From assembly GCF_000150955.2 (NCBI RefSeq), contig NC_011671.1, positions 496,001 through 560,000 of the forward strand: 64,000 nt of DNA, read 5' to 3'. A program made the position numbers and the translations under genes. The stretch is from Phaeodactylum tricornutum CCAP 1055/1 (lineage: Eukaryota; Bacillariophyta; Bacillariophyceae; Surirellales; Neidiaceae). Positions 1 through 64,000 of the stretch are shown here, piece by piece (within the stretch, counting starts at the first letter, position 1; every line of letters starts with the position of its first letter). Under the pieces are notes generated by a model. It did not search any database. It was not told the DNA's origin and saw only the letters and a list, made by a program, of their open reading frames with translations.

Positions 1-2463
1 AGTGCTTTTATGCACATAACATCCAGGTTGTCGTGAAAAAGAATCAGCCCATCTGCTGTACTTCTGGATAATGGTGGGCTCGCTTGGAAGTGATCTCTTA
101 AAATAGTTGTACTCTCTCTCACCCTTTCCAACTTCCCACTGATTTGTGTTTTCGAAATGTGGCCCTGGCCGCTCCTTCTTATACAATTCCTCTAACTGGT
201 CCGACAGATCATGATATCCAGGTCGATGCAGGTAAACATCCCAAATTTTTGTCCATCTCACAGAAACGTCTGTTGATTGTGGTGGTCGGTTAAGTACTTT
301 GTAGATGTGAGCACATGGAGAAGCTTGTCGTTGGAACTTGCCGCAACTACATTCCAGATAGAGTTCACCTTCAATTTCCGTAATTTTTACGATGCGGGTG
401 CGCTCAAACTGTGGAATCATAAATTGGCAAAAGTTGCTGTCGTTGAAATCCTGGTAGGTCTCGCTTGGAATTTGGTACCATGCTCGCTTTACCCAAAATT
501 CTTTTGGACCCGGGCAAAAGAGGTCATATTTTTTGGCTGCATTGAATTCATGGGATATGGTTTCCTGTATGCAATCTACTAGGTCGGATATATTGGTGTA
601 GTTTGCTGCCTTTGTCTTCTTTGTAGCATTGAGGTTATGAACTGCTTTTTGTTGCCTCTTCACTGTTCGCAATTGAGTCCCTTCGTTTATTGCCCGTGTT
701 GCTTTTGGCACCGAAAAGTTTGGCTTGACCCCATCACCCCGTCGTTTTAGAGCACTGTTCTCTGCTTCTCCGTAGGAACTTGCGGACGTGTTGAATGCTC
801 TCACGTTCAGAAAATGGTATCGAGCCCAGCGTTGCTCGTGCGGAAACAGAGAGGACGTCAAAAATGCATTTATCTGCGAAACAAGGGCACAACCCATTCC
901 GCCCAAATTTGTATCAAGTGCCTCCGGAGATTTCAGCCAGTCAATCAAAAGCCCAGTTGACAAATTGTACTCCTCTTGCGTCTCAATTTTTGTCATCCAG
1001 CTTTCTATCCACTTCAGGACCACATGGAATAGAATTTTTGCTTTTGTTCCACAGTTTCCAGTCTGTGCTTTCATAAGACTGCCGCGATAGAGTAGATGCC
1101 AATGGCATAGTTTGTGCCGACACAAGCTATACCAAGTAGGTATTGCATCTAAAAAAGTACCATACTCTCGCGGGTCTCCATCAGTAATCAATAGACGCAT
1201 TCTGTTCAGCCCCTGTTCAGGTAAGAGCTGTGGAATGCATCTTGTCCACACCCATCGGAAGGCCCAACGAGATTGTTGCGGTAGAAAGGCCCAAAGTGCT
1301 GTAAACGTGTTTTGATTTGATGTCTTTCCCGAAAACAAAAACAGCGGCCGTTTTGCATTGTTGGTACCTTCTGTCACATCTGCTACCATGATCTCGGAAT
1401 AGCGAGCAAAGATTCTTCTACTCTCGTTGTTGGTCCAGGCCACTCCTAAAAGCATTTTTTCGTTGCCCTTCAACTTGAACGCCCTCCGCGTCCTATCTAT
1501 ATAGTCATCAAGCTCTCCCCTTGGATCAATAGCATCTAGCACCTTTTCATTGAGCACTTCTTGTTGGGCAATTCCTCCAGAGATACTCCGTGTACTGGTG
1601 TGTAGGTGCCGACGTCCAGTTTTTGCCCTCTGCTTGTAAACAGTGAATAAAGGGGAATCTGGTTCATCATATATGGCACAGAAGCTGACATCCGGGGTGC
1701 TCTCAAGATAAGCTAGAAGTTGATCCGCTTGCGTCGTGAAATTATCGTTTGCACCAAATTTGTTCCGTTCACCTTTTTCAGCTTGCATCCGTATATTTTT
1801 TAGAGATGAACCTGACAAGATATCTCCAGTTCGTATGTTCAGCAGCCGCCCAATCACGCTTGGTGGGGCATTACTTTTTGCTGCATCAAGTGCTATTTTT
1901 ACTTCACCACCGTCAATATAGGAAATACTCTTTTTTACCTCACATGGATCCATTGGTAAATGATGACAGTGAAACCTGCAGCTGCCTTTTACACCTCCAA
2001 AAAGACACCATTGTTTATGTTCTGTCATCCAAAAAATACTGAACCGAAAAGGACACTCTTTTCCCTTTTGTGGACGTATGAAGGAAACGTTGCGATGTTT
2101 TATAGCCACATTGGATAGACTGTTTTGTTTTGTTTTGTACCTATCCGCATCATGGGATCTACTTCTAAAGCATTCAAAACGTAGTCGCCTCTTTTTTGCA
2201 TCCCATCCTCGTTCGACTAAGGGAAACTTTCCATTTGCAGCAGCAATCTTAATGGCCTTGGCTAGACTATTTCGGCAATTTGAGGTAGAGTCGTATCCTT
2301 CCGGAAACATAAAACACTCTCCAATGCGTTTACAATCTAGACCAATGTAATCGCATAGATTAACTTCCTGCCCTTCTTTCGATGGAAAAGGGATGCACTC
2401 AGTCATCCACTCCTTCTTGCTGGCAATGTTGTTGTCAAGCAATTGCTTCAAAGAGCAATCCAT
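1..2463 (-). mobile_element. Mutator-like (MULE) transposase with FAR1-like zinc finger, DDE core and SWIM finger; partial at left edge
   Basis: Reading the minus strand from ATG at 2463 gives 821 codons without a stop down to base 1, so the C-terminus lies outside the window. An in-frame TGA lies about 30 bp upstream of that ATG, which supports the start. The order of parts is typical of Mutator/FAR1-type transposases. Near residues 115-165 there is a Cys/His-rich FAR1/WRKY-GCM1-like finger (KECPFRF, then CHHL). Near 360 is MVADVTEGTN with the first catalytic Asp, near 426 ITDGD with the second, followed by CRHKLCHWHL. Near 700 is a SWIM finger (CSCGKF...CAHI). Seen: the intact frame and motifs. 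Inferred: a recent, possibly active DNA transposon; a domesticated FAR1-like regulator is the alternative. Terminal repeats cannot be placed because one end is missing. Confidence 0.85.
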
Positions 2464-2951
2464 GTTGCAATAGAAGGGCACCTGCAACGCAATTTTTCAT
2501 TCAACTATGGTGACCTATATCATTGTCAACATTCTGTTTGGGGGCTTTGCCGGCTTGGCATTGCTCTTTTGAATCCCAATAGGCCTCAAGCAATGGCCTC
2601 AAGCAACCTCGCTTTACAGAGTCGTGGGTGTGGGTTTTATTCACGAAAAGGGGTGCGTACTAGCCATCCCCTCATGATCTGAGAGAATGAACTTTTCATC
2701 TCTGATTGGGCTGGTGTCCATTGGTTTCTATCCGTCCTCAGACAGAGTGATAAATATATGTTAGGTCAAAGGTAAATGTCACTACGACTATCGACCTTCT
2801 TTGCAGACGACTGATTCACTGTCGCAATCAACAGCGGTATCATGGGACAGCAGAAGGAAGGCGTCCTGGAATTCCTTTGCCGCAGGCAGCCAATAAACTT
2901 ACTTCCATCGATTCGATTTATCCCTGGGTATAGCTTTAATCGACGACGACG
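2464..2951. other. Intergenic, probable transposon 5' flank and complex I promoter
   Basis: No supported gene. A short direct repeat, CCTCAAGCAA, occurs twice about 13 bp apart near 2583-2607. This could be part of a transposon sub-terminal region, but no matching end is visible. The part next to 2952 should hold the promoter of the complex I gene. Confidence 0.4.
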
Positions 2952-4529
2952 ATGATGATATTGTCCTCTACCGCCGCTCGTGCAACTGCCAAGGCTTTGA
3001 GTCGACCCGGTTCTCGGGCGTTGGCTTCGCAAGCGGAACACAACTTGACGAGGTGAGTTGGGCACTAAATAGACGTAGAAATATGGACTCCAGGAAATTT
3101 CGCCATTCCGAATGCTCACATTCTCATCACGCATATTCTCTCTCCCAGTGGTTTTAACTTTTTATCCGACCAAGACCGTATTTTTACCAATTTGTACGGC
3201 GAGCAGGATTGGCGTTTGCCCGACGCCATTAAGCGCGGTGATTACCACTTGACGAAGGAAATCATGTGCATGGGTCCGGACTGGATTATCCAGGAAATCA
3301 AGGACAGTGGGCTCCGGGGACGCGGTGGAGCCGGCTTTCCCTCCGGGCTTAAGTGGAGTTTTATGCCCAAGGAGACAGACGGAAGACCCTCCTTTCTGGT
3401 TGTCAACGCGGACGAGTCCGAACCCGGTACCTGTAAGGACCGCGAAATCATGCGCAAGGACCCGCACAAACTCATTGAAGGTTGCATCCTGGCGGGCTAC
3501 GCAATGCGTGCCCGAGCAGCCTACATTTACATTCGTGGAGAGTATTTCAACGAAGCCGTAGTGCTGGATGAAGCCATCCACGAAGCGTACGCCGCCGGAC
3601 TCCTCGGGAAGAACGCCTGTGGTTCGGGGTACGACTATGACATCTACCTCCATCGAGGTGCCGGCGCCTATATTTGTGGAGAAGAAACGGCTTTGATTGA
3701 AAGTCTAGAAGGCAAGCAAGGAAAACCTCGTCTCAAGCCTCCGTTCCCGGCGGGTGTCGGTTTGTTTGGATGCCCCTCGACGGTAACCAACGTGGAAACC
3801 GTGGCCGTGGCCCCGACGATTCTTCGTCGCGGTGCGTCCTGGTTCGCCTCCTTTGGGAACGAAAACAACCGCGGCACCAAACTCTTTGCGATTTCCGGTC
3901 ACGTCAAGAACCCCATGGTCGTGGAAGAAAGCATGTCCATCCCGCTCCGTGACTTGATTGACAAACATTGCGGTGGTATGCGCAACGGCTGGGAGTCCGT
4001 CCAAGCCTGCATTCCGGGTGGTTCCTCGGTCCCGGTCCTCAACAAGGACCAGTGCGGCGAAGCGCTGATGGAGTTTGACGACTTGCGCGCCAAAGGATCT
4101 GGTCTCGGTACGGCCGCTGTGACAATGTTCGACAACACGGTCGACATGGTGGGTGCCATTCGTCGCTTGTCGCACTTTTACAAGCACGAGTCCTGCGGTC
4201 AGTGTACACCCTGTCGCGAAGGCACGGGCTGGCTGGAAGATATTCTCATTCGGATGGAAAAGGGAGACGCCGACAAGCGCGAAATCCCTATGCTTGAGGA
4301 AATATCCCGCCAGATTGAAGGCCACACGATTTGCGCCCTCGGGGACGCCGCCGCCTGGCCTGTACAGGGACTTCTGCGTCACTTCAAAAAAGATATCGAA
4401 GACCGTATTGACAATCCAAAAGGCTTTGATCACGAAGCCGCTTTTCAAAAGGCCTGGAGTGGCGATCCTTTCGACAACAACGCCTGGACTAAGGAACACG
4501 GTGACGGCAAGACCTACGCCGCGGCGTAA
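2952..4529 (+). CDS. NDUFV1: NADH:ubiquinone oxidoreductase 51 kDa flavoprotein subunit (complex I), mitochondrial
   Basis: Two exons, 2952-3052 and 3149-4529, joined through a GTGAGT...CAG intron of 96 bp, give 493 residues. Exon 1 supplies a mitochondrial presequence rich in Ser, Ala and Arg; an in-frame TAA at 2937 fixes the ATG at 2952. The mature protein opens with the family's [11 protein letters not shown]. The NADH/FMN site is seen as [13 protein letters not shown] and [19 protein letters not shown]. The N3 [4Fe-4S] ligands are in [12 protein letters not shown], with the fourth Cys in [10 protein letters not shown]. This subunit takes electrons from NADH to FMN at the tip of the matrix arm. 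Length and motifs are normal. A long open antisense frame across the exon is a shadow. Confidence 0.97.
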
Positions 4530-5176
4530 TAAAACGGAATTGTGCAATGGATAAGAGTAGGAATATCGTTGACTGAAAATACCTCATTCCAACAATATAC
4601 CGTAGGACCCTCCCTCTCTAGCTGGAGTGTATGCACTCGTTCTTCTCTCACTTTCCGTTTTCGGGTAGTGGTAGCTTCGGATGAGATCGTTGGCGGTTTG
4701 TCTGTAGGATTGGGTGTGTGAGAAGATTGTCTGTCCATGACGCATGCGCGTAGGAAACGAACAAATCTTGCCCGCTGCATGGCCCGTGCCGTGCCGTACG
4801 ATACCACCAGGTCCTTTTCACCCCTGCCAACGAGTGACCCCGCGAAGGATATCCCTTTTGGAATTTCGAGCCGTAGCTACTCTAGCGATTGGTGGATGTT
4901 GTTGACACCGCGATCCAACGAACCCAAAAACTGTGGTCTCGATCCACACGCCAACACCGACGGACACACACCACCGCATTGACTGTGAATTCATACCTTC
5001 CGCGTACGTTTTCAATAGCATTCGCTCTCTTTAGTAGTCTCCACCGGAACTCCTTGCTAGTAGTAGCTGCGACTGCGACTACTAATACTACTCATACATT
5101 TACTTGCAATTACAGCTAGCTGCTATCCATTCCGGTATCCATTTCTTTTATCTATCCATTGATCCATCCGGCTAGC
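4530..5176. other. Intergenic, promoter region of the PsbP-like gene
   Basis: No gene seen. It holds the 3' end of the complex I gene and the upstream region of the PsbP gene, including one TGACTGTGA copy at 4980. Confidence 0.5.
4980..4988 (+). promoter_or_regulatory. TGACTGTGA motif, 197 bp before the PsbP-like start codon
   Basis: Copy of a 9-mer that recurs far above chance in this window, same orientation as the gene. A regulatory role is inferred only from frequency and placement. Confidence 0.35.
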
Positions 5177-6124
5177 ATGCGGATCCTCTCAACTTCCATC
5201 GCGACCGCCGTATGGGTGCTTCTGTCCAGCCAAGAATCCTTCGGGTTCTCCGTACGTCCCACAATTTCCCACCGGATGACAACCGCATCGATCGGCAGTG
5301 GCACTCACGGTAGTACGCGTCTGTGGGCGTCGTCTCCGGGAAACAACGACGACGATTCGCGTCGCGACTTTCTGACGCGATCGCTCGCGACGGCCGCCTT
5401 GGCGAGCGGCGGATGGTTTACCGGTACGGGCGTCGGCTACGTGGCTGATCCTCCCGCCGCCGCATGGGCCTTGACGGGCGTCAAAAAGGTCAACGCCAAA
5501 TTGGCCGGTTACGGCTTGCCCCTCGTGAGCAACGTTCCCGACGGACTCACGCCGCTGCTGGAAATCTACGGCAAGGGTGTGAATCGGTTCCCAGTCCTCG
5601 TGCAGTTCAATTATCCCGTTACCTGGGTCGTTACCACGCCCAGTAATAATGTGAATGGTGAAGACGGCACGGTCCAGGCTGGGGAATACAATAAGGGCGA
5701 CACAGCCACATTCTTTTTGTACTCGGAACCCGGCAACATCAAGGACGTTACAACGCAGTCCAAGGAGTTCTTCGAAAAGGCCCTCATGCGGTCCATTGGA
5801 CAAAAGGGCGACAACATGTACCAAAATTTCAAAGTTACCAAGCTGGAACCCACCGTCAAGGACGGAAAGCCCTACATGATCGCCGATTTCAAGTACCAAC
5901 TTCTGACCGGCGCCGGCTTTGAAGTCGATCGTAAGGGTGTGGCTAGTATTACCAGTCAAGGGGATGCTGTCGAAGTCTTGTGGGCCGCCTCCACCGCCAT
6001 TCGGTACAAGAAAACCGAAGAAACACTGCGGAACATTGTCGCGAGCTTTCGTTGTTACGCGGACGGGCTCAACTTTTCGGATGAACTCGTTGGTAGCGCC
6101 GCCTCTCGGGGATTGGACGGATAG
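5177..6124 (+). CDS. PsbP-domain protein, thylakoid lumen
   Basis: 315 residues from ATG 5177; the frame is open a little further upstream but without an ATG. The N-terminus has three targeting parts. First is a signal peptide (residues about 1-25) ending in ESFGFSV, which fits the AFAP-type cleavage motif of diatom plastid proteins. Next is a Ser/Thr-rich transit segment. Then comes a twin-arginine signal, SRRDFLTRSLATAALASGG, ending near AAWA. This predicts Tat-dependent export to the thylakoid lumen. The remaining 200 residues match the PsbP fold (FNYPVTWVV, KGDTATFFLYSEP, the C-terminal IVASFRC). PsbP-family proteins assist the oxygen-evolving side of photosystem II or its assembly; whether this is a true PsbP or a PPD/PPL-like paralogue cannot be decided here. 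Confidence 0.88.
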   Translation: MRILSTSIATAVWVLLSSQESFGFSVRPTISHRMTTASIGSGTHGSTRLWASSPGNNDDDSRRDFLTRSLATAALASGGWFTGTGVGYVADPPAAAWALTGVKKVNAKLAGYGLPLVSNVPDGLTPLLEIYGKGVNRFPVLVQFNYPVTWVVTTPSNNVNGEDGTVQAGEYNKGDTATFFLYSEPGNIKDVTTQSKEFFEKALMRSIGQKGDNMYQNFKVTKLEPTVKDGKPYMIADFKYQLLTGAGFEVDRKGVASITSQGDAVEVLWAASTAIRYKKTEETLRNIVASFRCYADGLNFSDELVGSAASRGLDG

Positions 6125-6387
6125 TAATCCTCATACGTTGCGCATTTAAAGAGAAGATCAACTATCAAGGTGCGCACCACAAACGTGTTTTTGTGATGTT
6201 GATCAAAGAAACGTTGCTGCGGAAAGACAAGAGAGCAAGTCGAACAGACCAAGGAGACTACAGCGAGTATGTAGAGTAACAACGGCCGTGATGCTAGTGG
6301 TAGTAATGCTAATTCCAAAATTAACGAGCGAATTAGGTCGTGCTTTGTCCACATTCTATCAAAATGCAGTGGAAGGTATACAACTTG

Positions 6388-8223
6388 TTACACTCGTGGT
6401 CTTTTGCAATCAACCGTTTCCAACTCCACGGCGGCGTCTTGATCCAAATTTGTCAAAACTTGCAAAACCTTGCGACGTAGAGCTGCCAAACACATCTTCT
6501 CTTCCACACAAATTGTCAACCCATACTGGAGTCGTCGTTCCGTCGTCCAGTCCAGCGTGCCAAAACATTTCCCATCTTTCTTGGAAGTTTCTTGCTTCAG
6601 CAACTCGCGTAACTGTCTCTGATCCTCTTTGAGTGTGCGACCCTTGACGAGTGTCTCGTATCCTGTGAGCTTTGTTTCGATTATACGCAACAAGCTGGTA
6701 CAGACTAGTTTTCCCAAAAAGTAATCTTCCAGAATGCTCCGATCCAACAAGCCCGACGCGGCTTCTTGGTAGGCACACTGAGGTAAAAAAGGCAGACAGC
6801 ACAACGTGACGAGCTCGTCCGTCAAAGGATTCGCGGCATCAATGAGTAAGTCATCCGAAATAAAATCCGCTTGCCGCGACCGATCCACCGCGACACTCCA
6901 GACTTCGTCTTCCATGTTCTGAGCCTCCATGGATGCTGCCAGTTTGGTGGGAAGACTCATTTCTTCGATTACTTGGAAGCAACCTTCCATGACTTCTTGT
7001 TTGCGTAGAATAGCGGGTGACAAAGTATGCATGGTCAAGTCGTTCGTAGATGGTTCGGGAGCAGTACTATTACAGCGGTTCATCATTGTTGCGCGAGGAA
7101 CGAATCCGAATGTTTGCAAAAATTGGCTAGCCGTCAAATCATCACCATAGCTGTGAAGTATTTCTTCCCCCAAAGCAATTTCCCGCTCGGCAATCATAAC
7201 AAAGGCGTCAGGAAAGCGTTGCAAACTTGTACAGCGGAGTTCGGTGCTGTGATTCAACAAATCAATGAGAGGCAACAGGAACGGACCGGGGTAGGCTGGT
7301 TTGGTACGAGAAGTGTCGCCCTGTACTCGCTGTTTGTGCAAAGACGATTGCTTGGACTCCTCTATTGCTGTTGTGGATAAATGAAAGCCTCGAGTGGAAA
7401 GACACTGACAAGCAACGGAAAAACGATTATACTCGTGTAGCAAGTGATGCAGTTGATTGTTCTCATCTGCATCAATGTCTGTGGCTTGGTGCGATTCCAC
7501 AGCAAGGATACCACAATAGACTAAATAAGGTCGTATCTGTTCCTTAAATCGTTCTTGCATACTTTTCTCGCTGATTTGCCAACCCACGGCCGCACCTCCC
7601 TGTGTACTCGTACCGTTCAGGTAATCGTGAATTTCTGCCGTCGACCATTCCCATACCGTTTCGTAAAAGGTCGGTAGTGAGGCGAAATACGGATAAAAGG
7701 CTTCGTCTTCCTGTGCCTCCCAAAAGGCGGCCAAACAACGCAACCATGGAGATGCCTGTCGCTGAAATTCACTTGTCGTTTTTCTTGCTTTTACAGCACA
7801 ATCGCTGTTAGCGGTGGATTGATTCTCCGTCTTTATATTCCACGTCGTTGGTAGCGTCTCTTCGTCGTCTCCATGAATAGCATGCGATACAGGCAATCGG
7901 ATCAAAATTTCACCCTTGTGGATTGGACTTATTGCGAACACTCCGCGATGATCAGCCTCAATCGTCCGCAGAGTCAAGGCCGGGTGGACGGTACCTCGAT
8001 CATCCCCGTCCGTCTCGTTATGTTGGCTTGCATCACGATGTATCCAGGTAACCAAATTCTTCCACACTGTAGCATCGTCCTTTGACGCGGTGGTCGCGTC
8101 GTCTGTCATTATCGCTCGCTTCAGGCTAAAAGAAGCAGGTGACTGTGAGAATGAAATAACGGAGGGCTGGAAATACCAAATCGGCGGGCCACAATGGAAT
8201 TGATATGGCGAGCGTCGATCCAT
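6388..8223 (-). CDS. SET-domain protein lysine methyltransferase of the RuBisCO-LSMT/SETD3 class
   Basis: Up to 611 residues from ATG 8223. An ATG at 8109 (residue 39) is an alternative start; the extra 38 residues are not family-like, and a TGACTGTGA copy at 8140 would then fall in the leader. The SET core is split in the way of this class: HPALTLRTIEADHRGVFA with KGEILIRLP near residues 80-115, then a long helical insert, then PLIDLLNHS and GEEILHSYGDDLTASQFLQTFGFV around 310-370. The C-terminal 200 residues fit the substrate-binding helical domain. The family uses S-adenosylmethionine to methylate lysine or histidine in non-histone proteins. No plastid presequence is obvious, so a cytosolic or nuclear substrate is likelier than RuBisCO. 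Confidence 0.88.
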   Translation of the reverse strand: MDRRSPYQFHCGPPIWYFQPSVISFSQSPASFSLKRAIMTDDATTASKDDATVWKNLVTWIHRDASQHNETDGDDRGTVHPALTLRTIEADHRGVFAISPIHKGEILIRLPVSHAIHGDDEETLPTTWNIKTENQSTANSDCAVKARKTTSEFQRQASPWLRCLAAFWEAQEDEAFYPYFASLPTFYETVWEWSTAEIHDYLNGTSTQGGAAVGWQISEKSMQERFKEQIRPYLVYCGILAVESHQATDIDADENNQLHHLLHEYNRFSVACQCLSTRGFHLSTTAIEESKQSSLHKQRVQGDTSRTKPAYPGPFLLPLIDLLNHSTELRCTSLQRFPDAFVMIAEREIALGEEILHSYGDDLTASQFLQTFGFVPRATMMNRCNSTAPEPSTNDLTMHTLSPAILRKQEVMEGCFQVIEEMSLPTKLAASMEAQNMEDEVWSVAVDRSRQADFISDDLLIDAANPLTDELVTLCCLPFLPQCAYQEAASGLLDRSILEDYFLGKLVCTSLLRIIETKLTGYETLVKGRTLKEDQRQLRELLKQETSKKDGKCFGTLDWTTERRLQYGLTICVEEKMCLAALRRKVLQVLTNLDQDAAVELETVDCKRPRV

Positions 8224-8455
8224 TTTGGAAAGGTAGTCCGGTTTTTTTTTTAAAGGCTTTTTTCGTAAATGAAGTCATAACATTATAAAGAATTTGCAAT
8301 TACATATCGGTGAATACTTTACAGCTTGTGTAATGTAAGTAGGAGAACAAAGCAATACCCATAATAATCTTTCCTTTCGCAGTCAACCCATAACATATTG
8401 TCGTCTAAATGTCAATTCAGTATTGTTCTACAATTTACACAATTTATGTAACTGT

Positions 8456-11400
8456 TTAAATGAATCTTTTCTTGGTAGTGTAGAGTCCAATGTAAGCGTC
8501 CGTCGCTCCAGCCGCAAGCATGGGTTTGAAACGATGGAATGCAAGGCAGCTCACCGGTCCGATCCGGTGACTCGCCATTTTGCCGTGGTACCGCATGACC
8601 TGGAATGCGTCGCCGTCCAGAGTCAATAACTTAATGAACTGAGCGTGCGATCCAGTGGCCAGTATTGGAATCTTCGAGTGGACCGCAAAGCTCGTCATGG
8701 TGCTTCTCTGTGCAGCAAATGTTCGAATACTTGAAGACATACGTAAGTCCCAAATCTTTATTTCCCCGGATATTGTTCCCGAAATGAGCTCGTAACGGTT
8801 TCCATACGCAGTGAACGAAGTCGAAACGACCCAAGTCTTGTGTTCAGAAAACTCAGTAGCTCTCTTTCGGCGAGGTCGTGTAGGTTGGCTAGACTGCAAG
8901 CTACTGCCTGCCTGGTTGGTGCGAATATCAAATATCCTCAAAGCTCCATCGCTAAAACCGCCGACAACGATATCCTGTCCAATGCCTTGATATCCTTTAG
9001 GCCCGGGCCCCATTCCAAGTTCATCGTAATCCCAAGCAGTCGTCAAAGTTGTCAGGTTTGCGTCTGTGTTGGTCTCAAATTGATTAGAAAGTTTTTCCGA
9101 TTCTAGATCCCAGCAGCGCAGAGTCTTGCTGCTGCCACCAGCCAACAATGTCCCACTGTACGATTGCCATTCGCAAATGAGTCCACTACCGCGTTGTCCC
9201 GCTGTCATGGGAGCGGCTTGAAAGGCTGAGATCAACTTGGCAGGTGTTCTGCATGCCTCTCCGTTGCTCTCAAGGAGGTTGCCCCACACGTGAACGTTGC
9301 CAGTGTCGCCGCCAACCATGAAAAGACTGGATGCGTGTTCATTGATCCAAGCCGATGTAGTCAATCGAGCCTTTTTTGTTTTGCTATTGAGAAATTTCGT
9401 AAGCTGTTTGCCGGAGTTTGTGCACCACATTGAAACGGCATCTGACGCGCCGCAAGCCATCAGTACATCTTCATAAGCATGAAACCGAACCATAGACGTC
9501 ATCTTGACTCCTTCGTTGCGTAAAAGCATGTTTTCTTGTAGCTCCAGCTCGCCCTTTTTCAAAGTGGCTTCTTCTTCTACTGCTAGCAAAGCATCCTCGC
9601 TTTCTTGTTCGTAAAGCATTTCTTCTATACTTTTTCCTTTCGGGCCGGAAAGTTTCGGTGCTAGCAAAGCATATCGATCCGACAGTTTTCTGGCGTTTTC
9701 GCGAACCGAGAAGTTCCGTCGCTCCAAGTAGATCTTTGCTGCGCCTTCAGGACTGAGAGGGTCTGTATCAGCTGGAGTATCATCATCTACAAACTCAAAG
9801 TTTATGTCGAAAGAGTCCCTTTTCCACTCGAAAAATTGAGACTTCGGAAGTATGTAATGTACGGGACCGCCTTTAACCATATCTTCCTTTAAGACTCCAG
9901 ATAAATTCATATCAAGGGCATTCTGCTCCATCGAGTGAGCTGTGTTCCTACCTGTTATAGATTCTGAAGCAACGCGACGTAGATCGGCTTGGGGTGACTT
10001 TTGCATGACGGCGGAGGGTTGCTGAGTGGGGGCTTCGCTAAGTGGTGGAGTTGAATCGATAGAATGGCCCGCAATGCCATCGGAGTCCTGCTCCTCTTCG
10101 ATCCCTGTCAAATTTGATGCCAGTTTCTCAGCGCGCAGCGCTAGACTCTGGCGCCCCTTGTCATCCCGATCGCTGGTAGTCAATCGGCGGCGAAGTAAAT
10201 GCTCAAAGACTACGCACACGATATCGTTTGCCGCCTTAGCAATGAAAGGAAAGGGGTCATTGTGCTGCAATAACCGCAAGATGCTCCAAACCAGTGCAAA
10301 ACGATCGCCTGTTTTGAGATCAACGGCAGGAGGCAAAGAAACATACATATTTCTATCTTCATTGCTTGCTGCGGTGGAGGCAACGGATACAAAGGCATCA
10401 AGATATTTTCCAACTGCTCGTGCTAGACCGAGTGTAGCTTCGTACCGTACTACAACACTCGCGTCTTCAACTGCTTTCAATAAGACCTCAATCGTTAACA
10501 AATCTAGATCGAGTCGTTGATGATCTTCATAAACTGACGGGCTGAGTTGCCGCTGCTCGAGTATCGGTCTGTTCTGAAAAGTGTCGGCGTCAAGAAGAGG
10601 TTGCTTCGCCTGCGGGTTCATCAAGCCACCACCGGTCAGAAAGCCACTGGGTCTATTGACATTGGGAGAAGGATTAGGCGTCTGGCCCTGCACCATGTAC
10701 TGGGGTTGCATTTCTTGTACGTTTTGTGATTGCATTTGCATAGGCTGTTGGTTCAGACCAGCTCCCGGCTGCGCTGTAAAGTACTGACCATGAAGAGGTG
10801 CCATCGGTTGCCCAGGAAATGGAACACCTTGGACAGAGTGAAGTTGTCGGGGCCGCCACTGAAGGCTCGATGTACCACCTTGGGAAATGAAGGTTGGCTT
10901 TAGGGCTCCCGGTACCGTAGTCGCGGGAACACTTTGCTGAAGTTGCTGAGGGTTTAGTGCGGGGGTAGACTGGAACGGTACTCTGTATTGACCTGGGTTG
11001 TTCTGAATCGGCAGTGAGTGACTTTTCCCTGTTTGTTCATTTTTCGCGGAAGTACCGAGGAGGCAACCAAGAGCATAGCAAACTGCGGCTCGCACGTCCG
11101 GATCTTGGTCACTCATTCGCACAAATAGGCGTGAATGTACACCAGCGTTGTACGCTTCAGCCTGCGTTGCATTGTTGTCTTTCATCATATTCGCGATGCA
11201 AATACATAACCAAAGTCGAAAGCGCGCTGGCAAATAAAGTTCCATATCGTCATACTGACATTTTTCTGTTTTTTCGTAAGCAGAAAAGAGCGCGCAGAAA
11301 TGATTATGGAGGCGAAGTCGAACACATTCGGACTGCCCCATAGGGTAACCACAGCAAGTAATGGACAAGTCGAACGCAGCCAAGGTTCGCTCCCGAGCGG

Positions 11401-13518
11401 CTTTGGCTTCTTTAACTGAACCATATGCATCCGGGTCCAATGTCAAATACTGGACAAAGTGGTGAAGAATTCCGTTTTTCAGCATGTCAACGCGACAAGA
11501 AGGGTCGAAAGCCAAGATAGATGCCCAAATACCAACCAATAAGCTCTTGTAGTCAGGAGATTGCAGCAATTTCGACACGTAGGGAAAAATTCCCAGAATG
11601 AGTGACAGGTTAACTGCCCATGGGCCAAATTCTAAAAACCGCCGAAGGAGGTGCAACGCACGAATACGGTGTGTCTGACTAAGTAGGACCTGTAGTACCA
11701 TTGGCAGCGGTTCGGGTGGCTCCAGCATTCCGAGTTTCAACTGCATCTTATGGATTGACGTAAATTCTAGCCATACTTCAAAAGCTGTCAATTGCTCTGA
11801 GAAAAACGGTGATGAGACACTCACTGTGTGATTGGTGGGGTGCCTGGAAGTCTTTTCTGTAGGAGCCGGAGCCGTATCCACGTTTTTATCGTCGTCTATA
11901 TCATCCCTGCCTTCTGCATCATGATTTCTTTTGCTTTCTATCAGATGGTTTCCGAGCACTCCGTCATTCATGAGCTGCACCAACATTGTTTCACAGGCCA
12001 AGTCCCAAGATTGCCACAGTTGATGATTCGAAATGCCCGGTGGCAACGGAGGATAGGATACCGGGGTGCAACCCATCGATCGCAGAACTCGGTCAGCCAA
12101 TAAAAAGTTACGAAACATACTGGACATCAGCAAGTCGTGACGAAAAAGTCGCTGAAATAGCGGTTTGGGCAGTACGTTCCAAGCAATTGAGTCCGTTACG
12201 GCGGCAAATATCCAATTCAATTCTCCGAGTGGAGTTTTTCGATCGTTGAAAACACCAGGAATGTGATCTACTGCATCGGGGTGAAGGGAAGCCATGCTGA
12301 CGGGGTTCCTTTGAATGAACCACCGAAGAGCAATCTTGAGTGGAGTGGTTAAACACGACGTAAAAATGTCGACGGGATAGTCTGGGTTCATGGGTAGCCA
12401 TTCGCCTTCAGAGCAAGGACATAGTACGACTGTGTCGCTAACCCACTCCGATGCTTGTTCCCTGAGATTTGTCGGTTCGGTCTGAGCTCGCGATGGTGTC
12501 GAGGAGGGTGCAACCGAAGGATCGGCCATTGGCGCCGTAAAGAAAGGCACTAGCACGCCAGCGGAGGAACAGTCCAAAACAACCTTGGCCGGTAATAGTC
12601 ACGAATGAAGTAAAAATCGTCAGTAGATACTCAACAGCTACCGAACATCTGCCAAAAGTACACACTTACAATACTGGGTTTTCCCAGCCACGTGCGAACA
12701 TCTGCAACCGATAAGGCAATGTATTCTGTACGCTTGGCGTCGAACGCCCATATTTCTCCGTTGTGGGTTGGTCTCGGCACACCATGTCCGTGGTAATGAA
12801 ACAAGACTCTCTCGTTCCGGGCGTGTCGACGGAGATGCTGGCAAAGGCTCCGTACATCTTCCATGGTCGGATCTACCGTCCGTCGTTTGCGCAACGGCCA
12901 GGCCGTGCTGGCTGTCTGCCACTTGGAATACTGTTGCTCAAGGCGTTCTCCGATTTTTTCGCGTGCCGTGGCCGCACGTTCGGCGTTGGGGTCGATCCAA
13001 GTATGAAGCACTGCACAGGGATGAGGTTTATCCACAACATCTGGAGGATCCATACCTAAATTGAGGGCCAAGACGAGACCGATTCCCACAGTCCTGGTTC
13101 GATCCGTAAGGCGCCAGTTCGGTTTGACGTTGGACGCGTCCCGGTCGTCGTCGTCCTCCGCGAACCATTGAAACTTGGGAGTTCGGTAGGGAGGAGTCCC
13201 CGTCGTCGTGGTGTTCCGTATTCGCGACGATTGATGGGACGAGGCGGCCGCCGCACGCAGGGCGTCCGTGCTCAAGGAGCGTGGTAGCATACGGAACGAG
13301 CCGACCCGCCGTGCGATCCCTCCGCCGGTGGCATCCCCTTCTCCCCGTGGTACCGATCCTGGAGTCGATGTTGTTACCACGGCAGGGTTCAATGCGGACC
13401 TGGAAGGTGCTGGTGCGATGTTGTCCGTAGATACTTCCGCCAGCAAATGTTCCGCATTTCCTTCAGCAAGATACGGGGCTTGCATTCGTTCACGGTAGTA
13501 GATGTTTTGAGTCGCCAT
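8456..13518 (-). CDS. RPTOR: Raptor, scaffold subunit of TOR complex 1
   Basis: Two exons: 13518-12670 and 12583-8456. The intron is 86 bp with donor GTAAGT and acceptor AAG. The product is 1,658 residues. The splice joins WLGKPSIV to VLDCSSAGV inside the caspase-like N-terminal domain (residues about 105-300), where VLFHYHGHGVPRP and the DCS motif keep the family His and Cys. HEAT-like repeats follow. A Gln/Pro/Met-rich low-complexity insert spans roughly residues 590-730, then more helices, and WD40 repeats from about residue 1300 to the end (e.g. GGDTGNVHVWG, SGTISGEIKIWD). Raptor recruits TOR kinase substrates and links nutrient state to growth. The N-terminal 105 residues are poorly conserved. 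Shares a 610 bp divergent upstream region with the ankyrin gene. Confidence 0.95.
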
Positions 13519-14128
13519 GACTTGGAAGAAAAAGCCGCAAGTTTATGTACGAACGTACTGGGGGGCTGCACCAGTTGCCTCGTGTCCTTTAACTTCTTTC
13601 CCGTACAGGTTTACAGTCAAGAGCGAGGCCATAGGTCCAAAAGCGAATCGGGTGCAACCAACAAAGGTGTGAAAATGATTCCGCCCGTCTCGTCCGTTTC
13701 CTGGGCTCGCCGTATCATCATACCATTATAGAAAGATCTCTGAATTGCCTGACGAGAAAGCGAGTGTCGCAGTTCGTATTCAAATTTGATTTATCCGGAC
13801 GACAGCGATACCTTTTTATTAATGTTAAATACGATTCATATCAATGTCAAATATAGGTAGTCGACATTAATTCCCGGCTCTTCTTTTGTCACGGATTCAG
13901 AATTGCCCACCCTGAAATGGCAATGACTGTGAGTTCAATCTCACTGTCAATCGCAGGCAGTGAGTGGGGTAGCAAGTCTCAACAGAGACTGATTGATTAA
14001 GTGTGAATAACTGCCGATGGCGGCAGCGAAGGAGCAACCGGACCGCTTGTGCAGGGACCGACCCGATGTGAGTCCAGGAGTAGCAAGGAAACTAAACCGC
14101 TGATTCGCAAGTTTCGTGAACGTGTACC
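13519..14128. promoter_or_regulatory. Divergent upstream region shared by Raptor and the ankyrin gene
   Basis: 610 bp with no supported gene. It is AT-rich around 13790-13870. It contains a quasi-palindrome built on the TGACTGTGA motif at 13924-13949. Confidence 0.45.
13924..13949. promoter_or_regulatory. Quasi-palindrome containing TGACTGTGA
   Basis: Arms TGACTGTGAG and CTCACTGTCA are separated by six bases; they are reverse complements except at one position. It lies 205 bp before the ankyrin ATG. It looks like a site for a dimeric DNA-binding protein, but no function is proven. Confidence 0.4.
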
Positions 14129-15376
14129 ATGGTATTTCTTCTCAAAGGGTGTCTTCCTTCGAAAGCGCGTCGAAGAGGTCGACAGCCTCTTCCCCACGCT
14201 CCCGACCTTGCCATTATTCCGACTTACCGGAGCGTCCCGCGTCAACTGAATCCACTACTGACCGCCTGCTGGAATCAGGAGTGGGAAAGTGTGCAAAATT
14301 TACTGGATTCGTACCCGGAGGACACGTACTACAAAACCGATCACACTGGGCGCACGCCGTTGCACCTGGCTACCATGCCGGGCACCACGTGCCCGGCGCC
14401 TCTCGTTCGGCGCATGATCCACGCAAATCCGCACGCCGTAGTGGAATGCGATCGGCACCAGTTCGGTGGCACCCCTCTGCACTTTGTTTGTGGGTCGCAT
14501 CACGTGCACGACTCCAATCTGGTCCAACTCTTGGTACAAGCCGCTCTGGATACGCATGCGCAATTTCCCCAATCCATCCCCACCCTGCGCATTCACGGAT
14601 GGTCACCTTTTCTGCTCGCCTGTCGCAAAAACCCTCCAATTGCCACTATTTTGATCTTTTTGCGGGTGCAGAACACGCGACCGGATGGACTATGGATGGT
14701 GCCGTGTACCGGTGGGGAAACGTACCTACAGATCACTCGTGCACGGATGTCGCGCGACCAAACGTCACAGTCGCCATTGAACGCGTTGTACTACAGTAGC
14801 ATGATGGAGCACGCTATCGTTCTTCCAGAATTTGGTGTACATTTTTCAGATCTTTCAACTTTACGGGATATGACCCGAGTCCTATTCGAGTTGGATTATG
14901 AAACGATATCAACACTGAAGGAGCACCCAGATCCTACGGTATCCATGTGGACAAAGTGTCTTTTGATTCTTCGTCAACACGTTGACGATCTTTCGTTTTT
15001 GGTGCACGCACTTGCGTGTCTCCACTTCCCAGTCACGCCGCTTCTGAAACTCGCGTGTGTTCTTTTCCCGGAACAAGCCTTCTTGTGTGATGCCAACGGC
15101 CGGCTTCCTTTGCACTTGGCGTTGGTGGAACAATGGAAAGAATGGCAGGGCACCATGGAAGTCTTAATAGCGACGGCTCCGGAAACAGTCAGCATCGTGG
15201 ACCCCGTATCGGGATTGATACCTGCTTGCCTGGCATCCGCCAGTGCCATGCATCATTCGCATTTAATTTCCATGGAATACGTCGAACTGGAAATTGTCTT
15301 TCGACTTTTGCGTACCGATCCAACCTCTCTTCGCATACAACAAGAGTTTTTTCGAAGGTGGAAGGGACAAGCATGA
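14129..15376 (+). CDS. Ankyrin-repeat protein, diatom type
   Basis: Single exon, 415 residues from ATG 14129. Ankyrin repeats are seen at residues about 45-80 (LLTACWNQEWESVQNLL), 68-100 (TDHTGRTPLHLATMPG), 112-150 (GGTPLHFVCGSHH...LVQLLVQ) and 150-185 (GWSPFLLACRK). A weaker repeat follows near 325-345 (DANGRLPLHLALVEQW). The rest is helical and unlike anything I can name. Repeats of this kind bind protein partners; no catalytic motif is present. Proteins with few, divergent ankyrin repeats and long helical spacers are abundant in diatoms. No signal peptide is clear; residues 1-20 are Arg/Lys-rich. Confidence 0.8.
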   Translation: MVFLLKGCLPSKARRRGRQPLPHAPDLAIIPTYRSVPRQLNPLLTACWNQEWESVQNLLDSYPEDTYYKTDHTGRTPLHLATMPGTTCPAPLVRRMIHANPHAVVECDRHQFGGTPLHFVCGSHHVHDSNLVQLLVQAALDTHAQFPQSIPTLRIHGWSPFLLACRKNPPIATILIFLRVQNTRPDGLWMVPCTGGETYLQITRARMSRDQTSQSPLNALYYSSMMEHAIVLPEFGVHFSDLSTLRDMTRVLFELDYETISTLKEHPDPTVSMWTKCLLILRQHVDDLSFLVHALACLHFPVTPLLKLACVLFPEQAFLCDANGRLPLHLALVEQWKEWQGTMEVLIATAPETVSIVDPVSGLIPACLASASAMHHSHLISMEYVELEIVFRLLRTDPTSLRIQQEFFRRWKGQA

Positions 15377-15801
15377 CCAAGTCTATGCATTCGTTCTCGA
15401 ACGAACGTTTTATGCCAGTGGCTACTTGATCTTGGCATTCTGCGAAACGCAGTGCTTGACACTGCCTTACAGTGATCCGCAGGACTCGGCACGAGCAAGA
15501 ACCGGGCACTGACTGCTAGCTTTTACAAGTAGCAGATCCCATGGAGAGGGGATGCGCGGGTATTCCACTCGGTTGGAAGGCAAATTGTTGAATTTGCACG
15601 TTGAAGGCCAAGCTGCCGAAAAAAGTTGTGCTAGAATCACAGCTTCTCACGAAAGAGAGGCATTCAATTAAATACTTGGAAAACTGAAAGGAAAGGCAAG
15701 TTGATTGTAGAGCGTACTTTATCGTTGTGGAGCCTTTGTAAAAGAGCAAACTGTTCCTAGAAACTTCCGCTGGGAGGTTGTTTTGTGACAATCCGATTTT
15801 C
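15377..15801. other. Convergent 3' intergenic region
   Basis: 425 bp between the ends of the ankyrin gene and DPH2. No gene, tRNA or repeat seen; it should hold both 3' ends. Confidence 0.5.
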
Positions 15802-17559
15802 TCACCGGTTTCCGTAGTTGGACGCGATACCTTTTTGGCCTACAATCGCTCCTTGAACTTTGGTGTCTAATTCGACTTGGAGACCCTGGTACTCGCGCGC
15901 TTTCAGATACTCCGCCGCTGCACTGTGGTATGTAGTGAGTTGACCTTTTCCCGGCAACGAGTTCAACTCCACATTCTCCTCTGTCTGCCCTTTCACGGTC
16001 GGAGCCGATTCGTAGCGACCAGTAACCAGAGAGAAATAGGGAGCATCCGATTCATCGTCTAACTCCTTGGTAGTTGAATTGAAAGCTTCCGTAGTATTGT
16101 TCGTTGCTTCAGCTTGTAGCAGGTATTCGTGGACATCCAAAGCGTAGTCTACAGAACCCCAATCCGTCACTCCCAACGCCATGCTTAGCTCCAATGGTGT
16201 TAGAACGGGTACCGGGAACTCGCGATCCTCTTCCAACAAGGAATGCTCAGGACAAGCTACTAGGACAAAACAGTCAATTTCGGCGAAGTTGGCCAATTTG
16301 GCAGGATTGATTTTCCCAACGACCAAGGTGTAACTAACCCGCTCGTGATCCTGGATGAGGCGCCGTAGATTGTAGACAATCTCACGCATGCGTGTATCAC
16401 TCAGATTAGCGACCAGAATGCCAAAAACAGCTGAGTGTTTGGCCTTTTGCACCAGATAAAACCGGCGATTTAGGATTCTTTGGAACTTTGGCGATAGCTC
16501 TGTTACTAGCGACTCGTCCACAGGATTCCACACCCAATAGGCAGAGGGACCACTTCCCGACAGGAACCTTAGTACAATGTTTAAGTACTGGCGATCCAGG
16601 TCATCACCAATAAACAAAAATACAAAGTCTGAGTATCGCAAATCTGTAGGAAGTTCCAGTCCACCAACGACGAAATTGCCAGGCCCTGTCGAACCCCTTT
16701 TACAAGTCGATATAGCTAGATTTGACACTTCATCAGAGATGGGACACTCTTCAGCTGTTGACGCGGCTCCTGCTTGGCTCTTGCAGCAATCAGTTTGCGA
16801 AGACCTAGCCGCCTTTGTAAGCTCAGAGGACTCCGTTGACGACTTGCCGCAAGACTCGGTTAGTTTTCCACAACCTGAGAATTGACTGTGAAGTGGCTTA
16901 TAGTTAGTAGCCCTTGGCGGGATTCTTCCAAGTGTCACGTGAAAATTCTCTTCCTCCAGCTTGGATTGCAATTCCTCCATGGCGTGATGATAACCGACAT
17001 CGTAAAGCACCAGCATTCGCTCTACAGACTCCACCTGTGCTGCCTGCTTCGCGACTACGTGTTCCACGCAGCGCTGCACATTGATTGGTGATCGACCGAA
17101 ACTGTATAAGACAGGTACCTGATTGCTCGGGCTGAGACAGGCGTGTCCAAAATGTACCAAACAAGTCGCTTCCAAATGAGCTGCTGCTACTTGGTCTGGG
17201 CAGCAAGCTGCGTAGGTGGTGTCACCAAGACAAAAGACGAGAGCGTTGGGTAAGGCTTCCTCCAAAGCCCAGCAAACGGCTGGTGCGTCATGCAAAAGCT
17301 CGTCCGGGAATTGCAAAGCCACACGATGACTCCAAACGTCTTCCCTTTCTGATTCTTTCTGTCGCGACGGCGGCGGAAATCTCTGAATTTGTTTTACAAG
17401 ATAATCGATTTCGAAATAGTCATGTACCGAAACGGACTGGGCTCGAGCGGATGTTGTGACAACATTTGACGTCGCCGACGCTGCAGCTTCTTGCATAATG
17501 CGAGAGCCGTCGTCAAACATTAGCTGCGGTGGCGGTGGTCGTGAATCCGATTCCGTCAT
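15802..17559 (-). CDS. DPH2: Diphthamide biosynthesis protein 2
   Basis: Single exon, 585 residues from ATG 17559. The family signature is plain: FEIDYLVKQIQRF near residue 50, VALQFPDELL near 80, then LGDTTYAACCPDQVAAAHLEA near 125-145 and VHFGHACLSP. The C-terminal third contains LVVGKINPAKLANFAEIDCFVLVACPEHSLLE. With DPH1 it forms the [4Fe-4S] enzyme that transfers a 3-amino-3-carboxypropyl group from S-adenosylmethionine to a histidine of elongation factor 2, the first step of diphthamide synthesis in the cytosol. A Ser/Thr/Cys-rich insert of about 70 residues sits in the middle (residues about 230-300). One TGACTGTGA copy at 16883 lies inside the coding sequence. Confidence 0.92.
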   Translation of the reverse strand: MTESDSRPPPPQLMFDDGSRIMQEAAASATSNVVTTSARAQSVSVHDYFEIDYLVKQIQRFPPPSRQKESEREDVWSHRVALQFPDELLHDAPAVCWALEEALPNALVFCLGDTTYAACCPDQVAAAHLEATCLVHFGHACLSPSNQVPVLYSFGRSPINVQRCVEHVVAKQAAQVESVERMLVLYDVGYHHAMEELQSKLEEENFHVTLGRIPPRATNYKPLHSQFSGCGKLTESCGKSSTESSELTKAARSSQTDCCKSQAGAASTAEECPISDEVSNLAISTCKRGSTGPGNFVVGGLELPTDLRYSDFVFLFIGDDLDRQYLNIVLRFLSGSGPSAYWVWNPVDESLVTELSPKFQRILNRRFYLVQKAKHSAVFGILVANLSDTRMREIVYNLRRLIQDHERVSYTLVVGKINPAKLANFAEIDCFVLVACPEHSLLEEDREFPVPVLTPLELSMALGVTDWGSVDYALDVHEYLLQAEATNNTTEAFNSTTKELDDESDAPYFSLVTGRYESAPTVKGQTEENVELNSLPGKGQLTTYHSAAAEYLKAREYQGLQVELDTKVQGAIVGQKGIASNYGNR

Positions 17560-17862
17560 ACTTTCGATTGGAGATGTAAATTGCTATGAATAGACGGACA
17601 AGTAGCCTTGAACAATAATGTGCATCCATTTTGGAAGCAAGTTACCACCAATCTCGATAAGAACGAGACTGAATACATTGAGCCCCAATGGTCGTAGATT
17701 CTGGATTCCCTGACTGTGAATGACATTTTGAGGAAAGCAAGGTTGCAAAATGCCTCGGGAAGTGACAGGGAAAAATTCCCCTATGTAAACGCCGGTCATT
17801 TTGAAGAATTACAGAGTCAATGACTAACAGTAAAGAGTAGAAGAGTTTCTGTTGGGGTTGCC
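17560..17862. promoter_or_regulatory. Divergent upstream region of DPH2 and the secreted Cys-rich gene
   Basis: About 300 bp between two start codons, so both promoters are here. A TGACTGTGA copy lies at 17711-17719. The short open frames inside are not supported. Confidence 0.45.
17711..17719 (+). promoter_or_regulatory. TGACTGTGA motif, 152 bp before the secreted-protein start
   Basis: Exact copy, same orientation as the downstream gene; role inferred from recurrence only. Confidence 0.35.
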
Positions 17863-18690
17863 ATGTTTTGCTCATATCACTCCAACTTGGTTTTCATCAT
17901 GACCTCTTACCAGACGGTAGCTCTTGTCTTCTGCCTTTGTGCCTTTGCTGTCGCACAGGTTCAAAGTTTCTGTCCTTGCGTTTACGATACGCACCCTGAT
18001 GGAGAACCGGGCTGCCGCGTCTACGGGGAATTTGCCGGGGACGTAATTCCCTGGTACCGGGCCAACGAAACGTGCGCCGACGCCTTGAACCTTACTATCC
18101 GACCCTTTGGTCACACAGCCCTCTGGAGTGCTTGCCCATACACCAACGGGACTGGACACAATGTAGACGCCCTTGTAAACTATGTGCGGACCAATACCGA
18201 GCCCTTTGTAATGGAAACTCGTCTTAGATTTCCTCAATTTTTTGTGGACGATGGCAACAACGGAACCAAACTTGTCGACGAGATTGTAACTGAACAAGGA
18301 ACTTTTCTGGACTGTGTCAATAGAACATCGTTCTGCTGGTCTCAAATTAAGATTTACTTTCAAACACAGCCTTTGCAAATGAATCCAATCTGTGAAGACT
18401 TACATTACCGCCAAAAGATTACACTGTCGAACGAGCAGTTAACGGTGCGTAAGCTCCTTTGTGAAAATACAAAAGCTATAGAAGGATGCGAACTATCACA
18501 AGAACAGATCATGCACGAGGGGAAACTCCATGGGGACGAATCATGTGAGGCCTATAGTATACCTGCGGATCCATCTCTGGTCCCAGATGCGGAACTCTGC
18601 GACCTGGTAGCCCCTGCTAGCAGCTCGTCGTCGGTTTTCCTACGGAGGGCACCTCTTTTTGTGATGTTCGTTAGTCAGCTTATGTTGTGA
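17863..18690 (+). CDS. Secreted or GPI-anchored Cys-rich protein, unknown function
   Basis: 275 residues from ATG 17863; the ATG at 17899 gives a cleaner signal peptide (MTSYQTVALVFCLCAFAVAQVQS), so the true start may be there. The mature part has about a dozen well-spread cysteines (CPCVYD, GCRVYG, ETCADAL, LDCVNRTSFCW, NPICEDL, ESCEAY), consistent with disulphides, and several N-glycosylation sites (NET, NLT, NGT, NRT). The last 25 residues are a Ser run followed by a hydrophobic tail (VFLRRAPLFVMFVSQLML), which suggests a GPI anchor or a membrane end. I do not recognise the family. Likely a cell-surface protein. Its stop codon is only 23 bp from that of the carboxypeptidase on the other strand. 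Confidence 0.75.
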   Translation: MFCSYHSNLVFIMTSYQTVALVFCLCAFAVAQVQSFCPCVYDTHPDGEPGCRVYGEFAGDVIPWYRANETCADALNLTIRPFGHTALWSACPYTNGTGHNVDALVNYVRTNTEPFVMETRLRFPQFFVDDGNNGTKLVDEIVTEQGTFLDCVNRTSFCWSQIKIYFQTQPLQMNPICEDLHYRQKITLSNEQLTVRKLLCENTKAIEGCELSQEQIMHEGKLHGDESCEAYSIPADPSLVPDAELCDLVAPASSSSSVFLRRAPLFVMFVSQLML

Positions 18691-18713
18691 GAAATCAATA
18701 GAAGCGCCATTAA

Positions 18714-20375
18714 CTAGAACCCATGTGCTAGAAACCGTCGAAACATCTCCAGAGCTTCCACAGGGCGGTAGGAGGGTACTTCGTGGCCAGCTCCGTGCAC
18801 TGTCACAAATGTGAAGGTAGCGTTGGTCTTGTCTCCCAGATCGAAAGTTGTGACGAATCCGGAGGTTTGCTCTTGAGCTTGCCATGCCTTCCAGATTGAT
18901 GATGCTTCGGCTAGATCCCAGAGCCAATATTGAGTCCCGGCGGTCGAGCAGATACTATCATCATCGCCGGAATAAATGAGCATATTGAGATCGTGCTTGC
19001 CGGCTTTGGCTTGATCGATAAGCTCTTGGTAAAGCCCAATCGTCGGAATATCTACGTCAGATTTCGAGTATCGTACGCCTCCACAAACATCCCAGGGCTT
19101 AGCACTCGGTGCAACATGCAAGGCATCCCGCACCTCTTCTCGATCCAAATAGTTTTCAAGAAACTCTTGTGAACAAGGCTTAAAAGCAGCTTGTGGATCA
19201 CTCTGCGTGTTTTGGCCGTTCGTACGATTCAGCAAGGTGTCGACTTCGATGGACGAGGTCGACGGGTTAGAAATGTCAAGCGTGGCGGTCGCCATAGGGT
19301 CGTGGCCGTCTTTCGTCGTTTTCAAGACTCTGTGGTTACGATTGCTGACTGGTCGCTCCAGATGGGAATACTCAGCAGCATCTTTCTTACAAACCGGATA
19401 ATCCAAGGCATACGGATTGATACCGTGTCCAAACTGTTTGAACATGTTTGTGGTGATTTGGTCACATTCTCTGGACATCCAGTAGTTAGAATCCTTGCAT
19501 TTTTTACTCCAATCGTCAAAGAGCGGTTTGGCTATGAGACCGTGGCTATAGTAAGCTTCAAACTGAGTTACCATGTTCGATAAAGGGTCCACATATGGAT
19601 TTCCAAGCAAGAATCCTTTGAAATTGACGAAATGGTCAATATCACGACGAAGAATTTCCAAAGTCATTTGGGGAATATAGTGACCCCCGTAGGACTCGGA
19701 CGATACGTAGAAGTCGTTAGTCTGGCGTTCTGGGTAGCGCTGCAAGAACTCCACAATAAAGTTGTAGTTGTCTGCTGCTGCTTGCTCGTCGCCAGTGATG
19801 TAGTCCTCCGCTGCATCACAATATGAAAACCCTACTCCAGCAGGTTGTTCAAAATAGATCATGTTGGCAACCTTATTCCAACTGTATGGATTGTCGTGAA
19901 GCCTCCCACTTTTTGAAATGTAGAATGGCCCGTGCTCAGCACCCATGCCCAGTAAACCTGAACATCCCGGTCCGCCACTGGAGAAAAGACATCCGGAACA
20001 CGACAAGTTTGAATTAGCAAAATAAATCGCTCAAAGTTTGTGTTGCTTCTCTGTGCGTCGGTCGAATACTTACTTGGTCCAGAGCACGACAGGATCGTTG
20101 GCAGGATCAGACTGGCTCTCCATGTACCAGTAAAATATGTGTCGCGTTGCCGATACGTCCAAATACCCCGAAAATTGTTCAAACCCTGGATCGTAGTCTA
20201 AGCCGGGCAACATGGTTATGCGATCGTCCTCAGCACTGGCAGTACGTTCTTGGACCGCAAGATGCACCCGTACATCCGATGGAGTTTCTTTCTTGTAAGC
20301 TGCAAAATTGTACAAAGAAGCGGTCAAAAAGGCGCCGATCGCAAAGATGCTTTTCCCCATCACTGTAGTGCTCAT
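18714..20375 (-). CDS. Serine carboxypeptidase, peptidase family S10
   Basis: Two exons, 20375-20074 and 19977-18714, with a GTAAGT...CAG intron of 96 bp. The product is 521 residues. The splice restores WTNGGPGCSG, the oxyanion-hole motif of the family. The catalytic Ser is in [13 protein letters not shown], the Asp in [14 protein letters not shown] and the His in [14 protein letters not shown] hydrophobic N-terminus (residues about 5-25) acts as signal peptide or anchor, so the enzyme should enter the secretory path or vacuole and remove C-terminal residues from peptides. A frame without ATG extends upstream to 20417 and is not used. Length fits the family. The 3' end nearly touches the convergent secreted-protein gene. 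Confidence 0.93.
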
Positions 20376-20960
20376 GTTCGTCGATGCAATGTGCTCGCTT
20401 TTCGTATTTGCAGTCAAATCACCTCACAATCCCGGTTACATACAGCCTAGTCGGCTGGGTGTTCTGCTATGTATACTCGCGCAAGGGAACTGGAGCGCTT
20501 ACAGTTAGTCTAGGTTGAACTGTTTCTCTGAAGCGGCGAAAAATGGAGGGTGCCCATCAAATATTTGCATGACAGTACACTGTATGGAAGGATTGCTGTA
20601 ATCGGATCTGTCCTGAACAAGTCTCATTTCAGTGTCACATATAGGTGCACGATGATTTAGCAGATGCACACTCTACTAGAGCTAGGGAAACCCAGATAGG
20701 GCACGTCGTCCGGACTCATCATCAAACCCATCCTCGCTGGCAACTCACTGGTTGATCACGTCGACCTTAAGGTTGAACATAGCTTCAAGATCCAGTTCAC
20801 AAAGACAACATAGGAGCTCATTAACAGTCGGATCTGTCATTTTAGTCGAAGAGATAGTTACAGTTAGTTAGTTGCTAGCTAGACTACAAATAGACTGCAA
20901 TAGGGACTAGCAAATGAGCAATTACGCAGAACTACCGCAACGGAGAGTTCTGTGCCCTTA
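20376..20960. other. Intergenic between two minus-strand genes
   Basis: 585 bp with no supported gene. It is the upstream region of the carboxypeptidase and the 3' side of the trigger-factor gene. Two ACAGTTAG copies are visible, near 20500 and 20860. Confidence 0.45.
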
Positions 20961-21671
20961 CTACTCTTCGCTAGCGACCCTGACATCGATCACCTTCTCT
21001 TCCTTGGTTTCGTCGTCTAAATTTTGCTTCTCTGCATCAAAAACAGCATTGAATTTTGCGGTGAAGTTGATGTTGTCACCAACTTTGTATCCCTTACTAA
21101 TGGCCTCCACATCCTCATTGACATTTATCTCCCCGGCGCTTCCTGGAATCGATTTCAAGCCAAAAGAATTCACAGCAGCTTCCACCGTTTTAATAATAGC
21201 TTCTTGAACCGAGAATCCAGTGATTTGAGGCTGAGCATAGGGGGGTACTTGTCCCTAAGTGTGGAAAGCAAGAACAGTTTAGATATTGCATGCAAAGAAA
21301 CTTCCCCACTCTCAGAGACTCACTTTGCGAAATCCAGGGAAATTTGCCTTTTTTGCGGCATCCTTAAGAATCTGCGACCGAATTTCCTTTATCAGTGCCC
21401 CCTCCACTTCCGCCGTCATCCAAAAGCTGTAGACGGCTCCGTCGTCACTTTTGACATTCTCCACTTGAGCCATTTTCTTCATTCGAGATCCAGGCATTGA
21501 TTTCTCTGGATTCAGCTCTTCCCCACCATCCGGTTCAGGCTCAAGAGCAACTGCTGCCAGAGTCTGAAAAGCCACATTTCTGGAGAGAGTCGAAAACGCC
21601 GGCTGCTGGACGAAGGACCAAGATGTGTGGATCGATAACAGAGCAGCGAAAAACGGGAAAAACGGTTTCAT
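20961..21671 (-). CDS. Plastid trigger-factor N-domain protein (stand-alone ribosome-binding domain)
   Basis: Two exons, 21671-21324 and 21254-20961, separated by a 69 bp intron (GTGAGT...TAG). The product is 213 residues. The splice joins FPGFRK to GQVPPYAQPQITGFSVQ, rebuilding the trigger-factor signature FPGFRKGKxP that docks on ribosomal protein L23. The N-terminus is a signal peptide ending near SWSFVQQP, an AFAP-like motif, followed by a transit-like stretch: plastid targeting. The protein ends after the N-terminal fold (KFNAVFDAE) with a charged tail. The peptidyl-prolyl isomerase and C-terminal chaperone parts are absent. Short trigger-factor-like proteins of this type are known from plastids; a role in plastid translation or nascent-chain handling is inferred. 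Confidence 0.85.
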
Positions 21672-22007
21672 TCTTTTTTTTCGCGAAGAGAAGCTTTATT
21701 TGTTTGAGAAAATAAGGTCTGCGGCAAACTATTCGACCTGAGGTATCATGGTTGTGGTCTTTCCATTCGCAGTCAGCGGAATCCACGGGCAGCCGTTGAT
21801 CCAACAATCCGTCACTTTCAGTGACTCATGAGAATCTGGATTGCATGCTGTGGTACGTACACTTTTACTACAAACGGTCCGCGAGAATCGAGAGTCCAAG
21901 AGGTTACAATTATATTAGCAGTAAGTGTTATTGTGAAAACATAGTTGCATTTAAATTTCATTCTTGTTTTTCGAATATGTTTCTTATATTATTACTGTTA
22001 ATTTCAA
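21672..22007. other. Intergenic, trigger-factor promoter side
   Basis: No gene seen. AT-rich from about 21890 to 22007, where it meets the inverted-repeat-bounded unit. Confidence 0.4.
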
Positions 22008-24178
22008 GAGAAAATTCGCTATTTGGGATGAGCAGGGGTGAAAATTACGCTATTTGGGAAAAACACATCGATTCTAAGTATTTTTATCCTCGAGGGAAAC
22101 CCATTTCTAAGTAAACTATTTATTTATGAACAATCGCATATACTATGTGTGGCCATTGGCATTCAATGTAGCAGGTGCCTCGATGAAATTTTCGATTCTC
22201 CACCCAGCAGCCAACGCTTTCCTTGTTTTCCACAAGCAGGCTTCCGCGGATGTTCTGTAGGTCCAACTCAGGGTATAGACAACAGCAAGAGGCTACAGGC
22301 GCGAGCCGCTCACGGGTGACGGAACCGTCAAAAATACACGTTTGGATGAATCGCGAGTAGATTCTGGTTTGCCCGTTTCTCGTCCATCTTTACGCCGCAC
22401 AATCTTCTCGCACCAAACAACTCCATCTCGCCAGGCGGAATGTTTTGACAGCTGTCGACAGCAGTCGACAGCACTGGATGCCCAATCAATTGTGTAAGCA
22501 ATGCTATCTATGCGACATGCAGTTTACTGTTTTTCGAAGGCGTCATCATTGTTGACTTTGTGGACAGTCTTCTGTGTAATGTAAATTGAAATTTACAGTT
22601 ATTATGCTGTCAACGGTATTGGCCCCAGCTGCCTCTGCACAAACACCGTACTCCAAAAGTTCACTTGCAGGGTAGGGTTTTATTGTTTGCAACAAGAATT
22701 TGGGTACTATTCCTTCCACAAAAACTTAGAGCCTCCTAAGCGCCCTTTTCGAGATCCAGCCAACATTGCAGTTTTGCAAAAGGGTAAGTGTACACGTCCT
22801 CGGAATTGTGCAATGTGACCCACTTGAAGTTTGTCCTCACTTGTCAGTTGCTTGAAAATAGTCGTATACTGGAAAAGTCGTGATATGGCAGCTCACTATG
22901 ATTTGTTGAGAGATTATAGTTCGGAAGCATCAGGATATTTCGGATCCATTCGCATTCCGGCTACTCTGATTGCAGGGTCATCTCTCGGAGCGCTCTTCAC
23001 CTTTTCTGGCGTTCAACTCGAAAACAAGTCTGCCGCTGAATTGTTGATTTTGCGGTTGTATCATGCTTTCGTCCTTACGTCTTTTGCATTGGCGCTCTCA
23101 ACCATCATCATATCAACTAGCGCCACAATCACAATGCTACACGGAAGGTTCGATGCAAGAGCAGAAACTGCATACGAGTTGCTACGTCGAGAGTTTGATT
23201 TCGAGTTTTCGATTACAAGATGGACGTATTTGGTCGCTCTAATCTCCTTCATTGCGGGTGTAAACAACCGAGTGATTCTGGAATTTAATTTGCTGGGAAA
23301 AGATCGAAGGTTTCATTTACTTGCTTTAGTCAGTACTATGGTCAGCATAGCCACAAATATGTTGAGTTATATAAACAGGACACTCTACTGTTGGCCAAAC
23401 CTTTGGCATCTAACAATTCATGTGATGAAACTCTTTTTTTACGAAGCTTTGAGCGAAGGAAATGCACTTCAAACTATATCCCTCCTTTCTGGTGTCGTTG
23501 CGCTACTTGCGATGGCAAAGGTTACTCTTTTCACAGTCTATGATTGTCAGGCAGATAGGAAAACTGAGAAGAAAATATCATAACCATCAATGTATCCTCC
23601 TCAAGCAGTCATGAAAATGGGGTTGCACCAAGACTAAAAAGTGAACAAGAATAGCCCTCTTCCCGGGTTTTTGTTCCCTTGTGTGAGTGGTCCCAAGATG
23701 GAAATTCTTTCTCGTTTTTTGACAGTGAATTGTACTGATCCCAAACAGTTTTTGCTACAAATTCACAGAAAACGCATATTTCACAGTCAAATTGAACACC
23801 ACGATCGAATATATCGCGCTTTCCGCATCTTCCATTCTCTATGCTCTTTCCTGTGTCTTCTATTGCTCCCGTTTAAAGCTTACTCCAATGGTTGGGATGA
23901 GCAGGTGTGAAATTTACATTATTTGGGAAGAACCGAATTGATTTTAAGTATCTTTATATCAGACTATAATTGTGCTGGCGCCTGGCGATCTAAGCAGAAT
24001 GAGTACCTTGCGGAGAGAATTGAGTTTTTCTAGTTACAAATATCAAGATGACAAACCACAGCATATCGACTATAGGTCAATTTAAATCTATTACCCGCGA
24101 CAATTACAAAACTTAGAACAAGCGCCTTTCCGAAATAGTAATTTTCAATCCTGCTCATCCCGAATAGTGGATTTTCTC
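22008..24178. repeat. Unit bounded by about 70 bp imperfect terminal inverted repeats
   Basis: The block 22008-22078 reappears as reverse complement at 24112-24178. Both contain GGGATGAGCAGG, and the match runs from GAGAAAAT at the outer edge to TTCTAAG at the inner edge with small gaps. A third, direct copy of the left block lies at 23890-23957. The unit could be a non-autonomous DNA element, or nested short elements: 23890-24178 alone would be a 290 bp MITE-like piece. No transposase is seen and no clear target-site duplication is visible at the edges. The membrane-protein gene at 22885-23583 lies inside. Confidence 0.6.
22885..23583 (+). CDS. Small multi-pass membrane protein, unknown family
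   Basis: 232 residues from ATG 22885; the frame is open upstream but has no earlier ATG. Four hydrophobic segments are visible: residues about 25-42 (ATLIAGSSLGALFTFSG), 58-82 (HAFVLTSFALALSTIIIS), 115-135 (YLVALISFIAGV) and 148-165. A weaker segment lies near the end (ISLLSGVVALLAMAKVTLF). No motif allows a functional name. The N-terminus (HYDLLRDYSSEASGYFGSIRIPATL) looks like an amphipathic lead-in to the first segment. It lies within the inverted-repeat-bounded unit, so it may be cargo of a mobile element or a host gene between two short elements. Transcript evidence would decide if it is real. Confidence 0.55.
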   Translation: MAAHYDLLRDYSSEASGYFGSIRIPATLIAGSSLGALFTFSGVQLENKSAAELLILRLYHAFVLTSFALALSTIIISTSATITMLHGRFDARAETAYELLRREFDFEFSITRWTYLVALISFIAGVNNRVILEFNLLGKDRRFHLLALVSTMVSIATNMLSYINRTLYCWPNLWHLTIHVMKLFFYEALSEGNALQTISLLSGVVALLAMAKVTLFTVYDCQADRKTEKKIS

Positions 24179-24293
24179 AATTTTCCGATTCGAGAGTGGC
24201 GGTGGCGATGCGGAATGTAAAGTCCCAAAACATGCTGATCTTATGGATAGTGAGCATGAGCTTTAAACGACGCTGATTCCCAGGAATTCAAAA
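23584..24293. other. Intergenic with repeat copies
   Basis: 710 bp without a supported gene. It carries the direct repeat copy (23890-23957), the right inverted repeat (24112-24178) and one reverse TGACTGTGA copy at 23781-23789. Confidence 0.5.
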
Positions 24294-25316
24294 ATGAGAA
24301 TTGTTCAAGTGCAATCCCATTGTCTACATTTCGTGTTGCTGACACTTGGACACAGTGTTAGACAGATTTCTTCCCTCATCGTTACCCGTTCTCAGTTCTG
24401 GAACCTGTACCCTCTTGTACAGGCTGGACTGATTCCTTCATCGCTCCCTCCGACTCTAGAAATACCGCTGATTTTCTTGCCAACGGCTGGATGTTTGGCA
24501 ATGTCGATCGTCCTGCGAGATTCCTTTCGCTTTTATGCTGTTATCGACACTGGTTCACCGTTCTTGACCGCTCCCGAGGGTGCGACGGAATTTAGTCACA
24601 GTCTTGCCAGAATGTATCCGGCCACGGAAGAGCAGTACGGTGAATCCAAGGGGGAAATGTTATGGCGACATTGCCGAACTCGCATTCGAGGCCTAGAAAC
24701 TCCTTTAGTTTTCGGGGTGCCACAAAACAACGTTCTGGAGGAAACCGGGGGGATTTTTGCTGGCATGATTTTACAAGATGATTCTAGACCAACTTTTCTG
24801 AAACAATTGGGATATTCTTCTTTTGTCTTAGACTATGCAACTAGACATTTGCAATTAAGCCGACAGTCGCTTTTGCTGAATGACCTGAATGCCATGATTA
24901 TGTACGACTTGGCACCGTTCGGTCCCAACCTACACCACTACGCTTTAGAATGCCAAGCAGTCACGCTATATACTGGAAAGGAGAAAATCGACATTTCGAA
25001 TCGCCTATCTCGACCAGTCGTTGTCGTCATTGACAGTGGCCTCACGGGTTGTGTCTTCTCGGACTCGTGGAAAGAAGATCTTCCTTGTAAAGTCGAGGAG
25101 GTACGAGGGGCGGAGCTCCAACTGGGATCTCAAACATTCCAAAGCAAACCAGAATATTGGTATCTTTCTTGTTTTCGATTGCCGTGGTTTCTTTCTGAAG
25201 AGAACCATCCTCATATAATTGCAGCTGGGGCGACATTTTTGAATGGAGCAACAATAGTGGTCGACTCAAACACGAGACGGCTGCGAGTGGATCCAGCGCA
25301 GACTGAAGACGGCTAG
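24294..25316 (+). CDS. Pepsin-like aspartic protease-fold protein
   Basis: Single exon, 340 residues from ATG 24294. Two aspartic-protease half-sites are present: FYAVIDTGSPFLTAP near residue 85 and VVVIDSGLTGCVFSDSW near 250. The second is DSG rather than DTG, which is common in active members of the family. The first 25 residues are mildly hydrophobic and may be a signal peptide. The protein lacks the usual pro-segment and is a little short for the fold, so either a compact enzyme or a fold used for binding is possible. Its stop lies 32 bp from the stop of the eIF4A-III gene on the other strand. Confidence 0.8.
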   Translation: MRIVQVQSHCLHFVLLTLGHSVRQISSLIVTRSQFWNLYPLVQAGLIPSSLPPTLEIPLIFLPTAGCLAMSIVLRDSFRFYAVIDTGSPFLTAPEGATEFSHSLARMYPATEEQYGESKGEMLWRHCRTRIRGLETPLVFGVPQNNVLEETGGIFAGMILQDDSRPTFLKQLGYSSFVLDYATRHLQLSRQSLLLNDLNAMIMYDLAPFGPNLHHYALECQAVTLYTGKEKIDISNRLSRPVVVVIDSGLTGCVFSDSWKEDLPCKVEEVRGAELQLGSQTFQSKPEYWYLSCFRLPWFLSEENHPHIIAAGATFLNGATIVVDSNTRRLRVDPAQTEDG

Positions 25317-25348
25317 TCCGAAACTCTGTACAGTTGTAAATACTTTGG

Positions 25349-26584
25349 CTACAGTAAATCACCCACATTTGTTGGCATCTCCTCGATTTGCGTACTGTAA
25401 AACTGCTCAATATCTCGAAGTAGTCGGGTGTCTTCTTCGCGGACAAAGTTGATCGCAATTCCCTTGCGACCAAACCGACCAGACCGCCCGATCCGATGAA
25501 TGTACAACTCGCGGTTCGTTGGAAGATCGTAGCAGATGACCAAGCTGACTTGCTGGACATCAATACCCCGTCCCCACAAATCCGTCGCGATCAACACGCG
25601 CGAAGATCCAGAGCGAAACTCTTCCATGACCGCATCGCGTGCACCTTGATCCATATCCCCGTGCATGGCTGACACTGTAAAGTTCTTGTCTTTCATCTTC
25701 CCCGCCAACCAATCGACCTTTTGTTTCGTATTGCAAAAGATTACGGCTTGCGTGATCGTCAACGTATCGTATAGGTCACAGAGTGTGTCAAATTTCCATT
25801 CTTCCTTTTCCACATTGATAAAGAACTGTCGGATGCCTTCCAACGTCAACTCGTCGCGCCGAACCAAGATGCGAATAGGATCGTTCATGAACTTGCGTGT
25901 CATGTCTAGAACGCTGGCGGGCAGCGTGGCACTCATCAAAACCACCTGGGTCGATGCTGGCAAAAACCGATAAATATCGTAAATCTGTTCTTTGAAACCC
26001 CGGTTGAGCATTTCGTCCGCTTCGTCCAGAATCATGGCTTTAAGATGGTTGGGAGACAGAGCGTTCCGTCGAATCAAATCGAAAACACGTCCAGGTGTAC
26101 CGGAGATAATCTGAATTCCTCCTTTTTCCAACGCGTTCAAATCCTGTCCGAGGCTTTTCCCGCCAATACACGCGTGGCAATGCACGTTCATGAAATCACC
26201 CAAGGCTTGCACGACCTTTTGTGTTTGTTCCGCCAATTCCCGTGTCGGACTGAGAATCAAAACTTGACACTCCCGTGAATTCTCTTGCAACAGTTGTAGA
26301 CTGGAAACGGAAAAGACGGCCGTCTTGCCCGTTCCGGACTGGCTCTGGGCAATCACGTCCCGGCCGCGAATGATGGGTCGAATGGCACGCTGCTGAATGG
26401 CGCTCGGTTTTTCAAATCCGTACGCGTAAATCCCCTTGAGTAAATCGGGTTTCAGTTGCATGGCGTCGAAACTCGAGCACGGTGCCGTATCGTCATCGAC
26501 GCGCGGGTGGGGACGACGCCGTGCCCCGTCGTAGGGTAAGTCGTCGCGGGAATGCCTTCGTTTGTCGTTGCGGTGTTTTGGCAT
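25349..26584 (-). CDS. EIF4A3: DEAD-box RNA helicase eIF4A-III, exon-junction complex core
   Basis: 411 residues from ATG 26584; the frame extends upstream without another ATG. Full DEAD-box set: Q motif ([13 protein letters not shown]), [58 protein letters not shown] and [13 protein letters not shown]. The pattern [15 protein letters not shown] and the ending [15 protein letters not shown] are characteristic of eIF4A-III rather than the translation factor eIF4A-I. It clamps spliced mRNA upstream of exon junctions in the nucleus and supports mRNA surveillance. One small deviation: motif V reads GRGID where most relatives have ARGLD. The first 40 residues are basic and species-specific. Confidence 0.95.
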
Positions 26585-27140
26585 GGTGCAGACGCAATTA
26601 AAATGCTCCAACAACAACAACAAATAAGAAAAAGACCGTTGGCGGAGAAGACTCAGTGCGGAGTAGAGACCAATAAGGGCTACGCCAAGTACTCCCCGTA
26701 CAACAAGATCAAGATAGCGGGGCAAAAGGCAAAACAAAAGCGGTTCCCCCTGGACTATGTAGCTAGTTAGTGTGCCACCGTTCTACAATTCTTGTGGGCG
26801 AGTGTGCGTTTGGTTGCACGGAGGGAAGCGAGGACGATGTGGCTACCAGGGACGGATGGCGAGCAGACCCCATTTTGTCCAGTGGACGTTGTCGTCGGAT
26901 TTTCCATTTATCGTTCGTTGACTCTGACATACCAGGTGACAATTCGAGTACGGTATGCTTGCTCGCAATGTCGATTCACTTTAGGTTCCGAACCTCCGTG
27001 ACGATTTGCGTGTCAAACGTTTTTTCCCAACGAAGGAATAGGATGGACAAGCTGCTGCTACTGCTACTCCTACCACTACTACTGACGCTAACAACACCTG
27101 CACGTTCCCTCTGGTTGTGAAGCAGATCCTGTAAGACGAA
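26585..27140. promoter_or_regulatory. Divergent upstream region of eIF4A-III and the methyltransferase
   Basis: 556 bp between two start codons; both promoters should be here. No convincing gene or repeat seen. Confidence 0.4.
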
Positions 27141-28058
27141 ATGGCTACCGAGTCGAAAGTAGGGTCGGAACTCGCGGATCCCAACAAAGAAGAACAGCAA
27201 TACGAAGACGAGACCCACACCGATGCTTCAACCTCTACCAGTCTATCCGTCGCGGAAGACCACGACGACGATTCGGCTTGTTACGCCGATATGGGATTCA
27301 TGTTTGAAGGAAGCCAGCCCACGTCAATTCGACGTTTTCAGTTTCCGAAAAGGGACGGTTCTGCGGTACAAGTAGTTGTCCGTGTCGTTGACGACGACCC
27401 CGGCGCCGTTCAGTCGGGTCACTATCTGTGGCCGGCCGCCCAATTGCTCGCGGAGTATATGGTTTCGTTGCCTCCACCCGCAGTACCGGTAATCTCCGTT
27501 TTGGAACTGGGCGCGGGCTGTGCACTAGCGGCCTTGACCGCGCTGCAGTGCTGGCAACCAACTTTGCAGTGTGTCGTCGTCACGGACCACGACCCGGGGA
27601 CCCTACAGCGTGCCCGAGACAACCACGAATCCACCATCGAAAGTATCATGGATGCGGCAACCAGTGAAGAGTCTCTCGAACAAACTATTAATAGTCTAGC
27701 CAGTATTCCGGTGGAATTTCGGGAATACTCTTGGGGGACTGATCCTGCTCCCTTGACGGCCGTTCTCGGTGAGCACGTCAACGTCAAAGCCTGCGACCCC
27801 AGTCCGACTTGGTTCGATCTCATCCTCGGAAGTGATTTGATCTACGATACGGCCGTGGTGGAACCACTGTTCACTACGGTGGCTCCGCTGATGGCGAGAA
27901 CTTCCCGATTCTTACTGTCCCAAAGCTTCGTTTACGAAACCGTGACGGAAGAGGAAATCCAACGCGTTTGCGAATTGTTTGGCCTGACTCGAACCATTCT
28001 ACTAGATGATGGGCAAGGGGAACGACGAATACAAGAGTTCACGCGTGGCAGACAGTAA
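27141..28058 (+). CDS. METTL21/FAM86-type protein lysine methyltransferase
   Basis: Single exon, 305 residues from ATG 27141. Seven-beta-strand methyltransferase fold: lead-in HYLWPAAQLLAEYM near residue 95, S-adenosylmethionine motif I VLELGAGCALAALTAL near 120, acidic end of beta 2 VVTDHDPG near 150, and the post-strand motif GSDLIYD near 230 that fits the (D/E)xxY-type signature of this group. These enzymes methylate lysines of chaperones and translation factors in the cytosol; which protein is the substrate cannot be read here. The first 50 residues are acidic and low-complexity. Confidence 0.85.
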   Translation: MATESKVGSELADPNKEEQQYEDETHTDASTSTSLSVAEDHDDDSACYADMGFMFEGSQPTSIRRFQFPKRDGSAVQVVVRVVDDDPGAVQSGHYLWPAAQLLAEYMVSLPPPAVPVISVLELGAGCALAALTALQCWQPTLQCVVVTDHDPGTLQRARDNHESTIESIMDAATSEESLEQTINSLASIPVEFREYSWGTDPAPLTAVLGEHVNVKACDPSPTWFDLILGSDLIYDTAVVEPLFTTVAPLMARTSRFLLSQSFVYETVTEEEIQRVCELFGLTRTILLDDGQGERRIQEFTRGRQ

Positions 28059-28270
28059 ATGCAAAAATGATCTCTCGGATACCTTGCTAACTGTAGAGCG
28101 TATCCTACCTGGGGAGAAACGTGTGCCCCGTCGTTTCTGTTTGCACTCGTGGGCACGGTACGGAAATTGTATAAGTGTAGATAATAAAAAAAGGGCAGTA
28201 CCCGTGAATACAAATGTAGCGATTTTATAGCGGCATTCGTAGAGAGCGTCCGACCTTTCCAACAAGGTTA

Positions 28271-29467
28271 CTATAGTTGAAATTGGACACCCCCAAGCTT
28301 CTCAGAAACTTGCCAGAGGGCATCGGCTTTGGCCATGTCGGTGGGTGCGCCCTTGAGCGTCTTGGCTTTGCAATCAATGTAGTACGAGCCTCCCTTGCCG
28401 GGATTGGCCGCCAAGTACACTTGCGTGGAAGCTCCTTCGGGTACTGTCTTGGTGAATTTGGAGAGTGGCACAAAGAGGAGCTTGTCCCGGAAACTCATAC
28501 CGTTCTCCTTCATGTCGTTCCACTTTTCTTCACCGACAATGTATCGTCCAAGATCGGTGGCGACTGCTCCCGGATGCAAGGATGTGACCGTCCATGCCTT
28601 GCCCGCAGCATCCGCCTTGGCTTGCAACTCTTTGGCGAACAGTATATTGGCGAGCTTGGATTGTCCGTAGGACGACCACGGACCGTATTCACGTTCGCCG
28701 TTCAAATTGTCCAATTCGATGCCTTTGGGAGCGAATTGCCAGGCTTCCGACGAGACATTGACAATTCTGGCGTCGTTGGCCAAGCGAGAAGCTAGTTTGG
28801 CCGTCAAGACAAAGTGTCCGAGATGATTCGTCTGGAAGGTGCGTTCGTATCCGTCTTTGGTAAGCTGCCGATCGGGAATTGCCATGACTCCGGCATTGTT
28901 CATGAGCACGTCAATGGATTGGTCCTTGCTCAAAACCGACGAGAGGGTATTGGGGAAGTCTTTCACTTGCTGTAGATCACACAAATCGAGCGTGACGTAC
29001 TGTACGTGGGAATTCTCGACCCCTTGCTCGTTCAAATATTCCTGTACCTCCCGGACCGCCTGTTGTCCTTTCGCGACGGACCGTGTTGTGAGAATGACGG
29101 TCGCTCCGGACGCCGCCAGTCGTTTGCCCGACTCCAGACCGAGTCCGGTGTTCCCTCCGGTAATGAGCACGACCTTGTTGGTGAGAGACTTCCGCGGGGG
29201 CGAATAAATCTTGGTGTCCGTCTCGGCCGCCCGTGCCACCGGCACGGAAGGTGCGACGCCCACCGTCAAAGTCGCTGCCGCGAATCCGACGGCGGCTCTT
29301 CCGAGAGCGCGTCGTTGCGGCGAAACGGGCGTCGATGTGCCGGAGTCTCCGGAAGACTCACGGGGTGCGGGTGACGTTTGGGGCGGTGGAGGCACGCTCC
29401 AAGCCTTTGTCGTCTCGAGAACGAGACCAAGCGACAGCAGAATGTTCCCAAGGATGCTGTACTTCAT
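28271..29467 (-). CDS. Short-chain dehydrogenase/reductase with plastid and possible thylakoid-lumen signals
   Basis: 398 residues from ATG 29467; an ATG at 29623 in the same frame would add 52 residues ahead of the signal peptide and is less likely. The N-terminus is a signal peptide ending near KAWSVPPPP (plastid type). After a Pro/Ser-rich stretch comes a second, Arg-Arg-led hydrophobic segment, RRALGRAAVGFAAATLTVG, ending ARAAE, which looks like a lumen signal. The enzyme part has the NAD(P) motif TGGNTGLGLESGK, MNNAGVMA, the catalytic Ser in VNVSSEAW and YGQSK. It resembles retinol-dehydrogenase/WWOX-like members. It is not protochlorophyllide reductase: that family's characteristic sequence is not visible. 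The substrate is unknown. Confidence 0.85.
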   Translation of the reverse strand: MKYSILGNILLSLGLVLETTKAWSVPPPPQTSPAPRESSGDSGTSTPVSPQRRALGRAAVGFAAATLTVGVAPSVPVARAAETDTKIYSPPRKSLTNKVVLITGGNTGLGLESGKRLAASGATVILTTRSVAKGQQAVREVQEYLNEQGVENSHVQYVTLDLCDLQQVKDFPNTLSSVLSKDQSIDVLMNNAGVMAIPDRQLTKDGYERTFQTNHLGHFVLTAKLASRLANDARIVNVSSEAWQFAPKGIELDNLNGEREYGPWSSYGQSKLANILFAKELQAKADAAGKAWTVTSLHPGAVATDLGRYIVGEEKWNDMKENGMSFRDKLLFVPLSKFTKTVPEGASTQVYLAANPGKGGSYYIDCKAKTLKGAPTDMAKADALWQVSEKLGGVQFQL

Positions 29468-30150
29468 CGTGGAATTGTTTGGTGTTGTTCCTCGTTTCGT
29501 ATTGGAGAGTATGTGTGTGTGTATGGAACGGCAGTCGACCGTTGACGCATCGAGGGGGGGATTGCGGGATGAACTTCCTTGGCCCCCCTCCATCGGCAGA
29601 ATCCTTTTTTTCTTAGTTGGCATCCGTCAGTCTTCGTCATTCCGCTCGCGTGACGATGGACCCCTTCGCCAGCTGGGCTCTAGTTGTAGGGGTTTCTGGA
29701 GCGTCTCCTATCTGAAACTTCACTCGAGGGATTGATGCATGCATTCCTGATTCCCATCTCGAGAAATGTGGAGGACGCGTACGATTCCTCGACGCGCACT
29801 GTGTAGGGTCGATACCACCATTCAATCGTATCCAGTTAGTCACCACGAAGTGTGCGTCTCCCACTACGGCTAGCCTACATACAGTCAGCGCTCTGTAGTA
29901 GAAGGATGGTAGGTTGATCGTCTATAGCTCGGTACGAACCAAAAGTCCCGTACGACCTCCATTACAGCTAGAGAGAGAGAGCCCAAGATCCACATAGTCG
30001 CTGGCCTCGTCGTCCTGCTTCTGCCGTCCCTTTATACAGTTACACACACATCTATAGGTATATCCCACACTCGGCAGCTAAGCGAACTAGGCAGTACACG
30101 ACCATACCGACGACGGAACTTTAAAGTTGGTGATCCATTTGCGGCGATTG
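29468..30150. promoter_or_regulatory. Divergent upstream region of the dehydrogenase and the acidic-domain protein
   Basis: 683 bp between start codons. A GA-rich run (GAGAGAGAGA) lies near 29970. No gene supported. Confidence 0.4.
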
Positions 30151-32576
30151 ATGACCCTTGTCGCAATGACGAGTCCTCCCGGAGTTGCGGTGACGGACAG
30201 CGTCACGGCGCCTACTGCCGAAACGCCGGTAGCGGATGCTCCCACGCCGTCGGTGGACACCACCACTGTTACTGCCGAACCACCGGACAACGGCACGGTA
30301 AGCTCCACCGTCACGCAGACAAGGAGTGGTGAGAAACGTGCGTTGGACAATGATGATGATGATGACGACGAAGATTTGTTTGCGGAAGAAGAGGAGGATG
30401 TGAATGCACCGGCGGATGTGTCCGCACCCGCAGTACCTCCCGTCAAAAAAGCCAAAACCGAGACGGATTCTCCGACTGCGGTGGATGTGGAACCCGCAAA
30501 GGAGCTTGTTGCCGGAGAAGAATCCGTGCCTATCAGTTTAGAAATTCCGCGGAAAGTAAGGAAAGAAGCGACAAGTGGCAAGCAGGAACCATCAGTCTCA
30601 TCGTATTCTACGTCACCTACTAGGGAGGCTCCGGCTTCCGCGTTTACGACGAACTCTACCGTCACCAGCATTCCCCGCAAAGTTACTAGCAAAGCTTCCA
30701 AGTACGGGCTTCCGGACAGTGTGGTGATTCCACCGAGTGTTGATGAAAATCTCTTGGAAGGTCGTTTGCTCGAAATGTTGAAATCCCTTCCACCAAACCT
30801 CATGACGGAAGCCTTGAACGAGTATCACGATGCCGTCGGCATCAAGGGACATTCCATTCGCAATCACGGGGCCTATCTCAATGGTGTCTTGAAACGTTAC
30901 ACGTCCGTCCACATGCGCGCCACCGAGGAAGGTTCCGGCATCCTACCCATGGGCGAAAACTTGACCCCATTGATACGTTCACGCTTGGAACGCCTCGTCG
31001 CCACGGGCTTTTGCTCGCAGGAAGAAATGCACGACAAGGTGCAAACCAAAATTCGTTCCCTTTCCGAAAAAGACGCCATTTTTGCTCTGGATGAACTCAC
31101 CTCGGTCGATCGCTCCAATATTCGTAATTTTGGCAGCTACTTTATGGGAATTCTAAATCGATACATGCGTGGCGACCATTCGTCCAAGATCCAGAAAGGT
31201 CCCCGTCTCGGTGGAGATAGAGGACCGCCCACAATCAATCGTAACAATGCTCCTCCCCGAGGCAATCCGTATGCTCCGACCGACCGCTACGGCTCACCGT
31301 CGAAGCAATCATTTCCCAACAACAACAATCGTGGTCCCAATCCGCAGTGGGGACCGCCGGGGGGCAATGATGGATACAACAATCCCGGCATGAATCGTGG
31401 TCCGATGCAGCACCACCATCAGCAAGCTCCACCTTCCGGCCCCAACTACCCAGCGCTGAATCAGTACTCCTCGCAACCGCCGTCTTTAGCGTATCAGCAG
31501 CCTCCGCCAATGAATGCACCTTTCGTCCCCAACAACTCTGGGCCGTATCCCGGTTCGTTCAATGCCCCTCCCACGCAAGCTTCGTACAACCCAACTGGTC
31601 CGGCGCACCCGTCTTCGTACCACGCCAACGGCCCGCCACATCAACACCAACTGTCTTCGTACAATCCCAATAGTCAGCCCCCACAACAGCAGCAGCCTTC
31701 GTATTCGCAACCGCCGAATCCATACGGACCGCCCCAGACGTATTCGAATACGAACCCGCAACCGCCATACGGTGCAAATGCGTCTTTGGGAAACAATCCT
31801 ATCCTCAGTAACACTTCATACGGAGGTTATAAAGCTCCGCACCCATCCCAAGTTCCGGTTGACATCATGGGACTGGCCGATAAGGCTGCTTCCGCCGTCC
31901 AAGCTTTGGCCAGTCAATCAAACAACAAGTCGTTCCCTCCACAACAGCAGGCCCCTAGCTATCAGGGTGGGTCTATACACCAAGGAGCGTATAATACGGG
32001 TGGGACTCCCCAGTATGGTGGTCCCCAGGCAACCAGCAATAGTCCGTACGGACCCTCTGGACTACCACCATTTGGCGGAAATCCACCATTGCAGCCTCAG
32101 CAATCGTATAATGCTGGTCCACCACCCCAGCAACAGCAAATTTACGGTATGACTCCCGATTCCGTTTCGTACAACCCCACGATGCAGCAACCACCATCGT
32201 TTGGGCCCCTAAGTGGTGGAAACTCTGGAGGCCGACGACGTACCACTGCCAAGCTTCAGGATCTGCCAATGGCAGTCCAGTTTGCCGTACAGGTAAGAAA
32301 TTCGTCTACAGTTAGACTGCGAAAACATTCGCTAGTGTTACAAATTAGAAGCTCATTGTGTCTTCTACGTTTTATCAACAGAATCTCACCGCTACTGGGC
32401 AAGTCAACGGACCGTTGGACGAAGGCATCCTAGGAATGGTTGTTGATCTACCCGAACAAATGGCACTCGAAGCGCTCCGAAAGTTTAGCACAATTGACAA
32501 GTCTTCCATGCGAAATCCTACTGCCTACCTTGCTGGTCTGCTTCGTCGTGATTTGGAAAAAATTCACAAACGTTGA
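30151..32576 (+). CDS. Protein with three hnRNP-Q/R-like acidic domains and a Pro/Gln/Tyr-rich low-complexity core
   Basis: Two exons, 30151-32292 and 32382-32576, with an 89 bp GTAAGA...CAG intron; 778 residues. ATG 30166 is an alternative start. Residues about 70-90 are a run of Asp/Glu after KRAL, with a nearby basic patch (VKKAKTE), as in nuclear proteins. Two modules around residues 200-250 and 285-345 share the pattern L..LP..A..AL.E....D.S.IRN..AYL.G.L.RY; a third copy fills the last exon ([34 protein letters not shown]). This pattern matches the acidic domain found before the RRMs of hnRNP Q/R, but no RRM is visible. The 370 residues between copies two and three are Asn/Pro/Gln/Tyr/Gly-rich and prion-like. 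Inferred: RNA-granule or RNA-processing factor. Confidence 0.75.
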
Positions 32577-32695
32577 GCTTCATTCGGGCTGTGGTACTTT
32601 ACATCGTACATCTATTCGTATAGCGAGACGCGTCCTAAATCCACTTGTGTGAAATTCGCTCGTGTTTAAATAGTGGTAAAGACCTTCTTATTCTT

Positions 32696-35600
32696 TTACT
32701 TACTTGTGAGGTGTCGCACACCATTCCAGTCGTCTGGCGGGAGCGCACTTTGACTCTCCATAAAGTGAATCAAGCACTTGCAAGCGCCGTCGCCGAAATC
32801 GTTCTGTAGTCGGTTTACTTCTTCATTCTCGCTTTTTCGATTGAAAATTTCGTCACCGAAAGCGTTGTCGTCGTAGTCGATATAACCTTCTTCCAAAACT
32901 GTTTCGATCATCCGGTTGTCGGCCGCTTGTAGAGTCTCAATGGCATCTTTCCATTTTCCTTCCAGGTACTGTTCAACACCGCGTTTGTGAAGTTTCATAA
33001 ACTTTTCGTCCACGTGTTGTCGCATCGATAGTAAGTCTTGATCGACGTCCCATATGTTGGCAGTGTAGGCGTCGGCTTCGGAGTCAGCTTGTTCAGGGGA
33101 CCGTTCGAAGAGAAAGAAGTCCACGCCTTCGAATCGGGCATCATAAGTGTAGATCGGCTGCTTAAGATTGCTACCCTTAACATAAACAGTGTCAAGATGC
33201 CTCAGCTTGGCCCTCGCTGGTTTCGAGAGGAGCTCTTCGACGGCTTTACTCAAAAGAATTGTGACACCATATTGTTTGGCTGCACTCATCATGCGCGATG
33301 CCATGTTCACATGGGGTGAAAGATAGGTAGCATCGATCTTGTATTCACTTCCAACAGCACCCTCGACGGCCCAGCCCGCATCCATACCATAGATAACACT
33401 GACGCTAAACGCCCCGACGCCTGCTCCTAGACGGAAATCTTTTTTCCACGCCTGAAGCTTCACATCCCGGTTGATGCCAGCAAACGATTTCAAAAAAGCA
33501 AGCAACGCGCGGTCAGCAAACCCCTGAATACCGGGTAAGCTTGCCAGCTGCAATGTGTCCATTTCCTTCCCTCCAATATCAAAGCGATTGATACTACCGC
33601 GGGAACCCTGACGGGAGCTTTTCCTCTTCCGAAGCCTCACATTCTTCTTCATCTGAGAGTTGAAGACAACCTCTGTCGCTTTCTTTTTCTTGTCATGAAC
33701 TTCAGTAAAGTCTCCTATACGAAACACCATCAAAAAAGCAGCGCCCAAATTTTTGTTGCATTGCCCACTGTCTCCGAGTGCCCAACGATAAACCTCGTCG
33801 TGAACAACTCTAGCAACATCATTGATCAGAATCATCACATCTCTATCTAGAACCCGAAGTTGTTTGCTGAAATCGTTAATGGCAACAAATCCGAATAGTG
33901 CGTAAACTCTCTTGCCTGGAACTGTTGGATTGAAAACAACAGTTTTCCCATCCTTTGTTCGAGCCAAATTTGTTGAAATGATACCCGCTCCGGCCACGCC
34001 CCAACATTTGCGGAGCAGGTCGGCAATCTTTGCAATGGCGTTGATTAACTGCACGGTTTCGTAGCTTCCAAGTTGCTCCTTATTTCCCTCGTCATCTGAG
34101 CCCCCTATGCTCTTCTCATCTGAAATTTCGCTAGTGTAGGAAGAATGACGAGACTTTCGGCGACCCTTGTCCTGGATTGTTTGCGAAAGAGGGTTTTCAG
34201 CATCTGAAGCAACCATTGAAAGTGTCAGACGAGCGTCATCAGCGACTTATCTCCATTTTGGGAGCAAAATTACTTACATCGAACAACAATACGTAACATT
34301 CTCTGTAAAGGGTTGAGAACCAGGCGCCCCGCATCACCACGCATGACTGTGAGACCGAGGAGGCAAACCATGAATGTAGAAGCTAGCAAAATTAACAGAG
34401 CGGTATTTCTGGTCGGAATTGAAAAAGAAGCGTCAGGATCATGGATTGGCTGAACTTGTCCGAAAAGCACTTCATACATACACAAATGCAATCGTATGCC
34501 CCTCATTGAAAATCGCTTTAACTTCGAATGCAGTGAGACTCTGATTGGGTGCTGACTGTGAACCGAAACCGAAGGAAGCGCTTGAATACTGTATCTCTTC
34601 AAATTCTGTCACTCCGCCTATCCTGAGGCCCAACTGTTCCGCAAAATATGAAGAGGTTGCAGTTGATGGATCGGAGCCGTTCGGCCAAGTAGTTTGCCAC
34701 CGCTGACACGTCAAGCGGGTCTCGTAGCCTGGGCCGCATTGCGTAATGATTCCGTCTTCCAGTTGCCAATCACAACGAACTGGCAGAACCTGCGCCCACA
34801 GTACAAACATATTCTCGGCCGTCGACTCGTAGAATCTATATGCCGTATACACCTCAGCCATAGATCTTAGCCACGCAGACACTGCGTTGAAAAGAAAGTC
34901 GCAGTCATCCGTCGTATTAGCAATCAAGTTGTTGGCCTGAAGCAAAGCAACTTGCTCAGGAGCAACAACATTTTGATCATACAACGAGTTGATCGCCGGA
35001 AAGACAGTAACGACACAGAGACTAGCAAAAGTTTGTGCCAGTAAGAATAAGAGGGTAGCGACATCATTGACCGAGAAAAAGGGAACTGAAAAGACTTACA
35101 GCATAAACAAAGCCCTATGGGAGTTCACCAACATGAGTGCTGTGCCAATTGTAGCAGCCCCGGTGAGTTGCTGATCCTCTTCATTGGACACTGGTTTGCT
35201 CTCGGATGGCGTCTCAAGATTGGCTTGATGTAAATCTCTATCAGGATCGTCCTAAAATATGAAGTCATGCCGACAATTCAGTAAAGGGGGGTTGAATTGA
35301 GCAAAATATTGATATTACAGTACAAACCTTCAATTTGCGCTTGAGTTGCTCCTTCCCTTTTTCTTTTTCAGCCAAGAATAATTCTCTTACGAAATCTGAA
35401 AAATAGCACGAAGAAAGTAAGAGAACAAATTCGACATTGGCATAGTCACGCAAAATCAGAACTTACGTTCTTCAAAGCGAGAACCAACAAAAGTATGAGA
35501 CAACCACATTTGTTTCCAGTGGCGCACGAGGCCAAAAACTCGTAGGAAAGTCAATCCGATAACGACGCGACCCGCAGCAGCCTTCCAGGTCGACTGGCTC

Positions 35601-37572
35601 GTTATAGCATCGATCGACGCCTGAACAAGACTCAGAGGCATACTTTCTCCACAAAAGTTGTCAAAAACGCAACTCATTTGCGGTATGAATAATAACAGGG
35701 CAAGAACCTCACAAAACAGATGATATCGGTTGATATGCCGTGCTGTTGCTGGAGCAAACGCTTTTTCTGACTGCATCAAGTCAAAATAGTTCGGGGGGCG
35801 AATTATAAATTCGAAAATAAGCTCGATCGCTAAAATGATCCACACAACTCTGCAAAGAAAACAACAGAAGAACGCGCACAATGTACAGGGCAACGGAGTC
35901 AGTTTCAAAAAAAGCCGTGAAATTGCGCAACTATCTTTTTCACGTACAGTCCTGTAAGCGCAATGGTGTGATCGTGTTTTGGATCCAAGAAAGCTAGACC
36001 AACGATGTCAAAAAATAAAAAGATGAAGCTACACAGCACCAAAAAGTTGATGGCCGTGAGGCGCATTTTGCATCCATAACCGGATTCGCCGTGCAAAGTG
36101 TTGAGCGCGACAATTTTGGCAGCGGCCCTGGTTGTCTGGTAGCATGGAATAACGCGACGGGAGAAAAAATGAGCGGGCCAGGCGGTCACTCGTCGAACTG
36201 TGTCGGTGATCCTTAGCAAAAAACCATGGTCTTCGACTTCTTGATCGGCTGCTTCAGTCTCATACTTGAGCGTACGGTGTGCGGCGATGTAGGCAGCCTC
36301 CAAACCATCCGAATCCTTCAAAGGGGCCATCCAACCAGGATCTGCCCGTTGCTCGGTGCCCGAATCCACACGACGGACTGTATAGTACCGTTCGTCTTCG
36401 TCGAAATGTACATTCTTGACTATACACAGAACATACTGATGCGGTCCTTGTTTTTGATTTTCTGTCTTACCTTCGCCGGCGGGGTACCCATAGGTGTTCA
36501 CCGGATGAACAGTAAACATTTCCTTGTCAACCTCCGAGTTAGTGATGTTCAGGAGGGTCAGCATGACGAGCACGTGATCATCTTTGCCAAATTGCACCAG
36601 CCCGCGTTTTCCAAGCGATGACGAAGCCGCGACAATGGCTGCGGCAGCGGCAACATTTTCCCAATCACTGTTGTGCTGCTGGGCTCCTAAGCGACTTACA
36701 GCGTCTGTCAGGGACACATCGTGTGGCACGGTAGAACTGTTCTGTCGTTGAAAGATTTGGGACTGGTGTCGCGACGCTCGTTTTGCTGAAGCCGGCAAGA
36801 AGTGACTACTAATTCGACGCAATAGATTTGGACGTGCCTTGGTGTCGGTGGGATCCGAATGGTACGACAGATGCGAGCCACTGTTGGTACGGGCGGACGA
36901 CGCGCCGCTTTGACGATAAAACGAAACTCGATGACGATTCCGGCGCTGGGAAACGAAGCTTTGCGACTCGTTGAGATTATCAGACTGCGACTGCGAAGGA
37001 AGGTTGAGGTTAACTCGTCTTCGATGATGACCTTGAAATTCGTGTACGAGTTCTTCGCTACCGGACGCTGCATCGAAGCGACCCGGTGCGGACCCAACAC
37101 TACGACGAGTATCTGTCGTAGACGTGAAATCGATGGGTGTACCGAATAGCTTGGATCGTCTCCGTGAAGCCGAAGATAGTTCCAGAATACTACTCTGGTC
37201 GGCGCTGTCGTCGTAATCCGAATCCACCGAGGATACGGCGTACGCGGTTTCCCCCTTTTCCCCTTCTGTATCCTCGTTGTTCGTATAGGTATCGTACTCA
37301 TACATGTCAATGGAAGCTCCTCGTGAAATAGACTCTTCTTCTTCTTCAATCAAGGGATCCAGAGGAGCCGAAGCTAAATCATAGGCATTTTCGGAATCAT
37401 CTAGATCCGTCTCAGAACTTCCCGGATACATGCCTGAGCTGCCATCCTCTTCATCACCGTCAGAGCTGTCTTCGTCGAAGCCTCGACGATTGCTACGCAT
37501 TTGACGTTCCAACGCGTCAGCCTTTAATTCCTCTTCTATTTCCTCCATCTCGTCGAGCAGCGAAGAGGACAT
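32696..37572 (-). CDS. Membrane protein with voltage-sensor-like segments, extracellular domain and degenerate class III nucleotide cyclase domain
   Basis: Multi-exon gene from ATG 37572. Exons I can place: 37572-35948, 35849-35467, 35395-35328, 35251-35100, 35021 to about 34487, one ending at 34278, and 34203-32696. The junction near 34440-34610 is unresolved because no good splice pair restores frame. The first 400 residues are acidic and Ser-rich. Membrane segments follow, one with regularly spaced arginines (RVVIGLTFLRVFGLVRHWKQ) like a voltage-sensor S4. Then a Cys-containing extracellular part, a transmembrane helix (LLILLASTFMVCLLGLTV), the juxtamembrane NPLQRMLRIVVRYAENPL, and the cyclase fold. 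In that fold the metal-binding Asp of F(C)DI reads FVAI and that of GDAFL reads GAAFL, so catalysis is doubtful. Confidence 0.75.
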
Positions 37573-38051
37573 GGTACTGACGGTAAACACGGAAACAGAA
37601 GGAGCTCGATAAAAACGCAGTTACCGAGCAAATTCGTTGACAGGTATTCTCTTTGAACAGAGGGGTGGCACCCCAAAAGGTAGTAGGTAGTCCCCAAGGA
37701 GTGACCAACTATATGTTAATCAAGTACGCCTATACGATATTGGACAGAATTATAATACCTGATTGACAGCGAAGCACATATTTCTTACAATCAAAACAGA
37801 CATCATCATCCTTTTCATATTTCCAGGGTCGGCATTATAGGGTTAGGGGACACTAGAGGTCCAAAGAGATATGAGAATTTGGAATCCTAAGCTGTTCGTT
37901 TCCATCAACTAGGACAAAATCAGAAACTAGTAGCGTCGTGCCATGCGACATCATTTGAAAAATTTCTCTTTCAAAGTACCAGAGTCAGATCTGTAGGCCA
38001 ACGCTTTTGCGAAACCCAAGAAAACGATTGTCACAAAAAGCAGTTGTCGCC
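37573..38051. promoter_or_regulatory. Divergent upstream region of the cyclase-like gene and condensin
   Basis: 479 bp between start codons, AT-rich in the middle. No gene or repeat seen. Confidence 0.4.
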
Positions 38052-41000
38052 ATGACGAGAACTGCGGGTACGACGAACACCATGGAACAAGCCAACACTT
38101 CGGGTGTCGAACCCGCGTTTCCTATTCCGGCAAGTCTGCAAGACCTGGAGCGGGCACCGTACAACCTCTTGCCGTATCCGAACGATTTTGCGGACGATGA
38201 CGAGGCTACACGGGCTGATTCCTTTCAGGCCCTCGTCTTTGGCCTCCAGCAAGGCAACGTTGCCTTGCGGTCGCAAGGCATGAATGTGTTCTTCAATACC
38301 GACGAGCAATGGTTGAGTGAAGATCGTTTGCAAGCGCTTTATACGCTAGTACGGTGCGTACAGCAAGCGCTCGCGATGAGATGCTTTTCTCTATTTGCCA
38401 TTTTGATAGTCTCGTCCACATGTACTGCTTTCGTATCTCACGCATTTGCTCTTCTTTCACGACAGAAAATTTGCATCCTTGGCTCCGGCAACCAAAAAGG
38501 GCGTCGTGGAAGTCTTGGTTGACACTGTAAAGCTCTTGTCCAGTTTACTCGAACAGGAATCCGAGACAGTGCCCCAAAGTTTTCGGGATGCCGTTGCGGC
38601 GCACACCTACATGCTCTTCTCCCTTTTGTTTTCAAGCGAGACCGCTGCTGCGGGGGATCTCAACAAGAAAGAATCGACCGAAAAGCAAAGCCTACGCGAA
38701 TCCTGCGTTGCCGGCCTCGTCTGCTTGACGGAAAGTATGGCGAACAATCGCCCGACGCTATGGCAACGCGGAGTTCCCGACGAAGCCGTGATTCTTTTAC
38801 CCTGCCGGGTTGCCTACATACTCTTGGAGCGCGCGACGGGGGTCGTGGCTCGAAAAGCCCTCTGCGGAGACGAAGCGCTGCGGATGATTGCACTCACGGT
38901 CGACTCCGCCGAATCTGCGCTTGCTTCCATAGCCGCCGCTTTGATGGATCTCATGCACTCCCACGAACACATGGCAGTCTTAACGGCCGAGCTTTGTATC
39001 ATGGTCCAGGAACAACCTAGTAATCGGTTGGCAATTGATTTGCTGCGAGAATCGGGACGACTGGAAGGTGCGGACATCAAAGCAAGTGGTATAAAGCACG
39101 TGGCACCGTTTTTGAGCGAATTGGCCAAGCTCCGTCCACGCCTTGTTCTATCGCACTTATCCCACCTTCTCCCGCACATGGCCCGGGAACCCTACCATAT
39201 GCGCTCAGCACTTGTCGCAGCAGCTGCCCACATATTGGAGTATCTCGGAAAGCATTCCCAGCAAGCTGAGACGACGAACCCATCGAGCAATCAAGACGCA
39301 GAAGATGTCGCAAAATCCGCACCCTTGGACGTGGCCAAATCACAAGACGCCTTACTAGACTTGCTTACAGAGCGTGTCTATGATGTCAGCTCTTTTACTC
39401 GATCGGCGACACTCAAAGCCTGGATTGGATTGGTCCAAAATGGGACTCTGCCCAAATCGCGTATCGTACCGGTCACACGGATGGCTATGGATCGACTACA
39501 GGACAAGACAGTCATGGTGCGAAAACAATCCATGCAGGTGAGTATAGTGGAATGAGATGTCCATTTCATTTACGAATTTCTTTCTCACTTTTGCCACTGC
39601 GGTCTACAGCTCTTGACGACGCTTCTAGAAAATAATCCCTTTATGGGAAGTCTCGATCCGGTCCCTTACACTCGTAAGCTTATGGAACTATTTGAATACG
39701 TAAAGAAAAATCTACCGGAGATAATCAGAGAAGCGCATGAGGCCTCACTTATTGGAGTTGAAGACAATGATACACTGAGTGAGATCGAGTTTGCGACTAT
39801 CAAGGCTACTATTGCAGAGGTTGAGAGCTGGGAGATCGATACACTCAGCGAGTCGCAACAGGATTTTTCTACCAAAATAAAGGCTCTCAAGTATACGCAG
39901 TCAGCCGTAGATTTTATCGAAGTATTCGAGCATGCCAATACGGCGCTTGAAGGCATGCTGCTGTCGGCAAATACCAGTGATGTGACAGAAGCCCTACGAT
40001 TCTTTGTCCAGGCTCGGCATTTCCAACTACCCTGCGCCGTGACTGGGATGAAACGTGCCTTGGCTCTCATGTGGTCATCGGAGCAGAGCATCCGAGACGA
40101 AGTCCTCAAAGCGTTTGTCGATGTTTTCATCGCCAAGCCAGGGACGGACGGGTCCGAACTTTTGCCAGATCACGACATTGCCAAGAACCTTTTGGTACTA
40201 AGTGGAAAGTCATCGGTCAGCGAGTTGGCATCCGTCGAAGAAGCCGTCATACGACTTGTCAAGGAAGATCGAATTCCTGCCGAGGTTTTCTTGATTCTTT
40301 GGTCGATTGCTTCCAAAGGGTCAGGGGAAGCCCGAGCTGCAGCACTACAGCTACTTTCAATGGGTGCTGGAGCCGACCGTACCATAGTTGACAGCAAAAG
40401 TCGGATCAAGCTGTTATTGGAAGCTGGTCTTGGAGACTACACCCAAGATCGGAATGATTGGCGATTGGCCGGGGCTGCAGCCATAGTACTCCAGCGTATT
40501 GACCGCGCCAAGGTTGATCCATCAGATGCAAAATTTTTGGTTCTGGAGCGTGTCATTGAGGAGTTGAGTACGGTTGCTCGTGGGGACTGGTGCAGAGATG
40601 ACACACCAGTAGACACACTTCAATGGTTTTCTGCAGCGGAGCAAACCATCAAAGCACTGTTTGTTATTTGCCCTGAACCAGAGAAGGCCTGTTCCGATAT
40701 TATCCTGGGCATGCACGAAACTACCTTCCGCGGTGCCGACCAATGTCACCCTTTACGTCTAGCTCGCTTCTTCCATGTACTCGGTCAGATTGCACTTGAG
40801 CTTCTAGTCTATACAGAGTCGCTCAGTGGAAGTGTTCGTCGAGCAAACGCTCGAAAATCTTTAAAGAAGCAAGAACAAGCTGACCAGGCGAAGGGGAAGA
40901 AGATAGGCTCCAATTCTGGGGACGACGACATTGAAGCTGAGCTTGGTATGGCAGCTGAAGTCGAGGCAGAGAATGAGCGAAAACTGGCCGATATCTCGGA

Positions 41001-42081
41001 GAATGAGATTCTCGGACGTGGATTGGTTAGCGTGTTTGCCCCCCTTCTAGTTCGCGTCGTTGGCAACGACGGCGGGAAGTTTCAGTCGGAGGTGCTCATG
41101 CAGTCTTGTACACTTGCTCTCTGCAAGTTCATGTGCGTGTCTAGCTCGTTTTGTGAAAAGCACCTTTCTTTGTTGTTTAAGGCATTGGCAAACGCCCCGG
41201 CAGAAGACACGATAATGAGGGCCAATACGGTCGTTGCTCTCGGTGATCTGGCATTCCGATTCCCCAATGAGGTGGAGCCATACACGCCCCGTCTCTACGC
41301 TTGTCTCCGAGATTCATCGACAAAAGTGCGTAGGCACACCTTGATGGTTTTGACGCATTTGATTCTGAACGACATGGTCAAGGTGAAGGGGCAGGTCTGC
41401 GAGATTGCGCTCTGCCTTCGCGACGACGATCCAAGAATTCGAGATATGTCCCGTTTGCTTTTTCACGAGCTCAGCAAGCGAAGCAACAACCCAATTTACA
41501 ATCTTCTACCCGACATTATTAGTCAGCTGAGCCTTTTGCCAAACCGAAAGGAGGATTTTCGAGGTATTATGTCCTTCCTGCTTGGCTACATCAAAAAGGA
41601 ACGACAGAATGAAATGCTCACGGAAAAGCTTTGTCTTCGTTTCCCGAAGTGCACGACTGTTTCACAGAAAGCGGACCTTTCTTATTGCATCGCACAACTC
41701 AAACTGAACGAAAAATCGATCAAGTGCCTTTCAGACAACTTTAAACTTTACAAGGAGGCACTTCACGACGATGATGTCAGGAAGTCCTTTGATTCAATGA
41801 TCTCAAAGGCTAAAAAGTTCATGAAGCCTGAGCTTCGACAATTTTTGGAAGAGTGGGAGTCGAAACTGAAGGAATTTGCCGAGCTCGGTGCAGAAAATGA
41901 ATTGGCCGGCGCAAAGGCAGCCAAGGCGAAGAAGCGCGCCTCAAAACGCGCAGCACGGAAGCAGCTGGAGGCTGTGGATGAGATCGAAGACGAGCTGGAG
42001 TTCGATGAAGGTAGCGTAGAAAAAGAGAATACACCGGTGCGGACATCAAGAAGGGCCCGCAAAAATGTTGTTCCAATGTAA
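38052..42081 (+). CDS. NCAPD2: Condensin complex subunit 1 (CAP-D2)
   Basis: Three exons: 38052-38353, 38466-39537 and 39610-42081. Introns are 112 and 72 bp (GTGCGT...CAG and GTGAGT...CAG). The product is 1,281 residues. It is a HEAT-repeat protein throughout. The exon 2-3 joint restores KQSMQLLTTLLENNPF, a conserved condensin D2 segment. Residues about 980-1150 match the Cnd1 domain (MRANTVVALGDLAFRFPNEVEPYTPRLYACLRD, then KVRRHTLMVLTHLILNDMVKVKGQ). The tail is Lys/Arg-rich (KKRASKRAARK, then TSRRARKNVVPM), fitting DNA binding or nuclear import. CAP-D2 belongs to condensin I, which compacts mitotic chromosomes. The ATG at 38052 is the first in frame; upstream codons lack an ATG. Confidence 0.92.
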
Positions 42082-43113
42082 TTGCAAACTAGGCGAAAAC
42101 GTTTTAATGGGGTACAAATTACTTATTCGAAGTATATCTGTTTGTACAGAGCCCGCCCTTCAGCTAGACTATGATGGGTGCTGACAGTCTTCCAATCATC
42201 CAGTCCGAAGCCCGGACTCCAGTGTCTGTAAGTAGCAGTATTGCGCGACCGCCAAAAGGTTGAACCAGCGAGTGACCCTGCAAAGATATTCACTGTCAGC
42301 AGGCATCTCTGTCCAAAAAAAGTGATACGAAGAAAAGTGGTGACGTGATGACGGTGCCACGCCGATAGCAGGTTCCTATTGGTTGGGCAGGCTATCGCAA
42401 TTTTTATTCGTGGTCGGTCATTCTCTGAAGATTATGTTAAAAAGATAGGTGGCACGCGGGGGCTTACCAGAAAATAGGTTCAACTAGAAAATTCGTGGTT
42501 GATCACTCCCAATTAATAATATCGAATTATTCGGAACGTATACTTTCCAATTTTCAACGGTATTTAGAGGCTCACAAAGTGGTACCTGTGCGACCGGTAC
42601 GCGCGTACGAATTTCCCTCTCTTTTTCCCTTATTGAACGGCATCGCTTCGGACGGGCGACAACCTCCAACCGAGATCCGAGAATCAGCGCCATAAGATAC
42701 GCTGGCAGTGCGTACGATTGCCATTCTCTCCGAATATCCGTACTATTTTGCTCGAACGTCTCGGTATCCTGCTACAGTACAAGGTAAGGATGATTGGAGG
42801 GAAAGGAAAACGGGAGATTCTACGGGATCTTCATTTTGTGGCCACTGGCAGTTCGTTCGGCACGCGTCGCCGCTCCAATATCCGGGTTTTTTGGACGTGA
42901 CCTTGGGCTGCTCACAATTTTTGGCTAATATTTTGCCGCACAAAATCCGGCAGACGCGATCGAAACGCTAGCTGTGCTTCGTAGCCTGCGGTACAAAATC
43001 GAAGGGTCACCGCATCTCACACGCATACTAGGTTTCTCCGTCTTCGACCGCTCTCATCCCTGTTTCATCTTTTCCTTCTGCCGTCTGCTTTTCAGCCTTT
43101 CACGGTTTAGGCC
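42082..43113. other. Intergenic between condensin and the zinc-module gene
   Basis: 1,032 bp with only short open frames of no known kind. It should hold the condensin 3' end and the upstream region of the zinc-module gene, with a pyrimidine-rich stretch near 43030-43110 just before the ATG. Confidence 0.45.
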
Positions 43114-46100
43114 ATGTCGTTTGGGGGTCAGTTTGAAGACGCCACTGAAGTGGAGCGTCAGCTCCAGGAGGAGTTGCGGAGACGTCAACAAGCGCTCGGG
43201 GTTGCCGGAGCCCAGCAATCTGCGGCCTTTTCCGCCCTGGCTCGTGCTCGTGCTTCGGACTACGCGCACTTGGGGATATTAGGAGACTCCGCGACCTCGC
43301 AGTTCTACCAGCGTCCCCCTCATTCTCCTTACGGACATGCTCCGAATGCGTACGCCGGTCTACCCCTACAGTATGGTGCGGATCAAGGTGCGCAAGGATC
43401 TCTCGCTCGATTCTACGAAGAGCAACGTCGCCAGCAGCAAGTAGCTCAGCAAGCAGTGCAAGCTAATTACGCGGCACAGTACGGACAGTCGGGAATTGCT
43501 GATCCTCGTGCGTATGCTGCTCCGTACGGAATGCCGCCTGCGGCAACGGCGCCTTCACCGTACACTCAAGAAATGTTGAATTCGCAAGCTGCGCAAACGC
43601 AGAGCGCCACGCCCTCTCAGGATCCGTACCTGCAACAGTACATTCGCGACCGTGACGCAGCAGTTCATCCAAGCCAGATCGTTCCTACGCCCTCCGGATC
43701 CATGCCGTCGCCGTCGATTGACGCCTCGACACCCTTGGCCAAGTCTCCACCGACCGTCCCCTCCTCGCGGACACCCACGAAGACTCCGGCCCCGCGCAAA
43801 CCCCGTTCCACACCCACCAAGTCCAAGAAAATGTCTGCTTTTAAGGAAATGAAGGCGTCTCGGCTGAATCGCGTTATAGATGGATCCATTATTAAAGACG
43901 CCGAAGGAAACGCCACATGGTACACGGGATGTGTGCCATTGGGCTTGGAAGACGACAAGTACTGGCTATCAGAGCTTCAAGTTTACTTGAGAGCTAATTT
44001 TGCGGAGGCATTCGGGGCCACGGAAGAGGACATTGCCGCTCCAATGCATGGGCGCAACAAGCCGATTGCCTTGGGACAGGTTGGCATTCGCTGTATGCAT
44101 TGCAAAAGTAAGTGCCGAGTGCAGGTGCTCTGTTTTTACGAGTTGCCACGGATGGTTTGCTAATCGCTTTCTTCTTGTGCTCAACAATAGGCGACAATCC
44201 TGCTGAGCGCGGACAGCAGGCCACTTCTTATCCGAGCTTGATTAGCGGCATCTACAATTCGGTCCAGCAAATGCTGCGACTTCATCTTGACTGCTGCTTG
44301 GCCATGCCGACGGACGTGCGTCATAAAATTGAAGCCCTCAAGGTTTCGTGCAGCAGCCGCGGTGGCCGAAAACAGTACTGGATCGATTCAGCCAAGCGTT
44401 TGGGATTGGTCGATACTCCTCACGGTATTCACTTTGGCCGCGACCCTCTCGGACCGTTGCCTCCGCTCACCGGTCCCTCGGTAAATTCCAAAGAAGGCCG
44501 GAAGAAGAAGATGGAAAAATGCATTCGTGAACGAGACGAAGCCAAGGTTGCTGCAGGCGAGGATGTCCCCAAACCAGTTCCACCGGTGGATACCCGTCCG
44601 TTGGTTTTCCCGGAGGACAAACCTCTAATCTCTGATTACCTTTACTTGACCCTGGAACAGATGGCTCCATGTCTCCTGATGGAAGCCGACCGTGTTGGAT
44701 GCTACAAGACACGGAAAGTTGGATTTCCGGGATTAGCTTGTAAGCATTGTGTTGGCCAAGCTGGTTGCGGTCGCTACTTCCCCGCTTCCGAAGCATCCTT
44801 GTCGCAGACGACTACTTCTCAGACGATTATGAACCACGTGCGCAATTGTCGTCGCTGCCCTATCGAAATTCGTGAGAACTTGGAAATCATGAAGCGAAAC
44901 CGCATGGGATCTGCGGATCGCAAGCGCCCAAATAGTAAGCCCAAGCACGGCGGTCGCAAAGTTTTCTTCCACCGGCTGTGGTGCCGCATCCAGGATATTC
45001 CGTTCGAGGTGGGCAAGGCGGAAACCAAGGAAAGCAAAAAGAGGTCTTCGAGTAAAACGGGCTCGGCTCTGAAGAAAAAGAAGAGAAACAGTAAGAGCAC
45101 GTCAGACTCGGACGATTCTGAGGAGGATAATTCGGAGAGCGAAGAGGAAACTGCCACGGAAAGTGAAGAAAGTTTGGACGATGAGCAATCAAAAAAGCCC
45201 AAGGCCAAACAAAAGTCGGGACCTTCCACGTCAAGTAAAAAGAAGGCTATCGCGCCATGGCATCACGGCTGCGTTCGTCTCACCAAGTCGGATGACCCAC
45301 ACTGGCTGTCTGAAATGGAATGTTTTGCGCGCAGTGATCTTGTTGAGATCTTCAGCCTTAAAAAGAAAGATTCTCTGGATGGATACAGCGGGCGGAAGGA
45401 ACCAGCGCTAGGACAGATCGGCATTCGCTGTATTTTCTGCAAGATCCTTGATCCGTCGGAACGTCCGAACGGCTACATGTGCTTTCCCGACAGTATGTCT
45501 TCTATTCCAAACAAGGTGGCAGATCTGATTCGTCTCCATTTTCCCACGTGCCCTTCGATGCCGGCAGATCACAAGGAAACATTCAAAGCATTCCGAGGCT
45601 ATGATTCAAAGGTTGCTAACGATGACTCTCAGCAATATTGGGTCGACTCGGCCCGTGACATCGGTGTTTCGAACACCCCGGCCGCATCCGGACATGGCGC
45701 GTGGGGTGTTACTTTCCGACGTGATCCTCTCCAGCCCAGTCCTGCTGACGAATTAGATCTGGAACTTGCCAACAACGAATCCGGATCTTGGGGTATGAAT
45801 TATCTAGTGAACCCCTCGGATCGCGGTCTTTGTACGGATCAAGTGCTTCTGTTGTTGCGACAAGTGCGTCCATGTCGTTTTAAGAAGAGCGACCGCCGCG
45901 CAGGACCGGGATCTCGGGGTCGCGATAGATCAATGGGTTTCCCTGGTCTCGCCTGTATGCATTGCGCGAACAAGAATACACTTGGTCGGTACTTTCCGGT
46001 TACCTCGAAGAATCTGACCGACAATACAGTGAACTCGTTGCAGTCCCATGCATCATCTTGCTCCAGGTGTCCCGAACCGATCAAGGCCTCGCTCGCATAT

Positions 46101-46544
46101 TTAAGCCACCGCAGCATTCTTCAAAAAGCTGAACTGAGCGGAAGCTGGAAGCGAACCTACTTCAAGAAGGTTTGGGAGCGCCTTCACGTTGACCGTGCCT
46201 GGACCCCGATCGATGATGAACTGGATGATGATGAAGACGACGAGTCTTCCGTCGAGGAGCAAGAGGAGAATGATCAGGATAGTAGCGAGGACGAAGAAAA
46301 CGAAGACGGCGACGAAGGAAGCGCGAGTGAAAAGGAAGAAAGTGGTGGTCAAATGAGTGCTTTGATCCAAGCTGCAGCTATTTGGTTAACGGAGCAGGAC
46401 CAGACAACCGATTCATCAAAATTGCGTGCCACGAAAGGCCGTACCCTTCCAGGAAAGAGATCCGGTGGTCCTTCATCCTCCGGATCAAAAGGCGGTCGCG
46501 GAGCGACTAGCTTGCCGACGAAAAGACGCAGGGTCCATTCGTAA
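43114..46544 (+). CDS. Nuclear-looking protein with two tandem copies of a two-part zinc module, family unnamed
   Basis: Two exons, 43114-44107 and 44191-46544 (83 bp GTAAGT...TAG intron), 1,115 residues. Residues 1-245 are Ala/Gln/Tyr/Pro-rich and disordered. Part A (about 265-430) has W..GC..L...D..WLSE, then LGQVGIRCMHCK, HLDCCLAMP and YW.DSA..LGL. Part B (about 505-600) has GFPGLACKHC, GRYFP and CRRCP. Both return in order after an acidic Ser-rich linker: A2 near 705-870 (LGQIGIRCIFCK, YWVDSARDIGV) and B2 near 885-1000 (GFPGLACMHC, GRYFP, CSRCP). The conserved CxxC and Cys/His pairs suggest zinc binding. The tail is acidic, then basic (LPTKRRRVHS), like a nuclear signal. I do not recognise a named domain; similar proteins seem limited to diatoms. 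A chromatin or transcription role is only a guess. Confidence 0.85.
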
Positions 46545-46564
46545 GTAGTAGTTAATTACATGTT

Positions 46565-49500
46565 TTAAGTAGTCAATTCCAGCGAGATTTCGTTTGTTAG
46601 TCTTTGAAGGCCTCGGTTTTTGCTCATCTCGGGAATAACTAGCGACCTGACAAGTGTCCTTTTGTCCAAACCCACCACTGTAGGGGCGATCGACATCCAC
46701 CAGCACATGCCATCAGGAATCGTTTCTCGTTTGTCCTTGGGTTCGTTCATTAAGATATCCACCAAAACTCTGAGAAAATCAGTGTGCCCCACCACACACA
46801 ATACTTTTATATACAATGATAACCATTTTTTGAATTCGTCCGCAGATTCGAGTGCAATAGCGCAAGCCATTCGATCCTCGCAATGTGCCCGAGTCGGAAT
46901 AAAATTCCCAGATTCCAAATCGGCTCTGGAAAACATCTCGTCCGCATGGCGGTCGGTATCACGTAGACGACCGCGCTGAGCTGGCTTCATGCTCGCTTGG
47001 AGTGCGCCGATTCGAACAGCATCTTCCAACCTTGACAGCTCTCCATTGGGGCTAAATTTCGCAGACGGTAGAGCACTGTAAAAGTCGGAAAGGACAAAGC
47101 GGTTGTCCGCCGCCTTCATCCAAAGTTCGGCCTTTTGGTCGAAGACAAACGCTTGCAACGAGCCACCAACCCCTGCGTCAATTTGAGTAGTCCCCCGCAA
47201 TCCGCCTCGAAGCTGTGCGTTGTCAACTGTCTGTAGCGATAGAAGCAGTAATACACGATTGGTTTCAGTAATTTGTATTCTGGAAATTTTTATCGAATGT
47301 TGCTCCGACGTCAACGATGTACCCAAAGCCATGTGTGACATCGCCGGCATAACAGATCCTTTGAATTGTAGTTGCAATACTGGAAGAACAGAGTAGACGG
47401 CAAATGTACCATCTCCCGTTAAGGTGAGCAAAGTAGCAAAGATTTCGTCGTCTTCCCCCTGCGTCTCTTGAAGTTGCAATGAGACAATGGGATGCCCAAG
47501 AACTAACGACGGATGAGAACGAAAGCTCTGACCACATGTCCAACCGATCGTAGGAGATGTGCCATACAATTGTAGGCATCCATCCGTTGTTCCGACAGCC
47601 ATTAACGTGGTACTGGCCGCAATGGCCGAGCATGATGTACCAGGGATTTGATCCTTCCACGATATTTTGCCATCACGAGATAATGCTACATCGACACATG
47701 GAATTGATGTTGTCCGTGACCCCACCGGTAATTTGACCGAGTTGGTGCATTCGGCGACGCATGGCTCTGCGAATCCTGTGGTGACATCCATTGACTGTAA
47801 ACCAAGAAGCGGGAGATCCAGAGAATGGATCCGTTCGGAGCTGTGCGGCAGAATTGTTCCCATCCAAGAGCTAGGTCCATTGGGTCGCACTGATGGCCGA
47901 GCGGAATTTGACTGCGCTGTTCCGGACAGGCCATCCATGGGAGCAGCGTTTACAGTAATGTCGCGCTTGGTGGAATCGGCGGTTGCCATGGCGGCTGAGG
48001 CCTTGCTGGCTGCATCAATAGCATTCTGCAAAGGATCGATGGATTGGTTTGGCTCGACGGCTTTGGTCTTGAGAAGTTCGGCTCCTGGCTTCGTTTTCTT
48101 GCTGGTAACAGCCATAAGAACTGGTTGAATGCGCTTCTTTCCTTTCGAGAGGCTTTCCTTCTGTTTCGAACGAATTGAAACCGCTTGCAGGTCATTCAAT
48201 CTCTCTTCTGGTTCCGGACCTGGTGTCGAGGTATCATCGTCCATATCGTCTATTCCAGTATGAGTGTGCTCCAACGTCATTTGCAAAGCGTTTTCGATCA
48301 GGTTAGGACCTGAGCTTGCTCCTGTAAATAGATGGCGCTGTCCAAAAGTTTCCACATCGTTCACATCGATACCGTACCTGAGCTGAAATACGCGTGCCCG
48401 TTCAGATTTACTCAACAAATTTCCCAACTCACTGGGTACTTCAAAGCGCAGGGCCACAACCTGACCGTCCAAAAATGTTACTAAAAGCATCAGATCCCCT
48501 CTTGGTAAGGAACCCCAGGCCATGTCAGTGACCGTACTGCGACTTTCACTGCATTGAAGTTTAAAAATCGGACGTGATTTCTTGGTACTCCAGATCGTTA
48601 CGAAGCCTCGCTTGTCGCCGAGTGCCAACAGAGTTGCGTAATCGGGTTCTTCGTCGTCGTCACCGTTTTGGCCTCCTGAAACATTGGCTTTGCGTGCACT
48701 CAGCAGCTGCGACGCGTGGCGGCTGACGACCACTGGTTGCTTATGCCCCACTAGGTTGGCCGCTCCCGCTGCCGCCGAAGACGCACTACTCACACTCCAC
48801 CCATCGCGACTAATAGTGGACGCCACGTGCTTGTTCTTCACTACCGAATTAGTGGAACACAAGAATGCTCCATCAGTTGACCAACTAATTCGGCGGAAAA
48901 GACTTTGCGAAGACAGGGCCATAGTATCGTCTTCTTTCCAGCGCCGAAAGATACCGCTGCTAGCGTCAATCTTGGTTTCCAAACCCCAATCATCGTGCGC
49001 GCGCCAGACGCAGACGGCTGGATCATCACCCGAGGACGCAAAATAGGATCCTGCCGGATCGAAAGAAACTCCCTTGACCGTACTCGTGTGTTCTTTTCTA
49101 CCGAGAACCTTGAATGGATTCAGTATCATACTCGTTGCGTTGGCTCGACGAGAAGATCCCAAGTGAGTCGTTTTCCACACAATGATCGGTGTTTCGGAAT
49201 CCAGCGAACAGGAAACTAGGTATGAATCGTCCGGTGCCCAAGCCAAATCCACAACATCCAAGCCATGTCCCCTGCAAAGTTTGATCCGAGACCAGTGCTC
49301 GTCGTGCGGTGACGGTTCTTGGGTCAGGTTACCCTCCGTGTCCTCGTTGTGAGTGTAGATACACACACAACCGTCATCCCCCGCCGAAGCCAAATAGGTT
49401 CCGGTACTTGAAAATCGCACCGCCAGTACCGATGAACCGGAATGTGCGGACAATGTACATAGTAAACGATGCTGATGGTGCGATCTTTTGTGCGTCGAGG

Positions 49501-50107
49501 GGCGAACAGGAGACGAGTCCGCTACCGACTGCCCGGATGCAGTAGATGATTTCGTCGTCTCGGCGGGTACCGCCGAGGATTGGTTCACTGTGGGGTCTTT
49601 TTTGCGACGGACGAAACTATTAAGATCGTGAACCATTTCGTCCCGGGGACCAACGTCACTTTCTTGTTCCCCAGCGCTACTTTCCGAGGCTTCCGGTCCC
49701 GACGAGGCACTCGTGCTCACGTAGGTTGTGGTAGCATTGTTGGGTTTGCCGGTCGGATCCGAAGAACCTGCCACAGCAAAGCTACCGCCCTTGTTTTTGG
49801 GAGCAAACAAGGCCTGTGTATTCCAAATTCGGACCGCACAGTCGCCTCCCGCTGTCGCAAAGATTCGGCCGTCGGGATGGACGTCTACGGCGTAAATGGC
49901 AGACTTTCTTGCCCTTCCCGACGCCGAGTCCAACAAGGCCAAGGAAGAAGCCGCCTTGTGCTCGAAATGATGGTGACGGGAAAAATGTCCATCCGAAAGC
50001 TTGTTGAAAGGACCACCAGTTGCGAGTCCGCTGGCACCGTCCAGAGTAGTATTGGAACTCGCGTTGCTGCTGTGCATAACCCACAGGGGAACTTCCGCAA
50101 CCACCAT
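46565..50107 (-). CDS. HIRA: HIRA histone chaperone subunit
   Basis: Single exon, 1,180 residues from ATG 50107; the frame runs further upstream but without ATG. N-terminal WD40 propeller with repeats such as IYAVDVHPDGRIFATAGGDCAVRIWN, VLAVRFSSTGTYLASAGDDGCVCIY and VKGVSFDPAGSYFASSGDDPAVCVW. The family segment FRRISWSTDGAFLCSTNSV lies near residue 390. The last propeller blade (LMLLVTFLDGQVVALRFE with ELG..LSKSE) is HIRA-specific. The C-terminal half contains the Hira domain, ending FKKWLSLYIKVLCVVGHTDFLRVLVDILM. HIRA deposits histone H3.3 independently of replication. The stop codon is 20 bp from the stop of the convergent zinc-module gene, so their 3' ends must overlap. Confidence 0.92.
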   Translation of the reverse strand: MVVAEVPLWVMHSSNASSNTTLDGASGLATGGPFNKLSDGHFSRHHHFEHKAASSLALLDSASGRARKSAIYAVDVHPDGRIFATAGGDCAVRIWNTQALFAPKNKGGSFAVAGSSDPTGKPNNATTTYVSTSASSGPEASESSAGEQESDVGPRDEMVHDLNSFVRRKKDPTVNQSSAVPAETTKSSTASGQSVADSSPVRPSTHKRSHHQHRLLCTLSAHSGSSVLAVRFSSTGTYLASAGDDGCVCIYTHNEDTEGNLTQEPSPHDEHWSRIKLCRGHGLDVVDLAWAPDDSYLVSCSLDSETPIIVWKTTHLGSSRRANATSMILNPFKVLGRKEHTSTVKGVSFDPAGSYFASSGDDPAVCVWRAHDDWGLETKIDASSGIFRRWKEDDTMALSSQSLFRRISWSTDGAFLCSTNSVVKNKHVASTISRDGWSVSSASSAAAGAANLVGHKQPVVVSRHASQLLSARKANVSGGQNGDDDEEPDYATLLALGDKRGFVTIWSTKKSRPIFKLQCSESRSTVTDMAWGSLPRGDLMLLVTFLDGQVVALRFEVPSELGNLLSKSERARVFQLRYGIDVNDVETFGQRHLFTGASSGPNLIENALQMTLEHTHTGIDDMDDDTSTPGPEPEERLNDLQAVSIRSKQKESLSKGKKRIQPVLMAVTSKKTKPGAELLKTKAVEPNQSIDPLQNAIDAASKASAAMATADSTKRDITVNAAPMDGLSGTAQSNSARPSVRPNGPSSWMGTILPHSSERIHSLDLPLLGLQSMDVTTGFAEPCVAECTNSVKLPVGSRTTSIPCVDVALSRDGKISWKDQIPGTSCSAIAASTTLMAVGTTDGCLQLYGTSPTIGWTCGQSFRSHPSLVLGHPIVSLQLQETQGEDDEIFATLLTLTGDGTFAVYSVLPVLQLQFKGSVMPAMSHMALGTSLTSEQHSIKISRIQITETNRVLLLLSLQTVDNAQLRGGLRGTTQIDAGVGGSLQAFVFDQKAELWMKAADNRFVLSDFYSALPSAKFSPNGELSRLEDAVRIGALQASMKPAQRGRLRDTDRHADEMFSRADLESGNFIPTRAHCEDRMACAIALESADEFKKWLSLYIKVLCVVGHTDFLRVLVDILMNEPKDKRETIPDGMCWWMSIAPTVVGLDKRTLVRSLVIPEMSKNRGLQRLTNEISLELTT

Positions 50108-51785
50108 GCTGATGATACGAGAGTCTCGGCCTGCCAGATAATTCACAACAGCACGTTCACGATGAATACAGCTGCGAGGTAGGTGTAGAGAGAACAGGTT
50201 TCGCCGCAAGTTTGTTGCAGATGCTTGCACGAGGATCTCTTCTGATCCTCATTGTCGGAGGGCGCTGCATTCACGGTCGAGGGAAAACCATATCACCTTT
50301 GCGCGACCTCGGATTGTGATTCATTCTTAGTTCACGAGTATGACGCCACAAAGTTTTGTCTCAAGGAGCGATTTTTCCTTTGTATCGGATGAGATTTTCC
50401 TGGAACTTTGAACAAATAGGAAGAGTCGAGTAGCCATCGACCACAGCCTAATCTGATGAATCCAACCAGTTTTGTGCATGGCGTTGTCTCTCTAGAATAG
50501 ATCATATGTTCATTTAGAACAAAATGCTTAAGTAGAAGCGTTCGTAGTAGGAGCAACGAATGCGATAGCTCGCTAGAGCGGAAGCTATGTTGCTCCAGCG
50601 GTTGTGTACGTGCGGCATTTTTCTAACCAGTCACCGTAAATTGCTAGTAGCTCCACATGAGGTATCCGAAATGCTTGTAATCCGAAACTTTTTCAGCCTC
50701 AAGACAACATAAACTGTAAAAGAGTTCTCTCAATTGTCATTATAGAATGTCCGATTACTACCCTCACTAGGTAAGTTAAGTGTTAGCTATACTACGCAAG
50801 CCATATGACTATCAACACGGAATCTAACGTTCACTTTATAGAGTGCGAATTTGATGTAAGCATAGACTATGTTTCTTTGTCCAAATGTAATTCTTGACCG
50901 CGTAGGACTGTATATCATGTTGAATGGCTACAGAAATTGAACAGATTTTTCAACTAACCCTCACCCGCGGACAGCGGCCTGCAGATTAGAGACTAGAGTG
51001 GGCTGACCTGGTTGGAAGACCGGTACCGGTGCGATGGCGTTGCTTTGGCGCGTGGGTCAAACTGATTGTAAACCTCGGGCAGTACCAAGGGCTTGTTGGC
51101 GTGACTCCCACTTTGACGATTTCGACGAAACCATCCCGCATCTTCAAAAGAGCGAGCGATGGAATCGTCTCCGACGTTCTCGAAATTGGACGGATGTACG
51201 ACGTGAGATTCGTTCAGCGAATCTCTGACCGTTGCTTGCTGCGCTTGCGTCCTTGAGCGATCTGCGTGGCTTGATTGAATCGTAGATGACGATCCTCCCA
51301 TCTTTTTGATCACTTGATAACACAGATTTTCGAGAATTGATTGTTTGGAACAAAGCCTCAAGGGGTTCGCGGTGGCAGCATGGTAATTGTTTCAGGTCAG
51401 CTCTTTCGTGATCCAGCGTGTTCTCGCTTTGCTGCCTTCAGCGACTTGGCATCAGGCATGCTCGTGTCCATTCGTATCCGGTACCAAATGAAGTATCAAA
51501 TTAACATATACGACATAAACATGATATTCAGGAAGACGTAGCCAACCACCACCTTTTGACACGATTGTTTCACTGGCAACAACCTCTACATCAAACCCTA
51601 ACCACCCTCAGGAATCCAATTTTGCAGGCCTGTCCAGACCCGCAGTGCTATTGTACATGCCGGATCACCGCCACCTTGTTTCCGGCACAATCAGCTCCTC
51701 AAGTCAAACCAACAATCACTGGTGCGGTTGCTAGGTAGAACGGCGTCTTGAACGAAAAGGTTTCTTCGAAACTCACTTTGTGACC
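50108..51785. promoter_or_regulatory. Long divergent intergenic region between HIRA and YJU2
   Basis: 1,678 bp. Apart from a small open frame at 50993-51301 I see no gene, tRNA or clear repeat. The stretch 50650-50950 is AT-rich. Confidence 0.4.
50993..51301 (-). CDS. Possible small protein with N-myristoylation-like start
   Basis: 102 residues from ATG 51301, starting MGGSSSTIQSS, which fits an N-myristoylation consensus (Gly at position 2, Ser at 5/6). The rest is polar and disordered, ending VYNQFDPRAKATPSHRYRSSNQ. No homologue is recognised and the length is near what chance allows; it could also be the first exon of something longer, though no following exon is visible. Confidence 0.3.
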   Translation of the reverse strand: MGGSSSTIQSSHADRSRTQAQQATVRDSLNESHVVHPSNFENVGDDSIARSFEDAGWFRRNRQSGSHANKPLVLPEVYNQFDPRAKATPSHRYRSSNQVSPL

Positions 51786-52712
51786 ATGGGTGATCGTAAA
51801 GTTACCAACAAATACATTCCGGCGGATTTTGATCCCAAACTTATTCCGCGCGGCAAGAAGCTTTCGGCGAAAGATGGTACCGTTCCCGTACGAATGATGT
51901 TGCCCTTTTCCATCCAGTGCAGCACCTGCAATACCTTTATGTACCGGGGACGGAAATTCAATTCAAAGAAAGAACCCGTGGGTGGGTCGGAAGGTCGGTA
52001 CTTGGGAATCCAGCGGTGGCGGTTTTACATCAAGTGCACGCACTGTTCACGACCCGTTACCTTTTTGACGGATCCCAAGAATGCCGACTACGAAATGGAA
52101 AGCGGCGCGTCGCGAAATTACGAAGTCTACAAAGACAAGGAACAAACGGAAGAAACGGCCGCGGCAGACAAAGAGCAGGAAGAAACGGAAGACCCAATGA
52201 AGGCGCTCGAGAATCGTGTACTCGATTCACAACGAGAAATGGCCGACCTTGACAATCTAGAAGAGATCAAGGCAATGAACGCACGGCACGCGAAACTTGG
52301 AGCTGGAACGGAAGGATTTGGTGCGGAGGCGGATGCGATCCTTCGGCTTCGGGAAGCCAAGGCTGCGGCGGATATGGAACATTCCGATGTTCTGACGGCC
52401 GAGGATGAGGCTTTGGTGCAATCGATTCAGTTTGGCAAGAAGACCAAAGAAATACGGAGGCTTGACGAGGAAGACGAGCGACAGCTTGAACAAAAGCGAA
52501 AAGAAGAATCTCGACTGTTAGAAGAGCAGCAACGGAAGCAGATGCAGAAAAATGTGGCGCCAAAACCGGCCGTCAAATTTATCAAGGCCAAGCGCCGGAG
52601 AATAGTCTCCGACGAACGCGGAAAGAAAGATGAAGCAGATTCGTTGCCTAAGAAAGGAGGGGGACTGTCTGATTTACTGGGTGGCTATGGCTCAGAGTCA
52701 GATTCTGATTAA
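51786..52712 (+). CDS. YJU2: Splicing factor YJU2 (CWC16 family)
   Basis: Single exon, 308 residues from ATG 51786. The N-terminal 115 residues are the conserved CWC16 domain: GDRKVTNKYIPADFDP, IQCSTCNTFMYRGRKFNSKKE, and FYIKCTHCSRPVTFLTDPKNADY, in which two CxxC pairs bind zinc. The start MGDRK resembles the MxERK of YJU2 rather than CCDC130. The remainder is a charged coiled-coil tail typical of the family, ending in LSDLLGGYGSESDSD. YJU2 acts at the spliceosome during the first catalytic step. The 3' end converges on the DnaJ gene 193 bp away. Confidence 0.93.
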   Translation: MGDRKVTNKYIPADFDPKLIPRGKKLSAKDGTVPVRMMLPFSIQCSTCNTFMYRGRKFNSKKEPVGGSEGRYLGIQRWRFYIKCTHCSRPVTFLTDPKNADYEMESGASRNYEVYKDKEQTEETAAADKEQEETEDPMKALENRVLDSQREMADLDNLEEIKAMNARHAKLGAGTEGFGAEADAILRLREAKAAADMEHSDVLTAEDEALVQSIQFGKKTKEIRRLDEEDERQLEQKRKEESRLLEEQQRKQMQKNVAPKPAVKFIKAKRRRIVSDERGKKDEADSLPKKGGGLSDLLGGYGSESDSD

Positions 52713-52905
52713 TTGCTTGACAATAATAATAGTCTGGGAACGCTGCGAAGGGATGGGGGACGGAGCAACGCCTCCAGAAGGGAACGATCCTCGTTTTGAT
52801 TCCAAATAAAAGAGTACTAGAAGGGTCACTTACAGTTAAACTTACATTACCCACACACTTCAAAATATTACATTTACAAAATCGGATTCCGATCATCGCA
52901 TATTA

Positions 52906-53697
52906 TCATTCGGCTGCCGCCACATCGGTGCACGGATTGTAGCACATGGACACTTTGTCCTTGAAGTCATGCCAGGCATGGACAAACCAGTGCTCGTTTA
53001 CGGAGGCCTGCTGATTTTGTTGCAATGAGCAGGTGGCGTTGGATCCTTTTTGCGATGGTGATTTAAAGTGTCGTGTTGTCGTTCCCCGGTCGTCATCCAC
53101 AGTTGTCACGTCTCGGCGCCCGTCCGCATGAATGGTGGTCGTCTCGACGCGCGTGACTTTTTTACCGTCGAGAAATTGCGTTGTCCGGGAAACATACTGC
53201 CGTTCCCCGTTGCCGTTTCGGTAGTATTGTCCCGACGAAAAGGCAAACTGAATATTTTGGGTCCCAGAGCCAGGCATTGGAAAGCGACTCGGTAAGGAGA
53301 CACCCGCCATGGTCCTGGTCGAGTACACTTTCCCCTGCGTCCACAAGTACGCGAGTGGATTGGTGCAGGTATAGCCGATCCCTTTTCTGGACACAGTGTC
53401 GGAGTGTGCCCTACGCTGTGCTGTACTCCGCGAGGAGCCGCTAACTGGCTGCTCCACATCATGGCCTCCGTACCGGTAGACGTGATCGTATTGGGCTTTC
53501 GTGCGTTCGTCGGCAAGCAGGGCATACGCTGAGGCAATCGTAGAAAATCTGTCGGTGGCTGCGGTCTGCTCTGCCTTGGAGGCAGTCGTCACTCGATCTG
53601 GATGGTACCGTCGAGCCAAAAGACGATACCTTGTTTTAATTTCTGCCGGACTTGCCGTGTGCGGCAGATCGAGCGTTCGATACGGATCGGGGACCAT
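52906..53697 (-). CDS. DnaJ (J-domain) co-chaperone
   Basis: 263 residues from ATG 53697; further upstream the frame runs through a tetranucleotide repeat without ATG. The J domain fills residues 4-75, with the HPD motif at 32-34 that triggers Hsp70 ATP hydrolysis. The C-terminal part has TFLDGKKVTRVETTTIHADGRRDVTTVDDD, a beta-rich stretch similar to DNAJB6-type proteins. No Cys-rich zinc region and no targeting signal, so it is a type III/B-like cytosolic or nuclear co-chaperone. Exact partner unknown. Confidence 0.88.
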   Translation of the reverse strand: MVPDPYRTLDLPHTASPAEIKTRYRLLARRYHPDRVTTASKAEQTAATDRFSTIASAYALLADERTKAQYDHVYRYGGHDVEQPVSGSSRSTAQRRAHSDTVSRKGIGYTCTNPLAYLWTQGKVYSTRTMAGVSLPSRFPMPGSGTQNIQFAFSSGQYYRNGNGERQYVSRTTQFLDGKKVTRVETTTIHADGRRDVTTVDDDRGTTTRHFKSPSQKGSNATCSLQQNQQASVNEHWFVHAWHDFKDKVSMCYNPCTDVAAAE

Positions 53698-53699
53698 AC

Positions 53700-53724
53700 T
53701 TGGATGGATGGATGGATGGATGGT
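53700..53724. repeat. TGGA tetranucleotide microsatellite
   Basis: Five to six TGGA units directly upstream of the DnaJ start codon; likely length-variable. Confidence 0.8.
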
Positions 53725-54235
53725 TGGAACCAAACTGTGATGGTTGGTGTGGTTGCGAATGTTGCGACACGGTAGAGTTGCGGGAGAATTTAACAGCTAT
53801 TGCGACTAGCCTCGGACGAGGGAGCGCGGAGTGTACGTTCAACGCTCACCGCGTTGCGTTCGTGCGTTGGACCGGCACTAAGGATTCCGGTGCTCGCTCT
53901 TGCAGTCCGTCGCTTCAAACCAAGGAACGAACCAAAGTGAGTATCTCTTTCCCTGGCAACCCAAAAACACTACACAGCTCGTCTTTTCCGTTGTGGCGGA
54001 CTAGTTTGGATTGGCTTGGCTGTGGACACACAATCCCTGGAGAAAGTCGTTGGTGAGTTGTGTTTGTTGTGCGGAAACCGCTATCGTGGAACCTTGTGGG
54101 GCGTTTTTAAGGGGAGATGTCAGCGGACACAATGCTGTTGCTCAACTGGGAGGAGCGCAGTAGTGTTTACAGTTAGGAGTAATGGCCTATACTTATTGGG
54201 CGCTCGCCGATTGGCGGGCCTATCGATTAAATGTC

Positions 54236-54244
54236 TGACTGTGA
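54236..54244 (+). promoter_or_regulatory. TGACTGTGA motif, 230 bp before TFIIH p62
   Basis: Exact copy in the orientation of the gene, followed closely by GTCACTCAC. Role inferred only from recurrence. Confidence 0.35.
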
Positions 54245-54465
54245 GTCACTCACACGTTCTCTGGAGACGCACGAGATACGGACAGATTGTCTCGCATGGC
54301 ATCCGACCCGGAAAGAGATCGACTGTTCCAGGGTTTCGGGCCGCGCGACCTATTGACCTACCTACCTGTCGCACCAACCATGGGAGCCTCGAATCGTTGG
54401 GTGGTGTCGGCACTTACCGTTAAAATATCCCTCGTGTCTCACCCGAAACCTAGAGGGCGTTCACC

Positions 54466-56391
54466 ATGACGATGAGGGAGGCCATGGATGTGGATTCAGT
54501 CGAAACCTCGTATACTCCCGTCCGCTATAAGAAACAAAGTGGGTCGCTACAGTTGTCGACGTCCAGTTTGACGTTTCTCGGCGAGGGCTCCTCGAAAGTA
54601 GTAAAATGGATGCACATTGCGAAACATCAAGTCAGCCCGGCATCGTATCCGAAGCCTTTACTAAAAATTGTCTTGTCTTCGGGAACCAATTTGACTTTTC
54701 AATTACCGGATCGGAGCGCGCTGGATCAGATTCGCTTGGACGTGACGCGGCGTCTCCAGTTTCGGTCGTCTTTGTCGTCGTCGTCGCCTGCGGGCGGCAG
54801 CCGCAAGCGCCCACTGACCGACCTGTCGCAGACGTCCACCTTTGGAGATTTGGATCCCACCGCACTCGCTGTGACTCGATCCGCGCTGTTGGCGGCGCAT
54901 CCCAGTCTACGACAACAGCACCAGCAACTCGTGCAAGAATCCGAAACTCTGTCGGAAGAAGACTTTTGGCTCACCCACAAGGACTTGTTGGAAGAAGAAT
55001 ACGCACGAATCTCAGGGCTCGCTAAAGCCGGCACTTCCAGTTTACTACAATCTCACCTGCCTACCGCTGGCAAGGTGACGCTGGGGGTGGAAGAAATGCG
55101 GCAGATTTTTATTCTCTATCCCGCCGTCCACAAGGCGTACGAAGAAAAGGTACCCTTGGAGCTATCCGACGAACAATTCTGGCGCAAGTATCTGGAATCG
55201 GAATACTTTCATCGGGATCGAGGACGCATGGGAACGGCTGCGCAGAATCACTCGGCTATCGAAACCAAAACTGCGAAAAGTAAGGATGGCGTCAAGGGAC
55301 TGTCTATGGAACAACAAGATGCGCGGGCTGCGGCGGTTGGAACCGACGATTTATTTAGTCGATATGATCAAAAGCTATCGCAAGAGAATGGAGAAAATCA
55401 CGAAACTTCTCACCGTCGATGGGGTCGCCAATTGGCTGTTGGCCAGTTCGATTTGGCGTCTACATTTGAAACGGAACGCGGTAAGGTCTTGGAACAAGCC
55501 AACCGGGACAATCACCCACCCAATATTGCCGACGACGGCAGAGGTACACGAGTCATTCAAAAGTACAACCGTCACTGGGCCATGGTGCTGCATCCGGAGG
55601 ACGCCATAGCCGGATCAGACTTGATGCAAGTAGCACGGAAAAGCGTGCGGGATGTGTTACCTGGTGACGACGACGCAGCAGCCGGAGGAGGTTTTGATCA
55701 GGAAACACGTCGACTCGTAAAGTACGCGGAAGCATCGACGGAAGCGGCGAATCATGCGTCTTGTCTCGGGGAAGACGAAGGCGCATATGAGCCTCTGACA
55801 CTGTCGAATGTGGAGGCATACTACTCGGGTCAATTGAGAAACGGACACACAGCGGAAAACGACGAGGAGGCGACAAAGCGACACATAGTGTTAGCACGCA
55901 TGGTGTCTCAAAAGGTCGGTAAGCTAGTTGATTCACTGGAAAAGAATTTTGATTTACCTGAATCATGCTTTCCGCCACCTTCGCTTGGTCGGGAATTGTT
56001 GTCGGCTTTGACGAGAAAGATGGCGCAGGATTCTCGGACCGAGGCTGCTTCCCTCGAAATGGTAAACAAGCTCCCGGAAGACTTCCGGAAGCGTCTCCAT
56101 TCGCACTTTCGTCGGTCGTCGGAACTGCTACGACATTTTTTTGGACTGCGGCGCATGGAAGCGGCCAATGCAGGGAACGGGCAGAAACTGTCGCGGATTG
56201 TTTTGGCTATGGAAAGCTTTTACCGCGAAATGGAGTCAATGCGACGAGAGCTTCCCCAGACGGAAACGGGCGAGATGATGCGAAAAATGTGCCTCCCCAT
56301 TATGGACCAATTAGATTGGGCATTTAAGTTGCATCGTGAAGGCAGCGGTGGGGGAGTTGGTGGCGGTTTCGTGGCGGTTGAGGAAATTTGA
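54466..56391 (+). CDS. GTF2H1: TFIIH core subunit p62 (Tfb1-like)
   Basis: Single exon, 641 residues from ATG 54466. An N-terminal PH-like domain (residues about 15-105: VRYKKQSGSLQLSTSSLTFL, then LKIVLSSGTNLTFQL) is followed by two BSD domains, with EDFWLTHKDLLEEEYAR near 165 and DEQFWRKYLESEYFHRD near 245. The C-terminal half is helical, as in yeast Tfb1. In TFIIH this subunit binds activators and repair factors and contacts XPD/p34, serving transcription start and nucleotide excision repair. The paired FW motifs of the two BSD domains favour this over VPS36 or other PH-domain proteins. Confidence 0.9.
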   Translation: MTMREAMDVDSVETSYTPVRYKKQSGSLQLSTSSLTFLGEGSSKVVKWMHIAKHQVSPASYPKPLLKIVLSSGTNLTFQLPDRSALDQIRLDVTRRLQFRSSLSSSSPAGGSRKRPLTDLSQTSTFGDLDPTALAVTRSALLAAHPSLRQQHQQLVQESETLSEEDFWLTHKDLLEEEYARISGLAKAGTSSLLQSHLPTAGKVTLGVEEMRQIFILYPAVHKAYEEKVPLELSDEQFWRKYLESEYFHRDRGRMGTAAQNHSAIETKTAKSKDGVKGLSMEQQDARAAAVGTDDLFSRYDQKLSQENGENHETSHRRWGRQLAVGQFDLASTFETERGKVLEQANRDNHPPNIADDGRGTRVIQKYNRHWAMVLHPEDAIAGSDLMQVARKSVRDVLPGDDDAAAGGGFDQETRRLVKYAEASTEAANHASCLGEDEGAYEPLTLSNVEAYYSGQLRNGHTAENDEEATKRHIVLARMVSQKVGKLVDSLEKNFDLPESCFPPPSLGRELLSALTRKMAQDSRTEAASLEMVNKLPEDFRKRLHSHFRRSSELLRHFFGLRRMEAANAGNGQKLSRIVLAMESFYREMESMRRELPQTETGEMMRKMCLPIMDQLDWAFKLHREGSGGGVGGGFVAVEEI

Positions 56392-57011
56392 GGCTTCGTC
56401 TCTCAGAGCTGTCCTACGCTTCAAAATACCAACAAACAGTAGACTTATTCTATAATGTGAAATGACGAGCGATTTCACTGTTAGCGACCTTGAGACACTC
56501 CCACATTGCAGGAAAGTCGACGAAGCGTTCTCACTGTCCAAGACTAATATGATGCCCCCCCTCTCTAGAGAGGTAGCTATCATCGCTTCCTAACTAAAAG
56601 ACCTCGTCCTGATGAGCTCTCTCCCCCTAGCTAGATGGTCATTTGTCCACTTATCGCTTCCCCATATCCGGGTCTGCAGGGGATTGTCAAGTGATTGCTT
56701 GTCTGTCACGAAGTCGATCGAACAATTTCCAAAAAGCTATTCGGCGGTTCGCTTTCTGGTCTTGTCAATCGTGAGGGCGCGCGCCGACAACCCGTGTTCC
56801 ACGACCAATCCTCATCTCTGGCGTAGAGGCGGTGATACTGATGATCTTGAGATGGATTTAAAAAATAGTCATCGATAGAAACTGTTCCCCGAAATGTTGG
56901 ATCGACTTCCTGGGAACGTCGAGCGACATCGGCCTCGTCTTCTGGTTCATGTGAAATTCATTTGTTTTTTGGTCCCTTTCATAAATTTCTAAGCAACACC
57001 TGGTCGAAACC
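56392..57011. other. Intergenic between TFIIH p62 and the TMEM53-like gene
   Basis: 620 bp with no supported gene or repeat. Confidence 0.45.
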
Positions 57012-57830
57012 ATGAACGCAAGCAACCATAGTTTTTGTGTGGACGACTACCCCGACAAGAAGCCCAAGGCCATTGTCTTGCTGCTTGGTTGGTGGGGAGC
57101 CAAAAGCCGCCATTTGGCGAAGTATGGCCAGCTGTATCAAGAACGGGATTGCTTGACGGTGCAAGCAATCTGTGACACCTACGCCATTTTGGTCCGAAAT
57201 ACTCGGTCGATCGATCAATGCGCGATTGAAGCAGCCGCTCACGTGGCACAGGTGCTCCGTGATATCGATGACGACACCATTCCGGTGATCTTTCATGCGT
57301 TCAGCAACGGTGGAGCCTACGTTGTCGAGCGGATGGAAGCTATGATTCGGCATGCTCGGACCAATTCGCTTCCCAGTGACCAGGATTCTGACATGGTTCT
57401 TGTCGGCAAGCATTTGCAGGGCCAAATCTATGATTCGGCTCCCGTATGGCCGACAACCGAGTCTGCTGTGGAAGCGGCTGCTGGTGTTTTCTCGAACTCG
57501 ATAGCTCGCAAAGTTGTTGCATTACTATTTTATCTTCATCAGTTCATTTCATCCCTCTACCAGATTTTATTCCGTGTGATGGATTGGCGGCAAGTATTTT
57601 GGAGCAACTTGGCTGAGCACGCCCTTTGCACGAAGCAGGCGTTTATATATTCGGAGGCTGATACCATCACCAACGTAAAGAAACTCGAAGAGCTCATTGC
57701 AATGCGACAAAAGAAAAGCGACGAGGTTCTTGTAAAAAAGTTCGAAGATTCCTTGCACGTCCAGCACCTTCGAACACACCCTCAAGAGTACGTAGATTTA
57801 CTTGACAAGTTCCTCGCGCTATTTAGTTAA
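57012..57830 (+). CDS. TMEM53/DUF829 alpha/beta-hydrolase-like protein
   Basis: 272 residues from ATG 57012. DUF829 pattern: KAIVLLLGWWGAKSRHLAKYGQLY near residue 20, nucleophile-elbow-like FHAFSNGGA near 98, then GQIYDSAPVWPTTESA near 137. A hydrophobic stretch near residues 168-195 (VVALLFYLHQFISSLYQILF) may be a membrane or hydrophobic-core helix. The end, HLRTHPQEYVDLLDKFL, carries the usual His. The vertebrate relative TMEM53 sits at the nuclear envelope; enzymatic activity of the family is unproven. Confidence 0.88.
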   Translation: MNASNHSFCVDDYPDKKPKAIVLLLGWWGAKSRHLAKYGQLYQERDCLTVQAICDTYAILVRNTRSIDQCAIEAAAHVAQVLRDIDDDTIPVIFHAFSNGGAYVVERMEAMIRHARTNSLPSDQDSDMVLVGKHLQGQIYDSAPVWPTTESAVEAAAGVFSNSIARKVVALLFYLHQFISSLYQILFRVMDWRQVFWSNLAEHALCTKQAFIYSEADTITNVKKLEELIAMRQKKSDEVLVKKFEDSLHVQHLRTHPQEYVDLLDKFLALFS

Positions 57831-57941
57831 TTCCTTCTAGTGCTCGCTTTTGATCTTTGTTCAGTCCAAATTCGCATGATGCATGAACAGTTAGTTGATC
57901 AAGAAGTTCGCATTTGTATCAAATGGCCACAATACCATTCT

Positions 57942-59273
57942 CTATTGGCCCTGCAGCTGCAGAGTTAGCCTTTCCATATGCTGGGGAGTGACATAGTGGC
58001 ACATGTTTGAGTTTTTCGTGCACATGTCGTCGCCTTGATTCCTGCATTCTCGCTTGAGTTCCTCGGTTTCTGGAGTTGGTCGTCCTGCATAAATCATCGA
58101 GCCATTAAACCCTTGCAGTCGATCTTCCAGTAGGCTAGAAAATTTCGGAGTATTTGTATGCACGGAGATATGATAAAAATTTGTAAAGTAACCCCAAACC
58201 CAATCGCTATGCAAGCAGTAGCCTAGGGAATTCCAAGAATCGACTTGCTGGTATGGCTGATCATTCACATACGCGTGCATTAACTGAGCCACGCTCATGC
58301 CTTCTCGGAAAAGGGGCTGCTCACCAATAGGGCTTTCCGAAAGACGCCAGCAAGCCAAACGCACAAACTCATCCTCAAAATTGTTTGGAGCAGTGTTGCA
58401 GTAAAGCGGCTTCATCAGGTTTTCAATTGCTGGTCGGCTAAAGATCATCCCCCAGCCTCCGTAGGGAATGGTGAAATTGTGTTCGTGTACACGAGAGCGA
58501 ATCATACACCCCGCAATAGCATAAGGGAGTTCAGCTGGATACATTGATCGCAAACTCGACACCAGCTGATCTATATTCACCCAAGTATCGTCATCCACTA
58601 CTATTAAGTAGTCGGGGGTATCCTGCGACTTGTACGAGCCCAAAGTTTTCATCAGACCATCGAATGGCCGCTTTTGTGCGCAAAGCCAACCAATCGGGTT
58701 TGACTTCTTTTTCAACCATCGTAGGGTTGCGTAATGCATTGTCATTTGTCTGAAGTGAAAGAATTTCTCTCCTAGTACATTTCCACGACCCCTGCAGAAC
58801 TTGACCACCTTTTGCAGGTGTGTTGATGAAAGTCTTTTGTGGCAATCCATTTCGGTGTCGTCGTCCTCAGTTAGCCCAAAGAAATTCCTGACGGAGCTGT
58901 AGTTTCCAAAGATGTTTTTCTGTGTCTCTTGGTACAACGGTCGGGCGTGAGAGCCAACACTGATGATATCTATGGTCGTATTTGAACGTCGTCGGTCTCG
59001 CCGCTGATGAGCCAACACTTCTACTTTTTCGGCGTTCGATGAGCCCACTCGAATTTCATCGCTATATTTTGCAAGCCCGAGTCTTGGAATGGATACAATG
59101 ATCTTCTGCAGCTCGTCATCTGAAAACTTTTGCTGATTTATGAGGGATGATTGATGAATCACATAAAAGCACAACCACGAGACGAAACAACATACGAGTA
59201 AAATCCTCGTCTTGGTCAAACTGCGCGAGCGAACGCTCGTGCTTCCTTTGCTGCCTCTTACTGTATTAGACAT
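57942..59273 (-). CDS. Type II membrane glycosyltransferase, fringe/beta-1,3-galactosyltransferase-like
   Basis: 443 residues from ATG 59273. A short basic cytosolic tail (SLTKTR) precedes a signal anchor at residues about 24-45 (ILLVCCFVSWLCFYVIHQ), as in Golgi enzymes. The catalytic part has PDYLIVVDDDTWVN near residue 225, the DxD metal/nucleotide-sugar motif of GT31-like enzymes, and GGWGMIFSRPAIENL near 280, the second conserved loop of fringe-type enzymes. The fit to GT31 is by pattern; donor and acceptor sugars are unknown. Probably Golgi glycan synthesis. Confidence 0.8.
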   Translation of the reverse strand: MSNTVRGSKGSTSVRSRSLTKTRILLVCCFVSWLCFYVIHQSSLINQQKFSDDELQKIIVSIPRLGLAKYSDEIRVGSSNAEKVEVLAHQRRDRRRSNTTIDIISVGSHARPLYQETQKNIFGNYSSVRNFFGLTEDDDTEMDCHKRLSSTHLQKVVKFCRGRGNVLGEKFFHFRQMTMHYATLRWLKKKSNPIGWLCAQKRPFDGLMKTLGSYKSQDTPDYLIVVDDDTWVNIDQLVSSLRSMYPAELPYAIAGCMIRSRVHEHNFTIPYGGWGMIFSRPAIENLMKPLYCNTAPNNFEDEFVRLACWRLSESPIGEQPLFREGMSVAQLMHAYVNDQPYQQVDSWNSLGYCLHSDWVWGYFTNFYHISVHTNTPKFSSLLEDRLQGFNGSMIYAGRPTPETEELKRECRNQGDDMCTKNSNMCHYVTPQHMERLTLQLQGQ

Positions 59274-61306
59274 TGTGCCATGCCGTAGCCGCGATAGTAC
59301 GATTTACAATTTTACGGGTCACGCCTTTTCTTCACAGCCAAAGCCTCATCGTGCATCAAGCCAAATAAGGATACGATGCCCGACTGTATAAACAAATGAC
59401 AAAGTTACAACGTGCAATTACTTCGTCAAAGGTCACTCTCGAATGCCCGATTCCGGGGCTACGCTGTAATTTCGAATAAGATAGCCAAAAAGTCATTCTT
59501 GAATTTTTAATTTGGATACTTGCGATATGGCAGGGAAACTAGTACATTGATAATAAGTATCTCAGATCATAAAACAACAAATATCAACTGGTTTATTATT
59601 GACATTGTTTCGATCATAATAGAGGAAATTCACTGATCCGCCTCATAGTCAATGAGGCCGCAAAGTCACAAATCCGTCCCAAAACAAGATCTATAAACAT
59701 TAAGTATCAAAGTTTCCTTAGGAGTGACAATTATCGCTCACAGTAGATTTTATGAAGTGTCCGATTTCAACGAGCTGTTGAAGGTTAATCCAATAACTGT
59801 AAACCGCGTTACTCTCAGAGTTTTGGACCCAACACAGAACAATCCTGTGGCTATCAGCAAGAACAGATAACTATTCCTGTTCTCATTGAATGGACAGGAT
59901 GTCAACAGCATTGAATTGGCAGTCTTTGATACTGACATCAGTGAAAAAGAACAACTCCAGAGTAGTTTTTGGAGCATCTTGGCGTTGCGGGACAAGACCA
60001 CTCATGAAGTGAGAGAGTCTCTTCTGCTTTTGGGTTGTTTACCAGGTACTGTTTATTGCCATAAGAATGCAGTGGACTTACTCTGGCCCATGGAGACTCG
60101 TTTGGAAAGCCATCGTGGAAGAGTTGAGTTCCAAAACCTAACCTCTGGGCGAAATCAACTATTTGGCGGCGTGTCAACTACAAGACGGCGCAGATCCCTC
60201 TATACTGCTGTGGTGGTAGTGGCGCATGCTGAACCTGCCCTGTCATTGGTGACACTGCACCCGCACAATCCTTTGAGAATGGCAGAAGCTTCTTAACTTG
60301 CATTTGCTGTTCGAAACTCTTGGAGTTCTGGCGACAATTTGTTCTCTGTATGCTTGGGGTAAATTATTCACAGTCAACTGCTATGAAACAGATTGATTGA
60401 TAGCTCCGCTATATCATATAGAGAGCATACACAGAGCATTGCAATACTTTTGAATTGCAAATTTTACTTTAAAGCCGTTTCGCGCTCAATCTAAAGTACT
60501 TACTGTTTAAATTGTTCAGATTTGGCCGAACTATCGATTTTTTCATGTCGTTCAGGCCGAAATAACGATTTGCCTCATTGGTTTGATGCCCATAGTCTCA
60601 ATAGGAACACACAGAAAAAGAACAAGCGAAATAGATTTACTGACTGTGAAATTTGATCCAATTACTCACATTAGGAAACCACTCTGGCCCTACCTTTGTT
60701 ACTTACTGATACCAAAATCTAGGTATATGCCGGATTACTTTAGTGAATTTGCTCATTATATTATTGTAGACCCTGTTGTGTAGCAAAGCTCTGACTGTGA
60801 ACAAACACTGAACACTTAGTGGATATCTCTCTCATAAATAGTAGCTTCGGGAACGGGTTTTGCGTACAGTGAACTACAGAGACGCCACGTTTGCCAGCGA
60901 TCGAAAGTGCCACTGTATCATGAGGAAACACTCCAGGTTTCACCTTTTTCACTTATAGAAAGAAAGGCATCTACGTTGTCGAAAAAAGTAGTATTTTCAA
61001 TATAATTTTTTCTCTTGGTGCCTGCCTTCATTTGCTTACCGGAAAGCCTGTTTGAACGACGGGCAAATTATTCAACGTCTTGGCTGTACAAATTTTTCGC
61101 GGCAATGGCGTCGGTTTGACTACGATGTTATAGCTCGATTTCTTCCAATTTTGCTGTTCGCCTTTTTGGTTACTTCATGGGACTATTGGAACCTTCAATC
61201 AATCCTTATCTATTCCATCGAAAACTGCGATCCATTCGCAATAATTGCTTCTACGGCGGCGCCTACCTCCCGCCTTTCCTGAGAACTTACACTTTTCTTG
61301 CATCAT
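59274..61306. other. Gene-poor 2 kb interval
   Basis: Only short open frames. The segment 59750-60296 reads as a frame of about 180 codons broken once (LKVNPITVNRVTLRVLDPTQN, then NGQDVNSIELAVFDTD), possibly a decayed gene of unknown kind. Three TGACTGTGA copies lie at 60368 (reverse), 60641 and 60792. The remainder is AT-rich without recognisable features. Confidence 0.4.
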
Positions 61307-62512
61307 CTATCCCGCAGGACATTGTAGGGCTACGAAAGCCCATGAAACATGTTGGGCTTCGCCAAGGCACTTTCGTCCTAGCGTAGATTCCAGCACTTGA
61401 ACCTTGTCTCCACCAAGATTATTTAAAATTGAAGGTCTGGCAAAGACCGGCCATCCCCCACAATCACTGATCCACACCGATTCGTCGACACGGGCGCGGA
61501 AAAAGCACAAATGGTCGTCTTCGACAATTGTCGTTCCTGTGTCTCGGATGGCGGGAAAGATCGACCAATTGAGATACTTTTCGGAATGCATACCCCATCC
61601 CGGATGATTTCTGCGGACAAACTGGATGTGCGCGTCGAGACGCTCAAAACGCTGCGCAGCCCAAATTTCGACTGCATCCCTTGGTCCCACAATCAAGCGA
61701 TCGCTCACGGGATGACGCCCAAAGCCAGGAACCAATGCTACTTTCTCGTCATCGCGGAGCTCTCGTTGATTCACATGAAATACGTTAATTGGTGTAATAT
61801 AGACGACATCCAAGCGCAGCATCGCAATTCGATCGAACTTCCTGGTCGTCAGAGTCTCGTACTCCGCCATCAAATTCCAAGCTGATTGAATGCTGTGCCA
61901 CATCTTCACGATGTTATCAGTAGTGACTGGATAAATATATGATGGACTGCGCCATGGAAAATACAAAAATTTACCATTCGTTGCGTTGGTTGTTCGGATT
62001 TTATCAATGAGCGGTTTAAACTGATTCCAAAAGGCTTCTTCTTTGTCATAGCAAAAGCGGATGACCGAGTTTGGAGAATAATCTTGAACGGCTTGCCTCA
62101 GCAATAGTACCTCCTCTGGTTTTATTTGACCTCCTTCACCAGAACGCCCCGCCCCTTCTTCCGTCAAGTAGTAATAGTGAATAAAATAGTCGCAATTGTT
62201 GATAGCATTTGGACGAATCACATTCTGAATGATTGACGGTAGCGCAAGAGACTGGAATGCTCTTGGAAGTCCATATAGATTGATGGCACAGGTCTTGGCC
62301 GCTGACGATGTCATGTTCACGCTATGAAGCGCTTTTGGACTTACTTGCCATGACTCATGATTTCGTATTCCTTTACCGCCTGTATCAGATTCGGAATCGT
62401 CTGCCAATAAGATCATTCGGCGTAGCAGACGACCCTGGAGCAAGGCGCAGATAATTGAACATGCCAACAATAATCCGACAGTGATGTACTTCGTATTGAC
62501 AGTAATCAACAT
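61307..62512 (-). CDS. Type II membrane protein of a diatom glycosyltransferase-like family
   Basis: 401 residues from ATG 62512. A signal anchor (residues about 8-30, YITVGLLLACSIICALLQG) precedes a luminal domain. Recognisable parts: CAINLYGLPRAFQSLALPSI near 75, a helical middle, then FDRIAMLRLDVVYITPI near 230 (an acidic motif placed like a DxD) and GWGMHSEKYLNWSIF near 310. The whole has the look of uncharacterised algal glycosyltransferase-like proteins; I cannot name a CAZy family. It is a close neighbour of another Golgi-type enzyme 2 kb away, on the same strand. Confidence 0.7.
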   Translation of the reverse strand: MLITVNTKYITVGLLLACSIICALLQGRLLRRMILLADDSESDTGGKGIRNHESWQVSPKALHSVNMTSSAAKTCAINLYGLPRAFQSLALPSIIQNVIRPNAINNCDYFIHYYYLTEEGAGRSGEGGQIKPEEVLLLRQAVQDYSPNSVIRFCYDKEEAFWNQFKPLIDKIRTTNATNGKFLYFPWRSPSYIYPVTTDNIVKMWHSIQSAWNLMAEYETLTTRKFDRIAMLRLDVVYITPINVFHVNQRELRDDEKVALVPGFGRHPVSDRLIVGPRDAVEIWAAQRFERLDAHIQFVRRNHPGWGMHSEKYLNWSIFPAIRDTGTTIVEDDHLCFFRARVDESVWISDCGGWPVFARPSILNNLGGDKVQVLESTLGRKCLGEAQHVSWAFVALQCPAG

Positions 62513-63519
62513 CTTTCGGTTTGCCTGTAGAAGAAAGTGATCTCCGGCAAATGCAGGTCAATTCTTCTGCTGTAAAACTAACGATTCTAGTTGTGGATTG
62601 AATTTTATAATGTCCTTCCGGTTCGTCTTTGTTATGTTGCGATTGATAAACGTTGCTTGAAACGATGCTTTTCTCTCATTTCCGATTCCTTTCGTTGGAA
62701 AACACGGTGAGAAACTGAAAAATACGCACGTGTGTTATATGGGTGTCCGGCTCGACTGGCCGACTTTTTAACTGTAAATGAGCAAATCCAATGGTAGTGG
62801 ATCTGGTGATGTGACATAGGTAGTATGTCACATCCTATATAATTTAACCTTGTGTTGCGTATCATCACGTCCTGTATGGAATGTACTGTAAATATGGACG
62901 TACGTATCCACTACGGTGAGATTAACAGATAAAAAGGGGCTCTCCTGGAAAATACGTACAAAGAAAACTCTCTGGTACGCGTGAACAGAAAAATTATAGT
63001 CCTATCAAAACGACGAGTAAAACCCTAACAGTAATTACGCATTTTGAACTCGAAATAGTTCTTCACAGATAGTAGTATTATGGTCTTGGGTCCCACTTCC
63101 CTATCAGGCAACTTTTGAACGCGATTTACTGTTAGATACATATGAATTAGAAGAGTAGCAAAAATGGGGTCTGATAGCAAATATTCGATATGTTAATGGA
63201 AGTGCTCTGATCTCCCTGTTGCACAATTGTATCAATCCAATGGCACCAACTCTAGTCCTGCCCTATCGCCTCCACCACGATTTGACTCTAGGTTCATATC
63301 CTACCGTATCAATTTGGCACACAACTGGAAGAAATTCAAGGCCAGTTCAGGAACAAAGTAAAAGACCTTGCTCTTTGTGGAAAAGTGCCCACAACCACCC
63401 ACGGACAAGCAGAAAACCTGCATTTTGCCCAGTTCCCTGTCTATGCCCTTTGATTGATTAGTATGCGAAAGAAAGGCGACACCCACGCCCTATGATCGCA
63501 TCAGACACCTTCTTTGTCT
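62513..63519. other. Intergenic, about 1 kb
   Basis: AT-rich; only short open frames on both strands. No repeat, tRNA or gene supported. Confidence 0.45.
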
Positions 63520-64000
63520 TTATCGCAACACTCCAATCAGCGTTACGGAAAGAAGTCCGAAGAGCGAACATATCCAAATAAGCTGATCCAAGTGTTTCCA
63601 ATCGTTCTCTCTCGATACATTCAAGGCCAATACCAGCGGACCCATGAGGATGGCTCCAAGCTGGCCACCTAAATCCAAACAGGCTACCAGAGTACCATAA
63701 CGAATTCCGTTTGTGGTTTTGCCATCACCAAAATTTTGCCCCAACTGTGCTTCTGCCATTGTGGTGATTTTGTAGTCTACAGCTGCCACAGTTGCCAGTA
63801 CGACTTCCGGGAGAAAACACCATTCATCCAGAAAGGCCGTCAACCCCTTGATCGCCAGTGTGACACCAAATTTCCAGGTTACCGAGGACATAGCAGGAAT
63901 TGCTGTGACCAACGCAATATTGGACAGCGAGGCCATCGAGGCCAAAATAGTTGTCCCGGTCATAAGCCAAAGCAAAGCTTCGCCTTGACTGTAACCACTC
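63520..64000 (-). CDS. C-terminal part of a multi-pass membrane transporter (BT1/folate-biopterin or MFS-like), partial
   Basis: The frame is open from the stop at 63520 to the window's right edge, so the N-terminus is missing; about 160 residues are seen. At least four hydrophobic segments alternate with short loops (LWLMTGTTILASMASL, FGVTLAIKGLTAF, LGAILMGPLVLAL, LIWICSLFGLLSVTLIGVL). The pattern of a Gly-rich helix (YGTLVACLDLGGQLGAIL) followed by a loop and final helix with ICSLFGLL resembles the end of BT1-type folate/biopterin transporters, but a general MFS protein cannot be excluded. Substrate unknown. Confidence 0.65.
   Translation of the reverse strand, partial: SGYSQGEALLWLMTGTTILASMASLSNIALVTAIPAMSSVTWKFGVTLAIKGLTAFLDEWCFLPEVVLATVAAVDYKITTMAEAQLGQNFGDGKTTNGIRYGTLVACLDLGGQLGAILMGPLVLALNVSRENDWKHLDQLIWICSLFGLLSVTLIGVLR

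Follow-up and report, generated by a model that had tools for sequence, protein, structure and literature searches.

IS5 and PIF-Harbinger transposons generate a 3-bp duplication at a palindromic target, and the TBE elements of stichotrich ciliates, which carry an IS630-like transposase, duplicate 3 bp at an ANT target with a free middle base. According to the Sailor paper, the catalytic spacing of Tc1/mariner elements sensu stricto is DD34-41E/D, and Sailor (DD82E), a superfamily of IS630-Tc1-mariner, has a spacing range of DD78-111E in which DD83E is reported as frequent, stramenopiles included (PMC8533490). The same source reports Sailor from one choanoflagellate and describes mostly TATA duplications and terminal inverted repeats (TIRs) that usually start with GT or CC; the words diatom, Bacillariophyta, and Phaeodactylum are absent from its main text. 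Excision footprints are given as 2 to 4 bp for Tc1/mariner and 0 to 3 bp for ZB (PMC7913693), and the Sleeping Beauty footprint is described as C(A/T)G plus TA (PMC3878927). Luffy, from a haptophyte, is described as TA-duplicating (PMC10138859).

The word analyzed here, TGACTGTGA, recurs in a 64-kb window, the whole stretch of Phaeodactylum tricornutum DNA under study. A sequence-only reading had listed 12 exact copies on the two strands and called this far above chance. All coordinates and strands proved correct, only 0.65 copies are expected, and the maximum in 100 dinucleotide shuffles of the window was 4. The count across the assembly (27,450,724 bp in 88 contigs) bore this out, with 3449 copies (1749 + 1700) versus 183 (97 + 86) for the reversed word. 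The same reading had noted that A or G follows all 12 copies, which is true of the window (12/12) but does not hold in general: in a 264-kb sample (contig C3, 396001-660000, window included), the 34 copies were followed by A 20 times, G 8 times, C 6 times, and never by T, and the purine is therefore a preference, not a rule. TAACTGTAA, TAACAGTAA, and TGACAGTGA were likewise strongly enriched.

TGACTGTGA belongs to the pattern T-X-A-C-W-G-T-X-A, whose two X positions carry the same base; we refer to words of this pattern as scars. Within the 264 kb, X was equal in 96 of the 128 T-N-A-CWG-T-N-A words (32 expected; maximum of 51 in 10,000 permutations), and these 96 compare with 6.1 expected for equal-X words. 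The window holds 27 family members (Table 1), whereas chance predicts approximately 1.5 (from 6.1 per 264 kb). The outer flanks favor Y-TNA...TNA-R, and the structure is that of a putative 3-bp target duplication (TNA) around CWG. Genome-wide, TNA-CWG-TNA words number 8915, about 7,800 of them being intact scars above background. Mixed-X words showed no genome-wide excess over control words, and RIP-like CpA-to-TpA mutation linking the TGA and TAA forms was rejected because the mixed words stood at this control level. Mixed-X words nevertheless share the flank preference in part (Y 23/32, R 20/32), and equal X was somewhat elevated at non-CWG centers too (112/303). One doubled scar copy was seen in 264 kb, and an apparent scar at C3:654780 is in truth the end of another element.

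Table 1. Members of the scar family in the 64-kb window
Scar	Coordinates	Strand	Context
TGA-CAG-TGA	1964..1972	+	inside called 969-aa ORF (-) extending beyond window; frame reads FHCH
TGA-CTG-TGA	4980..4988	+	flanks t/a
TGA-CTG-TGA	8140..8148	+	25 codons inside called start of 611-aa ORF (-)
TGA-CTG-TGA	13924..13932	+	
TCA-CTG-TCA	13941..13949	-	
TGA-CTG-TGA	16883..16891	+	inside 585-aa ORF (-); frame reads LHSQ
TGA-CTG-TGA	17711..17719	+	
TAA-CAG-TAA	17825..17833	+	
TTA-CAG-TTA	20499..20507	-	
TTA-CAG-TTA	20858..20866	-	
TTA-CTG-TTA	21992..22000	-	
TTA-CAG-TTA	22593..22601	-	
TGA-CAG-TGA	23720..23728	+	
TCA-CAG-TCA	23781..23789	-	TGACTGTGA on -
TGA-CTG-TGA	34344..34352	+	in no ORF >=150 aa
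TGA-CTG-TGA	34553..34561	+	inside 170-aa ORF (-, 34472-34984)
TCA-CTG-TCA	42290..42298	-	
TTA-CAG-TTA	52830..52838	-	
TTA-CAG-TTA	54167..54175	-	
TGA-CTG-TGA	54236..54244	+	
TAA-CTG-TAA	59794..59802	+	
TCA-CAG-TCA	60368..60376	-	inside a repeat
TGA-CTG-TGA	60641..60649	+	
TGA-CTG-TGA	60792..60800	+	
TAA-CTG-TAA	62769..62777	+	
TAA-CAG-TAA	63026..63034	+	
TTA-CTG-TTA	63126..63134	-	

One element in the genome, 2209 bp long, encodes a DDE_3 (Tc1/mariner-like) transposase and has perfect 23-bp inverted repeats that start with CAG and end with CTG, C/G flanks, and a TAA target duplication; derivatives of 634 to 638 bp are also present, those on C21 and C44 being 99.5 to 99.7% identical. The TIRs were perfect over 23 bp in L029, L047, L048, and L049 and measured 19 bp in L045 and 18 bp in L046. 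The target duplications were TAA, TAA, TCA, and TTA in four of five independent complete copies, with unequal flanks, TGA and TCA, in the fifth, the copy on C16, which is one of four independent short copies. A profile search placed the transposase above the PF13358 cut-off, a DDE_3-type, RNase H-like catalytic core was found in 28/28 aligned members, and 83 residues separate the second D from the E (DD83E). The predicted fold matches Mos1 and Sleeping Beauty; a search of the single transposase sequence against PDB gave no match. Homologs occur in the choanoflagellate Salpingoeca rosetta, and the diatoms Nitzschia inconspicua and Amphora coffeaeformis also encode this transposase. Transposase matches span 30% to 100% identity, and approximately 15 transposase loci are recognizable in the genome, mostly broken or partial, together with a few short derivatives. 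The exact end TNACAGTGGGC occurred 41 times, compared with 39 for its reversed control, and only paired or aligned ends were counted as elements. Among 12 end-pattern loci, L035 and L040 were aligned to the element and both matched; assessment of the remaining ten relied on visual inspection and a best-partner score. No intact element was detected within the 264 kb, where one weak candidate (window positions 21995-22598) equaled the single match in the reversed sequence; its two ends turned out to be separate family words. The ends of the transposase loci at C12:741 kb and C6:716 kb were looked for and not found, a presumed left end at the C12 locus matching a different repeat.

With a DDE_3 transposase and TIRs, the element falls within the IS630-Tc1-mariner superfamily in the broad sense. 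It differs from Tc1/mariner sensu stricto in its spacing (DD83E versus DD34-41E/D) and in duplicating TNA instead of TA. DD83E lies within the Sailor range, and the S. rosetta homologs parallel the choanoflagellate occurrence of Sailor; however, the latter predominantly duplicates TATA, not TNA, and its TIRs usually start with GT or CC instead of CA (CAGTGGGCG). The three-base target duplication is shared with PIF-Harbinger, whereas the matching element encodes DDE_3; a Harbinger source was rejected, with 0 matches to DDE_Tnp_4 (PF13359) in the genome. TBE elements are alike in their IS630-like transposase and 3-bp duplication with a free middle base but differ in the ANT target, the host, and programmed excision. 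Sleeping Beauty and Frog Prince leave the same kind of mark: two target duplications enclose three element-end bases, the middle one being A or T. A putative Sleeping Beauty-type C(A/T)G footprint is indeed what lies between the duplications here. The profile and predicted fold of the diatom transposase likewise point to Sleeping Beauty and Mos1. The differences are the target (TA versus the 3-bp TNA in Y-TNA-R), the DD83E spacing, and the natural occurrence of scars by the thousand in a single genome. Both the TNA target and the scale of scarring are unusual.

On these sequence comparisons, TGACTGTGA is very probably one spelling of the excision footprint TNA-CWG-TNA, left by a DNA transposon of the cut-and-paste kind whose transposase is IS630/Tc1/mariner-like and whose target is Y-TNA-R. 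Insertion at Y-TNA-R would duplicate the 3-bp TNA, as seen at extant copies, around an element that starts with CAG and ends with CTG. At excision, the transposase would cut exactly at the 3′ ends and 3 nt inside the 5′ ends, so that each broken flank would end in a 3-nt 3′ overhang, CAG. Pairing of these overhangs at C and G would leave A against A mismatched midway, and repair retaining A or T would set CAG or CTG between two TNA copies, a net gain of 6 bp. A TGA target (TCA on the opposite strand) with the middle T in that orientation would yield TGACTGTGA. For purine X, W was T in approximately 60% of scars (3449/5675 and 1916/3240), a bias that simple repair does not predict. Paralogs lacked the scar in three of four informative cases, two differing by exactly CWG+TNA and one by CWG+TNA plus one lost base. 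The scar at 60368..60376 also occurs in approximately 88%-identical paralogs on C4 (L040) and C2 (L035) and is therefore probably older than the separation of these copies. Among the origins proposed by the sequence-only reading, a piece of a dispersed repeat came nearest, in that a mobile element is involved, but the word would be an excision remnant and not a fragment of a repeat copy.

That reading had also proposed a transcription-factor or core-promoter site, which would require a factor, or paralogous factors, recognizing the direct repeat TXA-CWG-TXA. To relate scars to genes, open reading frames were called by a simple hexamer score with introns ignored, and their starts served as proxies for transcription starts. 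A promoter site would agree with the high frequency of TGACTGTGA by itself, with the location of 89/96 scars outside called ORFs (264 kb), and with a mild excess near genes (68/862 targets within 1 kb of an ORF start versus 21/508 beyond; p = 0.006). The coding fraction of 7/96 is a lower bound, since the calls missed the ORF around at least one scar, that at 34553; of three copies assigned to coding exons, those at 16883 and 34553 are indeed in ORFs and that at 34344 is in none of 150 aa or more (Table 1). However, scar density was alike between divergent, tandem, and convergent genes (0.92, 0.96, and 0.79 per kb), and scars per YTNAR target did not set convergent stretches apart (11/225 versus 78/1114 elsewhere; p = 0.30). 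Over the first 1000 bp upstream, successive bins yielded 57, 92, 95, 69, and 84 scars for every 1000 targets, with no sharp peak at a fixed distance, and scars within 500 bp of an ORF start were mixed in orientation relative to the nearest one (17 same, 28 opposite; p = 0.14). The distances of approximately 152 to 230 bp to an ATG are correct for the copies at 4980, 13924, 17711, and 54236 and reflect intergenic placement. A bound site would further need an X that is equal yet unconstrained within an otherwise palindromic word, and the empty paralogs lack the 6-bp insertion. We consider a promoter site highly improbable; C2H2 three-finger and Myb (TAACTG) sites were rejected, with transcription-factor sites in general, in view of the X=X coupling, the palindromic flanks, and the empty sites. 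An origin by period-6 slippage producing TXACWG repeats would fit a word that is a 1.5-unit hexamer repeat, the doubled copy, and the mild rise of period-6 words overall. Yet at the CWG center, TNA triplets were up 12- to 26-fold, against 2.3-fold for the next triplet, no other center exceeded 1.6-fold in the sum over triplets, the outer flanks show the symmetry of a target site, and empty sites differ by one 6-bp step, leaving this artifact a negligible chance.

The disparity between 8915 words and some 15 transposase-related loci with few short derivatives could instead suggest micro-insertions by a transposase without a full element ever being present, for example, by abortive cutting at Y-TNA-R and joining of three terminal bases. 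Simple excision explains these very bases, Sleeping Beauty being a documented case of it (PMC3878927), and we give micro-insertion very little credence. To our knowledge, it has no precedent. A reading compatible with excision footprints is that most scars stem from other families, now extinct, which shared the TNA target and the CAG/CTG ends, and not from the CAGTGGGC family alone, the C6 element being a late relative. The estimated scar decay of 0.08 to 0.11 per site (an upper bound), set against the near identity of the C21 and C44 derivatives, and the wide range of transposase identities favor it, whereas the two loci without recognizable ends do not; we regard it as a real possibility, somewhat short of an even chance. 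Since few extant elements carry these ends, most scars cannot be attributed specifically to this family, as against extinct relatives sharing its ends and target. From about 7,800 scars and approximately 15 transposase loci, it follows that the element either transposed a great many times while its copy number stayed flat or was once far commoner. That near-complete excision, perhaps tied to the life cycle or assisted by the host, kept its copies very few, so that it left thousands of marks without ever multiplying, seems unlikely; if true, it would be a natural parallel to ciliate programmed excision and might still be running.

The genome thus appears to carry several thousand excision scars from transposons of which only a handful remain, a dense fossil record of departures at about one per 3 kb. 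Within a single genome, the scars make it possible to measure how much transposition took place, which targets were chosen, how the breaks were repaired, and how far scars are depleted from coding sequence, all without reliance on surviving copies. The TNA-targeting, CAG-ended element would add a lineage beside Tc1/mariner (TA) and Sailor (TATA) and, if still active, would supply work on a model diatom with a ready-made insertional tool. Because three of the four scar spellings are the top three 9-mers by z (264 kb), motif finders run on promoters of this organism should report scars as regulatory, and excision footprints would explain such apparent elements away. Among the matches listed, the footprint is absent from titles and opening lines of abstracts on diatom promoter motifs, footprints, and Tc1/mariner, and none of those to the literal word TGACTGTGA concerns a diatom by title. 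One paper on Phaeodactylum, judging by its title, contains ACAGTCA in a primer (PMC2758714).

The recurrent 9-mer TGACTGTGA occurs 12 times in the window, at exactly the positions given by the sequence-only reading (0.65 copies expected; best shuffle, 4), and all 12 copies are followed by A or G. In the assembly of 27,450,724 bp in 88 contigs, on which all genome-wide counts are based, the word was found 3449 times, compared with 183 for the reversed word. Family statistics were drawn from 264 kb of contig C3 around the window, which spans C3:496001-560000 and is included; in this sample the 9-mers with the highest z scores were TAACTGTAA (25 versus 0.8 expected), TGACTGTGA (34 versus 2.1), and TAACAGTAA (19 versus 0.9), with TGACAGTGA likewise raised (18 versus 2.3). 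Each of these four words reads T-X-A-C-W-G-T-X-A with the same X at both places, and a 4 by 4 table of first against second X revealed strong enrichment on the diagonal only, for either W. X was equal in 96 of the 128 T-N-A-CWG-T-N-A words in the sample, against 32.4 expected and a maximum of 51 in 10,000 permutations; when ten alternative centres replaced CWG, the figure was 112/303. Genome-wide, TAACWGTAA was counted 3240 times (reversed control, 811), of which 1916 are TAACTGTAA (reversed control, 433) and hence 1324 are TAACAGTAA, while TGACAGTGA was counted 2226 times (reversed control, 314); all spellings of the scar, as we term the equal-X word, sum to 8915. Among mixed words, with unequal X, TAACWGTGA reached 574 on both strands (reversed control, 555), and the self-complementary TGACWGTCA and TAACWGTTA were found at 349 and 165 places (reversed controls, 706 and 514). 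Subtracting mixed words from scar words, with self-complementary ones doubled because they have half as many spellings, leaves a genome-wide excess of about 7,800 to 7,900, to which decayed copies are additional. The 264-kb sample also held over-represented words that are unexplained: CTAGCTAG (22 versus 2.1), TACCGGTA (26 versus 5.2), GTACGTAC (18 versus 4.8), CCTACCTA (15 versus 2.2), and ATGCTATTG (13 versus 2.2).

The scar is mirror-symmetric throughout save for X, which is repeated and not complemented. Its outer flanks in the 264 kb are Y before (73/96) and R after (85/96), combined 158/192 or 82%, against baselines of 50.5% at TNA and 54% before TNACWG with scars excluded; one position farther out, A/T is favored on either side. 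Mixed words have intermediate flanks (Y 23/32, R 20/32; same sample), which could stem from decayed scars among them. Of all spacers of 0 to 6 nt between TNA copies, CWG alone was both strongly and numerously enriched (96 versus 6.1); CAA/TTG reached 22 versus 8.0, and high z scores also came from a few spacers of 5 and 6 nt, with just 2 to 4 copies. If a palindromic target, W-Y-T-N-A-R-W, is cut with a stagger of three bases, TNA becomes duplicated and its middle base is left free. TNA-CWG-TNA has, judged by its sequence, the form of an excision footprint. Passages of PMC3878927 describe the footprint of Sleeping Beauty and Frog Prince as C(A/T)G and then the duplicated TA, and state that Tc1/mariner elements make 2- to 3-nt 3′ overhangs; a passage of PMC2170065 places ISY100 cleavage at the 3′ ends and two nt inward of the 5′ ends.

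DDE_3, the catalytic domain of the Tc1/mariner/IS630 type, is matched four times in the genome, and DDE_Tnp_4 of Harbinger has no match. The match at C6:467515 sits within a complete 2209-bp element with a 600-aa frame and perfect 23-bp inverted repeats that start with CAG and end with CTG; TAA lies on either side, preceded by C and followed by G. Five derivatives of 634 to 638 bp are bounded by the ends of this autonomous copy, and four of them are independent, the C44 pair being one insertion, inverted and duplicated. Two more partial copies lie on C4 and C2. A six-frame search with the transposase gave 37 matches, many of them fragments of single loci, or about 15 loci by count, mostly broken or partial, the short derivatives being extra. 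Surviving copies are few, since the end pattern TNACAGTGGGC alone does not exceed the background set by its reversed control (41 versus 39). The C21 and C44 derivatives share 99.5 to 99.7% identity and are 98.4 to 98.7% identical to the autonomous copy across 371 bp, a near-identity that points to recent movement. The right flank of the C16 derivative is the scar TCACTGTCA itself, and another scar lies inside this derivative.

Element copies and scars compared with paralogs (C, contig)
Feature	Location	Observation
Autonomous element	C6:466993-469201	DDE_3 transposase
Derivative	C9	TAA duplication, equal; Y and R flanks
Derivative	C21	TCA duplication, equal; Y and R flanks
Derivative	C44	TTA duplication, equal; Y and R flanks
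Derivative L046	C16:386000-386850	Flanks TGA/TCA, unequal; does not fit
Transposase copy L030	C3:1430760-1434146	In-frame stops; 5′ part swapped for unrelated sequence
Scar TTACAGTTA	C3:628917	C4 paralog has TTA alone and is shorter by exactly six bases
Scar TTACTGTTA	Locus L040:1359 (C4)	C3 paralog with TTA only, six bases shorter
Scar TTACTGTTA	Inside C16 derivative	Absent from four other copies (C9, C21, two C44 duplicates)
Scar	Window 60368	Common to C4 and C2 paralogs at ~88% identity

Paralog alignments spanning the site were sought for 134 family words, and four scars were informative. Against the copies lacking the scar inside the C16 derivative, the aligner gap is five bases, which we interpret as a 6-base insertion together with the loss of one base from a T run. 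The scar at 60368 probably predates the separation of its paralogs, because these also carry it. An aligned word at C3:654780 was dropped as a scar, being the end of another element.

Extant copies carry TNA duplications and CAG/CTG ends, thousands of sites have CWG between two copies of TNA, and scars differ from empty sites by 6-bp steps. In the proposed mechanism, cuts would be staggered by 3 nt, and the CAG overhangs would pair, leaving one A-A mismatch that could be repaired to either base. When scars are written with a purine at X, the genome-wide share with T at W is 3449/5675 for X=G (61%) and 1916/3240 for X=A (59%); this roughly 60:40 bias is a repair asymmetry that the proposed mechanism does not explain.

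The sequence-only reading had leaned towards a promoter element. ORF calls cover 63% of bases in the 264 kb, and some exons escape the caller, for example at 34553. Scars were strongly depleted from coding sequence, with at least 7/96 coding compared with 1940/3310 of the YTNAR targets (P = 5 × 10−27). Intergenic densities per kb were 0.92 (divergent), 0.96 (tandem), and 0.79 (convergent), or 72, 68, and 49 scars per 1000 targets (convergent versus rest, P = 0.30). Binned by upstream distance to the closest ORF start, scars per 1000 targets numbered 57, 92, 95, 69, and 84 within the first 1 kb, and 46 and 35 beyond it, a significant drop (68/862 versus 21/508, P = 0.006) that may reflect insertion into gene-near open chromatin or missed exons farther out. 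No peak at any one distance from ORF starts appeared in the 264 kb, and scar strand relative to ORF starts within 500 bp was mixed (17 same, 28 opposite; P = 0.14). With ORF starts as a proxy for transcription starts, the word has no positional bias of the kind a promoter element calls for; the signal was real and very strong, and the lean towards a promoter was wrong. The TGACTGTGA family consists of scars left throughout the genome by departing transposons; the mechanism is ordinary, and what is unusual is the target (TNA) and the scale, with thousands of scars versus a handful of elements. No earlier report of such scars was found among the matches listed in the open-licence literature.

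One-mismatch neighbours exceeded expectation by 98.8, versus an exact excess of 89.9, which corresponds to a divergence of some 0.11 changes per base; from the X pair alone the value is about 0.08, both figures being upper bounds, as other words may contribute. These values suggest an old, long-running accumulation. Scar formation also seems to have gone on recently, because the derivatives are near-identical and only one of them carries the scar.

Other repeats were noted nearby. Window 60292-60584 belongs to a repeat family with 48 genome-wide matches, many in inverted pairs about 1 kb apart, and its sequence is apparently the middle of two larger transposon derivatives on C4 and C2. A repeat containing GGGATGAGCAGG, possibly another non-autonomous family, lies at window 22008-22067, 23892-23932, and 24127-24184 and is also present on the left of the transposase locus on C12. 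Finally, L028 (C3:654597-654785) is a 189-bp element with TTAA flanks and inverted ends matching at 20/23 positions, nested in another inverted-repeat element (C3:654486-654896).
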